Below, in pieces: positions 1-64,000 of a stretch of 64,000 nucleotides of DNA. This DNA is from Bacillus sp. PK3_68. Lineage in GTDB: Bacteria; Bacillota; Bacilli; Bacillales; Domibacillaceae. The position numbers and the translations under genes were made by a program. The stretch lies in the NCBI RefSeq assembly GCF_003600835.1, contig NZ_NQYC01000001.1:4177001-4241000 (forward strand), given 5' to 3'. The notes below the pieces were generated by a model. That model was not told the origin of the DNA. It did no database searches and was given only the letters and a program-made list of their open reading frames with translations. Position 1 is the first letter of the stretch, and each line of letters opens with the position of its first letter.

Positions 1-1
1 G

Positions 2-637
<636 letters not shown>

Positions 638-740
638 TTGTCAATGTTATCGGCTGATTCTCCTGCAGAGACCTAGCTAAGTTAATAATTTTAGAGCGGT
701 AATTTTGTTGCTATCTAAGTTTGTGCAGCATAAATATTTA

Positions 741-768
741 AAGTCACCTGAATCAGGTGGCTTTTTCT
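741..768 (+). terminator. Rho-independent terminator after proS
   Basis: A GC-rich hairpin (arms CACCTG/CAGGTG extended by flanking pairs) is followed by a T-rich run. It sits between proS and polC. The rest of 638-819 shows no gene. Confidence 0.75.
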
Positions 769-819
769 TTCTGAATTTCTGTTAAAATAGAAGAGAACAA
801 TCAATTGGGAGGCATGCAA

Positions 820-3800
820 ATGAGTGAAGAATCCCAGGGAAGACGACAGCGGTTCCAGCTGCTCTTACAGCAATTGAAATTGACAGAAGATGCAGTCGTC
901 CGCCATTTTGAGGGAGCTGAAATTGCAAAGTTAACAGTAGAAAGACAGACCAAACGTTGGCATTTTTCTTTTGTCACCGAAACTATTATTCCTTGTCAGC
1001 TTCTTGAAACTTTTACAAATGCGCTACATTATGCATTTAAAGAGATTGCGCAGGTTACTTTTTCAATAAAAGCAAAAAATACAGCTGTGACAGAAGAGTT
1101 GATCAGTGAATATTGGTCCTTTTGCGTAAGTCAGCTAGAGGGAATCTCTCCTCCGATGCTTGCGCTGTTAAATAGACGTACACCTACTGTGAAAGGAAAT
1201 AAATTAATCGTTAGTGTTGGCAATGATACAGAAGGCATGACATTAAAAAATAAATATGGCGAATGGATTTGCCGTACTTATCAAAACTATGGCTTTCCAC
1301 CGGTAGCATTTGATATAGCAGTTGCAGAGGCAGAAACAAATGATGAATTCCAACAGTTTTTGGAAGCCAAACAAAAGGAAGATGCCGAGAGAGCTATGCA
1401 GGCAGTAGCTGAAATGCAGAAACGGGAAGAAAATGCAGGAGACGATCAAGAGGTGGCTAGTGGTCCTCTTATGATTGGCTTAACCATCAAAGAAGATGCC
1501 GAGTTTAAAAAGCTGGAGGAAATTCAAGATGAAGAGCGCCGAATAGCGATTGAAGGATATGTTTTTGATGCGGAAACGAAAGAACTTCGAAGTGGCCGTA
1601 CGCTGCTAACATTTAAAATTACTGATTATACCGACTCTATATTAGTAAAAATGTTTTCTCGCGACAAAGAGGACGCAGCTCTTTTCGGCCGTTTGAAAAA
1701 AGGCATGTGGGTAAAGGCAAGAGGGACTGTGCAAAATGATACGTTTGTCCGTGATCTTGTCATGATTGCCAATGATGTCAATGAGATCGCTCCAGTTATG
1801 CGCCAGGATACAGCTCCCGAAGAGGAAAAGCGTGTGGAGCTTCACCTGCATACACCAATGAGTCAAATGGACGCTGTCTCACCAATAGGCGATTTGGTAG
1901 CCCAAGCAGCTAAGTGGGGACACAAGGCTATCGCCGTTACCGATCATGCAGTAGTTCAATCGTTTCCAGACGCCTATAGTGCCGGGAAAAAGCATGGCAT
2001 AAAAGTGCTGTATGGCTTGGAAGCTAATTTGGTAGATGACGGCGTTCCGATTGCTTACAATGACGTTCATCGCTTGCTTGCGGATGAAACCTACGTGGTG
2101 TTCGACGTAGAAACGACAGGGCTTTCAGCTGTTTATGATACGATTATTGAATTGGCCGCAGTGAAAATAAAAGACGGTGAAATTGTGGACCGTTTTGAAT
2201 CATTTGCTAATCCGCACCATCCTCTTTCTGCGACTACAATTAATTTAACGGGCATCACAGATGATCTTGTTCAAAATGCCCCTGAAGTCGAAGAAGTACT
2301 AAAAAAATTCAAAGATTGGGCAGGAGATGCCATTTTCGTTGCCCATAACGCTTCCTTTGACATGGGCTTCTTAGATGCCGGCTACGTTCGGTACAATCTT
2401 GGCAAGTCGTCGAATCCAGTTATCGATACGCTTGAATTGGCGAGATTTTTATACCCGACTTTAAAAAACCACCGGTTGAATACGCTCGCCAAAAAATTCG
2501 ATGTCGAGCTTACCCAGCATCACCGGGCGATCTATGACGCCGAAGCGACGGGTTATTTGTTTTTAAGAATGCTCAAGGATGCGAATGAAAAAGGGATTGT
2601 TTATCATGATGATTTAAACACCCATATGGGGGATGGCGGTGCTTATAAACGAGCTCGCCCTTATCACTGTACAATTTTGGCGCAAAACGATGCTGGTCTG
2701 AAGAATTTATTTAAGCTTGTTTCGATTTCACATATAGATTATTTTTACCGGGTACCGAGAATTCCGAGATCTGTCCTCCAAAAGCATCGGGAAGGACTCA
2801 TTGTCGGCTCGGGCTGTGATAAAGGCGAAGTATTTGAAAGCATGATGCAAAAGGGGATGGAGCAGGCAGAAAAAGCGGCTAAGTTTTATGACTATCTTGA
2901 GGTTCATCCAAAAGAAGTGTATAGCCACCTGCTTGAATTGGAGCTTGTTCGCGATAATAAAGCGCTTGAAGACATTATCAAAAAAATCGTAGAGCTGGGG
3001 GAGAAAATGCAGCTTCCTGTAGTAGCTACAGGGAATGTTCACTATCTAAACCCAACGGACAAGATTCACCGTAAAATCCTGGTTAGTTCTCAAGGAGGGG
3101 CGAATCCGCTTAACCGCCATGAGTTGCCGGATGTCCATTTCCGCACGACGAATGAAATGCTTGATGCCTTCAGTTTCCTTGGAAAAGAGACAGCAGAAAA
3201 AATTGTGATTAAGAACCCTAATGAAATAGCAGAGAACATTGCTGAAATTAAGCCGATCAAGGATGATCTTTATACGCCAAAAATTGAAGGGGCCGATGAA
3301 GAAATTCGCCAGATGAGCTATGACATGGCAAAGCGGATTTATGGAGAAGAACTGCCGGAAATCGTTGAAGCACGATTAGAAAAAGAGTTGAAAAGCATCA
3401 TCGGACACGGATTCGCTGTTATTTACCTTATTTCTCATAAGCTCGTAAAAAAATCACTCGATGACGGCTATCTTGTTGGTTCCCGTGGATCCGTCGGCTC
3501 CTCGTTTGTGGCTACCATGACAGAAATTACAGAAGTGAACCCATTGCCGCCACATTACGTTTGTCCGCAGTGTAAAAGATCGGAGTTTTTTAATGACGGT
3601 TCTGTTGGCTCTGGATTTGATTTGCCTGATAAAAATTGTCCGGACTGCCAGGTCAGATACAAAAAGGATGGGCATGATATTCCGTTTGAAACATTCCTTG
3701 GGTTTAAAGGAGACAAGGTTCCGGATATCGACTTGAACTTCTCCGGAGAATATCAGCCGAGGGCCCACAATTATACGAAGGTACTATTCGGGGAAGAGTA

Positions 3801-5142
3801 TGTATACCGGGCGGGAACGATTGGTACAGTGGCGGATAAAACAGCATTCGGTTATGTGAAAGGTTATGCTTCAGATAATAATCTGCAGCTCCGGAACGCA
3901 GAAGTGGACCGGCTGGCAAAGGGCTGTACTGGGGTTAAACGGACAACGGGTCAGCATCCTGGCGGAATTATCGTTGTACCAGATTATATGGACATTTATG
4001 ACTTTTCGCCGATCCAATATCCGGCGGACAGTGATAAATCAGAATGGCGCACGACACATTTTGACTTCCATTCTATTCATGATAATTTGTTAAAGCTCGA
4101 TATTTTAGGACACGATGATCCAACGGTTATTCGGATGCTGCAAGATTTATCCGGCATCGATCCAAAAACGATCCCGACGGATGATCCCGAAGTGATGAAA
4201 ATATTCAGCGGCACGGAATCGCTCGGTGTAACAGAGGAGCAAATCATGTGTAAAACCGGTACACTTGGCATTCCGGAGTTTGGAACGCGCTTTGTCCGGC
4301 AAATGCTTGAGGACACGAAACCAACAACATTTTCGGAACTCGTCCAAATCTCAGGGCTGTCCCACGGAACAGATGTATGGCTCGGAAACGCCCAAGAGCT
4401 CATCCATAATGGCATTTGTGAACTAAGTGATGTAATTGGCTGTCGGGATGATATTATGGTTTATCTGATTTATCAGGGACTTGATCCTGCTTTCGCTTTT
4501 AAAATTATGGAGTCTGTCCGTAAAGGTAAAGGCTTAACTGATGAGATGGAAGAGGAAATGCGCAACAATAAAGTGCCGGAATGGTATATCGATTCCTGTA
4601 AAAAGATTAAATATATGTTCCCGAAGGCCCATGCTGCAGCTTATGTATTAATGGCTGTACGGATTGCTTATTTTAAAGTTCATTTGCCCCTTCTGTATTA
4701 TGCAGCATACTTTACGGTGCGGGCAGAGGATTTTGATATTGATTCGATGGTCAAGGGATCGGCTGCTATCAAATTACTTATTGAGGAAATTAACGCTAAA
4801 GGATTAGAAGCGTCTCCTAAAGAAAAGAGTTTATTAACGGTATTAGAGCTAGCGCTGGAAATGTGTGAGCGTGGCTTTACCTTCCAAAAAGTAGATTTAT
4901 ACCGCTCAAGTGCGGACCAATTTGTTATTGATGGTGACTCGTTGATTCCGCCATTTAATTCGATTCCGGGGCTTGGCACCAATGCTGCTTACAATATCGT
5001 AAAAGCCCGGGAAGAAGGAGAGTTCCTGTCTAAAGAAGACTTGCAGCAGCGCGGGAAGGTATCTAAAACGATCATCGAGTATTTAGATAACCATGGCTGT
5101 CTTGTCTCTCTGCCTGATCAGAATCAGCTCTCGCTGTTCTAA
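820..5142 (+). CDS. polC: DNA polymerase III PolC-type, replicative polymerase
   Basis: PolC is the main replicative polymerase of low-GC Gram-positives, with built-in 3'-5' proofreading. At 1440 residues it is the usual length. In order it shows an OB/N-terminal region, a split PHP domain starting at [11 protein letters not shown] (about residue 337), an inserted DnaQ-like exonuclease with [11 protein letters not shown] (about 425-590), and the polymerase core with GSRGSVGSS (about 887). A cysteine zinc-binding stretch (CPQC...CPDC, about 915-945), [12 protein letters not shown] and an HHH/OB C-terminus follow. The protein ends in QLSLF, a sliding-clamp binding motif. ATG 820 is chosen because GGGAGG at 807-812 lies seven bases upstream; in-frame TTG 805 and ATG 814 overlap or crowd that site. 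Confidence 0.97.
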
Positions 5143-5219
5143 GGCAAATTGCCGACGAGTTGCATAAAATAAAGGGATATGGTATATTTTAATGGAAATA
5201 CTAATTGATAACTCTCTTT

Positions 5220-5252
5220 GAAAGAGTGGGGCATCCCCACTCTTTCGTCTTT
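5220..5252 (+). terminator. Perfect 12-bp hairpin between polC and rimP
   Basis: GAAAGAGTGGGG at 5220-5231 pairs perfectly with CCCCACTCTTTC at 5235-5246 across a three-base loop. The following bases are only moderately T-rich (GTCTTTG), so it may terminate weakly or act as a processing or attenuation hairpin ahead of the rimP operon. Confidence 0.6.
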
Positions 5253-5303
5253 GTAAAGGAGTTTCATTCTTGGTCAGGAATTTTATTCAACCAGGGGGTA
5301 TAT

Positions 5304-5774
5304 ATGAGCAAAGTAGTTGAAACAGTCGAACAGCTAGTAAAACCAATTACTGAAGAGCTGGACCTAGAATTAGTCGATATCGAATATGTAAAGGAAGGGA
5401 AAAGCTGGTTCCTTCGTGTTTACATTGACAAAGAAACAGGAGTAGATATTGAGGAGTGTGGAATGGTCAGTGAGCGGCTGAGTGAAAAGCTGGATGAGAC
5501 AGATCCCATTCCTTATAACTACTTTTTGGAAGTTTCTTCTCCAGGAGCAGAGCGTCCGCTTAAGAAAACTCGTGATTATGAGCGGGCGGTCGGAAAGCGT
5601 GTGCACGTAAAAACCTACGAGCCGATTGATGGAGAAAAAACATTTGAAGGCACTTTGTTATCGTTTGAACAAGAAGAGCTTGTCATCGAGTATTTAATCA
5701 AAACGAGAAAGAAGCAAGTGACTATTCCATTGGAAAAGATTGCGAAAGCCCGGCTGGCTGTTTCATTTTCTTAA
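5304..5774 (+). CDS. rimP: Ribosome maturation factor RimP
   Basis: RimP helps assemble the 30S subunit. The 156-residue protein has the two-part RimP fold. The N-terminal alpha/beta domain contains [14 protein letters not shown] and [18 protein letters not shown]. An SH3-like C-terminal domain begins near the conserved [14 protein letters not shown] stretch. The start ATG 5304 follows AGGGGG at 5293-5298; the longer open frame upstream runs through the hairpin and has no conserved sequence. It is the first gene of the rimP-nusA-rnpM-ylxQ-infB-ylxP-rbfA operon, as in B. subtilis (ylxS). Confidence 0.95.
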
Positions 5775-5868
5775 ATGAAAGGAAGACAGCCGAGCTTTCG
5801 GCCTAGCTTGGTTCATCTCATGAAGCAAAGTTGACAGTTTATTATTATGTAAGGGGGCGGAACGTCCG

Positions 5869-6987
5869 ATGAGCACTGAATTATATGATGCTCTTTTATA
5901 TTTGGAGAAAGAAAAAGGGATCGAGCGCAATTTAATTATTGAAGCGATCGAAGCAGCGCTGGTTTCAGCATATAAACGAAACTTTAACCAGGCGCAAAAT
6001 GTCCGTGTTGATTTAAATCTTGAAACAGGAACAATGCGAGTGTTTGCCCGGAAAGAAGTGGTAGATGAAGTATTTGATTCCCGTCTTGAGATTTCCGAAG
6101 CGGAGGCGCGAGAAATCAATCCTTCTTATGAGCTGGGAGACATTGTGGAACTTGAAGTGACACCGAAGGATTTTGGACGGATCGCTGCACAAACAGCTAA
6201 ACAGGTCGTTACCCAGCGTGTGAGAGAAGCAGAAAGAGGCATTATCTATTCAGAATTTATTGACCGTGAAGAAGATATCATGACGGGGATCGTCCAGCGT
6301 CAAGACTCCCGTTTTATCTATGTCAGTCTTGGCAAAATCGAGGCCCTTCTTCCTCTTTCTGAGCAAATGCCAAACGAGAGCTATAAGCCACACGACCGCA
6401 TAAAAGTCTATATCACCAAAGTAGAGCGGACGACGAAAGGACCCCAAATTTTCGTTTCACGGACTCATCCAGGGCTGCTAAAGCGGTTATTTGAGATTGA
6501 AGTACCGGAAATTTTTGATGGCACAGTAGAGATTCGTTCGGTTTCTCGTGAAGCGGGCGACCGTTCTAAAATTTCTGTATATGCAGAAAACCCTGAGGTC
6601 GATCCGGTCGGTGCTTGTGTGGGACCAAAAGGAAGCCGTGTGCAGGCGATTGTTAACGAACTAAAAGGTGAAAAGATTGATATCGTCAAGTGGTCTGAGG
6701 ACCCAGTTGTTTTCGTTGCCAATGCATTAAGCCCATCGAAGGTAATTGATGTACAAGTGGATGAAGAAGCAAAGGCGACAACGGTAATTGTCCCGGATTA
6801 CCAATTATCTCTCGCTATTGGCAAGCGGGGACAAAATGCCCGTCTAGCGGCAAAATTAACAGGTTGGAAGATTGATATTAAGAGTGAGACAGACGCCCGG
6901 GAAGCTGGAATCTATCCGCGTGATCATGCAGCATCTGCTGTTGAAGACGAAGGCGCCTATGACTTTTCCTCCGAAGAAATCGAATAA
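5869..6987 (+). CDS. nusA: Transcription termination/antitermination protein NusA
   Basis: NusA binds RNA polymerase and nascent RNA and controls pausing, termination and antitermination. The 372-residue protein shows the N-terminal polymerase-binding domain ([17 protein letters not shown]). An S1 domain covers about 133-200 ([23 protein letters not shown]), followed by two KH domains with [15 protein letters not shown] and [16 protein letters not shown]. It lacks the acidic repeats of the E. coli protein, as usual in Firmicutes. GGGGGCGG lies just upstream of the ATG. The gene is 94 bases after rimP and nearly touches rnpM. Confidence 0.97.
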
Positions 6988-6999
6988 GAGGTGAAGAAA

Positions 7000-7275
7000 A
7001 TGAATCGCCCAAAGAAGGTTCCGTTAAGAAAATGTGTGGCTACAGGTGAAATGAAAGCCAAAAAAGAAATGGTACGTGTAGTTCGTTCAAAAGAGGGAGA
7101 CGTATCGGTCGATTTAACCGGGAAAAAATCCGGTCGCGGTGCGTATGTGTCAAAAACGAAAGAAGCGGTAGAGCTGGCAAAAAATAAAGGCATTCTATCA
7201 AGACAACTGAATGCCGATGTGCCAGACAGTGTGTTTGAAGAACTCCTCTCTTACGTAGAAAAGGAGACGAAATAG
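7000..7275 (+). CDS. rnpM: RNase P modulator RnpM (YlxR family)
   Basis: This small basic protein of 91 residues belongs to the YlxR/DUF448 family; the B. subtilis member binds RNase P RNA and modulates its activity. The hallmark stretch KVPLRKCVATGEM is followed by LVRVVR-like MVRVVRSKEG and GRGAYVSKTKEAVELA. ATG 7000 is preferred over GTG 6991 because AAGAGGTG at 6987-6993 is then a properly spaced ribosome site, and the protein begins MNRPKK as in relatives. It lies between nusA and ylxQ. Confidence 0.92.
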   Translation: MNRPKKVPLRKCVATGEMKAKKEMVRVVRSKEGDVSVDLTGKKSGRGAYVSKTKEAVELAKNKGILSRQLNADVPDSVFEELLSYVEKETK

Positions 7276-7278
7276 CTG

Positions 7279-7596
7279 ATGAATGAACCTCAGTGGGCCA
7301 AACTGCTGGGATTAGCCAATAGAGCACGAAAAATTATCTCAGGCGAAGAGCTGACAGTAAAAGAAATTCAAAAAGGCCGAGCGAAGCTGGTTCTGCTTTC
7401 AGCAGACGCATCACCCAATACGAGAAAAAAAATACAGGACAAAGCAGCCTATTATCAAGTGCCGTTAAGGTGGGTTGATAATCGGCAAGTCCTTGGCCAG
7501 GCCATTGGCAAAGAGGCGAGGGTAGTCGTAGCTGTTGTAGACGTGGGGTTTGCTAAAAAGCTTTCCACTCTCCTCGATGATACTATGCGGGGGTGA
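7279..7596 (+). CDS. ylxQ: L7Ae-family RNA-binding protein YlxQ
   Basis: The 105-residue protein has the L7Ae/L30e/Gadd45 RNA-binding fold, with [19 protein letters not shown] at the N-terminus, followed by [17 protein letters not shown] and [19 protein letters not shown]. Family members are kink-turn binding proteins; the cellular role of YlxQ is not firmly defined. The ATG lies three bases after the rnpM stop, and the ribosome site AAGGAG sits inside rnpM. The stop lies just before the infB start at 7601, so translation is probably coupled. Confidence 0.9.
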
Positions 7597-7600
7597 ACAT

Positions 7601-9778
7601 ATGAGTAAGCAAAGAGTACATGAATATGCAAAAGAAAAAAACGTGTCAAGTAAAGTAGTCATTGAAAAACTCAAAGAGTTGAATGTAGAAGTCTCTAACC
7701 ATATGACTGTTATTGACGAGGAGGCTATACAAAAATTGGAAAAATCTTTCGAAAACACAAACAAACAAACTAAATCTAATCAATCTAAACCAGGTACGTC
7801 CACTAAGCCAGCTGGCAGTTCCCAGGGAGCAGGACGAGGAGCATCTGCGAGCAAAGGAAAGCCAGGAAGCAAAGGGCCAGGCGGACAGAAAAATTCTCAG
7901 CAAAAAGGATTTAATCAAGGAAAAGGGAACAATAAAAATCAAGGGAGAGGCAAGCAGCAGGGAAACAAGCAGCGTCAGGCAAAACCAGTTGCTGCCCCGC
8001 AGCCGCCGAAAGTAAAAGAACTCCCTGAAAAAATTACATTTGCAGGTTCACTGACGGTAGCAGAACTGGCTAAGAAACTACACCGAGAACCATCTGAAAT
8101 CATCAAAAAGCTGTTTATGTTGGGCGTAATGGCAACTATTAACCAAGAGCTTGACAAAGATGCGATTGAGCTTATAGCAAGCGAGTACGGTGTAGAAGTA
8201 GAAGAAGAAATTTTAATTGATAAAGCAGATCTAGAAATTTACTTTGAAGAAGCGAATGAGGAAAGCGAGAAAACAGAACGTCCGGCTGTTGTTACGATCA
8301 TGGGACACGTAGACCACGGGAAAACAACGCTTCTTGACTCGATTCGCCATACGAAGGTAACCGAAGGAGAAGCTGGCGGAATTACTCAGCATATTGGTGC
8401 TTACCAAATTGAAGTAAATGATAAGAAAATTACTTTCCTCGATACGCCTGGACATGCTGCGTTTACGACAATGCGTGCCCGCGGAGCGAAAATTACCGAT
8501 ATTACCATTCTTGTGGTTGCAGCAGATGATGGTGTGATGCCGCAAACAATTGAAGCGATTAACCACGCGAAAGCGGCTGAAGTGCCGATTATCGTCGCGG
8601 TGAATAAAATTGATAAGCCGACAGCTAATCCGGATCGTGTCATGCAGGAGTTAACGGAGCAAGGGCTTGTTCCAGAAGCATGGGGCGGCGATACAATCTT
8701 TGTTCCACTTTCTGCGAAAACAGGAGAAGGTATTGAACAGCTTCTTGAAATGATTCTGCTCGTGGCGGAAGTGGCGGAACTCGAAGCTACTCCAAATCGC
8801 CGGGCAATCGGTACGGTAATTGAAGCTGAGTTAGATAAGGGGCGTGGCTCTGTCGCCACACTGCTTGTGCAAAACGGCACATTAAACATCGGGGATCCTA
8901 TCGTTGTCGGAAACACATTCGGCCGTGTACGGGCGATGGTAAATGATCTTGGACGCCGCATCAAAACTGCAGGCCCTTCTACGCCGATCGAGATCACTGG
9001 CTTAAGTGACGTTCCGTTAGCCGGAGACCGTTTTGTTGTATTTGAAGACGAAAAAACAGCAAGACAAATTGGGGAAGCACGTGCCCAGGAAGCATTGCAA
9101 GCACAGCGCAGTGAAAAATCACGTGTCAGTCTCGATAATTTGTTTGAACATATGAAACAAGGGGAAATGAAAGACTTAAATATCGTTTTAAAAGCTGACG
9201 TTCAAGGGTCGCTTGAAGCGGTAGCAGCAGCTCTTCAAAAATTAGAAGTGGAAGGCGTAAATGTAAAAATCATTCACACAGGCGTCGGTGCGATCACCGA
9301 ATCTGATATTATCCTTGCTTCCGCATCCAACGCTATTGTCATTGGCTTTAACGTTCGTCCAGACGTGAATGCGAAACGGGCAGCGGAAACAGAGGAAGTG
9401 GATGTTCGTCTACACCGTATTATTTACAAAGTTATCGAAGAGATTGAAGCGGCGATGAAAGGTATGCTTGATCCTGAGTTCCAGGAGAAAATTATTGGCC
9501 AGGCAGAAGTACGCCAAACCTTTAAAGTATCTAAAGTTGGAACAATTGCTGGTTCTTATGTGACAGATGGAAAAATCACCCGCGACAGCGGCGTGCGCTT
9601 AATCCGTGATGGCATTGTTATTTTTGAAGGAGAAGTAGATGCGCTTAAACGCTTTAAAGACGACGCAAAAGAAGTCAGCCAAGGGTATGAGTGCGGTATT
9701 ACGATTAAAAACTTCAACGATGTGAAAGAAGGCGACATTATCGAAGCCTTCATCGAGGAAGAAATTGAACGCAAATGA
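7601..9778 (+). CDS. infB: Translation initiation factor IF-2
   Basis: IF-2 is the GTPase that brings initiator tRNA to the ribosome. The 725-residue protein begins with the IF2N domain ([23 protein letters not shown]). A low-complexity Lys/Gln/Gly-rich linker covers about 60-145, followed by a second IF2N-like domain. The GTP-binding domain has GHVDHGKTT from residue 235, DTPGHAAF and NKID. Beta-barrel domains II and III and the C-terminal tRNA-binding domain follow. ATG 7601 follows GGGGGTG; the longer frame starting at 7550 overlaps ylxQ and is not conserved. Confidence 0.97.
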
Positions 9779-10053
9779 TCGGCTATGCTGAGGTAGAATA
9801 TTTGATTTATGACTCGCACTCTTTAAAGGAAAAGCGGGCAGTGCTACAGCGTACAGTTACACGCTTAAAGCAAAAATTAAATGTTTCCGTAGCAGAAATT
9901 GATCATCAAGATGTTTGGCAGCGTACGAAACTAGCTGTTGTCACTGTCGCTTCATCCAAGAAAGCGGCGGAAAGGGAGCTGGCGAATGCCTTGCATTTTC
10001 TTGACTCTTTCCCTGAGTGGGAACGGCTCGCTGTTTCCTATGAATGGCTATAG
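9775..10053 (+). CDS. ylxP: DUF503 family protein YlxP
   Basis: This 92-residue protein belongs to the DUF503/YlxP family, always found between infB and rbfA in Bacillus. Conserved blocks include [36 protein letters not shown] and a C-terminal FPEWERL. The molecular function is not established; its place suggests a role in ribosome or RNA metabolism. The ATG overlaps the infB stop by four bases (ATGA), which indicates translational coupling. Confidence 0.92.
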
Positions 10054-10066
10054 TGAGGTGAGAAAG

Positions 10067-10420
10067 ATGAGTCTTCGTTCGAATCGTGTCGGTGAACAAA
10101 TGAAAAAAGAGCTGACGGATATATTGAACCGGAAAGTAAAAGATCCGCGCATTGGTTTTATAACTGTCACTGACGTTGAAGTGACTGGCGATCTTCAACA
10201 GGCTACCGTGTATATTACGGTGCTTGGCAATGAAGAAGAGCGTGAGGGTACTTTGAAAGCTTTAACCAAAGCAAAAGGTTTTATCCGTTCGGAAGTGGGA
10301 CAGAGAATTCGCCTGCGTAAAACTCCAGAGCTGCTCTTTGAAATGGATGCATCGATCGAATATGGCAACCGTATCGATACTTTATTAAGAGAAATCAACA
10401 GCCCTTCCACAGATCATTGA
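10067..10420 (+). CDS. rbfA: 30S ribosome-binding factor RbfA
   Basis: RbfA is a 30S assembly and cold-adaptation factor acting on 16S rRNA 5' maturation. The 117-residue protein has the KH-like fold, with [37 protein letters not shown] and the C-terminal [21 protein letters not shown] 10067 has GTGAGGTGAG as ribosome site; the longer in-frame extension back to 9938 lies inside ylxP and is unrelated to RbfA. It is the last gene of the rimP-infB operon and is followed by a long terminator-like hairpin. Confidence 0.94.
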
Positions 10421-10439
10421 TAAACAATAAAGGATCATA

Positions 10440-10522
10440 AGGTTCTGGCCTCTTCAGTGAATGAGATATAGACGCTTTTTCTGAGCTATATTCATTTCTT
10501 CTTAAGGGGCCAGACCTTTTTT
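10440..10522 (+). terminator. Long interrupted hairpin terminator after rbfA
   Basis: The outer arms AGGTTCTGGCC and GGCCAGACCT enclose an inner pair (ATGAGATATAG / CTATATTCAT), giving a hairpin of about 80 bases with an internal loop. A run of seven T follows. It separates the rbfA operon from truB. Confidence 0.7.
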
Positions 10523-10548
10523 TATGCCTGAAAAAGGAGAGAGACCGA

Positions 10549-11457
10549 ATGGATGGAATACTTCCACTTTGGAAGGAAAAAGGAATGACTTCCCATGACT
10601 GTGTGTTTAAAGTGCGTAAAATTTTGAAGATGAAAAAGGTAGGGCACACTGGAACCCTCGATCCTGATGTAGAAGGAGTGCTGCCTATTTGTCTCGGACG
10701 GGCAACAAAGCTTGCTGAGTACATAATGAATTCAGGAAAGATATATGAAGGGGAAGTGACGGTTGGTTTTTCCACAACTACAGAAGATGCTTCTGGAGAA
10801 ATAGTCGAACAACAACCCATACGTTCAAAAATTTCACGAGCCGAAGTCCTCTCGGTGTTGCAATCACTGACTGGGGAAATCACGCAAACACCGCCTATGT
10901 TTTCCGCTGTGAAAGTAAAGGGGAAAAGGCTGTATGAGTATGCTCGTCAAGGAATTGAAGTGGAAAGACCGTCAAGAAAGGTAACCATTCACGAGCTGGA
11001 ATTATTGGACGACAGAGAATGGTATGAGGGAGAGGTCATTCGGTTTTCTTTTCGGGTGGCTTGCAGCAAAGGAACATATATCCGGACGCTGGCTGTTATG
11101 ATTGGCGAACGACTTGGTTATCCAGCGCACATGTCTAAGCTCGTACGGACGGCGTCCGGCGGATTTAATAAACAGCAATGCGTCACATTGGAGGAACTGA
11201 GGAAACTTCAGGAAGAAGACGCCGCTTCCTCCATTCTTCAGCCTCTTGAAAAAGGGGTCAAGCATTTGCCGAAATGGGCAATAAATGATACATTAGCAAA
11301 GAAAGTAATCAACGGCTCTGTGTTGGATACTCCGACAGAATGGCCTGAAAAGGCACAAGAAGCGGCAGTATTTCATGAAGAGAGTCTACTGGCAATTTAT
11401 AAGCTTCACCCGGATAAACCGGGGAAGGTAAAGCCAGTTAAAGTGTTAGCTGACTGA
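10549..11457 (+). CDS. truB: tRNA pseudouridine(55) synthase TruB
   Basis: TruB makes pseudouridine 55 in the T-loop of most tRNAs. The 302-residue protein has the catalytic motif GHTGTLDPDVEGVLP with the expected nucleophile Asp38. It also has YEGEVTVGFSTTTEDASGE, GEITQTPPMFSAVKVKGKRLYEYAR and CSKGTYIRTLA, all standard for the family. A PUA-like tail follows. GGAGAGAGACCG precedes the ATG. The gene comes after the rbfA terminator and lies 20 bases upstream of ribF, with which it is probably cotranscribed. Confidence 0.96.
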   Translation: MDGILPLWKEKGMTSHDCVFKVRKILKMKKVGHTGTLDPDVEGVLPICLGRATKLAEYIMNSGKIYEGEVTVGFSTTTEDASGEIVEQQPIRSKISRAEVLSVLQSLTGEITQTPPMFSAVKVKGKRLYEYARQGIEVERPSRKVTIHELELLDDREWYEGEVIRFSFRVACSKGTYIRTLAVMIGERLGYPAHMSKLVRTASGGFNKQQCVTLEELRKLQEEDAASSILQPLEKGVKHLPKWAINDTLAKKVINGSVLDTPTEWPEKAQEAAVFHEESLLAIYKLHPDKPGKVKPVKVLAD

Positions 11458-11477
11458 CAGGAGGACAGGTGAGAACG

Positions 11478-12425
11478 GTGAAAGTGTATATGTTGCATCA
11501 TCCCCATAACTTAGACAAAAATAATTTGCCCCCTTTAGTGATGGCTCTTGGCTTTTTTGATGGAGTCCATACCGGGCACCAGCAAGTCATTCGTGCGGCG
11601 GTAGAGAAAGCAAGGAATCAGGGCATAAAAAGTGCGGTGATGACATTTGATCCTCATCCGTCCGTCGTCCTTGGAAATACACATAAACCAATAAAATATA
11701 TTACTCCAATGGATGAAAAAATTAAAAAAATAGAGTCACTAGAGGTAGATTATTTGTTTATTGTCCGATTCACCTCTGATTTTGCAGCACTCGAACCCCA
11801 GCAATTTGTTGATGAATATATTATTGGTCTCCATGTGGAGCATGTCGTTGCCGGATTTGATTACACATATGGCCGCCTTGGGAAGGGCACAATGGAAACT
11901 CTTCCTTTTCATTCGCGTGATGTCTTTACTTCAACAACGATTGATAAATGGGAGTATGAGCAAGAGAAAGTTAGTTCCACAAAAATTCGCCACTTTCTTG
12001 GGGAAGGAAATGTGGAAGAGGCAGCCCGCTTGCTCGGAAGGCCTTATGAGGTAAAGGGCACAGTCATTCATGGAGACAAGCGTGGCCGCAAAATTGGATT
12101 TCCCACCGCAAATGTGGAAGTGGATGAAGATTATCTCATCCCTGAAACGGGCGTCTATGCAGTGAAATTAAAAGTGAAAAATGAATGGTATGAAGGAGTT
12201 TGCAATATCGGCTACCGTCCGACATTCAAGCATCCCGATGAGCACAGTCTGTCGGTAGAGGTTCATATTTTTGATTTTGACCACTCGATATATGGAGAAG
12301 AGGTTTCTGTTAAATGGTATGCCCGGCTACGTGGGGAACAGAAATTTGATGGGATTGATGCCCTTGTGGCTCAAATTGACAAAGACAAGCAGGCGGCTGT
12401 TACGTATTTTGCAGTGGAAAGGTAA
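11478..12425 (+). CDS. ribF: Bifunctional riboflavin kinase / FAD synthetase
   Basis: RibF (RibC in B. subtilis) converts riboflavin to FMN and then FAD. The N-terminal nucleotidyltransferase domain (about 1-185) has VMALGFFDGVHTGHQQVI and the later VAGFDYTYGRLGKGT and SSTKIR. The C-terminal flavokinase domain has GDKRGRKIGFPTANVE, the usual PTAN motif, and NIGYRPTF. GTG 11478 gives MKVYMLHHPHNL, which aligns best with relatives. GTG 11469 is an alternative but lies only four bases from the AGGAGG at 11459-11464, so the start is not certain. The product is about 315 residues. Confidence 0.94.
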   Translation: MKVYMLHHPHNLDKNNLPPLVMALGFFDGVHTGHQQVIRAAVEKARNQGIKSAVMTFDPHPSVVLGNTHKPIKYITPMDEKIKKIESLEVDYLFIVRFTSDFAALEPQQFVDEYIIGLHVEHVVAGFDYTYGRLGKGTMETLPFHSRDVFTSTTIDKWEYEQEKVSSTKIRHFLGEGNVEEAARLLGRPYEVKGTVIHGDKRGRKIGFPTANVEVDEDYLIPETGVYAVKLKVKNEWYEGVCNIGYRPTFKHPDEHSLSVEVHIFDFDHSIYGEEVSVKWYARLRGEQKFDGIDALVAQIDKDKQAAVTYFAVER

Positions 12426-12430
12426 AGAGG

Positions 12431-12459
12431 TTGCATTTTTTCTTAAGATAAGCTATGAT
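12431..12459 (+). promoter_or_regulatory. Sigma-A type promoter for rpsO
   Basis: TTGCAT at 12431-12436 and TATGAT at 12454-12459 are separated by exactly 17 bases. The rpsO ATG lies about 90 bases further on, leaving a leader of the kind that in other bacteria can carry S15 autoregulation. Confidence 0.7.
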
Positions 12460-12553
12460 TAGAAATGCATTATTTGAACCTTTGCTCAGCATCGCGCCGC
12501 TCCAACGCATGCTTGGTAACAGGGGATTTTATAAAAACTAAGGAGGAATTACA

Positions 12554-12823
12554 ATGGCTTTAACTCAAGAACGCAAGAACGAAATTATCAACCAATACAA
12601 AACTCATGAAAGTGACACTGGTTCTCCGGAAGTACAAATTGCTGTGCTTACAGAGCAAATCAATACACTTAACGAGCATTTACGCACTCATAAAAAAGAC
12701 CATCATTCACGTCGCGGTTTGTTGAAAATGGTTGGACGTCGTCGTAACCTATTAACTTACCTTCGTAACAAAGATGTTCAACGTTACCGTGAATTAATTC
12801 AAAAGCTTGGCTTGCGTCGCTAA
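12554..12823 (+). CDS. rpsO: 30S ribosomal protein S15
   Basis: S15 is a primary 16S rRNA-binding protein of the 30S platform. The 89-residue length is exact for the family. Signature stretches are [33 protein letters not shown] and [19 protein letters not shown] lies at the usual spacing before the ATG. The gene has its own promoter and terminator and sits directly upstream of pnp, the conserved bacterial arrangement. Confidence 0.98.
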
Positions 12824-12832
12824 GCCGTTCAG

Positions 12833-12859
12833 AAAGCGGGATTTGTTCCCGCTTTTTTA
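12833..12859 (+). terminator. Terminator after rpsO
   Basis: AGCGGGA and TCCCGCT pair around a short loop and are followed by six T. The hairpin lies just after the rpsO stop. Confidence 0.85.
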
Positions 12860-12969
12860 TTAGGAGAAAAACAATTGGGATTTAATTCCAAAAGAAAATA
12901 AAAAGTGAATGAGTAACTTATATTTTTCAGCAGAGAATATATAAGATAGATAAATTCAATGATATAACT

Positions 12970-13012
12970 TTGCATGAATCATCCCGAGTGTTATGCTAAT
13001 AGTTAGGATGAT
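12970..13012 (+). promoter_or_regulatory. Possible pnp promoter with flanking dyad
   Basis: TTGCAT at 12970-12975 and TATGCT at 12992-12997 are 16 bases apart. ATCATCC (12979-12985) and GGATGAT (13006-13012) form an inverted repeat that straddles the -10 box and probable start point. This could be an operator or the start of a leader hairpin. Confidence 0.4.
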
Positions 13013-13053
13013 ACGCAATCACAACATTTATTGGTACAGAGAGGGGTTCATTT

Positions 13054-15180
13054 ATGGAGCAAGGGAAACAAACATTTTCCATAGAATGGGCAGGTCGTGA
13101 GCTAACTGTTGAAGTTGGCCAGGTCGCTAAACAAGCTAATGGAGCGGCGTTGATCCGCTATGGAGATACAGTCGTACTAAGTACAGCTACTGCTTCAAAG
13201 GAAGCAAAGCCTTTTGACTTCTTTCCGCTAACAGTTAATTATGAGGAACGCTTATATGCTGTTGGGAAAATTCCAGGCGGTTTCATTAAGAGAGAAGGCC
13301 GTCCAAGTGAAAAAGCAACACTGGCAAGCCGGCTGATTGACCGTCCAATCCGCCCGTTATTCGCGGATGGTTTCCGCAATGAAGTACAAGTAATCAGCAT
13401 AGTGATGAGTGTGGACCAGAACTGCTCCTCCGAAATGGCGGCTATGTTTGGTTCATCATTGTCATTAAGTATTTCTGACATTCCATTTGAAGGCCCGATT
13501 GCCGGTGTCATCGTTGGCCGTGTAAACGAAGAGTTTATTATTAATCCATCTGTTGAACAGCTTGAAAAGAGTGACTTGCACTTAACTGTAGCTGGAACAA
13601 AAGACGCGGTTAACATGGTGGAAGCAGGAGCAGATGAAGTACCTGAAGAGGTCATGCTTGAAGCCATCATGTTCGGCCATGAAGAAATTAAGCGTTTAAT
13701 CGCTTTTCAGGAGGAAATTGTCAAGGCGGTAGGAAAAGAAAAAATCGAAATCGATTTGTACGAGCTTGATGCGGATCTTGAACAGCAGGTTCGTTCTATC
13801 TGTGAAAAGGAAATGGTCGAAGCGATTCAAGTGCAGGAAAAACATGCACGCGAAGATGCGATTAACGCCGTAAAAGCAACCGTTGTTGAGAAGTTTACAG
13901 CCGAAGAGGCAGAGGAAGAAACAATAAAGCAGATCGGACAAACCTTGGACAAGATCGTCAAAGAAGAAGTTCGCCGCCTTATTACAGTTGAAAAAGTAAG
14001 ACCTGATGGCCGAAAAATCGACGAAATCCGTCCGCTATCTTCTATGGTCGGTTTATTGCCCCGTACACATGGTTCTGCTATGTTCACAAGAGGACAAACA
14101 CAAGTACTAAGTATTTGTACTCTCGGTGCACTAGGCGATGTACAGATTTTAGATGGACTTGGCATCGAGGAGTCCAAGCGCTTCATGCACCATTATAATT
14201 TCCCTTCCTTCAGCGTAGGAGAAACTCGTCCATTACGAGCGCCAGGCCGTCGTGAAATCGGTCATGGAGCGTTAGGAGAACGGGCTTTAGAGCCGATCGT
14301 TCCAAGTGAAAAAGACTTCCCATACACGATTCGCCTCGTATCAGAAGTGTTGGAATCAAATGGTTCTTCTTCTCAGGCGAGTATTTGTGCCAGCACGATG
14401 GCGATGATGGATGCCGGTGTTCCGATCAAGGCACCAGTAGCCGGTATTGCGATGGGCCTTGTAAAATCCGGCGAACATTACACTGTTCTATCGGATATCC
14501 AAGGAATGGAAGACCACCTTGGAGATATGGACTTTAAAGTGGCTGGTACTGAAAAAGGTGTTACAGCCTTACAAATGGATATTAAAATTGAAGGCTTGAG
14601 CCGTGAAATTTTAGAAGAAGCTCTTCAACAAGCGAAAAAAGGCCGTATGCATATTTTAGATCATATGATATCTGTCATTGCTGAACCGCGCAGCGAGCTG
14701 TCAGATTATGCACCGAAAATCTTAACGATGACTATTAATCCGGATAAAATCCGTGATGTAATCGGACCAAGCGGCAAGCAGATCAATAAGATCATTGAAG
14801 AAACAGGCGTTAAAATTGATATCGAGCAAGATGGCACAATCTTTATTTCTTCAGTGGATGCCCAGCAGAATAATGCTGCGAAGAAAATCATCGAAGATAT
14901 TGTTCGTGAAGTCGAAGTAGGGCAGCTATACGATGGTACAGTCAAGCGCATCGAGAAATTTGGCGCATTTGTTGAGTTGTTCCCTGGTAAAGACGGGCTT
15001 GTTCACATTTCAGAGCTAGCTGAAGAGCGTGTTCGCAAAGTGGAAGATGTTGTGGCACTTGGTGATAAACTTCTCGTCAAAGTCATCGGTATTGACGATC
15101 AGGGCCGGGTAAATCTTTCGCGTAAGACTGTATTAAAAGAACAAAAAGAAGCGGCTGAAAAACAAGGCCAACAGTCATAA
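13054..15180 (+). CDS. pnp: Polyribonucleotide nucleotidyltransferase (PNPase)
   Basis: PNPase is a phosphorolytic 3'-5' exoribonuclease that degrades mRNA. The 708-residue protein has two RNase PH domains: the first with [13 protein letters not shown], the second with [27 protein letters not shown] and [24 protein letters not shown]. They are joined by the all-alpha linker. A KH domain ([23 protein letters not shown]) and an S1 domain ([20 protein letters not shown]) close the protein. Length and order are standard. AGAGAGGGG precedes the ATG. It follows rpsO with its own likely promoter. Confidence 0.97.
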
Positions 15181-15182
15181 TC

Positions 15183-15213
15183 AAAAACCAGAGGATGCTC
15201 CTCTGGTTTTTTC
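15183..15213 (+). terminator. Terminator after pnp
   Basis: AAACCAGAGGA and TCCTCTGGTTT pair around a three-base loop, followed by a T run. Confidence 0.9.
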
Positions 15214-15273
15214 GCATGTTCTATAATCCCTCTATTTTTCATAATTTTAAAACAATGGGGGGAGGCATGGACA

Positions 15274-16251
15274 ATGGGAAAAATAAAACATATGATTAGT
15301 GTATTAATCATTGGAATGATTATGTTCTTTTTCGTTGAAAGCAAATTGATCAGCGGTTATCTTGAGGAATTAAAGAACGAGGCGCAATTCGCCCATCAAA
15401 GCGGACCATCATTGCTTCAACAGATCCAACAAGAAGCGAAAGATCGCTATGTTTCACCTCAGAATGCCAAGATTGATCGAGTATGGAAAGCAATACCCGG
15501 TTATAATGGACTGAAAGTAGATGAAAAGAAGTCCTACCAATTGATGAAAAAAGATGGAAGGTTTCAAGAAAGCCGTTTAATATATAAACAAATACCACCT
15601 AAGGTCCATTTAAAGGACTTGCCCCCCGCTCCAATTTATCGTGGACATTCTGACAAGGCAATGGTAAGCTTGGCTATTAATGTAGCATGGGGGGAAGAAT
15701 ATTTACCGGAAATGTTAGAAGTGTTGAAAAAGCATTCAATTCATGCTACCTTTTTCTTCGAAGGGCAATGGGTAAAAAAACACCCTGATCTTGCTAAAAT
15801 GATTATAGATGCTGGACATGAAGGAGGAAATCACTCTTACACTCATCCGGATATGGCACGCCTAAGCAAGGCGCGTGCCAGAGAAGAGATGGAAAAGACA
15901 AATAAAGTTATTGAATCAGCAACAGGAACCCGTCCGCTGCTGTTCGCTCCTCCAAGCGGCAGCTTTACTGACGCGACAGTAGAAACTGCTCATCAGCTCG
16001 GAATGAATACAACTTTGTGGACAGTAGACACGATTGATTGGAAGAAACCTACGCCCGAAGCTCTTATTAATAGGGTCATAAGCCGTGTGCATCCAGGGGC
16101 GATCATTTTAATGCATCCGACTGAATCATCGTCCGCTTCTTTAGACACATTGGTTAGAAAGCTAAAGGCTAAACAATTAAAAGTGGACACTGTATCCAAC
16201 TTGCTAAGCGAAACTAGAATTATTTCACATACATCATCATCTAGTCATTAA
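15274..16251 (+). CDS. ylxY: Polysaccharide deacetylase-like protein YlxY
   Basis: This 325-residue protein has an N-terminal hydrophobic segment (about 6-24) that should act as signal or membrane anchor, and a C-terminal NodB/CE4 deacetylase-like domain (about 125-310). The second metal motif GNHSYTHPDMARL is intact, as are LFAPPSGSF and LWTVDTIDWKKP. The first motif, usually TFDDG, reads SLAINVAWGEE here, so the usual catalytic Asp pair is absent. B. subtilis YlxY has the same change, so true deacetylase activity is doubtful. GGGGGAGG precedes the ATG. It lies between pnp and mlpA, as in B. subtilis. Confidence 0.88.
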   Translation: MGKIKHMISVLIIGMIMFFFVESKLISGYLEELKNEAQFAHQSGPSLLQQIQQEAKDRYVSPQNAKIDRVWKAIPGYNGLKVDEKKSYQLMKKDGRFQESRLIYKQIPPKVHLKDLPPAPIYRGHSDKAMVSLAINVAWGEEYLPEMLEVLKKHSIHATFFFEGQWVKKHPDLAKMIIDAGHEGGNHSYTHPDMARLSKARAREEMEKTNKVIESATGTRPLLFAPPSGSFTDATVETAHQLGMNTTLWTVDTIDWKKPTPEALINRVISRVHPGAIILMHPTESSSASLDTLVRKLKAKQLKVDTVSNLLSETRIISHTSSSSH

Positions 16252-16293
16252 CGAACTCGGCTTTTTTACAGCGGCTGAAATAGGAGGATTACA

Positions 16294-17535
16294 TTGATAA
16301 AAAAGTTTACTTGTGACAATGGGGTTAGAATAGTAATGGAAGAAATACCGACTGTGCGGTCAGCAGCTATTGGTATCTGGATCGCGACAGGTTCAAGAGA
16401 TGAAACACCTGAAAATAATGGTATTTCCCATTTTTTAGAACATATGTTTTTTAAAGGGACGGATACAAAATCAGCAAAAGAGATTGCCGAAAGCTTTGAC
16501 AGCATCGGTGGACAGGTCAATGCGTTCACTTCGAAAGAGTATACTTGTTACTATGCTAAGGTGCTTGATAATCATGCGACTTATGCTGTGGATACGCTGG
16601 CCGATATGTTTTTTAATTCGGCTTTTGCTGAGGAAGAAATGAATAAAGAAAAAAGTGTAGTGTCAGAAGAAATTAAGATGTATGAAGATACACCAGATGA
16701 CATTGTCCATGATTTACTGAGCAAGGCTTTTTATAAAAGTCATCCGCTTGGTTATCCGATACTTGGCACTGAGGAAACACTGGCTTCTTTTACAAGGGAA
16801 AAACTAAAACAATACATGCATGATATGTATACACCTGATCGCGTTGTTATTTCTATTGCAGGCAATGTCAGCGAAGAGCTAGTTCAGCATGCAGCGAAGC
16901 TTTTCGGCTCTTATCAAGGGGGACAACGTCCAGATCATGCGATATCGCCTGAAACATTTACAGAAAAAGTAGCCCGAAAAAAAGAAACTGAGCAGGCGCA
17001 TCTTTGCCTCGGATTTGAAGGATTGCCGATTGGCCATAAAGATGTGTACAATTTAATTGTTTTGAATAATATTTTAGGAGGAAGCATGTCTTCCCGGCTC
17101 TTCCAGGAAGTACGCGAACAGCGTGGGCTTGCTTATTCGGTCTTCTCTTATCATTCTTCTTTTAGAGATAGCGGACTTGTCACGATATATGGCGGCACTG
17201 GAGCAGAACAGCTAGACGAATTATTTGAAACAATCCAGCAAACGCTAGCTACGTTGAAAGCGGACGGAATTAGCGGTAAAGAGCTGCATAATAGCAAAGA
17301 GCAACTAAAAGGCAGTTTAATGCTCAGCCTAGAGAGCACCAATAGCCGCATGAGCCGCAATGGTAAGAATGAGCTGTTGTTAAAGAAACATCGTACGCTT
17401 GATGAAATCGTCAGTTTAATTGATGAAGTAACGATGGAGAAGGTGAATAATCTCGGCAATAAAATCTTCAACAATGATTATTCGGCGGCTTTGATTAGTC
17501 CAGACGGAAAGTTTCCAGGGGCCGTTACTATATAA
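16294..17535 (+). CDS. mlpA: M16 zinc peptidase MlpA (YmxG)
   Basis: This is a processing-peptidase-like M16 metalloprotease of 413 residues. The inverted zinc motif HFLEH is at residues 46-50, and the downstream Glu ligand lies in the EEIKMYEDTPDD region. A second M16 half covers about 170-360 with LNNILGGSMSSRLFQEVREQRGLAYSVFSYHS. In B. subtilis the homologue affects protease gene expression; substrates are unclear. Start codon TTG 16294 follows TAGGAGG at good spacing. It is followed by a strong terminator, and ymxH, which lies next to it in B. subtilis, is absent. Confidence 0.93.
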   Translation: MIKKFTCDNGVRIVMEEIPTVRSAAIGIWIATGSRDETPENNGISHFLEHMFFKGTDTKSAKEIAESFDSIGGQVNAFTSKEYTCYYAKVLDNHATYAVDTLADMFFNSAFAEEEMNKEKSVVSEEIKMYEDTPDDIVHDLLSKAFYKSHPLGYPILGTEETLASFTREKLKQYMHDMYTPDRVVISIAGNVSEELVQHAAKLFGSYQGGQRPDHAISPETFTEKVARKKETEQAHLCLGFEGLPIGHKDVYNLIVLNNILGGSMSSRLFQEVREQRGLAYSVFSYHSSFRDSGLVTIYGGTGAEQLDELFETIQQTLATLKADGISGKELHNSKEQLKGSLMLSLESTNSRMSRNGKNELLLKKHRTLDEIVSLIDEVTMEKVNNLGNKIFNNDYSAALISPDGKFPGAVTI

Positions 17536-17540
17536 TTAGA

Positions 17541-17573
17541 AAAAATCTCTTGCATATAGCAAGAGATTTTTTT
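17541..17573 (+). terminator. Terminator after mlpA
   Basis: AAATCTCTTGC and GCAAGAGATTT form a perfect stem followed by a T run. Confidence 0.9.
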
Positions 17574-17581
17574 ATTCATTT

Positions 17582-17609
17582 CACCGAAATTCTATTTTTT
17601 CATACAATG
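17582..17609 (+). promoter_or_regulatory. Candidate sigma-K promoter of the dipicolinate synthase operon
   Basis: AC at 17583-17584 is followed after 16 bases by CATACAATG at 17601-17609. This closely resembles the mother-cell sigma-K pattern (AC, about 16 bases, CATAnnnTA) with one mismatch. The spoVF operon is sigma-K controlled in B. subtilis. The call rests on motif plus context only. Confidence 0.5.
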
Positions 17610-17640
17610 TAGAAGCGAGAAGAAAGGGATGGTGAAAACG

Positions 17641-18534
17641 ATGCTGACAGGGCTCCAGGTGGCTGTGTTAGGCGGAGATGCCCGCCAGCTTGAAATCATC
17701 AGGAAATTAACAGAACTTGATGCAAAAGTGTATCTAGTTGGGTTTGACCAACTCGAACAAAGCTTTACGGGGGCGGTAAAGGAGAAGCTGGCGGAACTGC
17801 CTTTTAACGAGTTAGATGCCATTATTCTACCGGTAGCTGGCTTGCAACCAACAGGTGAAATTGAAGCAATCTTTTCATCTCATCATCTCCGTTTAACGCA
17901 AGGCATGCTTGAAAAAACGCCCGATCACTGCATTCTATTTACAGGCATTAGTCCTCCGGTACTGACGAAGCTTGCTGCACAAACAGGAAAAACACTCATT
18001 CGCCTATTCGACCGGGATGATGTATCGATTTATAATTCCATACCAACTGCGGAAGGCGCAGTAATGATGGCAATCCAGCAAACGGATTTTACCATACATG
18101 GCTCTTCTGTTGCTGTTCTTGGCATGGGCAGAGTAGGAATGAGCGTGGCTAGGACATTTGACAGCTTAGGGGCAAATGTAAAGCTTGGTGCAAGAAGGAG
18201 CGAACATTTAGCGCGAGCAATTGAAATGGGGCTGACACCGTTTTCCATTGACCAGCTCCCTAAAGAAGCAGAGTCGCTAGATATCATTATTAATACAATT
18301 CCCTCTTTAGTCATTACCGCACAATCCATCGCCAGGATGAAGCCTCATATGTTAATTATTGATTTAGCTTCCAAGCCAGGAGGAACAGACTTTCAATTTG
18401 CCAAAAAGCGAGGCATCAAAGCAATCCTTGCTTTAGGGTTGCCGGGAATTGTGGCCCCAAAAACCGCCGGACAGATTTTAGCGAGCGTGATTGCGGACTT
18501 GTTAGGAGACATAAATACTACGAAAGGAGATTAG
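17641..18534 (+). CDS. dpaA: Dipicolinate synthase subunit A
   Basis: DpaA (SpoVFA) works with DpaB to make dipicolinic acid in the mother cell for spore core dehydration and heat resistance. The product of about 297 residues starts MLTGLQVAVLGGDARQLEI. It has a second Rossmann segment VAVLGMGRVGMSVARTF and the ending LGLPGIVAPKTAGQILA, all diagnostic. ATG 17641 is preferred to ATG 17629 because AAAGGGA is too close to the latter and relatives begin at MLTG. It lies three bases upstream of dpaB and is followed by lysine-pathway genes that supply the precursor. Confidence 0.95.
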   Translation: MLTGLQVAVLGGDARQLEIIRKLTELDAKVYLVGFDQLEQSFTGAVKEKLAELPFNELDAIILPVAGLQPTGEIEAIFSSHHLRLTQGMLEKTPDHCILFTGISPPVLTKLAAQTGKTLIRLFDRDDVSIYNSIPTAEGAVMMAIQQTDFTIHGSSVAVLGMGRVGMSVARTFDSLGANVKLGARRSEHLARAIEMGLTPFSIDQLPKEAESLDIIINTIPSLVITAQSIARMKPHMLIIDLASKPGGTDFQFAKKRGIKAILALGLPGIVAPKTAGQILASVIADLLGDINTTKGD

Positions 18535-18537
18535 AAG

Positions 18538-19137
18538 ATGTCATTAAAAGGGAAGCGAATTGGATTCGGCATTACGGGCTCTCATTGTACGTATGAGGAA
18601 GTGTTTCCGCAAATTAAGAAGCTTGTCGAACTTGGAGCAGACGTAGTTCCAGTTGTAACAGCTACGGTAAAAGGAACAGGCACACGCTTCGGTGAAGTGG
18701 GAGAATGGGTAGAGAAGATTGAAAAAGTGACAGGGAAAAAAGTGATTGATTCCATCGTGGCAGCCGAGCCGCTCGGTCCAAAAATCCCACTCGATTGCAT
18801 GGTGATTGCTCCAATTACCGGCAATTCACTTAGCAAATTTGCCAATGCCATGACAGATTCACCGGTATTGATGGCGGCTAAAGCGACATTGCGGAATTTG
18901 AAGCCTGTCGTTCTCGGAATTTCAACCAATGATGCCCTCGGTTTAAATGGAATGAACATTATGAGGCTTATGCCTGTAAAAAATGTGTATTTTGTTCCGT
19001 TTGGTCAGGATGATCCGATAAAAAAACCAAATTCTATGGTAGCGAGAATGGACAGTCTGACAGAGACAATCGAATCCGCTCTAGAAGGAAAGCAACTACA
19101 GCCGGTTATTATTGAACGGTTCCGCTACGGGAGTTAA
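18538..19137 (+). CDS. dpaB: Dipicolinate synthase subunit B
   Basis: DpaB (SpoVFB) is the flavoprotein-like second subunit of dipicolinate synthase. The 199-residue protein has the flavoprotein fold of the phosphopantothenoylcysteine decarboxylase family, with RIGFGITGSHCTYEEVFP, APITGNSLSKFANAMTDSPVLMAAKA and PVVLGISTNDALGLN. AAAGGAG precedes the ATG. It forms an operon with dpaA; a short hairpin at its end separates it from asd. Confidence 0.95.
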   Translation: MSLKGKRIGFGITGSHCTYEEVFPQIKKLVELGADVVPVVTATVKGTGTRFGEVGEWVEKIEKVTGKKVIDSIVAAEPLGPKIPLDCMVIAPITGNSLSKFANAMTDSPVLMAAKATLRNLKPVVLGISTNDALGLNGMNIMRLMPVKNVYFVPFGQDDPIKKPNSMVARMDSLTETIESALEGKQLQPVIIERFRYGS

Positions 19138-19152
19138 TTTCTCCCCTTTTTT
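19129..19152 (+). terminator. Probable terminator overlapping the dpaB stop
   Basis: GGGAG (19129-19133) and CTCCC (19141-19145) flank a seven-base loop that contains the stop codon. A T run follows. The stem is short, so strength is uncertain. The remaining 170 bases up to asd show AT-rich promoter-like DNA but no box I can fix. Confidence 0.5.
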
Positions 19153-19324
19153 CTCTTTTTTTAAGAACTCAGCATTTTATTGCTCTTTTCGAACTTTAAT
19201 ATGATAAAATAGTAGCTATTAAAAGTGCTATTCTATTTTTTTTTACTATTTAATATTGTTTAAAAACTATTACATATGCACAAGTCTATTTGTTCATAGG
19301 GAATTTGAAAGGGGAAAAAGAAGG

Positions 19325-20377
19325 ATGAATACAAAAGGATTTCATATTGCTCTTGTAGGCGCAACTGGAGCAGTTGGCCAACAAATGCTTCAAACATTAG
19401 AAGAAAGAGAATTTCCAATCCGTAAATTAACATTGCTTTCATCTGCACGCTCTGCAGGAAAAGCGATTCTTTATAAAGGGGAAGAAGTAATTGTACAAGA
19501 AGCAAAGCCCGAGAACTTTGAAGGAGTCGACATTGCTTTGTTCAGTGCCGGGGGCAGCATTTCTAAACAGCTTGCTCCAGAAGCAGTGAAACGGGGAGCG
19601 ATTGTTGTGGATAACACGAGCGCTTACCGCATGGACGAAGATGTTCCGCTCGTTGTGCCGGAAGTAAATAAAGAAGATTTAAGAAAACATAATGGAATCA
19701 TTGCTAACCCGAACTGTTCAACGATTCAAATGGTGGCTGCTCTTGAACCCATCCGCCAATCGTACGGTTTAAAAAAGGTGATTGTATCGACTTACCAGGC
19801 TGTATCTGGAGCAGGAGCGAAAGCCATCAATGAAATGTATAGCCAAACACAAGATATTCTTGATGGCAAAGAAGTAACGCCAGAAATTTTACCAGTAGGC
19901 AGTGATAAAAAGCATTATCAAATTGCTTTTAATGCCATTCCTCAAATTGACAAATTTCAGGAAAACGGCTTTACGTTTGAGGAAATGAAAATGATCAATG
20001 AAACAAAGAAAATTATGCACATGCCAGAGCTTAGTGTAGCAGCTACGTGTGTACGCCTTCCAGTAGAAACTGGGCACTCGGAGTCTGTTTACTTTGAAGT
20101 GGACACTAAGGGATTGTCAGCAGCTGATATTAAACATAAACTGCAGGATGCACCAGGGGTAGTTTTGCAAGATAATCCGGATGAACAAGTGTATCCAATG
20201 CCTGCGCATTGCATCGGAAAGAAAGAAGTATTTGTTGGACGGGTGCGCAAAGACCTGGATGAAGAAACAGGCTTCCATATGTGGGTTGTTTCTGATAACC
20301 TGCTCAAGGGAGCTGCCTGGAATTCTGTTCAAATTGCTGAAACATTGATTGAGATGGAGCTTGTAAAAGAAAAGTGA
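19325..20377 (+). CDS. asd: Aspartate-semialdehyde dehydrogenase
   Basis: Asd makes aspartate semialdehyde, the branch point to lysine/DPA, threonine and methionine. The 350-residue protein has the NADP-binding [12 protein letters not shown] at the N-terminus and the catalytic cysteine Cys131 in [10 protein letters not shown]. It also has [13 protein letters not shown], and the substrate Arg/His region [16 protein letters not shown] 19325 follows GAAAGGGG and GAAGG; the frame extension to 19256 is not conserved. It heads the asd-dapG-dapA cluster. Confidence 0.96.
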
Positions 20378-20418
20378 TCGTAGGATGATCTCATCACGGA
20401 AATGCAGAGGTGTTTATA

Positions 20419-21657
20419 GTGAAAGTTATCGTACAGAAATTTGGCGGCACATCCGTCCGCAGTGAAGAATCACGCCGCCACGCTAAGCGGCATATTGAAT
20501 CAGCGATCAAAGAAGGATATAAAGTTGTAGTGGTTGTTTCTGCGATGGGACGACAGGGAGATCCTTATGCAACAGATACACTCTTATCTCTAGTTAATGG
20601 AACAGAGATGAAACTGACAGCGAGAGAGCAGGATATGCTTTTGTCTTGCGGTGAAGTTATATCCAGCCTCGTCTTTACAAATATGTTATTGGAGAGCAAC
20701 ATAACTGCCTGTGCCATGACTGGGGCTCAGGCAGGATTTATAACAAATGATGACCATACGAATGCTAAAATCCTTGAAATGAGATGCGACAGGCTGCTAA
20801 AAGCCCTTCATTCGCATGATGTAGTCGTCGTAGCTGGTTTCCAGGGAGCTTCTAAAACGGGTGACATTACAACAATTGGACGCGGAGGAAGCGATACGTC
20901 GGCTGCTGCTCTCGGTGCTGCCCTACAGGCAGAGTGGGTAGATATCTTTACAGATGTCGAAGGAATCATGACAGCCGATCCTCGTATTGCTACGAAGGCG
21001 CGGCCGCTTTCTGTTGTTACTTATACTGAAGTGTGCAACATGGCTTATCAGGGAGCGAAAGTCATTCATCCCCGTGCTGTGGAGATTGCTATGCAGGCCA
21101 AAGTGCCAATGCGTATCCGCTCTACTCAGTCTGACGGCGTTGGGACGCTTGTTACTTCGATTACGAAGCCGAATCAAGGGCCGGACGTTCGTGAGCGCCT
21201 CGTTACAGGAATTGCCCATGTGAGCAATGTAGCACAGATTAAAGTACAGGCGAAAAAAGATCAGTATAACTTGCAGGCGGAAGTATTTAAAGCCATGGCC
21301 AACGAAAAGATCAGTGTGGACTTCATCAATATTTCTCCAACAGGTGTAGTTTATACGGTTGCAGGAGAGATGGCTGATCGTGCTATTTCTGTTTTAAGAG
21401 AAATGGATTATGAGCCTGACGTGGAGAAAGACTGTGCAAAAGTATCAGTCGTCGGTGCTGGCATGACAGGCGTACCGGGTGTGACATCTAAAATTGTTAC
21501 GGCCTTGTCGGAACAAGGAGTCGGTATTTTGCAATCCGCCGACAGTCATACAACTATATGGGTGCTCGTTAAAAACGAACAGCTCGTAACGGCGGTTAAC
21601 GCGCTTCATGATGCTTTCCTTTTGCACGAGGATCAGTTTGAATATGAAAATAACTAA
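20419..21657 (+). CDS. dapG: Aspartokinase I (DapG)
   Basis: DapG phosphorylates aspartate at the first step of the aspartate pathway; in B. subtilis this isoenzyme is feedback-inhibited by meso-diaminopimelate. The 412-residue protein starts VQKFGGTSV and contains the kinase motif TTIGRGGSDTSAAALGAAL and FTDVEGIMTADPR. Two C-terminal ACT domains follow (KISVDFINISPTGV; GVGILQSADSHTTIW). GTG 20419 is chosen because AGAGGTG lies seven bases upstream, whereas GTG 20410 is inside that site. Confidence 0.95.
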   Translation: MKVIVQKFGGTSVRSEESRRHAKRHIESAIKEGYKVVVVVSAMGRQGDPYATDTLLSLVNGTEMKLTAREQDMLLSCGEVISSLVFTNMLLESNITACAMTGAQAGFITNDDHTNAKILEMRCDRLLKALHSHDVVVVAGFQGASKTGDITTIGRGGSDTSAAALGAALQAEWVDIFTDVEGIMTADPRIATKARPLSVVTYTEVCNMAYQGAKVIHPRAVEIAMQAKVPMRIRSTQSDGVGTLVTSITKPNQGPDVRERLVTGIAHVSNVAQIKVQAKKDQYNLQAEVFKAMANEKISVDFINISPTGVVYTVAGEMADRAISVLREMDYEPDVEKDCAKVSVVGAGMTGVPGVTSKIVTALSEQGVGILQSADSHTTIWVLVKNEQLVTAVNALHDAFLLHEDQFEYENN

Positions 21658-21685
21658 GCCGGCTGTTTGAAGGAGGAAAAGGAGT

Positions 21686-22549
21686 ATGACTTCTTTCGGA
21701 CGGGTGTCAACTGCTATGGTGACACCGTTTGACTCAAAAGAAAATGTTGATTTTGAAAGAACGACCCAACTGGTGAATTATTTAATAAATAATGGAACAG
21801 ACTCACTTGTTATTGCTGGAACTACTGGAGAATCTCCAGTTCTGACGGCGGAAGAAAAGGTCGCTTTGTTCCGCCATACAGTTAAAGTAGCCAATGGACG
21901 AGTACCTGTTATAGCGGGTACTGGTAGCAATAATACGCGACAGTCTATTGAGTTGACAAAGAAAGCTGAAGAGGCGGGCGTGGACGCTATTATGCTTGTT
22001 GCCCCTTATTATAATAAACCGAATCAGGAAGGGCTCTATCAGCACTTTAAGACGGTTGCCGAAGCGACTTCTTTACCCGTGATGCTCTATAATATTCCTG
22101 GACGTTCGAGTGTGAATATCGAGCCTGAAACGATTATTAGATTGTCTAAATTGCCTAATATTGTGGCAGTGAAGGAGGCGAGCGGAAATCTAGACGCCGT
22201 CACTGAAATCATTGCTGGCACAGACGATGACTTTCAGGTGTATAGTGGCGATGATAGCCTGACACTTCCGATCCTTTCAATTGGAGGAGTTGGTATCGTT
22301 TCTGTCGCTTCACATGTTGCAGGTAATGAGATGCAACAAATGGTTTCAGCCTTTTTAGATGGCAATTACAAGGAAGCAGCAAAACTTCATCAACAGCTTT
22401 TGCCGCTGATTAAACAATTATTTGCTTCTCCAAGTCCAGTGCCTGTTAAAACGGCCTTGCAGTTAAAAGGCATGGATATGGGGTCTGTACGTTTGCCGCT
22501 CGTTCCACTTACAGAAGCTGAACGTACCGCTTTACAGAAATTAGTGTAA
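21686..22549 (+). CDS. dapA: 4-Hydroxy-tetrahydrodipicolinate synthase
   Basis: DapA condenses pyruvate with aspartate semialdehyde, the first lysine/DPA-specific step. The 287-residue TIM-barrel protein has GTTGES (45-50), the catalytic Tyr135 in VMLYNIPGR, and the Schiff-base Lys163 in VAVKEASGNLD. AAGGAGGAAAAGGAG precedes the ATG. It closes the asd-dapG-dapA cluster and is followed by a long terminator-like hairpin. Confidence 0.97.
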   Translation: MTSFGRVSTAMVTPFDSKENVDFERTTQLVNYLINNGTDSLVIAGTTGESPVLTAEEKVALFRHTVKVANGRVPVIAGTGSNNTRQSIELTKKAEEAGVDAIMLVAPYYNKPNQEGLYQHFKTVAEATSLPVMLYNIPGRSSVNIEPETIIRLSKLPNIVAVKEASGNLDAVTEIIAGTDDDFQVYSGDDSLTLPILSIGGVGIVSVASHVAGNEMQQMVSAFLDGNYKEAAKLHQQLLPLIKQLFASPSPVPVKTALQLKGMDMGSVRLPLVPLTEAERTALQKLV

Positions 22550-22553
22550 ACGA

Positions 22554-22650
22554 AAAAAATTCCCGATAGGTTGAGGTCTCCTGGCTGATACAGCTGCAGA
22601 AAGCTTTTTCTGCCTCATTTCAGCAGGAGCCCGCTTGTCGGGATTTTTTT
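22554..22650 (+). terminator. Long interrupted hairpin terminator after dapA
   Basis: The outer arms TCCCGA (22561-22566) and TCGGGA (22638-22643) are followed by seven T. Between them CTCCTG/CAGGAG and GCAGAAAG/CTTTTTCTGC-like segments pair. The whole forms a hairpin of about 85 bases with internal loops. Confidence 0.7.
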
Positions 22651-22769
22651 GTTAAAATCAGATAAAAGCTTTCCCAGAGACAGATAGTATTGGCTTTACT
22701 TTCCTTCATCCCTTATAATAAACATAATGTGATGGGACGGGTGTTCTTAAGTATAGGAGGAAATTTATA

Positions 22770-24436
22770 GTGAGTAAGAAAAAAACGAAACGATTAAAGT
22801 GATTCCGCTTGGCGGAGTAGGTGAAATTGGAAAGAATATGACGGTAGTCGAAGTGGATGAAGAGATTTTTATAATTGACAGCGGGCTCATGTTCCCGGAA
22901 AATGAAATGCTCGGAATCGATATCGTCATCCCTGATATTTCTTATTTAATTGATAATAAAGAACGTATTAAAGGGATCTTTTTAACGCACGGACATGAAG
23001 ACGCCATCGGCTCGTTAGGCTATGTGCTGCAAAAAATTAAAGCGCCTGTGTATGGAACGAAGCTGACAATTGCCTTGGCAAAAATGCGTTTACGTGAGGA
23101 GAACGTAAAGGAAGAAGTAAAGTATTATACGGTGCATTCAGATACGCGGCTCCGTTTTGATAGTGTGGAAGTAACATTTTTCCGCACAACTCATAGCATT
23201 CCGGATTCTGTTGGTGTAGCCATTCACACTTCCGAAGGAGCCATCGTGCATACGGGGGAATTTAAGTTTGATCAGGCCGCAAAAGGTCTTTATTCACCTG
23301 ATATTGGAAAGATGGCTCAAATTGGCCAGAATGGGGTGTTTATGCTCTTATCTGATTCTACAGAGGCAGAGCGCCCGGGCCACACAACGTCTGAAGAAGT
23401 GATTGCTAGCCAGTTATCGGATGCTTTTCATATGGCAAAAGGACGTATTATTGTCGCTTCATATGCCTCCAATTTAATTCGTATCCAGCAAGTATTTGAC
23501 GCTGCTTACGAGAATGGCCGCAAAGTGGCCGTCAGCGGTAAAAGCTTGCAGCGTGTGAACGATGTGGCGATCAAGCTAGGCTATTTAAATGTTCAAGAAG
23601 ATGTATTGGTTAGCCTGCAGGAAATTGCTGAATATCCGGAAAATGAAATTGTAATTTTAACAACGGGCGTGCAGGGAGAACCAATTGAAGCACTGCAAAA
23701 AATGGCAAAAGGAACGAACAAGCTCGTAAGAATTAAAGAGGGGGATACAGTTTTAATTACGGCTACGCCTTCTCCGGGATTAGAGCTGCTTATGGCAAAG
23801 ACAGTGAATCTTCTTTATCGTTCCGGGGCAAATGTGGTAACAGGCAGCCGTAAAGTGCATGTTTCTGGTCACGGCTTCCAAGAAGATTTAAAGTTTATGC
23901 TCAATCTCATGAAACCACGTTATTTTATTCCTATTCAGGGTGAATACCGCATGTTGAAAGCCCATGCCAAGCTAGCTGCTCAAACAGGCGTACCCGTGGA
24001 GAACATTTATATCCCTGAAAAAGGGGATGTGATTGAATATAAAAACGATAAATTGCGCGTCAGCTCTAAAGTATCTGCAGGCAATGTCCTGATTGATGGA
24101 ATCGGCGTAGGAGATGTAGGCAACATCGTCTTGCGAGACCGTAAGCTTTTGTCACAGGATGGAATTTTCATTGTCGTCATTACGCTAAGCAAAAAACAAA
24201 AACGGATTGTCTCCGGTCCAGAGATCATATCGCGTGGTTTTGTGTACGTACGAGAGTCCGAGAAACTGATGGAGCAATCGACGAAATTAATCACTGATAT
24301 CGTAGAAAAAAATATGGCTGGCGAATCTTTTGATTGGTCAAGCATTAAGCAAGATATTAGAGATCAACTGAATTCATTCCTATTTGAAAAAACGAAACGT
24401 CGTCCAATGATCCTTCCCATCATCATGGAAGTCTAG
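22770..24436 (+). CDS. rnjB: Ribonuclease J2 (frame broken near the start)
   Basis: RNase J2 is a metallo-beta-lactamase/beta-CASP RNase that partners RNase J1 in mRNA decay and rRNA maturation. The protein shows VIPLGGVGEIGKN, the metal motif THGHEDAIG, VHTGEFKFDQ, HVSGHGFQEDL and the C-terminal LFEKTKRRPMILPIIMEV. The only good ribosome site, TAGGAGG, serves GTG 22770, but that frame stops at 22800. The conserved frame (start codon GTG 22799 at best) has no ribosome site of its own. Adding one A to the A7 run at 22779-22785 joins them and gives MSKKKNETIKVIPLGG, matching relatives. I read it as a one-base deletion, more likely a sequencing error than a real loss. Confidence 0.9.
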
Positions 24437-24590
24437 AAAAGCGGAAGGCGCTCGTTCAGCGGCGACAAGCATAAGACAAGCCAGCTGGAAGGTTGTTTTT
24501 TAATCTTCTGGCTGGATGGGCTTATGACCTCGAGCCGCTAGCGCCTGCAGCTGGACAATAGAAAAGCGGAAGGCGCTCGTTCAGCGGCGG
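24435..24590 (+). repeat. Dispersed palindromic repeat, copy 1, with truncated second unit
   Basis: The element begins inside the rnjB stop codon with AGAAAAGCGGAAGGCGCTCG and ends near 24558 with GCGCCTGCAGCTGGACAA. Its ends and middle are self-complementary (for example AAGCATAAG / CTTATG and CCAGCTGGAAG / CTTCTGGCTGG). A second unit starts exactly 125 bases later at 24560 with the same 30 bases and is cut off after 24589. The same element type recurs at 34120. Such AAAAGCGGAAG...GCGCC elements are common in Bacillaceae genomes. Confidence 0.8.
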
Positions 24591-24647
24591 AAAAGTCTTT
24601 GTTATTCCACCGATAAAAAGAAGATACTCTACGAATGATAAAATTAA

Positions 24648-24672
24648 AAATAAGCCTTCGGGCTTATTTTTT
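24648..24672 (+). terminator. Terminator upstream of tepA
   Basis: AATAAGCC and GGCTTATT close a TTCG tetraloop and are followed by a long T run. It terminates transcription coming from rnjB and the repeat. The remaining DNA to 24780 holds no gene. Confidence 0.9.
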
Positions 24673-24780
24673 TTGTTTATTGTTCTCTGATGCTTTTGAA
24701 TAATATCAGTCAGGATGAAGAGAATATTCATATACAAGTTAGGCGTTAGAATGCGTCGCCTTCGAAAGGAGAAATTGGAT

Positions 24781-25521
24781 ATGGATATAGAAAAGAAAAC
24801 AATGGAAGAAACAGAGCCGGAAGAACAGAATGAGAAACCCCAATCTTCTTTAATGGAGAAAATTCAACAGCTCGGACAGACAAATGTCCCCCAGCTTTCA
24901 AGTGATTCTCCTGTACATTGCCTCACTATTATTGGCCAAATTGAAGGGCACTTGCAGCTCCCTCCGCAAAATAAAACAACAAAATATGAGCACGTCATTC
25001 CGCAAATTGTGGCCATTGAACAGAACCCCTCAATCAAGGGGCTGCTCATTGTTTTAAATACTGTGGGAGGAGATGTTGAAGCAGGGCTCGCTATTTCTGA
25101 GATGCTTGCTTCATTGTCAAAGCCAACCGTTTCCATTGTTCTTGGAGGAGGGCATTCTATTGGTGTACCGATTGCTGTTTCCTGTGATTATTCCTTTATT
25201 GCTTCCACGGCTACTATGACCATTCATCCAATCCGGCTGACTGGTCTCGTGATTGGTGTTCCGCAAAGCTTTGAGTATTTGGATAAAATGCAGGAAAGAG
25301 TAGTCAATTTTGTTACAAAGCACTCAGCTATTTCAGAAGAAAAGTTTAAGGAACTAATGTTGGCAAAGGGGAACTTAACAAGGGATATAGGTACAAATGT
25401 AGTTGGCAAGGACGCTGTCCAGTACGGCTTAATTAAAGAAGTAGGCGGAATCGGGGAAGCGATGAGGAAGCTAAATGAATTGATTGCTGCTAAAGAACAA
25501 GGCGGAGCGATGATCCAATGA
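24781..25521 (+). CDS. tepA: ClpP-like serine protease TepA
   Basis: TepA (YmfB) is a ClpP-class peptidase reported to help protein translocation and needed for normal sporulation in B. subtilis. The 246-residue protein has an acidic N-terminus (about 1-35) and then the ClpP fold, with [15 protein letters not shown] and the nucleophile-region [29 protein letters not shown] contains the likely catalytic His. ATG 24781 follows AAAGGAG with eight bases spacing; the upstream frame extension is not conserved. The stop overlaps the ylzJ start by four bases. Confidence 0.92.
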
Positions 25522-25721
25522 TTTTATACACAGTCATGCCGTATGAGCACATTTACCCCGAAGATACTCAAGGGAATAATCTGGAATTTATTTCGTGGAA
25601 CGGTATTCCACTTTTTGCAGAGCGTGAGGAAAATCGCTATAAAGTTGTCCGGATTCTCAGTACCGATCCGTCCCACTATTTAAACCAGCAAGTAACACCC
25701 GGCCAATTCATTTCCCTTTAA
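25518..25721 (+). CDS. ylzJ: YlzJ-like small protein
   Basis: This 67-residue protein starts with [16 protein letters not shown] and contains [11 protein letters not shown] and [10 protein letters not shown], as in the YlzJ family found between tepA and spoIIIE in Bacillus. No function is known. The ATG overlaps the tepA stop (ATGA), so the two are translationally coupled. It has no membrane segment. Confidence 0.85.
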
Positions 25722-25728
25722 ACATCGT

Positions 25729-25757
25729 TAGATAGATACGAACAAATATGCTATAAT
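25729..25757 (+). promoter_or_regulatory. Possible promoter for spoIIIE overlapping the ylzJ terminator
   Basis: TAGATA (25729-25734) and TATAAT (25752-25757) are 17 bases apart. The expected start point would fall inside the following terminator hairpin, so the two signals overlap. Confidence 0.4.
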
Positions 25758-25760
25758 ATA

Positions 25761-25796
25761 GAAAGCAGCCCCATCGGCTGCTTTCTTGCTTTTTGT
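25761..25796 (+). terminator. Terminator after ylzJ
   Basis: GAAAGCAGCC and GGCTGCTTTC form a perfect ten-base stem around CCATC, followed by TTGCTTTTTG. Confidence 0.8.
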
Positions 25797-25822
25797 TTTA
25801 ATCCAATGATTAGGTGGGAGCT

Positions 25823-28183
25823 ATGGCAAATAAAAAGAAGAAAAAATCGTCCAAGCGGACAAAAAAATCAATGCAAATCAAAGAAGCGATTAAGCTGGAG
25901 TTAATTGGAATTATCACCATTGCCTTGAGCCTCATCGGCATCATAAGACTCGGCGCAGTAGGCAATGCTTTCGTTTATTTTTTTCGATTTTTCCTCGGCG
26001 AATGGTATATGATTGGCTTCATCGCTGCGATCCTTTATGGAATTTACATAATGGCAAAACGTAAGAGGCCTCTTCTGTTTCGTAGGAAACAGGTGGGACT
26101 GTATGTTATTTTGATGAGCGTATTACTTTTAAGTCATGTAAAGCTGTTTGAGCTGCTTGGAAACGGTCGGTCGTTTAATGAGCCGAGCGTCTTAATTAAC
26201 ACATGGGATCTTTACTGGCTGGAGGTAAAAGAAGGAACGGCCAGCAGCCACGACCTGGGAGGCGGGATGATCGGTGCCACGCTATTTGCTGTTTCCTACT
26301 TTTTATTTGATACGCTTGGCACAAAAATTTTGAGTTTCGTTCTTATCATGATTGGTTTGATTTTAATTACCGGCCGGTCGTTTGGAGAAATTTTTAACAA
26401 GCTATTTGTAGCCGGTCAGAAAAACTTTAAAAAGCAGTGGGCTGTATTTCTCCAAGATATGAAAGAGTGGAAGGATGAGAGAAAGACAAGACGGGCCGAT
26501 CGGGTGGAAGAGGATGAAAAAATACCTGAAAGAGCATCTGAAAGAACAGTAGAGCCACATTCCCCATTGACTAATAATGAAGACAATTATTCGGCTCCGG
26601 AGCCGATTATTTCAAGTTTTACCGAGCGTGCTTATCAGGAGGAAGCGGAGCCCGTTCTAGAACGGGGAAAAGAAGAAAAGGCAAGGCCAGCCCAGGCCGC
26701 TGAAAAAGAAGAGGATGATCGAGCACCTTCTATGACTTTTACAGAGGTAGAAAACAAAGATTATCAGCTTCCTTCGATTAACCTGTTAACAAGGCCCCAG
26801 CAAACGGACCAAAGCAGAGAATACAAACAAATCCATGCAAATGCAGCGAAGTTAGAAAGAACATTCCAAAGCTTCGGTGTGAAAGCGAAAGTCACCCAGG
26901 TTCACCTAGGGCCTGCTGTGACTAAGTATGAAGTGCATCCTGATGTAGGGGTAAAAGTCAGCAAGATTGTTAGTTTAAGTGATGACCTCGCCCTGGCGTT
27001 AGCCGCAAAGGATATCCGGATGGAAGCGCCAATCCCCGGAAAATCGGCTATTGGAATCGAAGTGCCTAATTCGGAGGTAGCTATGGTCTCGCTTCGGGAA
27101 GTATTAGAAGCAAGTGCTAATGAAAAACCAGGATCCAAGCTAATGATTGCTTTTGGACGCGACATTACCGGAGAGGCAGTATCGGCTGAATTAAACAAAA
27201 TGCCCCATTTACTCGTAGCCGGAGCTACAGGAAGTGGGAAGAGTGTTTGTATAAATGGGATTATTACTAGCATCTTAATGCGGGCAAAACCGCATGAGGT
27301 CAAGCTCATGATGATTGATCCGAAAATGGTGGAATTAAATGTTTACAATGGCATTCCTCACCTGCTGGCGCCGGTTGTAACAGATGCAAAAAAAGCTTCC
27401 CAAGCACTGAAGAAAGTCGTAGGAGAAATGGAGCGTAGATATGATCTGTTCTCTCACAGCGGAACGAGAAACATTGAAGGGTATAACACCCATGTGAAAC
27501 GCCATAACGAAGAGACAGGAGAAAAGCAGCCGCTTCTTCCTTATATTGTTGTTATCGTTGATGAGCTGGCTGACTTGATGATGGTCGCCTCGGGCGATGT
27601 AGAAGATTCTATTACAAGGCTTGCCCAAATGGCACGAGCAGCAGGCATTCATTTAATCATTGCCACTCAGCGACCTTCTGTCGACGTCATTACCGGTGTA
27701 ATCAAAGCAAACATTCCGTCAAGAATTGCTTTTGCCGTATCTTCAATGACAGACTCGAGAACCATCCTGGATATGGGAGGAGCGGAAAAACTTTTAGGCC
27801 GTGGGGATATGCTTTTCTTTCCTTCAGGCGCCTCCAAGCCGATCCGCGTTCAGGGAGCGTTTTTATCTGATGAAGAAGTAGAAGAAGTCGTTGATTATGT
27901 GATTTCTCAACAAAAAGCGCAATATCAAGAAGACATGATCCCTGACGATACACCGGAAACGACGAGTGAGGTGGAGGATGAGCTATATGAAGAGGCAGTT
28001 CAGCTGGTAGCAGATATGCAAACTGCTTCTGTCTCTATGCTGCAAAGAAGATTTCGTATTGGCTACAGCCGTGCAGCACGGTTGATCGATGAGATGGAAA
28101 TGCGAGGAGTTGTTGGCCCATATGAAGGCAGCAAACCACGAACAGTTTTAATTTCTAAACAGGCAGAGGAGCATATGCAATAA
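25823..28183 (+). CDS. spoIIIE: DNA translocase SpoIIIE (FtsK family)
   Basis: SpoIIIE pumps the chromosome into the forespore and clears DNA from septa. The 786-residue protein has a lysine-rich N-terminus, four membrane segments (about 25-185), and an acidic/proline-containing linker. The RecA-like motor has Walker [10 protein letters not shown] near residue 467 and [10 protein letters not shown]-like [14 protein letters not shown]-terminal winged-helix gamma domain for DNA sequence recognition follows ([27 protein letters not shown]). ATG 25823 follows AGGTGGGAG; GTG 25814 is inside that site. Length matches B. subtilis SpoIIIE. Confidence 0.96.
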
Positions 28184-28187
28184 TGAC

Positions 28188-28220
28188 AAAGCCGCCGAGT
28201 TTCCTATCCGGCGGCTTTTA
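28188..28220 (+). terminator. Terminator after spoIIIE
   Basis: AAAGCCGCCG pairs with CGGCGGCTTT around a short loop; only about four T follow. The DNA from 28221 to 28443 is AT-rich and holds no gene; it should carry the promoter of the regulator gene. Confidence 0.7.
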
Positions 28221-28407
28221 TGATGAATGTCCTTTTCACGTCGAGCTAATAATTATAAAGTTAAATATAGGCTTAATCAAGGGGTTTTTCATAATTATGC
28301 GAGGGAATTGTATACATAAAAAACAAATAACATGAATCATTGATTTTATCTTTTCAATCTGGACAAAAAGTGCTATCTTAAACTTAAATTAGTAGAAATG
28401 TTATACA

Positions 28408-28419
28408 TCAGAGGTCTGA
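28408..28419 (+). promoter_or_regulatory. Palindromic operator candidate upstream of the GntR gene
   Basis: TCAGAGGTCTGA is a 12-base dyad (TCAGA/TCTGA arms) 24 bases before the start codon of the GntR-type regulator. GntR proteins bind short dyads, so autoregulation is plausible. No second copy is seen before nupN. Confidence 0.4.
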
Positions 28420-28443
28420 CGTTGTAAGAAAGTGGGTGGTTAC

Positions 28444-29169
28444 ATGACAATAAAGTCGGATAGCCGGCATTTATACCTTCAAGTAATTGATCGTTTGAAA
28501 AGAGATATTGAAGCAGGGGTTTATAAGGAGAGAGAAAAGCTTCCTTCCGAGTTCGAACTAGCCAAGCAGCTAGGGGTGAGTCGTGCTACCCTAAGAGAGG
28601 CCCTGCGTATTCTTGAAGAGGAAAATGTCATTATCCGCAGGCATGGAGTCGGAACATTTGTAAACGCAAAACCGCTGTTTACCTCAGGCATTGAGCAGCT
28701 GAAGAGTGTAACGGACATGATCATTCAAGCAAATATGGAGCCGGGAACGATCTTTTTAAATTCGGGTATACAAAACCCGACTGAAGAAGATATGCGGCGG
28801 TTTGACTGCGGACCGGACGAAGAAATATTTGTAATCGAACGGGTGCGCACAGCTAACGGGGAACCGGTTGTCTATTGTTTGGATAAGATTCCGGTTAACT
28901 ATTATCCGGAGAGTTATAACTATGGCGATGAATCACTTTTTTCACTGCTTGATCGGACAAGCAGTCGGAAGATCTCCCACGCGGTCGCCCAAATTGAACC
29001 GTTTGGCTATCATGAGAAAGTGTCACCCATTCTTCAATGCGATCCTGAAACTGCTCTGCTCATCTTAAAACAATTGCATTTTGATGAAACAGATCAGCCG
29101 ATTCTTTACTCCGTGAACTACTTCAAAGCGGATAAATTCAGTTTCCACGTCTTGAGAAAGCGGTTCTAG
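28444..29169 (+). CDS. nupR: GntR-family regulator of nucleoside uptake (NupR/YmfC type)
   Basis: The 241-residue protein has an N-terminal GntR winged helix (about 10-75) with [45 protein letters not shown] and [12 protein letters not shown]-terminal UTRA/HutC-type effector domain follows ([21 protein letters not shown]). It lies after spoIIIE exactly where B. subtilis has ymfC. Here the nucleoside ABC importer genes follow 49 bases downstream, which supports a repressor role for them. The start is ATG 28444 with a weak GTGGGTGG ribosome site. Confidence 0.85.
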
Positions 29170-29218
29170 CTTTTATGGAAACATTTCTACTAACTTTAAA
29201 TTTTAGGAGGTTATCTTG

Positions 29219-30307
29219 ATGACAAAACGCAAGTTTGGTCTTGCCATGTCCCTTGTTCTTGCAGCCGGTACGATCCTTGGTGCATGCGGTGGCGGCAATG
29301 ATGATGGAGAGAAAAGCCAAAAGGGCAACAACAAGAAAGATGATCAGTTTACAGTAGCTATGGTTACCGATGTAGGTGGAGTGGATGATAAATCCTTTAA
29401 CCAGTCTGCCTGGGAAGGATTACAGGAGTTTGGCAAGGATAACAACCTGGAAAAAGGAACAAGCGGCTATGACTATATCCAATCAAAGTCAGATGCTGAC
29501 TACAAAACGAACTTAAATACAGCAGTTCGTAATAAATTTGATCTGGTTTATGGAATTGGTTATAAACTTAAGCCAGCTATTGAAGAAGTAGCAAAACAGC
29601 GTAAAGACAGCCACTTTGCTATCGTTGACGATGTGATCGAAGGCCAAGATAACGTAGCAAGCATTACATTTAAAGAGCATGAAGGTTCTTTCCTTGTCGG
29701 TGTAGCAGCTGGATTGACTACTAAATCCAATAAAATTGGCTTCATCGGTGGAACTGACAGTGACTTAATTAACAAATTTGCAGCTGGCTTCCAGGCTGGT
29801 GTGAAAGCGGTTAATCCTAAAGCAACTGTGAAAATTGAGTATGCTGGCGCGTTTGATAAAGCAGACAAAGGACAGCAAATGGCTTCTGCTATGTATGGAT
29901 CAGGCATCGATATTATTTACCATGCAGCTGGTGCGACAGGTAATGGAGTATTTACAGAAGCGAAAAACGAAAAGCAGAAAAACCCTGATAAAGATGTTTG
30001 GGTAATCGGTGTTGACCGTGACCAAGCTGAAGAAGGAAAAGTGACAGTCAATGGAAAAGAAGAAAATATCACATTAACTTCTATGGTTAAGCGTGTAGAT
30101 ATCGCTGTAAAAGACCTAGCTACAAAAGCAAAAGAAGGAAAGTTCCCAGGTGGGGAATTGCTGGAATACGGTCTTGAAGACAACGCTGTAAGCATTGCTC
30201 CAACTCAAGATAATTTAAGTGAGGACGTAAAGAAAGCCGTTCAAGAATGGACAGAAAAAGTTAAAAACGGTGAAGTGAAGGTTCCTTTAAAGCCTGAAGG
30301 AAAATAA
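29219..30307 (+). CDS. nupN: Nucleoside-binding lipoprotein (BMP family) of ABC importer
   Basis: This is the substrate-binding lipoprotein of a nucleoside importer of the PnrA/BMP family. The signal peptide has the lipobox LGAC with the lipidated Cys23. The mature part starts with a Gly/Asp/Lys-rich linker and then the BMP domain: [47 protein letters not shown] and GVDRDQ. Length is 362 residues. ATG 29219 is eight bases after TAGGAGG; TTG 29216 is an alternative. It is followed by strong hairpins before nupO, typical where the binding protein is made in excess. Confidence 0.93.
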
Positions 30308-30336
30308 TCTAGCCACTCTGCAATAACGTAGTACTC

Positions 30337-30373
30337 CCGGGGTAAATCAGAGAATTAAGAAGATTTGCCCCGG
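30337..30373 (+). other. 12-bp hairpin after nupN
   Basis: CCGGGGTAAATC (30337-30348) pairs with GATTTGCCCCGG (30362-30373), one G-T pair included. No T run follows, so it looks like an mRNA-stabilising or processing hairpin rather than a terminator. Confidence 0.65.
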
Positions 30374-30416
30374 CTTAAAAATGGTAACAAGAATGCAGCA
30401 CGTCTGTATGTTTGTT

Positions 30417-30490
30417 AGGATTTTTAAGCTGGCGCTTTTGCTTGTCTGCAAAATGCCGGGAAGCTCTGTGTTCTGCAAAAATCCTAGTGA
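30417..30490 (+). ncRNA. Structured leader or intergenic RNA before nupO, function unknown
   Basis: TAGGATTTTT pairs perfectly with AAAAATCCTA about 50 bases later, enclosing further possible pairs such as GCTGGC/GCCGG. It does not resemble the purine riboswitch core. It could be an attenuator or processing element of the nup operon; the call is structural only. Confidence 0.35.
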
Positions 30491-30584
30491 TAGAAGGTCA
30501 GACATCCTACTTGCAATCATTAATTCGTTTATCTACACGATAGCCTGTGCGGCAAGAAAAGACCTTAGATGAGGAGTGAGTCAG

Positions 30585-32117
30585 GTGGAATATGTTATTG
30601 AAATGCTCGGCATTCGCAAAGAGTTCAATGGATTTGTTGCCAATGATGATATAACGCTTCAATTGCGCAAGGGAGAAATTCATGCGTTGCTTGGGGAGAA
30701 TGGTGCAGGCAAGTCCACGTTGATGAATGTTTTATTTGGGCTATATCAGCCTGAAAAAGGTGAAATCAAAGTTCATGGCGAAACAGTTCACATTTCCAAT
30801 CCCAACGTGGCAAATGAACTGGGTATCGGCATGGTCCATCAGCACTTTATGCTCGTTGATACATTTACAGTCACCGAAAATATTATTCTCGGAAAAGAGC
30901 CTAAGTCAGGTGGGAAAATTGACATCAAGCAAGCGGAGCAAAAAGTTAGAGAAATTTCTGAACAATATGGACTGGCTGTAGATCCGACAGCGAAAGTGTC
31001 AGACATTTCCGTTGGAATGCAGCAACGTGTCGAAATTTTAAAAACTCTTTACAGGGGTGCAGAAATACTAATTTTTGATGAACCGACGGCTGTATTAACC
31101 CCGCAGGAAATTAAAGAGCTCATCCAAATCATGAAAACCCTTATTAAAGAGGGCAAGTCTATTATTCTGATTACACATAAATTGAAAGAAATCATGGAAG
31201 TGTGTGATCGTGTAACGGTTATCCGTAAAGGAAAAGGGATCGGTACAGTGAATGTATCGGAAACGGACCCTAACCATCTAGCCAGCTTAATGGTCGGAAG
31301 GGAAGTTACATTCAAAACGGATAAACAGGAAGCGCAACCGAAAGACAGTGTGTTGGAAATCAAAAGTTTATTCGTCAAGGATACAAGAGGCATTCCGGCA
31401 GTAAGAGGATTAAATTTAACTGTCCATGCTGGAGAGATTGTCGGTATTTGCGGGGTAGACGGCAATGGACAGAGCGAGCTGATCGAGGCCATTACCGGGC
31501 TTCAAAAAGCCGAAAGCGGTTCAATTCTTGTCAGCGGTCGGGAAATTACGAATCTCAAGCCGCGGAAAATAACAGAGCAAGGGGTAGCGCATATTCCTCA
31601 AGATCGCCATAAACATGGACTTGTACTTGATTTTCCGATAGGGGAGAACATGGTTTTACAAACGTATTATCAGCAACCTTATTCTAAAGCAGGCGTTTTA
31701 AATTATAAAGAGATCTATAAAAAGGCCGGCCGATTGATCAAGGAATATGATGTGCGGACGCCATCGGAATATACACCGGCCCGCGCATTGTCAGGCGGAA
31801 ACCAGCAAAAAGCGATTATTGGCCGGGAAGTAGACCGTGATCCCGATCTTCTTATTGCCGCTCAACCAACCCGTGGACTGGATGTTGGTGCGATTGAATT
31901 TATTCATAAGCGACTCATCGAGCAACGGGACAAAGGAAAAGCGGTATTGCTAATCTCCTTTGAATTAGATGAAATCCTTAACATTAGCGACAGGATCGCT
32001 GTTATTTATGAAGGAGAGATTGTGGCTATTGTTAATCCAAAAGAAACAACCGAGCAAGAGCTTGGATTGTTGATGGCTGGCTCCAAACGAAAGGAAGCAG
32101 GTGAGATGAATGTCTAA
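30585..32117 (+). CDS. nupO: Nucleoside ABC importer, ATP-binding protein
   Basis: The 510-residue protein has two ABC ATPase domains in tandem, as in sugar/nucleoside importers. The first has Walker A GENGAGKST, signature region SVGMQQRVEILK and ILIFDEPTAVLTP. The second has a degenerate Walker A GVDGNGQSE and signature LSGGNQQK, which is typical for this family. GTG 30585 gives VEYVIEMLGIRKEF and has GAGGAG eight bases upstream; GTG 30576 lies in the ribosome site. It overlaps nupP by eight bases. Confidence 0.94.
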   Translation: MEYVIEMLGIRKEFNGFVANDDITLQLRKGEIHALLGENGAGKSTLMNVLFGLYQPEKGEIKVHGETVHISNPNVANELGIGMVHQHFMLVDTFTVTENIILGKEPKSGGKIDIKQAEQKVREISEQYGLAVDPTAKVSDISVGMQQRVEILKTLYRGAEILIFDEPTAVLTPQEIKELIQIMKTLIKEGKSIILITHKLKEIMEVCDRVTVIRKGKGIGTVNVSETDPNHLASLMVGREVTFKTDKQEAQPKDSVLEIKSLFVKDTRGIPAVRGLNLTVHAGEIVGICGVDGNGQSELIEAITGLQKAESGSILVSGREITNLKPRKITEQGVAHIPQDRHKHGLVLDFPIGENMVLQTYYQQPYSKAGVLNYKEIYKKAGRLIKEYDVRTPSEYTPARALSGGNQQKAIIGREVDRDPDLLIAAQPTRGLDVGAIEFIHKRLIEQRDKGKAVLLISFELDEILNISDRIAVIYEGEIVAIVNPKETTEQELGLLMAGSKRKEAGEMNV

Positions 32118-33153
32118 ACGGTTTTCTAATATGGCAGTCCCTGTTGTATCTGTATTGTTAGGATTAATTACAGGAGCCATTATTATGTTAATCAGCGGCT
32201 ACAATCCGATCAGCGGTTATGTTGCACTTTGGAATGGCGCATTTGGGGATACCTTCTATCTCGGTGAAACGCTTCGGCAAATGACTCCATATATATTTGC
32301 CGGTCTAGCTGTGGCATTTGCATTTCGGACAGGCCTGTTCAATATTGGTGTGGAAGGCCAGCTGTTAGTTGGCTGGTTGGCTTCAGTTTGGGTTGGGGTA
32401 GCTTTCGATTTGCCGAAAGCCATTCACTTACCGCTCTCTCTTTTGGCAGCGGCAGCGGCCGGTGCACTTTGGGGACTGATTCCAGGGTTGTTAAAAGCTC
32501 GTCTCCATGTCCATGAAGTTATTGTGACAATTATGATGAATTATATTGCTTTGCACGTGACAAATCATTTAATAAGAAATGTTATTAGTGATCAGTCTGA
32601 TGCAACGGAAGCAGTGAAAGAAACAGCTAGTTTAAAATCTCCGTTCTTCGAATCGATCACAGATTTTTCTTCCCTTCATAACGGAATTTATCTTGGAATT
32701 ATTGCCGCTATTATTATGTGGTTTGTTCTTGAAAAAACAACGCTCGGATACGAGCTTCGTTCAGTTGGTTTTAGTCAGCATGCTTCCCAGTATGCCGGTA
32801 TGAATGTCAGTCGCAATATTGTTCTTTCAATGGTCATTTCAGGTGCGTTTGCTGGTCTTGGAGGAGCGATGGAAGGGCTAGGGACGTTTGGAAATGCCTT
32901 CTTGCACTCTGGATTTTCCGGCATAGGCTTCGATGGAATCGCTGTAGCACTTCTTGGTGGAAATGCAGCTATTGGTGTTGTGCTCGCTTCTTTACTATTC
33001 GGTGCTTTAAAAGTTGGAGCATTAAATATGCCAATTGAATCAGGTGTGCCGAACGAGCTTGTTGAAATCGTTATTGCTTTAATTATTTTCTTTGTTGCTT
33101 CCAGCTATATGATAAAATGGCTTCTCAGCCGATTCAAAAAGGAGGAGAAATAA
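32110..33153 (+). CDS. nupP: Nucleoside ABC importer, permease 1
   Basis: This membrane subunit of 347 residues belongs to the branched-chain/BMP permease family. About eight to ten hydrophobic segments are visible, with the family stretch FRTGLFNIGVEGQLLVGWLA and VHEVIVTIMMNYIALHV, and GFDGIAVALLGGNAAIGVVLASLLFGAL near the end. It starts inside nupO and is followed directly by nupQ, giving the usual ATPase-permease-permease order. Confidence 0.93.
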   Translation: MSKRFSNMAVPVVSVLLGLITGAIIMLISGYNPISGYVALWNGAFGDTFYLGETLRQMTPYIFAGLAVAFAFRTGLFNIGVEGQLLVGWLASVWVGVAFDLPKAIHLPLSLLAAAAAGALWGLIPGLLKARLHVHEVIVTIMMNYIALHVTNHLIRNVISDQSDATEAVKETASLKSPFFESITDFSSLHNGIYLGIIAAIIMWFVLEKTTLGYELRSVGFSQHASQYAGMNVSRNIVLSMVISGAFAGLGGAMEGLGTFGNAFLHSGFSGIGFDGIAVALLGGNAAIGVVLASLLFGALKVGALNMPIESGVPNELVEIVIALIIFFVASSYMIKWLLSRFKKEEK

Positions 33154-34113
33154 GTGGATACATTAACGATTTTATCCATTATTATTTCATCGTCTCTTTT
33201 CGCAGCCGCCCCGCTTATTTTCACTGCATTAGGCGGTGTTTTCTCCGAGCGTTCCGGTGTCGTTAACATCGGTCTTGAAGGGCTGATGATTATTGGGGCG
33301 TTTACAGCTATTGTATTTAATCTAACATTCGCTTCAACCTTTGGAGCGGCTACCCCGTGGGTGGCTCTGATTGCAGCGATGATCGTCGGCGGATTGCTAT
33401 CGCTTCTTCATGCGCTAGCTTCGATCACTTTCCGTGCCGATCAAGTTGTCAGTGGAGTGGCAATTAACTTTCTAGCTCTCGGTGTATCATTGTTTTTAGT
33501 GAAAATGCTTTACGATAAAGGTCAGACAGATATTATTAAATTCAACTTTAAAAAAGTGGATATCCCAGTTTTAAGTGATATTCCGGTGATTGGTCGGTTA
33601 ATCTTTTCAAATATCTCTTACCCGGCTATTGTAGCGATTGCCCTGGCTTTCGTTTCTTGGTATGTGCTATTTAAAACTCCATTTGGTTTGCGTTTGCGAG
33701 CGGTAGGAGAGCATCCGATGGCAGCAGATACAATGGGTGTAAATGTAACGAAAATGCGCTACATTGCTGTTTTCATTTCTGGTTTGCTCGGTGGTTTGGG
33801 CGGAGGCGTGTATGCCCAGTCTATTTCACTCGACTTTAGCCATGCGACAATTACAGGCCAAGGCTTCATGGCTCTGGCAGCAATGATTTTTGGAAAATGG
33901 CATCCGCTCGGAGCGATGGGGGCAGCGATCTTCTTTGGGTTCGCTCAAAGCTTAAGTATCGTCGGATCAAGTATTCCATTTTTAGAGGATATTCCGGCAG
34001 TCTACTTATTAATCGCCCCTTACGTGCTGACAATTCTAGCCCTTGCTGGATTTATTGGTCGGGCCGATGCACCAAAAGCGTCCGGAACCCCATACATCAA
34101 AGGCAGCAGGTAA
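33154..34113 (+). CDS. nupQ: Nucleoside ABC importer, permease 2
   Basis: The second membrane subunit has 319 residues and multiple hydrophobic segments, with FSERSGVVNIGLEGLMIIGAF, ADQVVSGVAINFLALGVS and GQGFMALAAMIFGKWHPLGAM. GTG 33154 directly follows the nupP stop; AAGGAGGAG lies in the end of nupP. It ends the nup operon. A dispersed repeat begins six bases after its stop, and a strong terminator follows. Confidence 0.93.
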   Translation: MDTLTILSIIISSSLFAAAPLIFTALGGVFSERSGVVNIGLEGLMIIGAFTAIVFNLTFASTFGAATPWVALIAAMIVGGLLSLLHALASITFRADQVVSGVAINFLALGVSLFLVKMLYDKGQTDIIKFNFKKVDIPVLSDIPVIGRLIFSNISYPAIVAIALAFVSWYVLFKTPFGLRLRAVGEHPMAADTMGVNVTKMRYIAVFISGLLGGLGGGVYAQSISLDFSHATITGQGFMALAAMIFGKWHPLGAMGAAIFFGFAQSLSIVGSSIPFLEDIPAVYLLIAPYVLTILALAGFIGRADAPKASGTPYIKGSR

Positions 34114-34119
34114 CAAACA

Positions 34120-34252
34120 AGAAAAGCGGAAGGCGCTTGATTAGCGCGCTAGCGGATTGGAGCTCCCGACAAGAAGTCGATTTTCAGACTTCGATAGAGA
34201 GAGCGAAATCAGCGTACGCGCTAGCGCCTGCAGCTGAACAAAAGAAAAGCGA
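34120..34252 (+). repeat. Dispersed palindromic repeat, copy 2
   Basis: This starts six bases after nupQ with AGAAAAGCGGAAGGCGCTT and ends with GCGCTAGCGCCTGCAGCTGA. Ends match copy 1 at 24435, while the central arm differs (here GAAGTCGA...TCAGACTTCGA). A second unit begins at 34243 with AGAAAAGCG and then diverges, as in copy 1. Confidence 0.75.
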
Positions 34253-34276
34253 AAGTACCACAATGTATCAATAAGC

Positions 34277-34326
34277 AAATCCCTCTCTATCAAGAAGTGT
34301 TTCTTGATAGAGAGGGGATTTTTCTT
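34277..34326 (+). terminator. Strong terminator after the nup operon
   Basis: AAATCCCTCTCTATCAAGAA pairs with TTTCTTGATAGAGAGGGGATTT across a short loop, followed by T-rich DNA. Confidence 0.9.
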
Positions 34327-34511
34327 TAAACACAGGAAGGAAGAATACTGACGTTTATTTTACAGATGTAAAATAGGAAGCCTTGTGAACTATAAGGTAA
34401 AAGAGTCGGATAGATATTTCTTGTCAGCCGCACAATCGTTTGTGTAAAAACTGAATCTACATTAGCCAGATTTTGAAGAATTTTACTCGGATGGTACGTT
34501 TCAATTTTCAA
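34326..34511 (-). CDS. Possible small protein (61 aa), unrecognised
   Basis: A minus-strand frame starts with TTG at 34511, with GAGAGG seven bases upstream. The predicted protein begins MKIETYHPSKILQNLANVDS and continues with a weakly hydrophobic tail. I recognise no family. It fills an otherwise empty 300-base interval between the nup terminator and the next gene, which gives some support. The TTG start and lack of a clear promoter argue against it. The plus strand of this interval shows nothing else except the leader of the next gene. Confidence 0.3.
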   Translation of the reverse strand: MKIETYHPSKILQNLANVDSVFTQTIVRLTRNIYPTLLPYSSQGFLFYICKINVSILPSCV

Positions 34512-34622
34512 TTAGGCGCCTCTCATGTATAGTGAAATTAAGTTTTTCATAAATATGGGCATGAATTATAGGATAAACGGATAAAAATATAGACATAGCT
34601 GCTGGAAAAGGAGGGTATTTTA

Positions 34623-35903
34623 GTGACATTAGTCAATGAAAATATTATAAAAAAAGAAGGGTACACATTACACATCGTAAAGACTGATAAATATAAGACA
34701 AATACGATTGTCTTTAGGATGAAAGCTCCGCTTGAAAAAGAAACTGTAACGAAGAGGGCTTTGCTTCCTTATGTTCTTCAAAGCAATTCGGAAAAGTACC
34801 CAACATCCACACATCTGCGTTCATATCTTGACGATTTATATGGTGCTGGCTTTTATGTAGATGTAGCAAAAAAAGGAGACTTTCATGTGATGAGCTTTTC
34901 ATTGGAAGTAGCGAATGAGAAGTTTCTAAAAGCAGGAGAGCCGCTGCTCGAAAAAGCGTTGCAATTTATGCATGAAATCTTGCAGAGACCGAAAGTGAGC
35001 AATGGAGCGCTAGATAAAGATACGGTACAAGATGAAAAGCGTAATCTAAAACAAAGAATTCAGTCCATCTATGATGATAAAATGCGTTTTGCAAGCGCTC
35101 GTCTCCTCGAAGAGATGTACAAAGGAGATCCTTATGCTCTTCAGGCAAACGGCCTGTATGAAGCAGTAGATGAAATAAATGAAACCGATTTATATAAGTA
35201 TTATGAACAAGCATTTTCGGAAGATGAAATGGATATGTATATCGTTGGAGATGTGGAAGCTGATCAAGTGGAAAAAATAGCTGGCCGCTTATTTCAGTTC
35301 AACAACAGAAATCCCCGATCTCCCCAATCAGCGAAACAAACAGCCTCACCTTCTGAGCCCAAAGAAGTTGTAGAAAAGCAGGAAATCAATCAAGGAAAAC
35401 TTCATATTGGCTATCGCACTCATATTACTTTTGGTGACGATGACTACTTTGCTTTGCAGATGTTTAACGGGATTTTTGGTGGGTTTTCTCACTCCAAATT
35501 GTTTATGAATGTGAGGGAAAAAGAAAGCCTAGCCTACTACGCAGCGAGCCGCTTGGAAAGCCATAAAGGCTTCTTGATGGTTCTTTCAGGAATTGACAGC
35601 AAAAATTACAGCAAAGCTGTAAAGATCATTGCTGAGCAGCTTCAAGCGATGAAAAAGGGAGAAGTTTCTGAAAGAGAGCTGGAGCAAACAAAAGCCGTCA
35701 TCCGCAACCAGATACTTGAGACGCTTGATACAGCGAGAGGTACTATTGAAATGCTCTATCATAATGTTATAGGCAAAACGGCAGTCACGATTGATAATTG
35801 GCTGGAGGCAGCAGAGCGAATGACAATAGAGGAAGTTGTAGCGGTTGCCAATAAAGTGGAAATAGATACGGTGTACTTTCTGTCGGGAACGGAGGAAGAA
35901 TAA
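34623..35903 (+). CDS. ymfF: M16 peptidase-like protein without active site (YmfF)
   Basis: The 426-residue protein has the M16 peptidase fold, including the second-half stretch LQMFNGIFGGFSHSKLFMNVREKESLAYYA. The zinc-binding HxxEH motif is missing; the equivalent region reads ALLPYVLQSNSEKYPT. It is therefore probably a non-catalytic partner of the next gene, as in other M16 pairs. GTG 34623 follows GGAGGG. Its stop shares a base with the ymfH start (TAATG). Confidence 0.9.
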   Translation: MTLVNENIIKKEGYTLHIVKTDKYKTNTIVFRMKAPLEKETVTKRALLPYVLQSNSEKYPTSTHLRSYLDDLYGAGFYVDVAKKGDFHVMSFSLEVANEKFLKAGEPLLEKALQFMHEILQRPKVSNGALDKDTVQDEKRNLKQRIQSIYDDKMRFASARLLEEMYKGDPYALQANGLYEAVDEINETDLYKYYEQAFSEDEMDMYIVGDVEADQVEKIAGRLFQFNNRNPRSPQSAKQTASPSEPKEVVEKQEINQGKLHIGYRTHITFGDDDYFALQMFNGIFGGFSHSKLFMNVREKESLAYYAASRLESHKGFLMVLSGIDSKNYSKAVKIIAEQLQAMKKGEVSERELEQTKAVIRNQILETLDTARGTIEMLYHNVIGKTAVTIDNWLEAAERMTIEEVVAVANKVEIDTVYFLSGTEEE

Positions 35904-37195
35904 TGGAGAAAATTCTGTTTGATCAGCTGCAGGAAGAATTGTATTTTGAGAAAATGGATAATGGATTAGATGTGTATGTACTTCCGAAAAAAGGCTTTAA
36001 TAAGACATACGCTACCTTTACGACAAAGTATGGGTCCATTGACAATCAGTTTATCCCACAGGGAGGGAGCGAGTATGTCCGGGTACCAGATGGGATTGCT
36101 CACTTTTTGGAGCATAAAATGTTTGAGAAAGCAGATGGCGACGTGTTTCAATATTTTAGCCGTCAAGGCGCTTCAGCGAACGCTTTTACTTCTTTTACGA
36201 GAACAGCCTACCTGTTTTCCAGCACAGACAAAGTAATGGACAATCTAGAGACACTTATAAACTTTGTCCAAGATCCGTATTTCACTGAACAGACAGTGGA
36301 AAAGGAAAAGGGCATTATTGGTCAGGAAATACGTATGTATGATGATAATCCAGACTGGCAGGCTTATTTTGGCCTTATTGAGAATATGTACCACAACCAT
36401 CCAGTAAAGATTGATATTGCTGGTACGGTAGAATCCATCGCAGAAATTACAAAAGATCACTTATACGAGTGTTATCGCACGTTTTATCACCCGAGCAACA
36501 TGCTTTTGTTCATAGTTGGCTCGGTTGATCCCGAGAAAACCATTGGGTTCGTTCGCGAAAATCAAGCAAAAAAAGAGTATCAAAAGCAAGAGGAAATCAA
36601 ACGTTTGATAGAGCAGGAGCCAGAAGAGGTTAACGAGAAAAAACGAGTTCTTAAAATGAATGTTCAATTACCGAAGTGTCAAGTTGGTATCAAAGCAATC
36701 GATACTGAATTGCAGGGAAAAGAATTACAAAAGCGGGAACTGACGATGAATATATTGCTTGATATACTTTTTGGAAAAAGTTCCCCGCTCTATTACCAGC
36801 TTTATCGAGAAGGGCTAATTGATGAAACATTTTATTACGACTTTACCCAGGAGAAGGGCTTTGGTTTTGCGATGGTCGGTGGAGATACAACCAAGCCGGA
36901 GGAGCTGGGAGAACGCATTCGTACTATTTTGCTTGAAGCGAAAGAAGGAAAGCATCTAACAGAAGAGGCCGTACAGCGGTCTATTCGAAAAAAGATCGGT
37001 TCTTTTTTACGATCGGTTAATTCACCAGAATATATTGCTAATCAATTTATTCGTTATGCCTTCAATGAAATGGATTTATTTGAAGTAGTGCCACTCTTGG
37101 AAGCAATTACGCTGGAAGATGTAAAGAACACTGCCGAACGAATGGTGGCAGAAAACCGCCTGACCGCTTTTTATATTTTGCCTAAACAGGCATAA
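35903..37195 (+). CDS. ymfH: M16 zinc peptidase (YmfH)
   Basis: The 430-residue M16 peptidase has the intact zinc motif HFLEH at residues 67-71, followed by KMFEKADGDVFQYFSRQGASANAFTSFTRTAY and the downstream Glu region EKGIIGQEIRMYDDNPDWQAYFG. The C-terminal half has ILFGKSSPLYYQLYREGLID. It is fused by overlap to the inactive paralogue ymfF, suggesting a heterodimer with one catalytic subunit. Physiological substrates are unknown. Confidence 0.92.
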   Translation: MEKILFDQLQEELYFEKMDNGLDVYVLPKKGFNKTYATFTTKYGSIDNQFIPQGGSEYVRVPDGIAHFLEHKMFEKADGDVFQYFSRQGASANAFTSFTRTAYLFSSTDKVMDNLETLINFVQDPYFTEQTVEKEKGIIGQEIRMYDDNPDWQAYFGLIENMYHNHPVKIDIAGTVESIAEITKDHLYECYRTFYHPSNMLLFIVGSVDPEKTIGFVRENQAKKEYQKQEEIKRLIEQEPEEVNEKKRVLKMNVQLPKCQVGIKAIDTELQGKELQKRELTMNILLDILFGKSSPLYYQLYREGLIDETFYYDFTQEKGFGFAMVGGDTTKPEELGERIRTILLEAKEGKHLTEEAVQRSIRKKIGSFLRSVNSPEYIANQFIRYAFNEMDLFEVVPLLEAITLEDVKNTAERMVAENRLTAFYILPKQA

Positions 37196-37206
37196 ATAGG
37201 TAGCAG

Positions 37207-37262
37207 GGCAGCTGGATTCTCTTTTTTCATGACATCATGGGGAAAGGGAGTCCAGCTGCTTC
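37207..37262 (+). other. Hairpin between ymfH and ymfI
   Basis: GCAGCTGGATTCTC and GGAGTCCAGCTGC can pair with a loop of about 28 bases that contains a T run. No T run follows the second arm. It may attenuate or protect the mRNA. Confidence 0.45.
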
Positions 37263-37291
37263 CTTGTGTAGAGAGAATGGGGGAGTACACA

Positions 37292-38014
37292 GTGAAGAAG
37301 TATGCGCTTGTTACAGGAGCGAGCGGAGGAATAGGAGAAGAAATTTCCAGGAAGCTAGCAAAAGAAGGATGGAACTTGTATTTGCAATACTATAAAGGAA
37401 AAGAAAAAATAAAGTCGTTACAAAAAGAGCTGGAAAACATGGGAGCAGAGGTGATCCCGATCCAGGCAGATTTAACTTCTGCTGCAGGTGCTCACTTTCT
37501 GTCGAGCCAGTTATTTGCCCTGGAGGCTGCCGTATTTGCAGGAGGAACGGCTCACTACAGCTTATTTCAAGAGATTGAAGAAGAGGAAATGGATAAGCTT
37601 TGGCAGCTTCACGTCAAAAGTCCTATGATCATTGTGCAAAAGTTAATTCCAAAGCTTCGCAAAGCAATTTCGCCCTCAGTTGTTTTAGTTTCTTCGGTGT
37701 GGGGACAGACAGGGGCCGCTTGTGAGGTAGCTTATTCGACGGTAAAAGGCGCCCAAATTGCATTTGTGAAGGCATTAGCAAAAGAGTTAGCTCCTTCCAA
37801 TATTCGTGTGAACGCGATTGCTCCGGGAGCGGTTAATACACCTATGATGGAAAAATTTACAATGGAAGAAAAAGCAGAAATAGCAGCTGATATTCCGATG
37901 GGGCGTCTTGGTGCTGCAGCCGAAGTAGCTGAAGCGGTTTACTTCGTCTGTTCACCTGCAGCTTCTTACATAACAGGTCAAGTGCTTGCTGTAAATGGCG
38001 GCTGGTACACATGA
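37292..38014 (+). CDS. ymfI: SDR-family oxidoreductase (YmfI)
   Basis: The 240-residue short-chain dehydrogenase has the nucleotide-binding TGASGGIGEEISRKLA. The catalytic Ser is in VVLVSSVWGQTGAACEVAYSTVKGAQ, with YSTVK as the YxxxK pair. The C-terminal PGAVNTPM, GRLGAAAEVAEAVYF and YITGQVLAVNGG are typical of FabG-like reductases. The substrate is unknown. GTG 37292 has GGGGGA seven bases upstream. The longer frame starting at 37229 runs through the hairpin and is not conserved. Confidence 0.9.
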   Translation: MKKYALVTGASGGIGEEISRKLAKEGWNLYLQYYKGKEKIKSLQKELENMGAEVIPIQADLTSAAGAHFLSSQLFALEAAVFAGGTAHYSLFQEIEEEEMDKLWQLHVKSPMIIVQKLIPKLRKAISPSVVLVSSVWGQTGAACEVAYSTVKGAQIAFVKALAKELAPSNIRVNAIAPGAVNTPMMEKFTMEEKAEIAADIPMGRLGAAAEVAEAVYFVCSPAASYITGQVLAVNGGWYT

Positions 38015-38082
38015 TTCATATGCATAATTTTTCTCTCGGGGAACAAACTAATGTTGCAACTCAATAAAGGAGGGACAACGAC

Positions 38083-38340
38083 ATGTCAGTACTCGAAAAT
38101 TGGCACGAATGGAAAAACTTCTTGGGAGACAAATTAAATCAAGCTACAAACTCAGGAATGAACAATGATGTAATCAATAATATGGCTTATCAAGTTGGTG
38201 ATTATCTTGCCAACAAAGTCGACCCGAAAAACGAGCAGGAAAGAGTATTATCTGATTTGTGGTCCGTTGCTTCAGAAGAAGAACAAAGAGCAATTGCAAG
38301 CATGATGGTAAAATTAGTTCAAAATAATGGTAGTCGCTAA
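38083..38340 (+). CDS. ymfJ: DUF3243 family protein YmfJ
   Basis: This 85-residue soluble protein starts MSVLENWHEWKNFLGDKLNQA and ends with EQRAIASMMVKLVQN, matching the DUF3243/YmfJ family. No function is established. AAAGGAGGG precedes the ATG and a strong terminator follows directly after the stop, so it may be made in quantity. Confidence 0.88.
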   Translation: MSVLENWHEWKNFLGDKLNQATNSGMNNDVINNMAYQVGDYLANKVDPKNEQERVLSDLWSVASEEEQRAIASMMVKLVQNNGSR

Positions 38341-38368
38341 GAGAGGGAGCTTTTCCCTCTCTTTTTTC
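38339..38368 (+). terminator. Terminator after ymfJ
   Basis: AGAGAGGGA and TCCCTCTCT pair around GCTTT and are followed by six T. Confidence 0.9.
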
Positions 38369-38454
38369 TTTCATTACAGAGATAAATCATATATGATAGT
38401 ACCTAGACATTATCATTAATGGGCTTTTTGATGAAGCCGCTAGGAGCGTTATCT

Positions 38455-39246
38455 ATGTCCAAAAAAGAATGGTATTTAGAATATAAAATTGTTAAAAACC
38501 GTCCAGGGCTGTTAGGAGATGTTGCTTCGCTACTCGGTATGCTTTCCATTAATATTGTAACAATTAATGGCGTGGATGAGGCGAGCCGCGGGCTTTTAAT
38601 GTTGGCAGAAAGCGAAGACCAAATCAGAAGGCTTGAATCCATTTTAATGACGATGGACACGATTCAAATTATTAAATTAAGGGAACCTAAACTAAGAGAC
38701 CGAATGGCTGTCCGGCATGGCCGCTATATCCAAAGAGATGCGGACGACAAAAAAACATTCCGTTTCGTTCGGGATGAACTTGGACTTCTCGTTGATTTTA
38801 TGGCAGAATTGTATAAAATGGAAGGGCACAAATTAATTGGCATTCGTGGCATGCCAAGGGTTGGAAAAACAGAATCCATTGTAGCGGCAAGTGTTTGTGC
38901 CAATAAGAGATGGTTATTCGTTTCGTCGACAATGATTAAGCAAACTGTTCGTGATCAGTTAATTCGGGACGAATACAATCCAAATCACCTTTTTATTATG
39001 GATGGGGTTGTATCGATAAAGAGAGCCAATGAAAGACATTGGCAGCTCGTTCGGGAAATTATGAGACTGCCTGCCGTTAAAGTAGTGGAACATCCAGATA
39101 TTTTTGTACAAAATAGCGAGTACAGTTTAGAGGACTTTGATTATATTATTGAACTTCGCAATCATCCTGATGAAGAAATTACATACGAGCCGGTGGAGAA
39201 GAACAACTTATTCCAGGATATGGACTTTGGTGGTTTTAACTTTTAA
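38455..39246 (+). CDS. ymfK: YmfK, ACT-like/P-loop DUF3388 protein
   Basis: The 263-residue protein has an N-terminal ACT-like region (EYKIVKNRPGLLGDVASLLGMLSINIVTINGVDE). A region around GIRGMPRVGKTESIVAAS, a possible P-loop, follows. It matches the DUF3388 YmfK family; the function is unknown. ATG 38455 is eight bases after TAGGAG; the in-frame ATG 38419 gives a tail not seen in relatives. It lies directly upstream of rodZ. Confidence 0.88.
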   Translation: MSKKEWYLEYKIVKNRPGLLGDVASLLGMLSINIVTINGVDEASRGLLMLAESEDQIRRLESILMTMDTIQIIKLREPKLRDRMAVRHGRYIQRDADDKKTFRFVRDELGLLVDFMAELYKMEGHKLIGIRGMPRVGKTESIVAASVCANKRWLFVSSTMIKQTVRDQLIRDEYNPNHLFIMDGVVSIKRANERHWQLVREIMRLPAVKVVEHPDIFVQNSEYSLEDFDYIIELRNHPDEEITYEPVEKNNLFQDMDFGGFNF

Positions 39247-39264
39247 TTATGGAAGGTGTTATGG

Positions 39265-40135
39265 GTGACAGAATTAGGAAACCGCTTAAGAGAAGCACGG
39301 GAGGCGAAAGGGCTATCCTTAGCAGATGTGCAGGAAATGACAAAGATTCAGAAAAGATATTTAAAGGGCATAGAAGAGGGGAATTATGAGCTGATGCCCG
39401 GCAAATTTTATGTACGGGCGTTTATCAAGCAATATGCTGAAGCGGTTGGGCTTGACCATGAGCAATTGTTTGAAGAATATAAAAATGAAATTCCTTCTTC
39501 CTATGAAGATGAAATTCCTCAAAGAGCGACAAAAGTAGAGAAAGTACGGACGACGGCGCCAGCTGAACCGTCCAAGCTTCTTGAGTATTTACCGAGGATT
39601 TTAGTGACGGCTTTTGTTGTCGGAGCACTTTTTCTAGTTTGGTTTCTTATCCCTAAGAGTGATTCTAATGACAAAGCGGTGAAGGAAGAAACCGTTGTTG
39701 AACAGCCGAAAGACCAGACGGATGATAAGAAAGAAGCCAAAGAGCCAAAAAAGAAACGAACAAAGAGCCTAAAAAGAAGAGAAAGTCGAAGAGCCTGCTA
39801 AGCCTGCACAAACCTTAACTGCAGCAGGGGCGAGCGGCAGGAAAGCCACATACGTTCTTCAAAATGCAGAGAAATTCGAGGTAACTATTCTATCTAAAGG
39901 GGAGACATGGATAGGAGTAACTGATGGAAGCGGAAAAAGCTATTATAATAATATGTTGGCAAAAGGACAGTCGCAAACATTTAATTTAACAGGACAGACA
40001 GAAGCGAAAATTGTCGTTGGCTTTGCACCGGATACGGAAATTAAAGTAAACGGCGAAACGCTGGCGTATCAGCTTCCGGCTGCCAAACAGGTAAGACAAG
40101 ACATTATTATTCAGGCGAAACCTGCCGGACAATAA
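39265..40135 (+). pseudogene. rodZ: rodZ (YmfM), frame broken in the linker
   Basis: RodZ is a membrane protein of the elongation/cell-shape machinery that links to MreB. The first frame encodes the cytoplasmic HTH (residues 1-70, with RLREAREAKGLSLADVQEMTKIQKRYL) and the membrane helix (about 108-130). A Lys/Glu-rich linker follows and the frame ends at 39801. The extracytoplasmic DUF4115 domain continues in another frame from about 39775 to 40135 (TYVLQNAEKFEVTILSKGETWIGV). Two one-base deletions in the A-rich stretch 39747-39779, or one insertion after 39772, explain the break. The start GTG 39265 follows GGAAGGTG. Confidence 0.88.
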
Positions 40136-40200
40136 TTTGGCAGTTTTTTGGATAGCTTCTTTGTAAGTTGTCTGTCGATAGAATAGTTGGAGGGTCGACT

Positions 40201-40778
40201 GTGAATTTACCGAATAAAATTACTGTTTCAAGGATTTTAATGATCCCGCTCTTTTTGGTGATCATGTTAGTTGAGTTTAATTGGGGGACCTTACAGTATT
40301 TGGTACCACCATGCCGGCTGCCCACTTTTGGGGAGCCATGCTATTTATTTTAGCCTCAACGACTGACTGGGTTGATGGCTATTATGCGAGAAAATTAAAC
40401 CAGGTCACAAACTTGGGGAAATTTTTAGATCCACTCGCTGATAAGTTACTTGTATCAGCAGCCTTAATCGTGCTTGTTGATTTTAATTTAGCTGCTTCCT
40501 GGATTGTCATTCTTATTATCAGCAGGGAGTTTGCGGTAACGGGCTTACGGTTAATCTTAGCTGGAGAAGGCGAAGTGGTTGCGGCTAATATGCTTGGGAA
40601 AATTAAGACGTGGGCGCAGATTATTGCCATTGCGGCTTTATTGCTTCATAATGCGCCATTTGAAGGATTAGGAATCCCATTTGCAGATATCGCCCTTTGG
40701 ATAGCGGCATTCTTTACCGTTTGGTCCGGCTGGGATTACTTCTATCTTAACCGTGGCGTGTTTAAACATTCAAAGTAA
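40201..40778 (+). pseudogene. pgsA: Phosphatidylglycerophosphate synthase, frame broken at a G run
   Basis: PgsA makes the precursor of phosphatidylglycerol and is normally essential. The N-terminal frame from GTG 40201 (ribosome site GGAGGG) gives NLPNKITVSRILMIPLFLVI and FNWG, then leaves the family. From the G5 run at 40283-40287 the +1-shifted frame carries the rest: DLTVFGTTMPAAHFWGAMLFILASTTDWVDG, split here by the break. The intact CDP-alcohol motif has TTDWVDGYYAR and GKFLDPLADKLL. One extra G restores a 192-residue protein of normal length. Given essentiality this is most likely a base-calling error. Confidence 0.9.
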
Positions 40779-40839
40779 AAGAAAAGGTTGCTCCAAAGTA
40801 AGCCCGTTGTGTTTTAAAATTTACCACGATACTATATAA

Positions 40840-40873
40840 AATAAGGCTGCTTATGGAGCAGCCTTATTTTTAA
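40840..40873 (+). terminator. Terminator after pgsA
   Basis: AATAAGGCTGCT and AGCAGCCTTATT form a perfect 12-base stem around TATGG, followed by T-rich DNA. An upstream segment (40784-40794) could pair with the 3' arm instead. Confidence 0.85.
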
Positions 40874-40875
40874 TA

Positions 40876-41040
40876 AAGGCCCCTGTTCCACTGCTTGCTT
40901 GTTGATTTATACTGCAGGCGGACGCTTTCCGCTGGCGGTCTGTGCGCCATCTTACCAGGACTCACTTTCTCCGCTAAAGACACTTTCTTCTGCTACAATC
41001 AACTATCGAAAAAACAATATTCATCTTTAACAGGGCCTGA
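40876..41040 (+). repeat. Bacillaceae-type palindromic repeat between pgsA and cinA
   Basis: Nested inverted repeats are visible: AGGCCCCTGTT near 40877 against AACAGGGCCT near 41029, and GTTGATT (40911) against AATCAAC (40998). The core GCAGGCGGACGCTTTCCGC resembles a repeat family seen in many Bacillaceae intergenic regions. No coding frame is present. Only one copy lies in this window, so repeat status rests on resemblance. Confidence 0.5.
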
Positions 41041-41061
41041 ATAAGAGAAGGGATGACAAAA

Positions 41062-42306
41062 ATGAATGCAGAAATTATTGCAGTTGGTTCCGAGTTGCTG
41101 TTAGGGCAAATTACAAATACAAACGCCCAGTTTCTCTCTCAGCAATTAGCGGAAATTGGGGTGAATGTGTACTATCATACGGTTGTTGGGGACAATAGTA
41201 GCCGTGTGCTCGATGCAATAAAGGAAGCGGAAAAAAGAGCGGACTTGCTTATCTTTACAGGTGGGCTTGGTCCTACGAAGGATGATTTAACAAAGGAAGC
41301 AATTGCCGCTCATATTGGTCGTCCGCTTGTTTATAACGAAGAGGCCTTAAAAAGTATTGAAAACTACTTTGTAAAAACGAAGCGCCCGATGACACCAAAC
41401 AATAAAAAACAGGCCCTGGTCATGGAGGGCTGTCTCGTTTTAGCGAATGATCATGGCATGGCGCCAGGGATGATGGTAAAAGGAAAGAATCACTTCTATA
41501 TGCTTTTGCCGGGGCCACCCCGGGAAATGCAGCCGATGTTTGTCCGCTATGGAAAGCCGGCGCTATTAGATGTGCTTGAAAAAGTTGAAAAAATAGAGTC
41601 ACGCGTATTAAGGTTTTTTGGTATTGGAGAATCTGCTTTAGAAACAGAAGTAGAGGATTTGTTACTCGCACAGCAAAATCCGACGATTGCCCCGCTTGCT
41701 GGTGATGGAGAGGTAACACTGCGAATCACTGCTAAACACGAATCGGAAGAAACCGCTTTACAGATGATACAAGAAGCAGAGGAGGAAATTCTTCGCCGGG
41801 TCGGGGAATACTTTTACGGCTATAATGATACGTCCATTGCCCGTGAGCTAGCGGAGCGCTTAAAGGAAACATCTCATACGTTAGCAGCAGCTGAAAGCTT
41901 AACAGGGGGATTGTTTCAAAGTGAAATGACAGCTATTCCCGGAGCGAGCATTTTCTTTAATGGCGGGATTGTTTGCTACTCCAATGAAGCAAAGGAAAAA
42001 CTCGTGCAAGTGAAGCCAGAAACGCTTGAAAGTTATGGTGCCATTAGTGAACAGTGTGCTATTGAATTAGCGGAAAATGTCCGCAGTCTTTTGAATGCTG
42101 ACTTCGGTATTAGCTTTACCGGAGTGGCGGGACCGGATAAATCGGAAGGACACTCGCCTGGTACTGTATGGATTGGTCTTGCTTCAAAGCACAGGGAAAC
42201 AAAAGTATTCAAACTCCAATTAGTAGGCAGCCGTGAAGGAATTAGAAAGCGCTCAGTTAAGTATGGGTGTCATTATTTGTTGGCTGAGCTTGCTGGAGAT
42301 AAGTGA
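41062..42306 (+). CDS. cinA: CinA-family protein (competence/damage-inducible)
   Basis: The product of about 414 residues has the N-terminal MoaB/MogA-like domain ([53 protein letters not shown]). The C-terminal CinA deamidase domain has [38 protein letters not shown] and [21 protein letters not shown]. Family members hydrolyse nicotinamide mononucleotide or process damaged nucleotides. ATG 41062 is spaced correctly from GAGAAGGG; ATG 41053 is too close. In most Firmicutes cinA is next to recA; here another gene unit separates them. Confidence 0.94.
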
Positions 42307-42323
42307 AAACATTCGGAATATTA

Positions 42324-42353
42324 TTGACTATTCTGATCGCTATGCTATATAAT
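42324..42353 (+). promoter_or_regulatory. Sigma-A promoter of the S-box transcript
   Basis: TTGACT (42324-42329) and TATAAT (42348-42353) are 18 bases apart, about 40 bases before the riboswitch. Confidence 0.7.
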
Positions 42354-42394
42354 AAAAACCAAGAGATTATGAGTTACGCAATTAAATAGAAGTA

Positions 42395-42505
42395 CTCTTA
42401 TTGAGAGCGGTGGAGGGATTAGGCCCGATGAAGCCCGGCAACCTTCAGACAAATTGTCTGAAACGGTGCTAATTCCTGCAGGCGTATGTGCCTGAGAGAT
42501 AAGAG
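42395..42505 (+). ncRNA. SAM-I riboswitch (S-box leader)
   Basis: P1 is formed by CTCTTAT (42395-42401) and ATAAGAG (42499-42505). Inside are the hallmark segments GAGCGGTGGAGGGA, GGCCCGATGAAGCCCGGCAACC and GGTGCTAATTCCTGCAG. It senses S-adenosylmethionine and should turn off the sulfhydrylase gene when SAM is high, through the downstream terminator. Confidence 0.95.
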
Positions 42506-42519
42506 GAGGATCCTATAAT

Positions 42520-42556
42520 AAAGCCCTCTTCTTACAACAGAAGAGGGCTTTTTAGT
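42520..42556 (+). terminator. Riboswitch-controlled terminator
   Basis: AAGCCCTCTTC and GAAGAGGGCTT pair and are followed by TTTTA. The 5' arm lies 15 bases after riboswitch P1, the usual S-box expression platform. Confidence 0.9.
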
Positions 42557-42602
42557 TATTCTTCAGGTTACTAGCGCTTTATTTAATAATTGGGAGGGAT
42601 TA

Positions 42603-43904
42603 ATGATGACAAACGAACAGTGGAACAAAGAAACAATTTTACTTCATGGAGGACAAGTGCCGGATCCGGTTACTGGCGCCCGTGCCGTTCCGATTTATGA
42701 AACGACTTCTTATGTATTTGAAGATACAGATCATGCTAACGCCCTATTTGCTTTGCAAAAGCCAGGAAATATTTATACGCGTATTACCAACCCGACAGTA
42801 GATGTGTTTGAAAAGCGTGTGGCTGCATTGGAAAAGGGAGCAGCAGCAGTGGCGCTCTCATCAGGAATGGCTGCCATTTCCTTTTCAATTCTTAATCTGG
42901 CTCACGCGGGCGATGAAATTATAGCGGCAGCTAATTTATACGGAGGCACCTATAACCTTTTTGCCAATACGCTTCCTAAATACGGGATTAATGTAAAGTT
43001 TGTTGATTCTACTGATCCGGAAAATTTCCGCAAAGCGATCACTCCAAAAACAAAAGCTCTGTTTGGAGAAATTATCGGAAATCCTTCCTTGAATGTGCTT
43101 GATGTGGAAAAGGTGGCAGATATTGCTCATGAAAATGGTATTCCGCTCATTGTAGATAATACGTTTGCTTCTCCTTACGGGGCTAATCCGCTTGTTCGAG
43201 GGGCCGACATTGTCGTTCATTCCGCTACGAAATGGATCAGCGGCCATGGAACAGTCATCGGTGGTATAGTAGTAGATGGAGGAACATTCAATTGGAACAG
43301 TGAGAAGTTTCCTGGCTTTACGGAGCCGGATGAATCTTATAATGGTTTAAGATTTGCGGACCTGGAAGGCCCAGCCTTTGCTATCAAATTACGCGTACAG
43401 TTGTTACGGGATTTTGGCCCTTCCTTGAGTGCCCATAGCGCCTTCTTGTTGCTTCAAGGGCTGGAAACGTTGCATTTACGTATTCAGCGCCATCATGAAA
43501 ACACGCTTGCTATCGTCGATTATTTGAAAAATCATCCGGCAGTAGATTGGGTATCTCATCCAAGCTTGGAGGATCATCCATCTCATGAATTAGCGAAGAA
43601 ATACTTGGCTAATACGTTTGGTTCTATTGTTGTATTTGGCATTAAAGGCGGCCGCGAAGCAGGTAAAAAAGTGATTGATAACATTAAACTGTGGTCACAT
43701 GTTGCCAATGTGGGGGATGGCAAGTCACTCATTATTCACCCGGCTTCTACCACACATCAGCAATTAAGCAGTGAAGACTTAGCAAAATCAGGTACGAAAG
43801 AAGAGATGATCCGTTTATCGATCGGACTGGAGTCAACAGAGGACCTGATTGCTGACTTGAATCAGGCGATTAAAAAAGCGACTGGCGTAGCTGTAGAAGC
43901 TTAA
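42603..43904 (+). CDS. O-acetylhomoserine sulfhydrylase (Cys/Met PLP enzyme)
   Basis: The 433-residue PLP enzyme makes homocysteine from O-acetylhomoserine and sulfide, and belongs to the MetY group by length and motifs. It has RITNPTVDVFEKRVAALEKG, VPLIVDNTF-like IPLIVDNTFASPYGANPL, and the PLP lysine Lys210 in VVHSATKWISGHGTVIGG. The C-terminal HPASTTHQQLS is typical of this group. GGGAGG precedes ATG 42603; ATG 42606 is an alternative. It is under an S-box riboswitch, which agrees with a methionine-synthesis role. Confidence 0.93.
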   Translation: MMTNEQWNKETILLHGGQVPDPVTGARAVPIYETTSYVFEDTDHANALFALQKPGNIYTRITNPTVDVFEKRVAALEKGAAAVALSSGMAAISFSILNLAHAGDEIIAAANLYGGTYNLFANTLPKYGINVKFVDSTDPENFRKAITPKTKALFGEIIGNPSLNVLDVEKVADIAHENGIPLIVDNTFASPYGANPLVRGADIVVHSATKWISGHGTVIGGIVVDGGTFNWNSEKFPGFTEPDESYNGLRFADLEGPAFAIKLRVQLLRDFGPSLSAHSAFLLLQGLETLHLRIQRHHENTLAIVDYLKNHPAVDWVSHPSLEDHPSHELAKKYLANTFGSIVVFGIKGGREAGKKVIDNIKLWSHVANVGDGKSLIIHPASTTHQQLSSEDLAKSGTKEEMIRLSIGLESTEDLIADLNQAIKKATGVAVEA

Positions 43905-43951
43905 CGCTTTTCCTTATTAAATAAAGAATATGACAGGCTTAAAATTATCCT

Positions 43952-43996
43952 CTCCTGCTTTTTTATGATAAAATAAAAAAGCAGGAGTTACTTTTT
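43952..43996 (+). terminator. Terminator after the sulfhydrylase gene
   Basis: CTCCTGCTTTTTTAT (43952-43966) pairs perfectly with ATAAAAAAGCAGGAG (43973-43987), followed by TTACTTTTTTTTC. It can work in both directions. Confidence 0.85.
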
Positions 43997-44078
43997 TTTC
44001 TTCTTTTTTCCGCTATTTCTTCTTCTACTTTTCTAGTTTCTTATCCATTCTTCTTCTCAGGAGGAAAAATAAAAAAAC

Positions 44079-44092
44079 CGAATAAATGTTCG
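44079..44092 (+). promoter_or_regulatory. SOS (LexA/DinR) box of recA
   Basis: CGAATAAATGTTCG matches the Bacillus SOS-box form CGAAC-n4-GTTCG with one change in the left arm, and closely resembles the B. subtilis recA box. It lies nine bases upstream of the recA -35 hexamer, where bound LexA could block polymerase. Confidence 0.85.
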
Positions 44093-44100
44093 CTTTTTAC

Positions 44101-44129
44101 TTGAAATTGTCTCAATAAAAAGGTATAGT
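44101..44129 (+). promoter_or_regulatory. Sigma-A promoter of recA
   Basis: TTGAAA (44101-44106) and TATAGT (44124-44129) are 17 bases apart, directly downstream of the SOS box. Confidence 0.85.
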
Positions 44130-44201
44130 TAGTATAGATTATGAAACAACATGTCACTGTGCATTTACTTAATAGATTGTTAATTTTAAGGAGGAATTTT
44201 A

Positions 44202-45248
44202 GTGAACGATCGTCAAGCAGCATTGGATATGGCCTTAAAGCAAATTGAAAAACAATTTGGTAAAGGGTCTATCATGAAATTAGGAGAACAAACAGACCGG
44301 AAAATTTCCACTAGTCCAAGCGGCTCGCTTGCTCTTGACGCAGCCCTTGGTGTAGGCGGTTATCCACGCGGTCGGGTCGTTGAGATCTATGGGCCGGAAA
44401 GCTCTGGTAAAACAACCGTGGCTCTTCACGCTATTGCTGAAGTACAAGCTGCCGGCGGTCAAGCTGCTTTCATTGATGCGGAGCATGCGCTTGATCCTGT
44501 ATACGCTCAGAAATTAGGAGTCAACATTGATGAGTTGTTGCTTTCTCAGCCGGATACAGGCGAGCAAGCACTTGAAATTGCCGAAGCTCTCGTACGAAGC
44601 GGTGCTGTCGATATCCTGATTGTCGACTCGGTCGCAGCCCTTGTTCCAAAGGCTGAAATTGAAGGAGAAATGGGCGACTCCCATGTCGGCCTGCAGGCAC
44701 GTTTAATGTCACAGGCGCTTCGCAAGCTGTCTGGTGCTATTAATAAATCTAAAACAATTGCAATCTTCATTAACCAAATTCGTGAGAAAGTCGGGATTAT
44801 GTTCGGTAACCCGGAAACAACGCCTGGAGGCCGTGCGCTCAAGTTTTATAGCTCCGTCCGCCTGGAAGTTCGCCGTGCTGAAGCACTGAAACAAGGAAAT
44901 GAAATTGTAGGAAACAAAACAAAGATTAAAGTAGTGAAAAATAAAGTGGCTCCTCCGTTCCGTGTAGCAGAAGTCGATATCATGTATGGAGAAGGAATCT
45001 CCAGAGAAGGTGAAATCATCGATATGGGATCAGAGGTAGATATTGTTCAAAAGAGCGGTGCCTGGTATTCATATAATGAGGAACGCCTTGGTCAAGGGCG
45101 TGAGAATGCAAAGCAGTTCTTAAAGGAAAATCCGGCTGTTCGTCAGGAGATTATGATGAAGATCCGCCAGCATTATGGTCTTGATGCTGACTTTGTAGAA
45201 GTAGAGGAAGCAGAAGAGACAGAAGAATTCAGTTTGCTTGACGAATAA
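44202..45248 (+). CDS. recA: Recombinase RecA
   Basis: RecA forms filaments on single-stranded DNA for recombination and SOS induction. The 348-residue protein has Walker [10 protein letters not shown] (64-72), [40 protein letters not shown] and [28 protein letters not shown]. An acidic C-terminal tail ends it. GTG 44202 follows TAAGGAGG. It is separated from cinA by the S-box/sulfhydrylase unit and has its own SOS-controlled promoter. Confidence 0.98.
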
Positions 45249-45252
45249 TAAA

Positions 45253-45292
45253 CAGGAGCGGTGTCAGGAGACATCGCTCCTCTTGTTTTTTA
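45253..45292 (+). terminator. Terminator after recA
   Basis: AGGAGCGGTGTC pairs with GACATCGCTCCT around a four-base loop, followed by TTGTTTTTT. Confidence 0.85.
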
Positions 45293-45328
45293 TTAGTCTC
45301 GAAGAAGACTGTTACCGTGATGAAACTC

Positions 45329-45357
45329 TTGACAAGAAATTTTCACAACTATAAAAT
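45329..45357 (+). promoter_or_regulatory. Sigma-A promoter of rny
   Basis: TTGACA (45329-45334) and TAAAAT (45352-45357) are 17 bases apart, leaving a leader of about 120 bases before rny. Confidence 0.75.
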
Positions 45358-45487
45358 TGAGATGTATATTTTACATTTTTTTCTCTTAAAAATGGAAATG
45401 AGAAGCTGTATATTGAAATGATAACACAATGTATCAGCCGACATGTTAAAAGCATGGCAAAAGTTCATAGCAAGAGGAGGTGAAAGG

Positions 45488-47047
45488 ATGGAACCCATTA
45501 CAATCATCTTCATTTTGCTTGGCCTAATCGTCGGTGTAGTTGTTGGCTATTTTGTTCGAAAGTCCATTGCAGAATCAAAGATTGCAGGAGCTAAAAGTGC
45601 TGCAGAGCAAATTATTGACGACGCAAAGCGTGAGGCAGAATCGCTAAAGAAAGAAGCCCTGCTTGAAGCAAAGGATGAAATTCACAAGCTTCGTACAGAC
45701 ACGGAGTTAGAACTTCGTGAACGAAGAAACGAATTGCAAAAACAAGAGAATCGTTTGTTACAGAAGGAAGAGAACCTCGACCGAAAAGATGAATCGCTGG
45801 ATAAACGCGAATTACAGCTCGAGAAAAAAGAGGAGATTCTTGCTGAGAGACAACAACATATTGAAGAGATGGACAGCAAAGTGGAAGAGATGATCAAAAA
45901 GCAGCAGGCGGAACTAGAACGAATCGCCAGTCTTACTCGGGACGAAGCCCGCTCGATTATCTTGGATCGAACGGAGCAAGAGCTTGCGCACGATATTGCT
46001 GTAATGACAAAAGAGCAAGAAAACCGAGCGAAAGAAGAAGCAGACAAGAAAGCGAAGTCAATCCTTTCTCTTGCCATTCAGCGCTGTGCGGCCGATCATG
46101 TGGCAGAAACAACTGTATCAGTTGTTACTTTGCCAAATGATGAAATGAAAGGTCGTATCATTGGACGGGAAGGACGAAACATCCGTACACTGGAAACGCT
46201 GACAGGTATTGATTTGATTATTGATGATACACCGGAAGCAGTAATTCTCTCTGGATTTGACCCAATTCGTCGGGAAACTGCCAAGATTGCTCTTGAAAAA
46301 CTCGTACAGGATGGACGTATCCATCCAGCGCGTATCGAAGAAATGGTAGATAAAGCGCGCAGAGAAGTAGATGAGCATATCCGGGAGGTCGGTGAGCAGA
46401 CAACTTTCGAAGTAGGTGTTCATGGATTACATCCGGATTTGATTAAAATTCTTGGTCGATTGAAATATCGTACAAGCTACGGCCAGAATGTGCTGAAGCA
46501 TTCCATGGAAGTTGCTTTCCTTACTGGCTTGTTGGCAGCAGAGCTTGGGGAAGATGAAACACTTGCCCGCCGTGCCGGCTTGCTTCATGACATCGGTAAA
46601 GCTGTCGATCATGAAGTGGAAGGAAGCCATGTAGAAATTGGTGTGGAACTCGCGACAAAATATAAAGAGCATCCAGTTGTTATTAATAGTATTGCTTCTC
46701 ACCACGGAGACACTGAGCCAACTTCTATTATTGCTGTACTCGTGGCTGCAGCCGATGCACTGTCCGCTGCCAGACCGGGTGCCCGCAGTGAAACGCTGGA
46801 AAACTATATTCGCCGCCTGGAGAAACTCGAGGAAATTGCCGAATCTTATGAGGGCGTAGAGAAATCTTTTGCTATCCAAGCTGGACGCGAAGTGCGGATT
46901 ATCGTTAAGCCTGAACAGGTGGATGATTTGCAAGCGCACCGACTGGCACGTGATATTCGGAAACGAATTGAGGGAGAGCTTGATTATCCAGGTCATATTA
47001 AAGTAACAGTCATAAGAGAAACGCGTGCTGTGGAATATGCGAAATAA
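45488..47047 (+). CDS. rny: Ribonuclease Y
   Basis: RNase Y is the membrane-anchored endoribonuclease that starts much mRNA decay in Bacillus. The 519-residue protein has an N-terminal membrane helix (about 4-26), and a long charged coiled coil (about 30-200). A KH domain with [31 protein letters not shown] and an HD domain with catalytic His367-Asp368 in [12 protein letters not shown] follow. ATG 45488 follows GGAGGTGAAAGG; the frame extension to 45443 is not conserved. It precedes ymdB, as in B. subtilis. Confidence 0.97.
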
Positions 47048-47075
47048 AGCGGTGTGAGTGATCACACCGCTTTCC
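47046..47075 (+). terminator. Hairpin after rny
   Basis: AAAGCGGTGTGA pairs perfectly with TCACACCGCTTT. The following bases are only weakly T-rich, so read-through into ymdB is likely. Confidence 0.5.
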
Positions 47076-47109
47076 CTATGGGGAAATAAAGGTAAGGAAA
47101 GGAATTTAT

Positions 47110-47910
47110 ATGAGGATATTATTTGTAGGCGATGTTGTCGGGTCTCCAGGGCGCGACATGATTAATCAGTATTTACCAAGACTTAAAAATAAGTATCGGC
47201 CAGAGCTGACAATCGTTAATGGAGAAAATGCTGCTTCAGGACGGGGGATTACCGAAAAAATTTACCGCCAGTTTTTAGTAGACGGGGCTGACGTGGTTAC
47301 GCTTGGCAACCATGCTTGGGATAATAGGGATGTTTTCGAATTTATTGATGAGGCCAATGCACTCGTTCGGCCGGCTAATTTTCCAGAAGGCACTCCAGGA
47401 ACTGGATTGTTATTCATTAAGCGTGCCGGTGTAGAAGCGGCAGTGATTAATCTTCAAGGGCGTACATTTATGCCCGCTCTTGATTGTCCCTTTGAAAAAG
47501 CCAAAGCACTCGTCGCCAAAGCACGTGAACGGACGCCGATTATTTTTGTTGATTTTCATGCGGAAGCGACAAGTGAAAAACAGGCAATTGGCTGGTTTTT
47601 AGATGGAAATGTGTCTGCTGTGATAGGAACACATACTCATGTGCAAACAGCGGATAATCGCATTTTGCCAAAAGGCACAGCGTACTTATCAGATGTTGGA
47701 ATGACAGGACCATATGATGCGATTCTTGGTATGGAGAAGGAAGCAGTTTTAAAGAAATTTGTCACAGGGCTGCCGGTGCGATTTGAAGTGCCGAAAAGTG
47801 GAAGAACACAATTAAGCGCTTGTTTGATTGAAGTTGATAAAAAAACAGGAAAAGCCAAAGCTATTGACCGTATTCTCATTAATGAGGATACACCATTTAT
47901 TGCTGAGTAG
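47110..47910 (+). CDS. ymdB: YmdB, calcineurin-like phosphoesterase
   Basis: The 266-residue metallophosphoesterase has cyclic-nucleotide phosphodiesterase activity in B. subtilis and influences the choice between motility and biofilm. Motifs are ILFVGDVVGSPGRDMI, IVNGENAASGRGIT, VTLGNHAWDNRDVFEFI, FVDFHAEATSEKQA and IGTHTHVQTAD, which supply the two metal sites. Length is standard. GGAAAGGAA precedes the ATG. It lies downstream of rny, the usual order. Confidence 0.94.
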   Translation: MRILFVGDVVGSPGRDMINQYLPRLKNKYRPELTIVNGENAASGRGITEKIYRQFLVDGADVVTLGNHAWDNRDVFEFIDEANALVRPANFPEGTPGTGLLFIKRAGVEAAVINLQGRTFMPALDCPFEKAKALVAKARERTPIIFVDFHAEATSEKQAIGWFLDGNVSAVIGTHTHVQTADNRILPKGTAYLSDVGMTGPYDAILGMEKEAVLKKFVTGLPVRFEVPKSGRTQLSACLIEVDKKTGKAKAIDRILINEDTPFIAE

Positions 47911-48137
47911 CCTGGTGTCCCCTTTTGTTTAACGAGTGATCCGAGCGAGATAAGCCTGCTAAAGCGCGCTGCTTTTTCTCTAGCTGAAAAGGCTACTATG
48001 TGAAGTTCCTAGGGTTTCTTAGTTGAAGTCTGTAATACAGGAGCCTGTCCTCGAATATAGTAGAAATGGAAGGATAGCGAGCAACTATGTTCACTTAAAT
48101 GAGCATTCGGTATCGTTTAACAAAAGGAGGACAAGAA
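47911..48137 (+). other. Intergenic region before spoVS
   Basis: This 227-base interval has no convincing gene. It holds a weak hairpin (AAAGC/GCTTT near 47961-47975) and a perfect 12-base palindrome ACAGGAGCCTGT at 48037-48048, followed by TCGAATATAG. In B. subtilis spoVS is sigma-H controlled, but I could not fit properly spaced sigma-H boxes. Confidence 0.4.
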
Positions 48138-48398
48138 ATGGAGATATTAAAAGTTTCGGCAAAATCTAATCCTAATTCTGTAGCTGGTGCACTTGCCGGT
48201 GTTCTTCGGGAAAGAGGGGCGGCTGAAATTCAGGCAATTGGGGCTGGTGCGCTTAATCAAGCGGTCAAGGCAGTAGCGATTGCACGAGGATTTGTTGCTC
48301 CAAGCGGGGTAGATTTAATTTGCATCCCAGCTTTTACAGACATTATGATTGAAGGAGAAGAACGAACTGCAATCAAATTGATTGTCGAACCTCGATAA
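48138..48398 (+). CDS. spoVS: Stage V sporulation protein S
   Basis: SpoVS is an 86-residue Alba-like nucleic-acid-binding protein that affects septation and sporulation. The sequence MEILKVSAKSNPNSVAGALA, AEIQAIGAGALNQAVKAVAIARGFVAPSG and LICIPAFTDIMIEGEERTAIKLIVEP is nearly invariant in spore formers. ATG 48138 follows AAAGGAGG; the upstream extension to 48099 is spurious. A long hairpin follows the gene. Confidence 0.96.
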   Translation: MEILKVSAKSNPNSVAGALAGVLRERGAAEIQAIGAGALNQAVKAVAIARGFVAPSGVDLICIPAFTDIMIEGEERTAIKLIVEPR

Positions 48399-48413
48399 CA
48401 TCATAAATATGGA

Positions 48414-48496
48414 TAAAAACCGGCCTTTTGATAGTACAGGAGAAGAAGGATTAGTCTTCTGCTCTGCTTTCTTAAGGCGGGTTTTTCTTTTTTTAC
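48414..48496 (+). terminator. Long interrupted hairpin terminator after spoVS
   Basis: The outer arms AACCGGCCTT and AAGGCGGGTT enclose an inner pair GAGAAGAAG / CTTCTGCTC. A T-rich tail follows. Architecture is like the hairpins after rbfA and dapA. Confidence 0.7.
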
Positions 48497-48550
48497 GCTT
48501 TGTTGTTTCGCCTTTATGAATCAGAAACATTTCTGAAAGGGATGAGAAAA

Positions 48551-49468
48551 ATGGTGTTTGATGCACACTGTGACGTCTTATATCAATTACAAAAAGATCC
48601 AAAGAAAAATTTTAATGATCCTTCCTTGCATGTGACACACAGCAGACTTAAACGAGCGAAAGCCAAGGTTCAATGCTTTGCGATCTTTCTTCCAACTTCA
48701 GTGAGGCCAAACGATCGGTTCCGCTCGGCATTAGAGCAAATTGATTTATTTTACAAGAAGGTGATTGATCCCTATCCAGATATGAAAGTGATTACAACTA
48801 GGCGGGAATTGGAAGAGCTGAAAAACGGAGAAATTGGCGCCGTACTTACGCTCGAAGGCGGTGAGGCAATTGAAGAAGACCCATTAAAGCTATCGACCCT
48901 ATACCGGCTCGGTGTAAGGTCCGTCGGTTTAACGTGGAATCACACTAATGCTTTGGCAGACGGTGCTATGACTAAAAGGGGAGCGGGTATAACTGAATTT
49001 GGAAGTCGCGTTGTCCGTATGCTGAATGAATGGAAGGCTTGGACAGATGTATCTCATTTGTCGGAGAAGGCCTTTTGGGATGTAATGGAACAGGCTGATC
49101 ATCCAATTGCTAGTCATTCAAATTGCTACAGCCTTTGTCCGCATCCGCGCAATTTGAAAGATGATCAAATTCAAGCATTAATTGAAAAGGATAGCGTGGT
49201 CGGCCTCTCCTTTGTACCGTTTTTTATTAAGGAACATGGAAAGGTATATGCTCAAGACTTGCTGAAGCACGTAGAGCATATTTGTGAACTGGGGGGTGAA
49301 AACCATCTTGGTTTCGGCTCGGATTTTGATGGCATTGACGAAATGATTCAAGGTTGGGATTCATATGAGGCCTACGAGCAATGGACAGAGATTCTTCAAA
49401 AGTACTATTCCGCCAGCCAAGTAGAAAAGTTTCTTTGGACGAATTTTTCAAGTCGATTTCCGGGATGA
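48551..49468 (+). CDS. Membrane-dipeptidase family (M19) peptidase
   Basis: The 305-residue protein belongs to the renal dipeptidase (M19) family of zinc dipeptidases. The metal-binding DAHCD motif (residues 4-8) is followed by AVLTLEGGEAIEEDPLKLSTLYRLGVRSVGLTWN, split here as one family block. DVSHLSEKAFWDVM, PIASHSNCYSLCPHPRNL and HLGFGSDFDGID supply the remaining ligands. No signal peptide is visible, so it is cytoplasmic. ATG 48551 follows AAAGGG; ATG 48542 overlaps that site. It replaces the tdh-kbl genes found here in B. subtilis. Confidence 0.9.
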   Translation: MVFDAHCDVLYQLQKDPKKNFNDPSLHVTHSRLKRAKAKVQCFAIFLPTSVRPNDRFRSALEQIDLFYKKVIDPYPDMKVITTRRELEELKNGEIGAVLTLEGGEAIEEDPLKLSTLYRLGVRSVGLTWNHTNALADGAMTKRGAGITEFGSRVVRMLNEWKAWTDVSHLSEKAFWDVMEQADHPIASHSNCYSLCPHPRNLKDDQIQALIEKDSVVGLSFVPFFIKEHGKVYAQDLLKHVEHICELGGENHLGFGSDFDGIDEMIQGWDSYEAYEQWTEILQKYYSASQVEKFLWTNFSSRFPG

Positions 49469-49565
49469 GGGTCGCGTTTAGCTATAGTGATTCAACTGTA
49501 AAAGTGATAAACTAAAAAAGTAATAGTTTTGAAGATCCGAATGTACTGAAGGAGTTGTATATTTT

Positions 49566-51335
49566 ATGATAAATCAGCTTTCCTGGAAAGTCGGAGGACA
49601 ACAGGGGGAAGGGATTGAAAGTACCGGGGAAATCTTTTCTACCGCTTTGAACCGTCTCGGATACTTTCTCTACGGGTACCGCCATTTTTCATCCCGAATT
49701 AAAGGCGGCCATACCAATAATAAAATTCGTGTGAGCACGACTCCTGTCCGTGCGGTCGCGGATGATTTAGATATTTTAGTGGCATTTGACCAGGAAACCA
49801 TTGATGTCAACTATGGGGAGCTTCACGATCAGGGAATCATCATCGCAGATGCTAAGTTCAATCCAGTGAAGCCAGATCAGGCAAAGGCAGAATTGTATGT
49901 CGTTCCTTTCACAGAAATCGCGGCTGAACTGGGTACGTCGTTGATGAAGAACATGGTAGCTGTAGGGGCCACATGCGCTGTTATTAATTTAGATGTACAC
50001 GTGTTTACCAATGTAGTAGAAGAAATTTTTGGCCGCAAGGGAGAAGCCGTTGTCCAGAAGAACATGGAAGCGATTCAACAAGGCTATCAATATATGTGTG
50101 ACCAGCTTGGCAGCAAAGTAGGAGCCATGCAGCTTGAAGCGGCAGATGGACATCAGCGGATGTTCATGATCGGCAATGATGCGATCGCACTCGGTGCCCT
50201 GGCGGGCGGTGTCCGTTTGATGGCGGCTTACCCGATTACGCCAGCTTCTGAAATTATGGAATACTTGATCGACAAGCTGCCGAAGGTCGGCGGAACGGTC
50301 ATTCAAACAGAAGATGAAATTGCGGCAGCCACGATGGCGATCGGTGCCAATTATGGCGGCATTCGTTCCTTTACCGCTTCTGCGGGACCGGGTCTCTCTT
50401 TAATGATGGAAGCGATTGGCCTGGCGGGGATGACAGAAACGCCGCTCGTTGTCGTTGATACTCAGCGGGGGGGTCCATCTACCGGCTTGCCAACAAAGCA
50501 AGAACAGTCCGACTTACTGGCGATGATTTACGGAACCCATGGCGAAATCCCGAAAATCGTGATGGCGCCAAGCACGGCAGAAGAAGCCTTTTATGATACG
50601 GTGGAAGCCTTTAATCTCGCAGAAGAATATCAATGTCCGGTGATTCTTCTATCTGACTTGCAGCTATCTCTTGGCAAACAAACCGTCGAACCGCTGGACT
50701 ACAGCCGAGTAGAAATCCGCCGAGGCAAACTTGTTCAAGAAGAGCTGCCGGAGCTGGATGGAAAAGCTTACTTTAAACGCTATGAAGTGACAGAGGATGG
50801 AGTTTCCCCTCGAGTGATCCCTGGCATGAAGCATGGCATTCACCACGTAACAGGGGTGGAGCATGATGAGACCGGAAGGCCGTCCGAAGGAGCGGCTAAT
50901 CGCCAGGCTCAAATGGACAAGCGGATGAGAAAGCTGGAGCAGATCCGCTTTGATACACCGGTCTATAAAAACGCTCAGCATGAAGAAGCTGATTTATTGT
51001 TGATCGGATTTAATTCCACTCGCGGGGCGATTGAAGAAGCGATGGAACGGTTAGAGCAGGAGGGGGTAAAAGTCAACCATGCTCAAATTAGACTCATTCA
51101 TCCGTTCCCGTCAGAAGAAATCTTGCCGCTGATCGAGTCAGCGAAAAACGTGCTTGTCGTAGAAAATAATGCGACTGGCCAATTGGCGAATATCATTAAA
51201 ATGAATGTAGGCCACATTCAGAAAGTGAAAAGCCTGCTAAAATATGACGGCAATCCATTCCAGCCGCATCATATTTACCATGGCAGCAAAGAACTTTTCC
51301 CATTACAAGGAGCGGTTACAAATGGCAACGTTTAA
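49566..51335 (+). CDS. korA: 2-Oxoacid:ferredoxin oxidoreductase, alpha subunit (KorA type)
   Basis: This subunit works with the next gene to oxidise a 2-oxoacid, probably 2-oxoglutarate, to the acyl-CoA with ferredoxin as acceptor. The 589-residue protein is a gamma-alpha fusion. The N-terminal gamma domain (about 1-180) has GGQQGEGIESTGEIFSTAL and SRIKGGHTNNKIRVS. The alpha part has MAAYPITPASEIMEYL, QTEDEIAAATMAIGANYGG and FTASAGPGLSLMMEAIGLAGM. AAGGAGTTG precedes the ATG. It overlaps korB by 14 bases. Confidence 0.92.
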   Translation: MINQLSWKVGGQQGEGIESTGEIFSTALNRLGYFLYGYRHFSSRIKGGHTNNKIRVSTTPVRAVADDLDILVAFDQETIDVNYGELHDQGIIIADAKFNPVKPDQAKAELYVVPFTEIAAELGTSLMKNMVAVGATCAVINLDVHVFTNVVEEIFGRKGEAVVQKNMEAIQQGYQYMCDQLGSKVGAMQLEAADGHQRMFMIGNDAIALGALAGGVRLMAAYPITPASEIMEYLIDKLPKVGGTVIQTEDEIAAATMAIGANYGGIRSFTASAGPGLSLMMEAIGLAGMTETPLVVVDTQRGGPSTGLPTKQEQSDLLAMIYGTHGEIPKIVMAPSTAEEAFYDTVEAFNLAEEYQCPVILLSDLQLSLGKQTVEPLDYSRVEIRRGKLVQEELPELDGKAYFKRYEVTEDGVSPRVIPGMKHGIHHVTGVEHDETGRPSEGAANRQAQMDKRMRKLEQIRFDTPVYKNAQHEEADLLLIGFNSTRGAIEEAMERLEQEGVKVNHAQIRLIHPFPSEEILPLIESAKNVLVVENNATGQLANIIKMNVGHIQKVKSLLKYDGNPFQPHHIYHGSKELFPLQGAVTNGNV

Positions 51336-52188
51336 AGATTTTCGAAATGATGTAAAACCAAACTGGTGTCCAGGCTGCGGTGACTTTTCTGTCCAGGCGG
51401 CGATTCAGCGGGCGGCGGCCAATATCGGCTTGACGCCGGATCAGCTTGCGGTTATTTCCGGCATCGGCTGTTCGGGACGTATTTCAGGCTACATTAAATC
51501 ATACGGCCTTCATGGGATTCATGGGCGATCACTGCCGATTGCTCAAGGAGTGAAGATGGCCAACAAAGACTTAACGGTGATTGCTTCTGGCGGAGACGGC
51601 GATGGATTCGCCATCGGCATGGGGCATACGATTCATGCGATGCGCCGCAATATTGATATGACTTATATTGTGATGGATAATCAAATTTACGGGTTAACAA
51701 AGGGGCAAACCTCTCCTCGCTCTGCTCAGGGATTTGTAACAAAGTCCACTCCGAAAGGAGCGATTGAAGGAACGGTCTCTCCCATGGAGCTGGCGCTGAC
51801 AAGTGGCGCTACATTTGTCGCTCAAAGCTTCTCTACGGACCTGAAGGACTTAACGGCCATCATTGAAGCGGGCATCAACCATAAGGGCTTTTCTATTATT
51901 AACGTGTTCAGCCCATGTGTGACCTATAATAAAATTAACACCTATGATTGGTTTAAAGAAAACTTAACGAAGCTTTCTGCGATTGAAGACTATGATTCTT
52001 CCAATCGGGAGATGGCGATGAATACGCTGATGCAACACAACGGCCTCGTAACAGGGATCATTTATCAGGATAAAGAAAGAGCTTCTTATCAAGAGCTTGT
52101 GCATGGCTATGCAGAAGAACCGCTGGCCAGCCAAGACCTGCAGCTAGGCGATGAAATGTTTAATAACCTTGTGAAGGAATTTATATGA
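51322..52188 (+). CDS. korB: 2-Oxoacid:ferredoxin oxidoreductase, beta subunit (KorB type)
   Basis: The 288-residue beta subunit binds thiamine diphosphate and an iron-sulfur cluster. Cys16 and Cys19 lie in NWCPGCGDFSVQAA, followed by ISGIGCSGRISGYIKSYGLHGIHGR and the TPP motif GGDGDGFAIGMGH with MDNQIYGLTKGQTSPRS. ATG 51322 has AAGGAGCGG upstream and lies inside the korA end, so the two are coupled; the longer frame back to 51244 is within korA. A clear terminator follows. Confidence 0.93.
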   Translation: MATFKDFRNDVKPNWCPGCGDFSVQAAIQRAAANIGLTPDQLAVISGIGCSGRISGYIKSYGLHGIHGRSLPIAQGVKMANKDLTVIASGGDGDGFAIGMGHTIHAMRRNIDMTYIVMDNQIYGLTKGQTSPRSAQGFVTKSTPKGAIEGTVSPMELALTSGATFVAQSFSTDLKDLTAIIEAGINHKGFSIINVFSPCVTYNKINTYDWFKENLTKLSAIEDYDSSNREMAMNTLMQHNGLVTGIIYQDKERASYQELVHGYAEEPLASQDLQLGDEMFNNLVKEFI

Positions 52189-52189
52189 T

Positions 52190-52218
52190 AAAAAAACCGC
52201 CATTGGCGGTTTTTTTAT
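52190..52218 (+). terminator. Terminator after korB
   Basis: AAAACCGCC and GGCGGTTTT enclose ATT and are followed by further T. The rest of 52219-52404 is AT-rich without a gene and should hold the miaB promoter. Confidence 0.9.
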
Positions 52219-52404
52219 TTCAAAATAGGATTAATAAGAAAAAATAATGCTTTATTCTATCTAGTGAAATTGTTAGTATTCATCTATTGTTTAATCAAAT
52301 GGAAAGCTATATACTAAAATAATGTGTACCACTTAACAAAAGATATTTCTCACTTTAAATATGGTTTATTGTCGTTTTTGCTAGAAAAGAAAGGAGTTTT
52401 TCTG

Positions 52405-53949
52405 ATGAATGAAGAGCAACGTCTTCAGGGACAGCAAGTAAAAGAGAAAAATCCAACGGACAAAAAATCCGAAAAGGATTACAGTAAATATTTTGAAACC
52501 GTCTTTTTACCGCCTTCTTTAAAGGAAGCAAAAAAGCGGGGGAAAGAAGAAGTAGCCTACCATAAAGATTTTAAGATCGACGAACAGCTTCGCGGCATGG
52601 GAGACGGGAAGAAGTTTTATATACGCACGTATGGCTGCCAGATGAACGAACATGACACAGAAGTAATGGCGGGCATCTTCATGGCTCTTGGCTATGAAGC
52701 AACGGATACAGTAGAGGATGCGAACGTTATCTTGCTCAACACGTGTGCGATTCGTGAAAATGCAGAAAATAAAGTGTTTGGTGAGCTTGGTCACTTGAAG
52801 CATTTAAAACAGCAGCGACCTGATCTATTGTTAGGTGTGTGCGGGTGTATGTCACAAGAAGAGTCTGTCGTAAATAAAATTTTAAAAACCTATAATCATG
52901 TTGATATGATTTTTGGCACACATAACATTCACCGCCTTCCACATATTTTAAATGATGCCTACATGTCGAAGGAAATGGTTGTTGAGGTATGGTCAAAAGA
53001 AGGGGACGTAGTAGAAAACCTTCCAAAAGTACGTCGGGGAAATATTAAAGCATGGGTAAATATTATGTACGGCTGTGATAAATTCTGTACGTATTGTATC
53101 GTTCCTTATACACGCGGAAAGGAACGGAGCCGACGCCCAGAGGACATTATTCAAGAGGTGCGTCATTTAGCTGCTCAAGGCTATCAGGAAATTACACTTC
53201 TTGGCCAAAATGTTAATGCCTATGGAAAAGATTTCGAAGACATAGAATACGGTCTCGGTGATTTAATGGACGAAATGAGAAAAATCGATATTCCGCGCGT
53301 TCGCTTCACAACGAGTCATCCGCGTGACTTCGACGATCATCTGATTGAAGTGTTAGCGAAAAAGGGCAATTTAATGGATCATATTCATTTGCCAGTTCAG
53401 TCAGGATCTACAGATGTATTAAAAATTATGGCACGCAAATATACGCGCGAACAATTCCTTGAGCTTGTTCGCAAAATCAAAGCAGCCATCCCGGATGTTG
53501 CGTTAACAACTGATATCATCGTCGGCTATCCGAATGAAACAGAGGAGCAATTTGAAGAAACCATTTCTCTGTACCGTGAGGTGGGCTTTGAGTCCGCTTA
53601 TACGTTTATTTATTCTCCACGTGAAGGCACGCCTGCTGCTAAGATGAAAGACAACGTTCCGATGGAAGTGAAGAAAGAGCGGCTGCAGCGCCTAAATGCG
53701 GTAGTAAACGAATTGTCAGCTGAAGCATTAAAGAAATATGAAGGACAAGTTGTTCCTGTGCTCGTTGAAGGGGAAAGCAAGAACAATCCGGACATTTTGG
53801 CCGGATACACGAACAAAAATAAATTAGTTAATTTCAAGGGGCCGAAAACGGCAATCGGCAAAATTGTAAATGTAAAAATAACTGATGCAAAAACTTGGTC
53901 CTTAAACGGAGAAATGATTGAAGAACATCAATTGGCTGAGGTGGAGTAA
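52405..53949 (+). CDS. miaB: tRNA-2-methylthio-N6-isopentenyladenosine synthase MiaB
   Basis: MiaB adds the methylthio group at A37 of tRNAs. The 514-residue radical SAM protein has an N-terminal MTTase domain (Cys78 in [12 protein letters not shown], with further cysteines in LNTCAIREN and [10 protein letters not shown]). The radical SAM cluster is Cys224, Cys228, Cys231 (CxxxCxxC), and a C-terminal TRAM domain follows. A lysine-rich N-terminal extension of about 70 residues is normal in Bacillus. ATG 52405 follows AAAGGAG. It is directly upstream of ricA. Confidence 0.96.
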
Positions 53950-53950
53950 A

Positions 53951-54382
53951 ATGGCAAAGTATACAAAAGATGATATTCTCGCACAAGCAACAGAGCTGGC
54001 TAAAATGATTGCAGAAACCGACGAGGTTGCATTCTTTAAAGAGGCAGAAGCAAAAATTCATGAAAACCAAAAAGTGCGTGAAAAAATTGCCAGTTTAAAA
54101 AGCTTGCAGAAACAAGCGGTGAATTTTCAGCATTACGGCAAGACAGAAGCGTTAAAAATGGTCGAAGAAAAAATGTTGAAAATTGAACAGGAATTAGATG
54201 AGATTCCTGTTGTCCAGCAGTTTAAAGAATCACAGGTAGAAGTAAATGATATTTTGCAAATCGTTACATCCGCTATCTCCAACACAGTAACAGACCAGAT
54301 TATTGAATCAACTGGCGGCGATTTGCTTCGCGGTGAAACAGGAGCCCAAGTTAGAAACAGCACGCCAGGAAGCTGCAGCTAA
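53951..54382 (+). CDS. ricA: RicA (YmcA), RicAFT complex subunit
   Basis: RicA belongs to the YlbF/YmcA family and acts with RicF and RicT to support RNase Y processing and competence, biofilm and sporulation. The 143-residue, mostly helical protein has KYTKDDILAQATELAKMIAETDEV, KIASLKSLQKQAVNFQHYGK and a C-terminal tail with one cysteine (TPGSCS); the family complex carries iron-sulfur clusters. ATG 53951 lies one base after the miaB stop and has GAGGTGGAG inside miaB. A terminator follows. Confidence 0.92.
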   Translation: MAKYTKDDILAQATELAKMIAETDEVAFFKEAEAKIHENQKVREKIASLKSLQKQAVNFQHYGKTEALKMVEEKMLKIEQELDEIPVVQQFKESQVEVNDILQIVTSAISNTVTDQIIESTGGDLLRGETGAQVRNSTPGSCS

Positions 54383-54395
54383 TAAGTAGGCAAAC

Positions 54396-54431
54396 GAAAG
54401 ACATCAGCTCTCTATGCTGGTGTCTTTTTTA
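54396..54431 (+). terminator. Terminator after ricA
   Basis: AAGACATCAGC pairs with GCTGGTGTCTT and is followed by T6. Confidence 0.9.
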
Positions 54432-54519
54432 TGACTAGAGAATATGAAAATCCACTTTCTCGGCAGTAGGGTTTTAGAGGAGTTATCTTTGCTTTTCTAA
54501 CTTTTTATATGTTCTAGGC

Positions 54520-54547
54520 ACATGTCTCGCTCTTGGTGCATATGATA
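54520..54547 (+). promoter_or_regulatory. Candidate sigma-K promoter of cotE
   Basis: AC (54520-54521) is followed after 17 bases by CATATGATA (54539-54547), an exact fit to CATAnnnTA. In B. subtilis cotE has sigma-E and sigma-K promoters; a matching sigma-E -35 was not found here. Confidence 0.5.
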
Positions 54548-54577
54548 GATAGAGAACAAGCGAGGAGGGACGCTCGG

Positions 54578-55117
54578 ATGGCAGAATATAGAGAGATTAT
54601 TACAAAGTCGGTTGTTGCTAAAGGCCGAAAATTTACTCAGACGCATCACACCATTTGTCCGCCACATCACCCATCGAGCATTTTAGGTTGCTGGATTATT
54701 AACCATGAGTATAAAGCAAAAAAGATGGGGAAAAAGGTAGAGGTTCATGGAACATACGATATTAACGTATGGTATTCGCATCATGACAATACGAAAACTT
54801 CAGTCGTAACGGAAAAAGTAAGTTATAAAGATGTTATTAAGTTGAAATATCGCGATGAAAATTGTTTTGATGATAATGAAGTGATGGCTCGGGTGCTGCA
54901 ACAGCCAAATTGCTGTGAAGCGGTATGTTCGCCAAAGGATAATAAAATCATTGTTCAGGCTGAGCGCGAATTCTTGGTTGAAGTGGTCGGGGAAACAAAA
55001 ATTTGCGTAGCGGTCCACCCTTATGGATGTGAGGATGAAGATTGGGACAGCGACATTGATGACGAAGACTATGAAGAATTAGATACAGCTTTTATAGAGA
55101 ATAAAAAAGAAGATTAA
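54578..55117 (+). CDS. cotE: Outer spore coat protein CotE
   Basis: CotE is the morphogenetic protein that assembles the outer spore coat. The 179-residue protein starts [21 protein letters not shown] and has [21 protein letters not shown] and [51 protein letters not shown] and a strongly acidic C-terminus (about 155-179) follow. GAGGAGGG lies seven bases before ATG 54578; the upstream frame to 54533 is not conserved. It stands between ricA and mutS as in B. subtilis. Confidence 0.95.
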
Positions 55118-55120
55118 CGT

Positions 55121-55157
55121 AATGAGCAGGCTCTGAATACAGCCTGCTCATTTTTGT
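55121..55157 (+). terminator. Terminator after cotE
   Basis: AATGAGCAGGCT and AGCCTGCTCATT form a perfect stem, followed by TTTGT. Confidence 0.85.
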
Positions 55158-55243
55158 GGGCTGCGTACGGCAGAGGGAGGGGAAATATGATATAATGTAA
55201 AGTTGAAAATAGACAGGTTTTCTTGAAAGGGATTGGACAATAT

Positions 55244-57828
55244 ATGGAACAATATACGCCGATGATCCGGCAATATTTAGCGATAAAGGCACAATATGAG
55301 GATGCCTTTTTGTTTTTTCGTTTAGGAGATTTCTATGAAATGTTTTTTGAAGATGCAACGAAAGCCAGCCAGTTGCTTGAAATTACGTTAACGAGCAGAG
55401 ATGGCGGATCGTCTGCACGTATACCGATGTGCGGGGTGCCCTACCATTCGGCGGCTGCTTATATAGAACAGTTAATCGAACTTGGCCATAAGGTCGCTAT
55501 TTGCGAACAGACTGAAGATCCAAAGCAAGCAAAAGGTGTCGTTAAACGCGAAGTCGTACAGCTTATCACCCCTGGCACTGTCATGGAAGGCAAGGGGCTT
55601 CACGATAAAGAAAACAATTATATCGCGGCTCTCTTCTGTGAAAATGAGGATACATACAGCCTGGCCTTTTGTGATTTATCTACTGGTGAAAGTCGAACGA
55701 CAGCTTTAACGACACTCGATGAAGTACTGAATGAACTATCTACTTTACGGGCAAAGGAGGTAGTGACGAAGCAGGATTTGGATGAGAATGTAAGAAAGGC
55801 GTTAAAGGAGCGGCTTGGTGTTACGCTTTCTTATGAAGAGCAAACAGCTGCAAGGGATGAATTCGTGTCTTTAACCGAACAGATTACTGTTTCCGGAATG
55901 CAGCAGGCCGCCCATCTGCTGTTTCATTATCTGCACCGCACGCAAAAGCGGAGTCTCACTCACTTACAGCCAGTTGAAGTCTATGAAGTCCATCAATTTA
56001 TGAAGATCGATTTTTATTCCAAACGCAATCTTGAGCTAACGGAAACGATTCGTTCGAAAAACAAAAAGGCTCATTGCTTTGGCTTTTGGATGAAACGATG
56101 ACGGCGATGGGCGGCCGGATGCTGAAGCGTTGGATTGACCGTCCGCTGATCAACCGACGACAAATTAATGAACGTTTGTCAATGGTGGAGAAATTGATAC
56201 AATCGTTTTTTGAGCGCCAGGAAATCCGGGAGATGTTAAAGGAAGTGTATGATCTGGAGCGCCTTGCTGGACGGGTCGCTTTCGGAAATGTCAACAGCCG
56301 CGATTTGATTCAGTTAAAGAAATCCTTGCAGCAGATTCCACTGCTGAAGGATTTGCTGCTTAAAATTCAAAACGATGAAATTCAAGCACTCTCGAAAAAT
56401 ATGAATCCGTGTGAAGAGTTGACCGACCTTCTCGAACAAGCTTTTGTTGATAATCCGCCGTTATCTGTTAAAGAAGGCGGCATGATCAGAGACGGCTTTC
56501 ATGCGGAGCTTGATGAGTATAGAGATGCAAGCCGCAACGGAAAAGATTGGATTGCCAACTTGCAGCAGGAAGAGAGAGAAAGAACAGGCATCAAGTCATT
56601 AAAGATTGGCTATAATCGTATCTTTGGCTATTACATTGAAATTACAAAAGCGAACCTTCATTTGCTTCAGGACAGCCGCTATGAACGCAAACAAACATTA
56701 GCAAACTGTGAGCGTTTTATCACGCCGGAATTAAAGGAAAAGGAAACGCTGATTTTGCAAGCTACAGAAAAGATTATTGACCTGGAGTATGAGCTGTTTC
56801 TTGAAATCCGTGAGCAGGTGAAATCATTTATTCCTGAGCTTCAGGAACTTTCTAGACTTGTGAGCGAATTAGACGTGCTGCAATGCTTCGCTGAAGTCAG
56901 TGAGAAGCGAAAATATATAAGACCGGAATTAACGGAAAGCCGAGAGCTTTTCATTAAAGAGGGGCGCCATCCTGTCGTGGAAAAAGTCATGGATTCCCAG
57001 GAATACGTTCCGAATGACTGTTTCATGAACGGCGAGAGGGAAATGCTTCTTGTCACCGGTCCGAATATGTCAGGGAAAAGCACGTATATGAGACAGATCG
57101 CTTTAACAGCCATTATGGCTCAAATTGGCTGTTTCGTTCCTGCACAGGAAGCTAAGTTGCCTGTTTTCGATCAGGTGTTTACAAGAATCGGGGCAGCGGA
57201 TGATTTGATCTCGGGCCAAAGTACGTTTATGGTGGAAATGCTGGAGGCTAAAAATGCTATTACCCATGCAACGAACCAATCTTTGATTCTCTTTGATGAA
57301 ATTGGCCGCGGCACATCAACCTATGATGGAATGGCGCTTGCTCAAGCGATCATTGAGCATATTCATGAGCATATTCAAGCCAAGACGCTGTTTTCTACCC
57401 ATTATCATGAATTAACTGTTTTAGAGGAATCCCTTCCTCAGTTGAAAAATGTACATGTCAGTGCAATTGAACAAAATGGCCGTGTGGTTTTTCTTCACAA
57501 AATAAAAGAAGGAGCGGCCGATAAAAGCTACGGCATTCATGTGGCGCAGCTGGCTGAGCTTCCTCGTGAGCTCATTGAGCGAGCAAATGAGATCCTGACG
57601 GAATTAGAACAGAAAGAACAGCCTGATTTACGAAAGCAGCCGAAGGAAACAGCAGAAGCAGCCGGCCAGCTCTCTTTCTTCAGCGAACCTGTTGCTCCTC
57701 CTCCTACGCCGCAGACAGATAAAGAGAAAAAGATTATTGAAGAGTTAAAGTCCTACGATTTACTGGAAATGACTCCTCTTGATGCAATGAATGCCCTCTA
57801 TGCGCTTCAAAAGAAAATAAAGAGGTAG
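55244..57828 (+). pseudogene. mutS: mutS, DNA mismatch repair ATPase, frame broken once
   Basis: MutS recognises mismatches. The first frame (ATG 55244, ribosome site GAAAGGG) carries the mismatch-binding Phe30-Tyr31-Glu32 motif in LGDFYEMF and the connector domain, then ends at 56101. The second frame, from about 56070, carries [20 protein letters not shown], the clamp, and the ATPase with [34 protein letters not shown] and [11 protein letters not shown]. One missing base near A5/GG at 56063-56069 (codon 274) accounts for the break; restoring it gives about 861 residues, a normal length. Both halves remain well conserved, so the break is recent or an error. Confidence 0.93.
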
Positions 57829-57855
57829 TCAGACAAAGAAAAGCAGGTGAAGCAA

Positions 57856-59793
57856 ATGGGAAAAATTATTCAGCTGGATGATACACTTTCGAATAAAATT
57901 GCTGCCGGTGAAGTAGTAGAACGCCCTGCTTCTGTTGTGAAGGAGCTCGTCGAGAATTCAGTCGATGCTGGAAGTTCAGTTATTGAGGTTGACGTGGAAG
58001 AAGCAGGGCTGGAAAGCATCCGTATTCTTGACAATGGAGCAGGAATAGAGCCGGATGATGTATTGAAAGCTTTTTCCCGTCATGCGACAAGTAAAATCAA
58101 AGATGAAAATGATTTATTTCGCATTCGGACGCTAGGCTTTCGAGGCGAAGCGCTGCCGAGCATTGCTTCTGTATCCGAGCTTTCGATGACGACCGGAACG
58201 GGGGAAGGTCCGGGAACAGAGATCATTCTTTCGGGAGGGATTGTTCAGAAGCACGGTCCGGCAGCCAGCCGCAAAGGAACGGATATAAAAGTGTCTGGGT
58301 TGTTTTTTAACACCCCGGCACGTTTGAAATATATGAAAACGATTCACACCGAGCTTGGTAACATCACAGATGTAGTCAATCGGCTCGCTTTGGCCCATCC
58401 GGAGGTAGCCATAAGACTGCGCCACAATGGGAGAGAGTTGCTGCAGACAACAGGAAATGGAGATGTCCGCCAAGTACTTGCGGCGATTTACGGGTTAAAT
58501 ACGGCCAAAAAGATGATTCCTGTGGCAGCTTCCTCCTTGGATTTCCAAGTAGACGGCTGGATTTCGTTGCCGGAAATTACTCGCGCTTCCAGAAACTATC
58601 TTTCTGTCATGGTGAACGGGAGATTCATTAAAAATTACAGCCTGGCAAAAGCGATTCAGGAAGGTTACCATACACTGCTTCCAATTGGGCGGTATCCCAT
58701 TGCTTTAGTGAATATTGTCATGGACCCGATACTAGTCGATGTCAATGTTCACCCTGCCAAGCTAGAAGTGCGTTTTAGCAAAGAACTAGAGTTACAGGAA
58801 GTTATTACAACTGCTATCCGTGAAGCTTTCCAAAAAGAAATGTTGATTCCTTCGGCAGCACCAGCAGTGAAGCAAGCAAAACCGCTTTCCCGGCAAGAGG
58901 AATTTTCGTTTGATGACAGCCGGAAGCAAGTGAAAACAGAAACTAGCTTTGAAAAAAAGTTTCGCCCTACCACATTGTCCCAGCGCGAATCGTTACTGCC
59001 GACGGATAAAATGAAAGAGTTGTATACGAAAGAGCTTTACGAAGTAAATGCTGATCAAGCGGACGATGACCATCCGGTGGAGTCGAAAGAAACAGAAGAG
59101 ATCATTCAACAGACCGAATTTATACCTTCCACACCGACAGATCTCGTAGCAGAGACCTTCTCAGAAGAAATTGAGTATGAAACACACGAGATACATGAGA
59201 CAACAGAAAGCAGATTGCCGCCTCTTTATCCAATTGGGCAAATGCACGGCACATATATTTTTGCCCAAAATGAAAGAGGTTTGTACATGATTGATCAGCA
59301 TGCCGCCCAGGAAAGATTGAAATATGAATTTTTCCGGGAGAAAGTGGGACAAGTAGAAAAAGAATTGCAAGATATGCTTGTGCCCATCACGCTGGATTAT
59401 TCAGCCGATGACTGTATTAAAATTACTGAACATCTGCACGAATTGGAAAGTGTCGGCGTGTTTTTGGAACCATTCGGTGAGAGAGCTTTTATCGTCCACT
59501 CCCATCCGCAATGGTTTCCTAAAGGAGAAGAACAGCAAATGATCGAGGGCATCATTGAGCAAATGCTGTCCATGAAAAAGGTTGATATTAAAAAGTTACG
59601 GGAGGAAGCTGCGATTATGATGAGCTGCAAAGCCTCCATCAAAGCGAATCATCATTTACGGAACGATGAGATCCAGCAGCTGCTTGATGATCTGCGACAT
59701 AGCAGCGATCCATTCACTTGTCCGCACGGCCGGCCAATCATCATTCACTATTCCACCTACGAAATAGAGAAAATGTTTAAACGCATTATGTGA
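57856..59793 (+). CDS. mutL: DNA mismatch repair protein MutL
   Basis: MutL couples mismatch recognition to strand cutting. The 645-residue protein has the N-terminal GHKL ATPase ([52 protein letters not shown]) and a variable acidic linker (about 340-455). The C-terminal endonuclease domain has [24 protein letters not shown] and [12 protein letters not shown], so it is the nicking type found outside enterobacteria. ATG 57856 follows AGGTG; the two extra codons from 57847 overlap that site. It lies 27 bases after mutS. Confidence 0.96.
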
Positions 59794-59796
59794 TCG

Positions 59797-59833
59797 AAAA
59801 AAGGTCAGCCTCCCGAAAGGCTGACCTTTTTTT
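59797..59833 (+). terminator. Bidirectional terminator between mutL and the ABC exporter gene
   Basis: AAAAAAGGTCAGCCT pairs with AGGCTGACCTTTTTTT, with A and T runs on both sides, and serves the converging mutL and exporter genes. Confidence 0.9.
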
Positions 59834-59839
59834 AATGGC

Positions 59840-61582
59840 TCAAGAAGAAAACTGTTGGCTTGCCAATTTTTGATAGAGTGAATGAGTTTGAGACAGTGTG
59901 TCATGCGTGCCAATGCCTGTAATTTTCCCTCGTTCGATGACGACGATTTGGTCGGCGTTTACGATGGTGGATAAGCGATGCGCTATGACAAGGGTCGTCC
60001 GGCCAGTCATTAATTGGTCGAGCGCTTTTTGGACAAGCCGTTCTGAGTCACTGTCCAAGTTAGAAGTCGCCTCGTCAAGAAGCAAAATTTGCGGGTTACG
60101 CATAAAGGCCCGGGCAATCGCTATCCGCTGCCGCTGGCCACCTGATAGTTTGATTCCTCGTTCGCCGACTTCTGTGTTATATTGATCGGGAAACCCCTCA
60201 ATAAACTCAGCGGCATTAGCTAGCTTTGCGGCTCTTTTTATCTCGTCCTCTTTAATCGGGCCCCCCATGCCGTAACAAATATTATCGCGAATGGAACCCG
60301 ACATAATGGGACTTTCTTGGGAAACATAACCGATGGATGTGCGCCACGAACGAAGGTCAAATTCGCTGATGGGATGCTCTCCCAAGAAAATTTCTCCTTG
60401 CACAGGTTGATAAAAGCGCTCAAGCAAAGCAAAGAGAGTGGTTTTGCCGCTGCCGCTCGGGCCGACAAAGGCCGTTGTTTTTCCGGTCGGAATATGAAGA
60501 TTCATATTTTTGAGCACAGCATGATTTTCCTCGTAACCAAAAGTCAGGTCTTTAAGTGATAGATGCTGTGCTGGCTGAACGACAGGCAAGCCGGCTGCTT
60601 CTGATTCTTTTTTCAGTGTTAGAATGGATTGAATTCTTTCTGTCGCTCCCATGGCTTTTTGAAAAGCTGTAAAGAATGAAGCCATTTGGCTAAAGGGGAT
60701 GACAATCTGGAACATGTAAATAATAATAGCAACGAGTGAACCGGCTGTAAGGGCTCCAGAGGCAACACGGACACCGCCGTAACCGATTAATACGACAAGG
60801 ACGAGCATCATGATCACTGTCATAAAAGGAGAAATGACAGCCTGGACCCGCGCTTCTTTCAATCCATAACGAAAAAGCTCCTGAATACGGTAGAAACCTT
60901 TTTCTCTTTCCGCCTTTTCAGCGCTGTACGCCTTAACGAGTCGGATATCTGTGAGCACCCTGCCGAGATCAGCAGAAAAACCGGCCATTTCGGTTTGAGT
61001 ATCCTTGGAAATGCGATACATTTTTCTGCCGAGCGGCATAATGATCAAAATAGAAACTGGGGCAGCGAGAAGCATAATGACGGTCATTTTCCAATCAATG
61101 AAAAGCAAAATAACAATGGCGCCAAGGATGGAGATGATCCCAGTGACAAATGAGACGAGGTGCTGGACGATCAAAGTTTTAACCGTGTTTGTATCCTGAG
61201 TAATCCGGCTCATCGTTTCTCCAGATTCATGCTCGTCAAAGTAAGAAACGGGCAATTCAAGGACTTGGTTCCATACTCTTCTCCGCACAGAAGAAACGAC
61301 TGCTTCCCCAATATAGCTCATCAAGTAGTAGGAGAAACCACCTGAAACAGTCTGAACGAGAAAGCTGCCAGCAAGGAAGAGAATAACGGATGTTTGCAGT
61401 TGATTGTGGGCAAGTTGGTCAACGAGATCTTTCGTAAATAAAGGAACGACAAGCCCGGCGAGTGTTTCGGCTATACTTAACAGGATGGCCCCGGCAATGA
61501 TCCACTTTGACAGGCGGGCTTTTGTAAATAAGTGTACAAAGGGCTTCCATTGTTGGAAATTTGTTTGTTCAGTTTTTTCCAT
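59840..61582 (-). CDS. Multidrug ABC exporter, BmrA-like
   Basis: The 580-residue half-transporter has a six-helix membrane domain (about 30-315) and an ABC domain with Walker A GPSGSGKTT, signature LSGGQRQR, Walker B ILLLDEATS and the H-loop VIAHRLST. Stretches such as LPVSYFDEHESGETMSRITQDT and YGGVRVASGALTAGSLVAIIIYMFQI are close to B. subtilis BmrA, a homodimeric drug exporter. Its ATG lies three bases beyond the MerR-type gene stop, with AGGAGG inside that gene. The two form an operon; the regulator probably senses an exported compound. Confidence 0.9.
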   Translation of the reverse strand: MEKTEQTNFQQWKPFVHLFTKARLSKWIIAGAILLSIAETLAGLVVPLFTKDLVDQLAHNQLQTSVILFLAGSFLVQTVSGGFSYYLMSYIGEAVVSSVRRRVWNQVLELPVSYFDEHESGETMSRITQDTNTVKTLIVQHLVSFVTGIISILGAIVILLFIDWKMTVIMLLAAPVSILIIMPLGRKMYRISKDTQTEMAGFSADLGRVLTDIRLVKAYSAEKAEREKGFYRIQELFRYGLKEARVQAVISPFMTVIMMLVLVVLIGYGGVRVASGALTAGSLVAIIIYMFQIVIPFSQMASFFTAFQKAMGATERIQSILTLKKESEAAGLPVVQPAQHLSLKDLTFGYEENHAVLKNMNLHIPTGKTTAFVGPSGSGKTTLFALLERFYQPVQGEIFLGEHPISEFDLRSWRTSIGYVSQESPIMSGSIRDNICYGMGGPIKEDEIKRAAKLANAAEFIEGFPDQYNTEVGERGIKLSGGQRQRIAIARAFMRNPQILLLDEATSNLDSDSERLVQKALDQLMTGRTTLVIAHRLSTIVNADQIVVIERGKITGIGTHDTLSQTHSLYQKLASQQFSS

Positions 61583-61585
61583 TTT

Positions 61586-62323
61586 CTATTCCTCCTTTTC
61601 TTTATAATAAGTCATCGCTTGTTCGAGCCACTTCTCTTCTTCAGGACTAAATGGGTAAGGAAACAGCCATGGATCTTCTTCCAGATCGGTAGCAAAATAA
61701 GTTTCCAGCGTATGGAAATCACCGCCGGCTACTTCTGCTGCCAGCTCTATTAATTCCGTCACTAATTGTTCAACAGCGCTGCTTTTTGGATCTGAAAAGG
61801 CCAGTTCCTTTATGCGCGAAAACAAGTCCATCGCTCTTTTCTCGATCTCTTCTTGGTTATTCTTTATTCGATCGAATAATTCATCAATGTATGGCGATGG
61901 TACAACGGATTTCATCCAGCTTTTATGATCATCCTCCATCTGAACATTATTAATCATTGAAACAAAGATATCGGTATGCAACGTGCCGCCTCTTTCTATT
62001 TGATCAATGGCAAGGCTTAGTAGCCGGATAGCGTCATTTAACTGTTCGCGCTTTTTTTCCATAAGGTCGCGCTGAAAGATAAGAGAGTCTTTTTCATTCC
62101 ATGTGTCTTTACGAATAAAGTCAGCAATCTCTTCCAGTGAAAACCCTAAAAATTTAAGAGAAACAATTTTTTGAAGTATCCACAAGTCACTTTCTTGGTA
62201 ATAACGATGTCCGCTTGATGTCCGTTTAGCTGCTAGAAGGCCAATTTCATCATAATATTGCAAGGTTCTCGCTGTCAGGCCGCTCATCTTTTTAAATTGG
62301 CCAATAGTAAATGTTTTCGCCAT
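61586..62323 (-). CDS. MerR-family regulator of the ABC exporter
   Basis: The 245-residue protein has the N-terminal MerR winged helix (FTIGQFKKMSGLTARTLQYYDEIGLL, GHRYYQESDLWILQKIVSLKFLGFSLEEI) and a long helical dimerisation segment. A C-terminal TipAS-like part (about 115-245) of the kind that binds drugs follows. ATG at 62323 is eight bases after GGAGGA; the in-frame ATG at 62338 would place that site inside the coding region. It is first in an operon with the exporter and has a promoter of the MerR-controlled type. Confidence 0.88.
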   Translation of the reverse strand: MAKTFTIGQFKKMSGLTARTLQYYDEIGLLAAKRTSSGHRYYQESDLWILQKIVSLKFLGFSLEEIADFIRKDTWNEKDSLIFQRDLMEKKREQLNDAIRLLSLAIDQIERGGTLHTDIFVSMINNVQMEDDHKSWMKSVVPSPYIDELFDRIKNNQEEIEKRAMDLFSRIKELAFSDPKSSAVEQLVTELIELAAEVAGGDFHTLETYFATDLEEDPWLFPYPFSPEEEKWLEQAMTYYKEKEE

Positions 62324-62353
62324 TTTGCTTTCCTCCATCCACTTAATAAGTCC

Positions 62354-62384
62354 ATTCTAAAACATTACGTTACGTGAAGTGCAA
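62354..62384 (-). promoter_or_regulatory. MerR-type promoter with 19-bp spacer
   Basis: On the minus strand TTGCAC (62384-62379) and TAGAAT (62359-62354) are 19 bases apart. This long spacer, with the dyad-like TTACGTTACGTGAA in between, is the hallmark of promoters that MerR proteins untwist to activate. It suggests self-activation of the regulator-exporter operon when ligand is bound. Confidence 0.65.
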
Positions 62385-62555
62385 GATGAAAAAACCAGAT
62401 TTTCCACATACATTTAAAATGTAGAACTTCTCGTATTTATCTCTCTATACGTTCTAAACGAAATAGCCTAATATAGAAAAGGGAGAAGTACTTTTAATCT
62501 GTTGATGGGATGGAGACGGTTCTTCGGAATCTACAAGAGGTGAATAAGAGTTGTT

Positions 62556-63743
62556 ATGGTGAACACAAGAGAGAGTTTTCGATTACGTATACTTGTTAGT
62601 ATTATAGCGATTTCCGGATTTAGTCAGGGAATGCTGCTGCCGCTGATCGCTGTTTTGTTTGAGAGGGAAGGGATGTCGGCTTCGTTAAATGGATTAAATG
62701 CAGCTGGTTTATATATTGGAATTTTGCTTGTTTCACCGTTTATGGAAAGACCGCTGCGGCAGTTCGGTTATAAGCCGGTCATCATCGGAGGCGGGCTGCT
62801 CGTTATTGTCGCTCTTTTTTCTTTTCCTTTATGGAAGTCCTTTTGGTTTTGGTTTATTTTGCGGCTGCTGATTGGAATCGGTGATCATGCGCTTCATTTT
62901 GGCACCCAGACATGGATCACCTCTTTTTCGTCACCGGAGCGGCGCGGGCGAAATATTTCGCTCTATGGATTATTTTTTGGCTTGGGTTTTGCCACTGGTC
63001 CGCTCATGACCGGTCTTATCCATTATAGCGAATCTTTGCCGTTTATTGTTTCGGGGGTGCTTTGTCTTATTTGTTGGGTCTTTTTATTCTTCCTGAAAAA
63101 TGACTTTCCAGAACAGCAGGTGGAAACCAATTCGACGTGGGAAACTCTGAAGCGCTTCAGAGAAGCGTCTCGCTATGGATGGATTGCCTTTTTGCCGACA
63201 TTTGCTTATGGATTCTTAGAAGCTTCTTTTAATGGCATTTATCCAATTTATGGGGTTCGAACCGGATTGTCTGTTCAAGAAATTTCTGTCATTTTGATGT
63301 CATTTGCTATCGGAGGAATTGTTTTCCAGTTCCCGCTAGGTGTATTGAGCGATAAGTATGGACGGAAAAGAGTGTTAGCGGTTGTATTGTTAGCGGGTAC
63401 GGTTTTGTTTTTTAGCGCCGCATTGATCGACCACTTATATTATTTACTGTTAGTGAGTATTTTTCTTGCTGGCATGCTTGTTGGTTCCACTTTCAGCCTT
63501 GGAATCAGCTTTATGACCGATCTAATGCCTAGACAATTCCTGCCGACAGGCAATCTTCTGTGCGGCATGGCCTTCAGCATCGGTAGTTTAACCGGTCCAT
63601 ACTTGGGAGGGATGGCTTTACAGTTGTTTGAGAGCATCAGCTTTTTCACGGTCATTAGCGCTATTTTTGCACTCGTTACCATGATCTTTTTTTGGTATGG
63701 AGGGAAACCTTTAAAGAAAGACAACATACTCCCCCTTGACTGA
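62556..63743 (+). CDS. MFS transporter
   Basis: The 395-residue protein has about twelve hydrophobic segments and family motifs of the major facilitator superfamily. The loop 2-3 motif is degenerate (ERPLRQFGYKPVI), while the loop 8-9 motif GVLSDKYGRKRVLA is clear. LNGLNAAGLYIGILLVSPF and GRNISLYGLFFGLGFATGPL are typical of drug or sugar exporters of the YfkF/YcaD type. The substrate cannot be read. AAGAGGTG lies 13 bases before ATG 62556, a rather long spacing, so GTG 62559 is possible. It is divergent from the MerR-type gene. Confidence 0.85.
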   Translation: MVNTRESFRLRILVSIIAISGFSQGMLLPLIAVLFEREGMSASLNGLNAAGLYIGILLVSPFMERPLRQFGYKPVIIGGGLLVIVALFSFPLWKSFWFWFILRLLIGIGDHALHFGTQTWITSFSSPERRGRNISLYGLFFGLGFATGPLMTGLIHYSESLPFIVSGVLCLICWVFLFFLKNDFPEQQVETNSTWETLKRFREASRYGWIAFLPTFAYGFLEASFNGIYPIYGVRTGLSVQEISVILMSFAIGGIVFQFPLGVLSDKYGRKRVLAVVLLAGTVLFFSAALIDHLYYLLLVSIFLAGMLVGSTFSLGISFMTDLMPRQFLPTGNLLCGMAFSIGSLTGPYLGGMALQLFESISFFTVISAIFALVTMIFFWYGGKPLKKDNILPLD

Positions 63744-63784
63744 TAAGCAGATGAAGAAAGTTTAAATGAAAAGGAGTGTAGCGG

Positions 63785-64000
63785 ATGAATTTTCACGGAC
63801 AAAAAATTTTGCCGGCTGTCCGGACAATGAAGGATTTTGATAAAATGCTGGACACTCCATTTGAGTATGGTGTGTTTTTAGATCTTCATATAGGCATGGT
63901 AAAGAGTGTTTTTGACTATGCAAAGCAGCACGGAAAGAAAATGTTCCTGCATCTCGATCTAATTCACGGACTAACAAGTGATGAATATGCGGCCGAGTTT
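63785..64000 (+). CDS. glpP: Glycerol uptake operon antiterminator GlpP, N-terminal part
   Basis: GlpP is an RNA-binding antiterminator that, with glycerol-3-phosphate, allows expression of the glycerol genes. Only the first 72 residues lie in the window, and the frame is open at the edge. MNFHGQKILPAVRTMKDFDKML, FEYGVFLDLHIGM and FLHLDLIHGLTSDEY match the family closely. AAGGAGTGTAGCGG precedes the ATG. The rest of a glp operon should follow downstream. Confidence 0.9.
   Translation, partial: MNFHGQKILPAVRTMKDFDKMLDTPFEYGVFLDLHIGMVKSVFDYAKQHGKKMFLHLDLIHGLTSDEYAAEF

Follow-up and report, generated by a model that had tools for sequence, protein, structure and literature searches.

Broken frames of rnjB, rodZ, pgsA and mutS in a Bacillus sp. 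PK3_68 assembly are very probably under-called runs of identical bases

In long-read bacterial assemblies, deletion errors are most frequent after runs of four to five identical bases, as described in the part of PMC12007338 available to us. In Blochmannia and Buchnera, frameshifts at poly-A/T tracts are rescued by transcriptional slippage, with coding tracts of at least nine bases being counted in the available portion of PMC3017870. In mismatch-repair-deficient hypermutators, the indel rate climbs with run length (PMC11890065, sections available). The breaks described here share with the gene-fragmenting indel errors of long-read data the deletions after runs and the many apparent frameshifted pseudogenes (accessible parts of PMC12007338 and PMC9262707), whereas A/T runs predominate in the long-read example cited there and here G/C runs are hit more often than their number would suggest. 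Like the Blochmannia and Buchnera cases in the accessible text of PMC3017870, they concern genes that are conserved apart from a single indel in a run, but the runs are much shorter and often G/C, and the tested breaks are absent from relatives. The assembly has indels at runs in common with the hypermutators, and mutS is among its broken genes; unlike the hypermutators in the portion of PMC11890065 at hand, it shows a one-sided direction and short runs, presumably essential genes are hit, and no nonsense changes were found in the comparison with a congener.

The window, which is the whole stretch of DNA that was analysed, comprises 64,000 nucleotides of contig NZ_NQYC01000001.1. All sites were judged from the assembly sequence as given, with the breaks left unmended. 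A sequence-only reading had placed frame breaks in rnjB, rodZ, pgsA and mutS, and frame listing together with inspection of the sequence located all four where it had put them (Table 1). The likely start of rnjB is the GTG at 22770, preceded by a GGAGG that resembles a ribosome-binding site. The frame opened there ends after ten codons, directly behind the A run at 22779-22785, and the main frame (545 aa) occupies 22799-24436; only the first ten residues are affected. In alignments with three congeners, the A run was one base shorter here than in each of them (3/3). The pgsA pieces join at the G run 40283-40287, and the N-terminal piece covers positions 1-25 of the TIGR00560 model, with 27 of 34 residues identical to the congener G001. 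The mutS pieces join at approximately 56060-56069. The flanks had been described as conserved on both sides of the breaks, and this was confirmed, for example in mutS, where 227 of 275 residues of the N-terminal piece and 497 of 595 residues of the C-terminal piece were identical to G001. The C-terminal piece of rodZ was likewise conserved, with 102/120, 100/120 and 110/120 residues identical to the congeners G001, G002 and G003, respectively. However, the rodZ frame steps from 1 to 2, in the direction opposite to the other three breaks, and therefore amounts to a net loss only on the assumption of two missing bases; the rodZ linker aligns too poorly to tell a two-base loss from alternatives. 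The proposal that all four breaks can be read as base losses thus stood for rnjB, pgsA and mutS, and for rodZ only on that proviso.

Table 1. Positions in the window of the four broken genes and their pieces
Feature	Position	Strand	Basis and remarks
rnjB-like (RNase J) gene	22770..24436	+	frames, family models, alignments
rodZ, N-terminal piece	39256..39801	+	181 aa, matches RodZ family models; ends in Lys/Glu-rich linker
rodZ, C-terminal piece, other frame	39773..40135	+	congener comparison
pgsA, N-terminal piece	40201..40302	+	up to about the G run 40283-40287; tblastn match runs slightly beyond
pgsA, C-terminal piece, other frame	40281..40778	+	TIGR00560 model positions 28-178
mutS, N-terminal piece	55223..56101	+	292 aa; TIGR01070 model positions 1-271
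mutS, C-terminal piece, other frame	56062..57828	+	open frame of 597 aa; 56074-57828 = TIGR01070 positions 274-840

MutS, PgsA and RodZ each occupied a single, full-length frame in all of the relatives (40/40), and the mutS, pgsA and rodZ breaks were common to none of them (0/40). The open frame of mutS is 301 aa here versus 853-953 aa in the 40 relatives, and that of rodZ is 184 aa versus 290-329 aa. Comparison with close relatives had been suggested as a check by the sequence-only reading, and these whole genes, together with the longer rnjB run in all three congeners, came out on its side. With tblastn against G001 and G002, no window gene was flagged beyond the four. Against G003, two extra window genes were flagged in their start regions near 48.0-48.5 kb, which look like leaders; the leader of the gene at 48500 carries one base more here than in 3/3 congeners.

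The fault extends beyond the window. In a survey of a 304-kb block of the same assembly, 199 genes were compared with G001; 18 of them were flagged and 16 were kept as split. Two were excluded. One, at G001 block position 194311, is an antisense frame; the other, at 22597, concerns the leader of pyrB, whose family model does not begin until residue 45, beyond the disagreement. Although rnjB was flagged via its leader frame, it was retained because its coding start also changes frame. Of the split genes, which include priA (803 aa), five were broken within the first 34 residues, and the coding sequence lost from rnjB and the signal peptidase gene was small or borderline. The alignments of priA, cheB, mutS, sbcC and the S4 protein gene contained further gaps, mutually compensating or at the ends. 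Under a strict interior filter, which took gaps lying at least 45 codons inside the frame, 10 losses were seen here among the 199 genes, and no such case was left in the congeners after inspection (Fisher test on losses per gene before inspection, P=0.005). In-frame stops were present in 10 of the 199 top matches: eight within the first 14 or last five residues, one in an antisense frame, and one downstream of a break already counted. Hence no unexplained in-frame stop lay in the body of a sense gene among the 199 top matches to G001.

Isolated, well-flanked, frame-breaking gaps were then counted, and their direction was tested against an even split. All 16 cleanly placed gaps between this assembly and G001 were one base missing here, with none extra. 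Two of them lie in leaders, before nusA and pgeF; losses therefore occur outside coding sequence as well. With this assembly as the target, G002 gave three losses and no gains, one of the losses being a two-base gap near a start, and G003 gave two losses and one gain, the gain being just upstream of a start. In leaders, the direction of the gaps is accordingly not perfectly one-sided, as the gene at 48500 also shows. One apparent interior gain under the strict filter was found on inspection to lie where homology begins. Fifteen of the 16 gaps were within two bases of a run of at least four (expected 14.1%, P=2.5e-12), 12 were at runs of at least five (expected 5.6%), and nine were at G/C runs of at least four (expected 1.8%, P=2.1e-12). 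The association of gaps with runs is far beyond chance, and a loss in one direction at runs of four to seven bases agrees with the long-read errors published in the available part of PMC12007338. As now written, no run at the 16 gaps exceeds six bases, and the rnjB run has seven; A/T runs of seven to nine also occur in the block. Long runs were fewer here than in G001, but not fewer than in both G002 and G003, and the run-length spectrum lends no support to under-calling.

The comparisons were also made in reverse. With G001 as the target, 9 of 205 genes were flagged, none of them a convincing split of G001. For seven (a pknB-type kinase gene, rimM, topA, trmFO, rimP, asd and korB), the family models begin only after the disagreement, which makes them over-extended frames; the remaining two were the mirror of the sbcC break here and a minus-strand frame without a model match. 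At the DNA level, the same direction yielded 18 gaps (7 losses and 11 gains), most of which, read from context and partly inspected, appear to be leaders, and some mirrors of breaks here. The strict interior filter left three cases in G001, two starting where homology starts and one being the sbcC mirror. When G002 and G003 served as targets for this assembly, the strict filter gave 0/51 and 0/50, the frame comparison none in G002 and two start-region cases in G003, and the gap count four in each (one loss and three gains; two and two). Between congeners, the strict filter gave at most one case per comparison, each time the same two-base gap, and the frame comparison flagged 0, 1, 2 and 1 genes in four comparisons.

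Five long essential genes were also inspected, four of them (rpoB, alaS, valS and leuS) chosen beforehand and pheT an unplanned pick. pheT, far beyond the window on the same contig, is split; of the ten gaps in its alignment, nine lie outside the gene and go either way, and the only one within it is a single base lacking here at a G run. The gene is in one frame in 39 of 40 relatives, and the remaining one is cut by a contig end. The other four are whole, so that one of the five is broken, which fits the estimated rate and proves nothing. Within the 304-kb block and these five genes, a small part of the genome, the breaks are spread regardless of gene importance.

Slippage at runs follows from absent mismatch repair, and mismatch-repair-deficient hypermutators show gains as well as losses. 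A real hypermutator, in which mutS was truly lost and uncorrected polymerase slippage then broke many genes, would fit the breaks at runs and the disruption of mutS, whose N-terminal family has one copy in the genome and whose break is itself among the suspect sites; an indel rate that rises with run length is reported (PMC11890065, available sections). However, the gaps against G001 are losses throughout, and the runs hit are of four to six bases, with seven in rnjB, whereas slippage should concentrate at the A/T runs of seven to nine that the block also contains. G/C runs of four to five were hit far above their share, and sense-gene bodies lack unexplained in-frame stops. Moreover, pgsA, priA and pheT, which we take to be essential, could not be lost in this way. 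We regard a true hypermutator as highly improbable.

As in the endosymbionts of ants and aphids, the one-base losses might instead be true, the runs being sites of transcriptional slippage or ribosomal recoding that yields full-length proteins. Rescue of this kind has been described for poly-A/T tracts of Blochmannia and Buchnera (PMC3017870, part available), and both parts of the genes are conserved here. The known cases in that part, however, are AT-rich genomes with long tracts (at least nine bases), against runs of four to seven here, many of them G/C. In addition, the mutS, pgsA and rodZ breaks are absent from all 40 relatives, and 16 of 199 genes would need rescue at once. We give this explanation scarcely any credence. 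The same goes for a reading in which the losses are real and this species gets working proteins from dozens to hundreds of genes, among them mutS and those for tRNA charging, through widespread -1 recoding or slippage at runs as short as these. Ordinary decay or adaptation to culture could also have left recent, genuine pseudogenes here and there, which would agree with the conserved flanks, as these fit recent events. Ordinary decay should nevertheless give nonsense changes and gains, neither of which was found in gene bodies against G001, and the broken set includes genes of replication restart, phospholipid synthesis and tRNA charging. Its probability is close to negligible.

The four breaks are thus very probably under-called runs in the assembly, an artefact and not a biological feature, each single site being a candidate. 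The sequence-only reading had come to the same explanation, which agrees with the 16 of 16 losses against G001, 15 of them at short runs, and with the intact relatives; it is further backed by the 16 split block genes and pheT, the lack of body stops, and the error profile in the available part of PMC12007338. We infer the technical cause; what was observed is that the frames are broken, that the gaps run in one direction and are linked to runs, that genes outside the window are affected too, and that the relatives are intact. The sequencing and polishing pipeline would sometimes report one base too few at runs of about five to eight identical bases and so shift the frame of the gene. Three such sites would be those in rnjB, pgsA and mutS, and two close under-called sites may lie in the A-rich linker of rodZ. 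The living organism most likely has whole copies of all four genes. The platform was probably an insufficiently polished long-read one, the 4.83 Mb of the assembly being in two contigs.

Should the block be typical, about 8% of the genes in the assembly are wrongly split, and counts of pseudogenes, of absent genes or of a "mutS-defective mutator" taken from it would then be false. The advice to treat pseudogene counts from this assembly with care is supported by the 16 of 199 block genes found split. The collection searched holds one genome per species; this assembly therefore stands for its species there, and studies that compare genomes could inherit its errors. The 3.32% contamination estimate was weighed as a possible mark of split markers, but it was set aside because the three congeners show 1 to 5%.

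Reading frames, sequence and family models bore out that rnjB, rodZ, pgsA and mutS each lose frame where the sequence-only reading had placed a break. The mutS open frame of G000, the assembly under study, was 301 aa long versus 853-953 aa in all 40 relatives, and rodZ was 184 aa versus 290-329 aa (40/40). The main piece of pgsA in G000 covered model positions 28-178; the PgsA family ran in a single frame from model position 1 or 2 in 40 of 40 relatives. From its likely start, the rnjB frame closed after ten codons and the remainder formed one 545-aa frame, the damage being confined to the first ten residues. All four breaks had been read as base losses. This held for rnjB, whose A run was one base shorter in G000 in separate alignments with each of three congeners, but the rodZ frame step was opposite in direction to the other three, so that base loss was just one possible reading there.

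The G000 genome comprises 4,832,247 bases in two contigs, and the window spans C1:4177001-4241000. The block, 304 kb of G000 around and including the window, was compared with 280 kb of G001, one of three congener genomes (G001, G002 and G003). Since DNA identity of the block to these three was only 79-83%, G000 was taken as a distinct species; its closest named kin, judged from one protein, were Bacillus aerolatus, B. badius and B. wudalianchiensis (in current NCBI taxonomy badius belongs to Pseudobacillus, while aerolatus is assigned to Bacillus). Each G001 frame of at least 90 aa was searched against the block by tblastn, and collinear pieces in differing frames were sought. Eighteen of 199 genes were flagged and two dropped (one antisense frame, one leader artefact), leaving 16 (8%) split, the four window genes among them. 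In-frame stops occurred in 10 of the 199 top matches: eight were terminal, in residues 1-14 or among the last five, one was in an antisense frame, and one was downstream of the BCCT transporter break. Outside the block, 2.8 Mb away in contig coordinates, pheT was broken into two frames, 333 and 495 aa long; it was in one frame in 39 of 40 relatives and cut by a contig end in the remaining one. Breaks of this kind also occur beyond the window.

Split genes beyond the four window genes, and other located features of G000
Feature	Position	Observation	Identity
rnjB	window 22770	likely start	
spoIIGA		split in block	by family model
S4-type protein		split in block	by family model
RqcH/EfbA-type protein		split in block	by family model
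priA		split in block	by family model
signal peptidase I		split in block	by family model
cheB		split in block	by family model
enoyl-CoA hydratase		split in block	by family model
mmdA-type protein		split in block	by family model
3-oxoacid CoA-transferase subunit		split in block	by family model
sbcC		split in block	by family model
BCCT transporter		split in block	by family model
92-aa protein		split in block	no family-model match
nusA leader (frame 5869-6987)	window 5774-5869	one base shorter than G001 at G run; probably a non-coding case of the same assembly fault	
leader just ahead of next row's gene	window 48380-48520	one extra base vs 3/3 congeners; probably a leader difference	
gene	window 48500-49468	frame disagreement with G003 in start region, start codon uncertain; probably a leader difference	
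second synthetase frame	C1:4398530-4401247	1039 aa	related to valS/ileS-type enzymes
piece of second contig	C2:100001-120000	short patches like plasmids of other Bacillaceae	

The reverse comparison, with the congeners as target, served as control. When G001 was the target, the search flagged 9 of 205 genes; seven were over-extended frames by their family models, one mirrored the sbcC break of G000, and the last was a frame on the minus strand that matched no model. A strict interior filter left three cases in G001, none upheld on inspection, and no case in 51 G002 or 50 G003 genes. The same filter gave 10 losses and one apparent gain in 199 genes of G000, the gain being discounted as located where homology begins.

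At the DNA level, all 16 isolated, well-flanked, frame-breaking gaps against G001 genes were losses in G000, with no gains (two-sided P=3e-5 against an even split). By position, 14 were in coding sequence and two in leaders, ahead of the region covered by the family model in nusA (codon 13, model from residue 22) and pgeF (codon 11, model from residue 27); the signal peptidase gap (codon 17, model from residue 15) was borderline. Two genes fell outside this set, rodZ because its linker lacked a clean alignment and rnjB because of a second gap nearby in its leader. Over 60-kb stretches there were three losses and no gains against G002, and two losses and one gain, directly ahead of a start, against G003. 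The base discrepancies are one-sided, towards loss in G000.

Gap position likewise went with short runs. Of the 16 gaps, 15 lay at most two bases from a G000 run of at least four, a proximity expected for 14.1% of positions drawn at random from those genes (P=2.5e-12); as gap placement by the aligner is partly free, a tolerance of four bases gave 16/16 versus 20.9%. Runs of at least five accounted for 12/16 (5.6% expected), and G or C runs of at least four for 9/16 (1.8% expected). The sole gap inside pheT also fell at a G run, where G000 lacks one base. A real loss of mutS, followed by slippage at runs, might have broken the other genes; such a mutator is expected to give gains besides losses, whereas all 16 of these gaps against G001 were losses. 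It should also favour the longest runs, as in B. subtilis hypermutators, whose indel rate climbs with run length (PMC11890065), yet among the breaks found the block's runs of seven to nine were hit in rnjB only.

The genes hit span replication, lipid, tRNA-charging and transport functions, and pgsA, priA and pheT are presumably essential, as in model bacteria. Were the losses real, slippage at runs might restore full-length proteins. Such rescue is known at poly-A/T tracts of endosymbionts, but G runs of four or five are not among the sites in the describing passages of that source (PMC3017870). A pipeline that under-calls short runs would instead leave one-base losses and split frames in G000. 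Taken together, one-base, loss-only gaps in gene bodies, runs of four to seven, varied gene functions and full-length frames in relatives form the signature of under-called runs. A study of gene fragmentation in long-read assemblies found a strong association of deletions with runs of two to eight bases, most of them following a run of four or five; in its example, pseudogene annotations fell from 23.3 to 5.6% after error correction (PMC12007338). Nanopore assemblies still contain run indels, often frameshifting, with newer chemistry performing better (PMC9262707). Because of the error signature, these published errors and the two-contig assembly, we infer an under-polished long-read platform for G000. 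The earlier attribution to under-called runs was right in substance, given the loss-only gaps against G001, the short runs, the splits outside the window and the intact relatives. A fault of the assembly is the most likely cause of the breaks, and unless reads show the contrary they should not be taken as biological.

The gene sequence compared totalled about 204 kb; its 16 split genes would extrapolate to about 300 genome-wide if the block is typical. Among five long essential genes, pheT was split and rpoB, alaS, valS and leuS were whole, which agrees with that estimate in a small sample. The second synthetase frame had no counterpart among the matches listed for the three congeners. The second contig, C2, has 351,837 bases; plasmid records covered at most 8% of its 20-kb piece, and C2 may be a plasmid.
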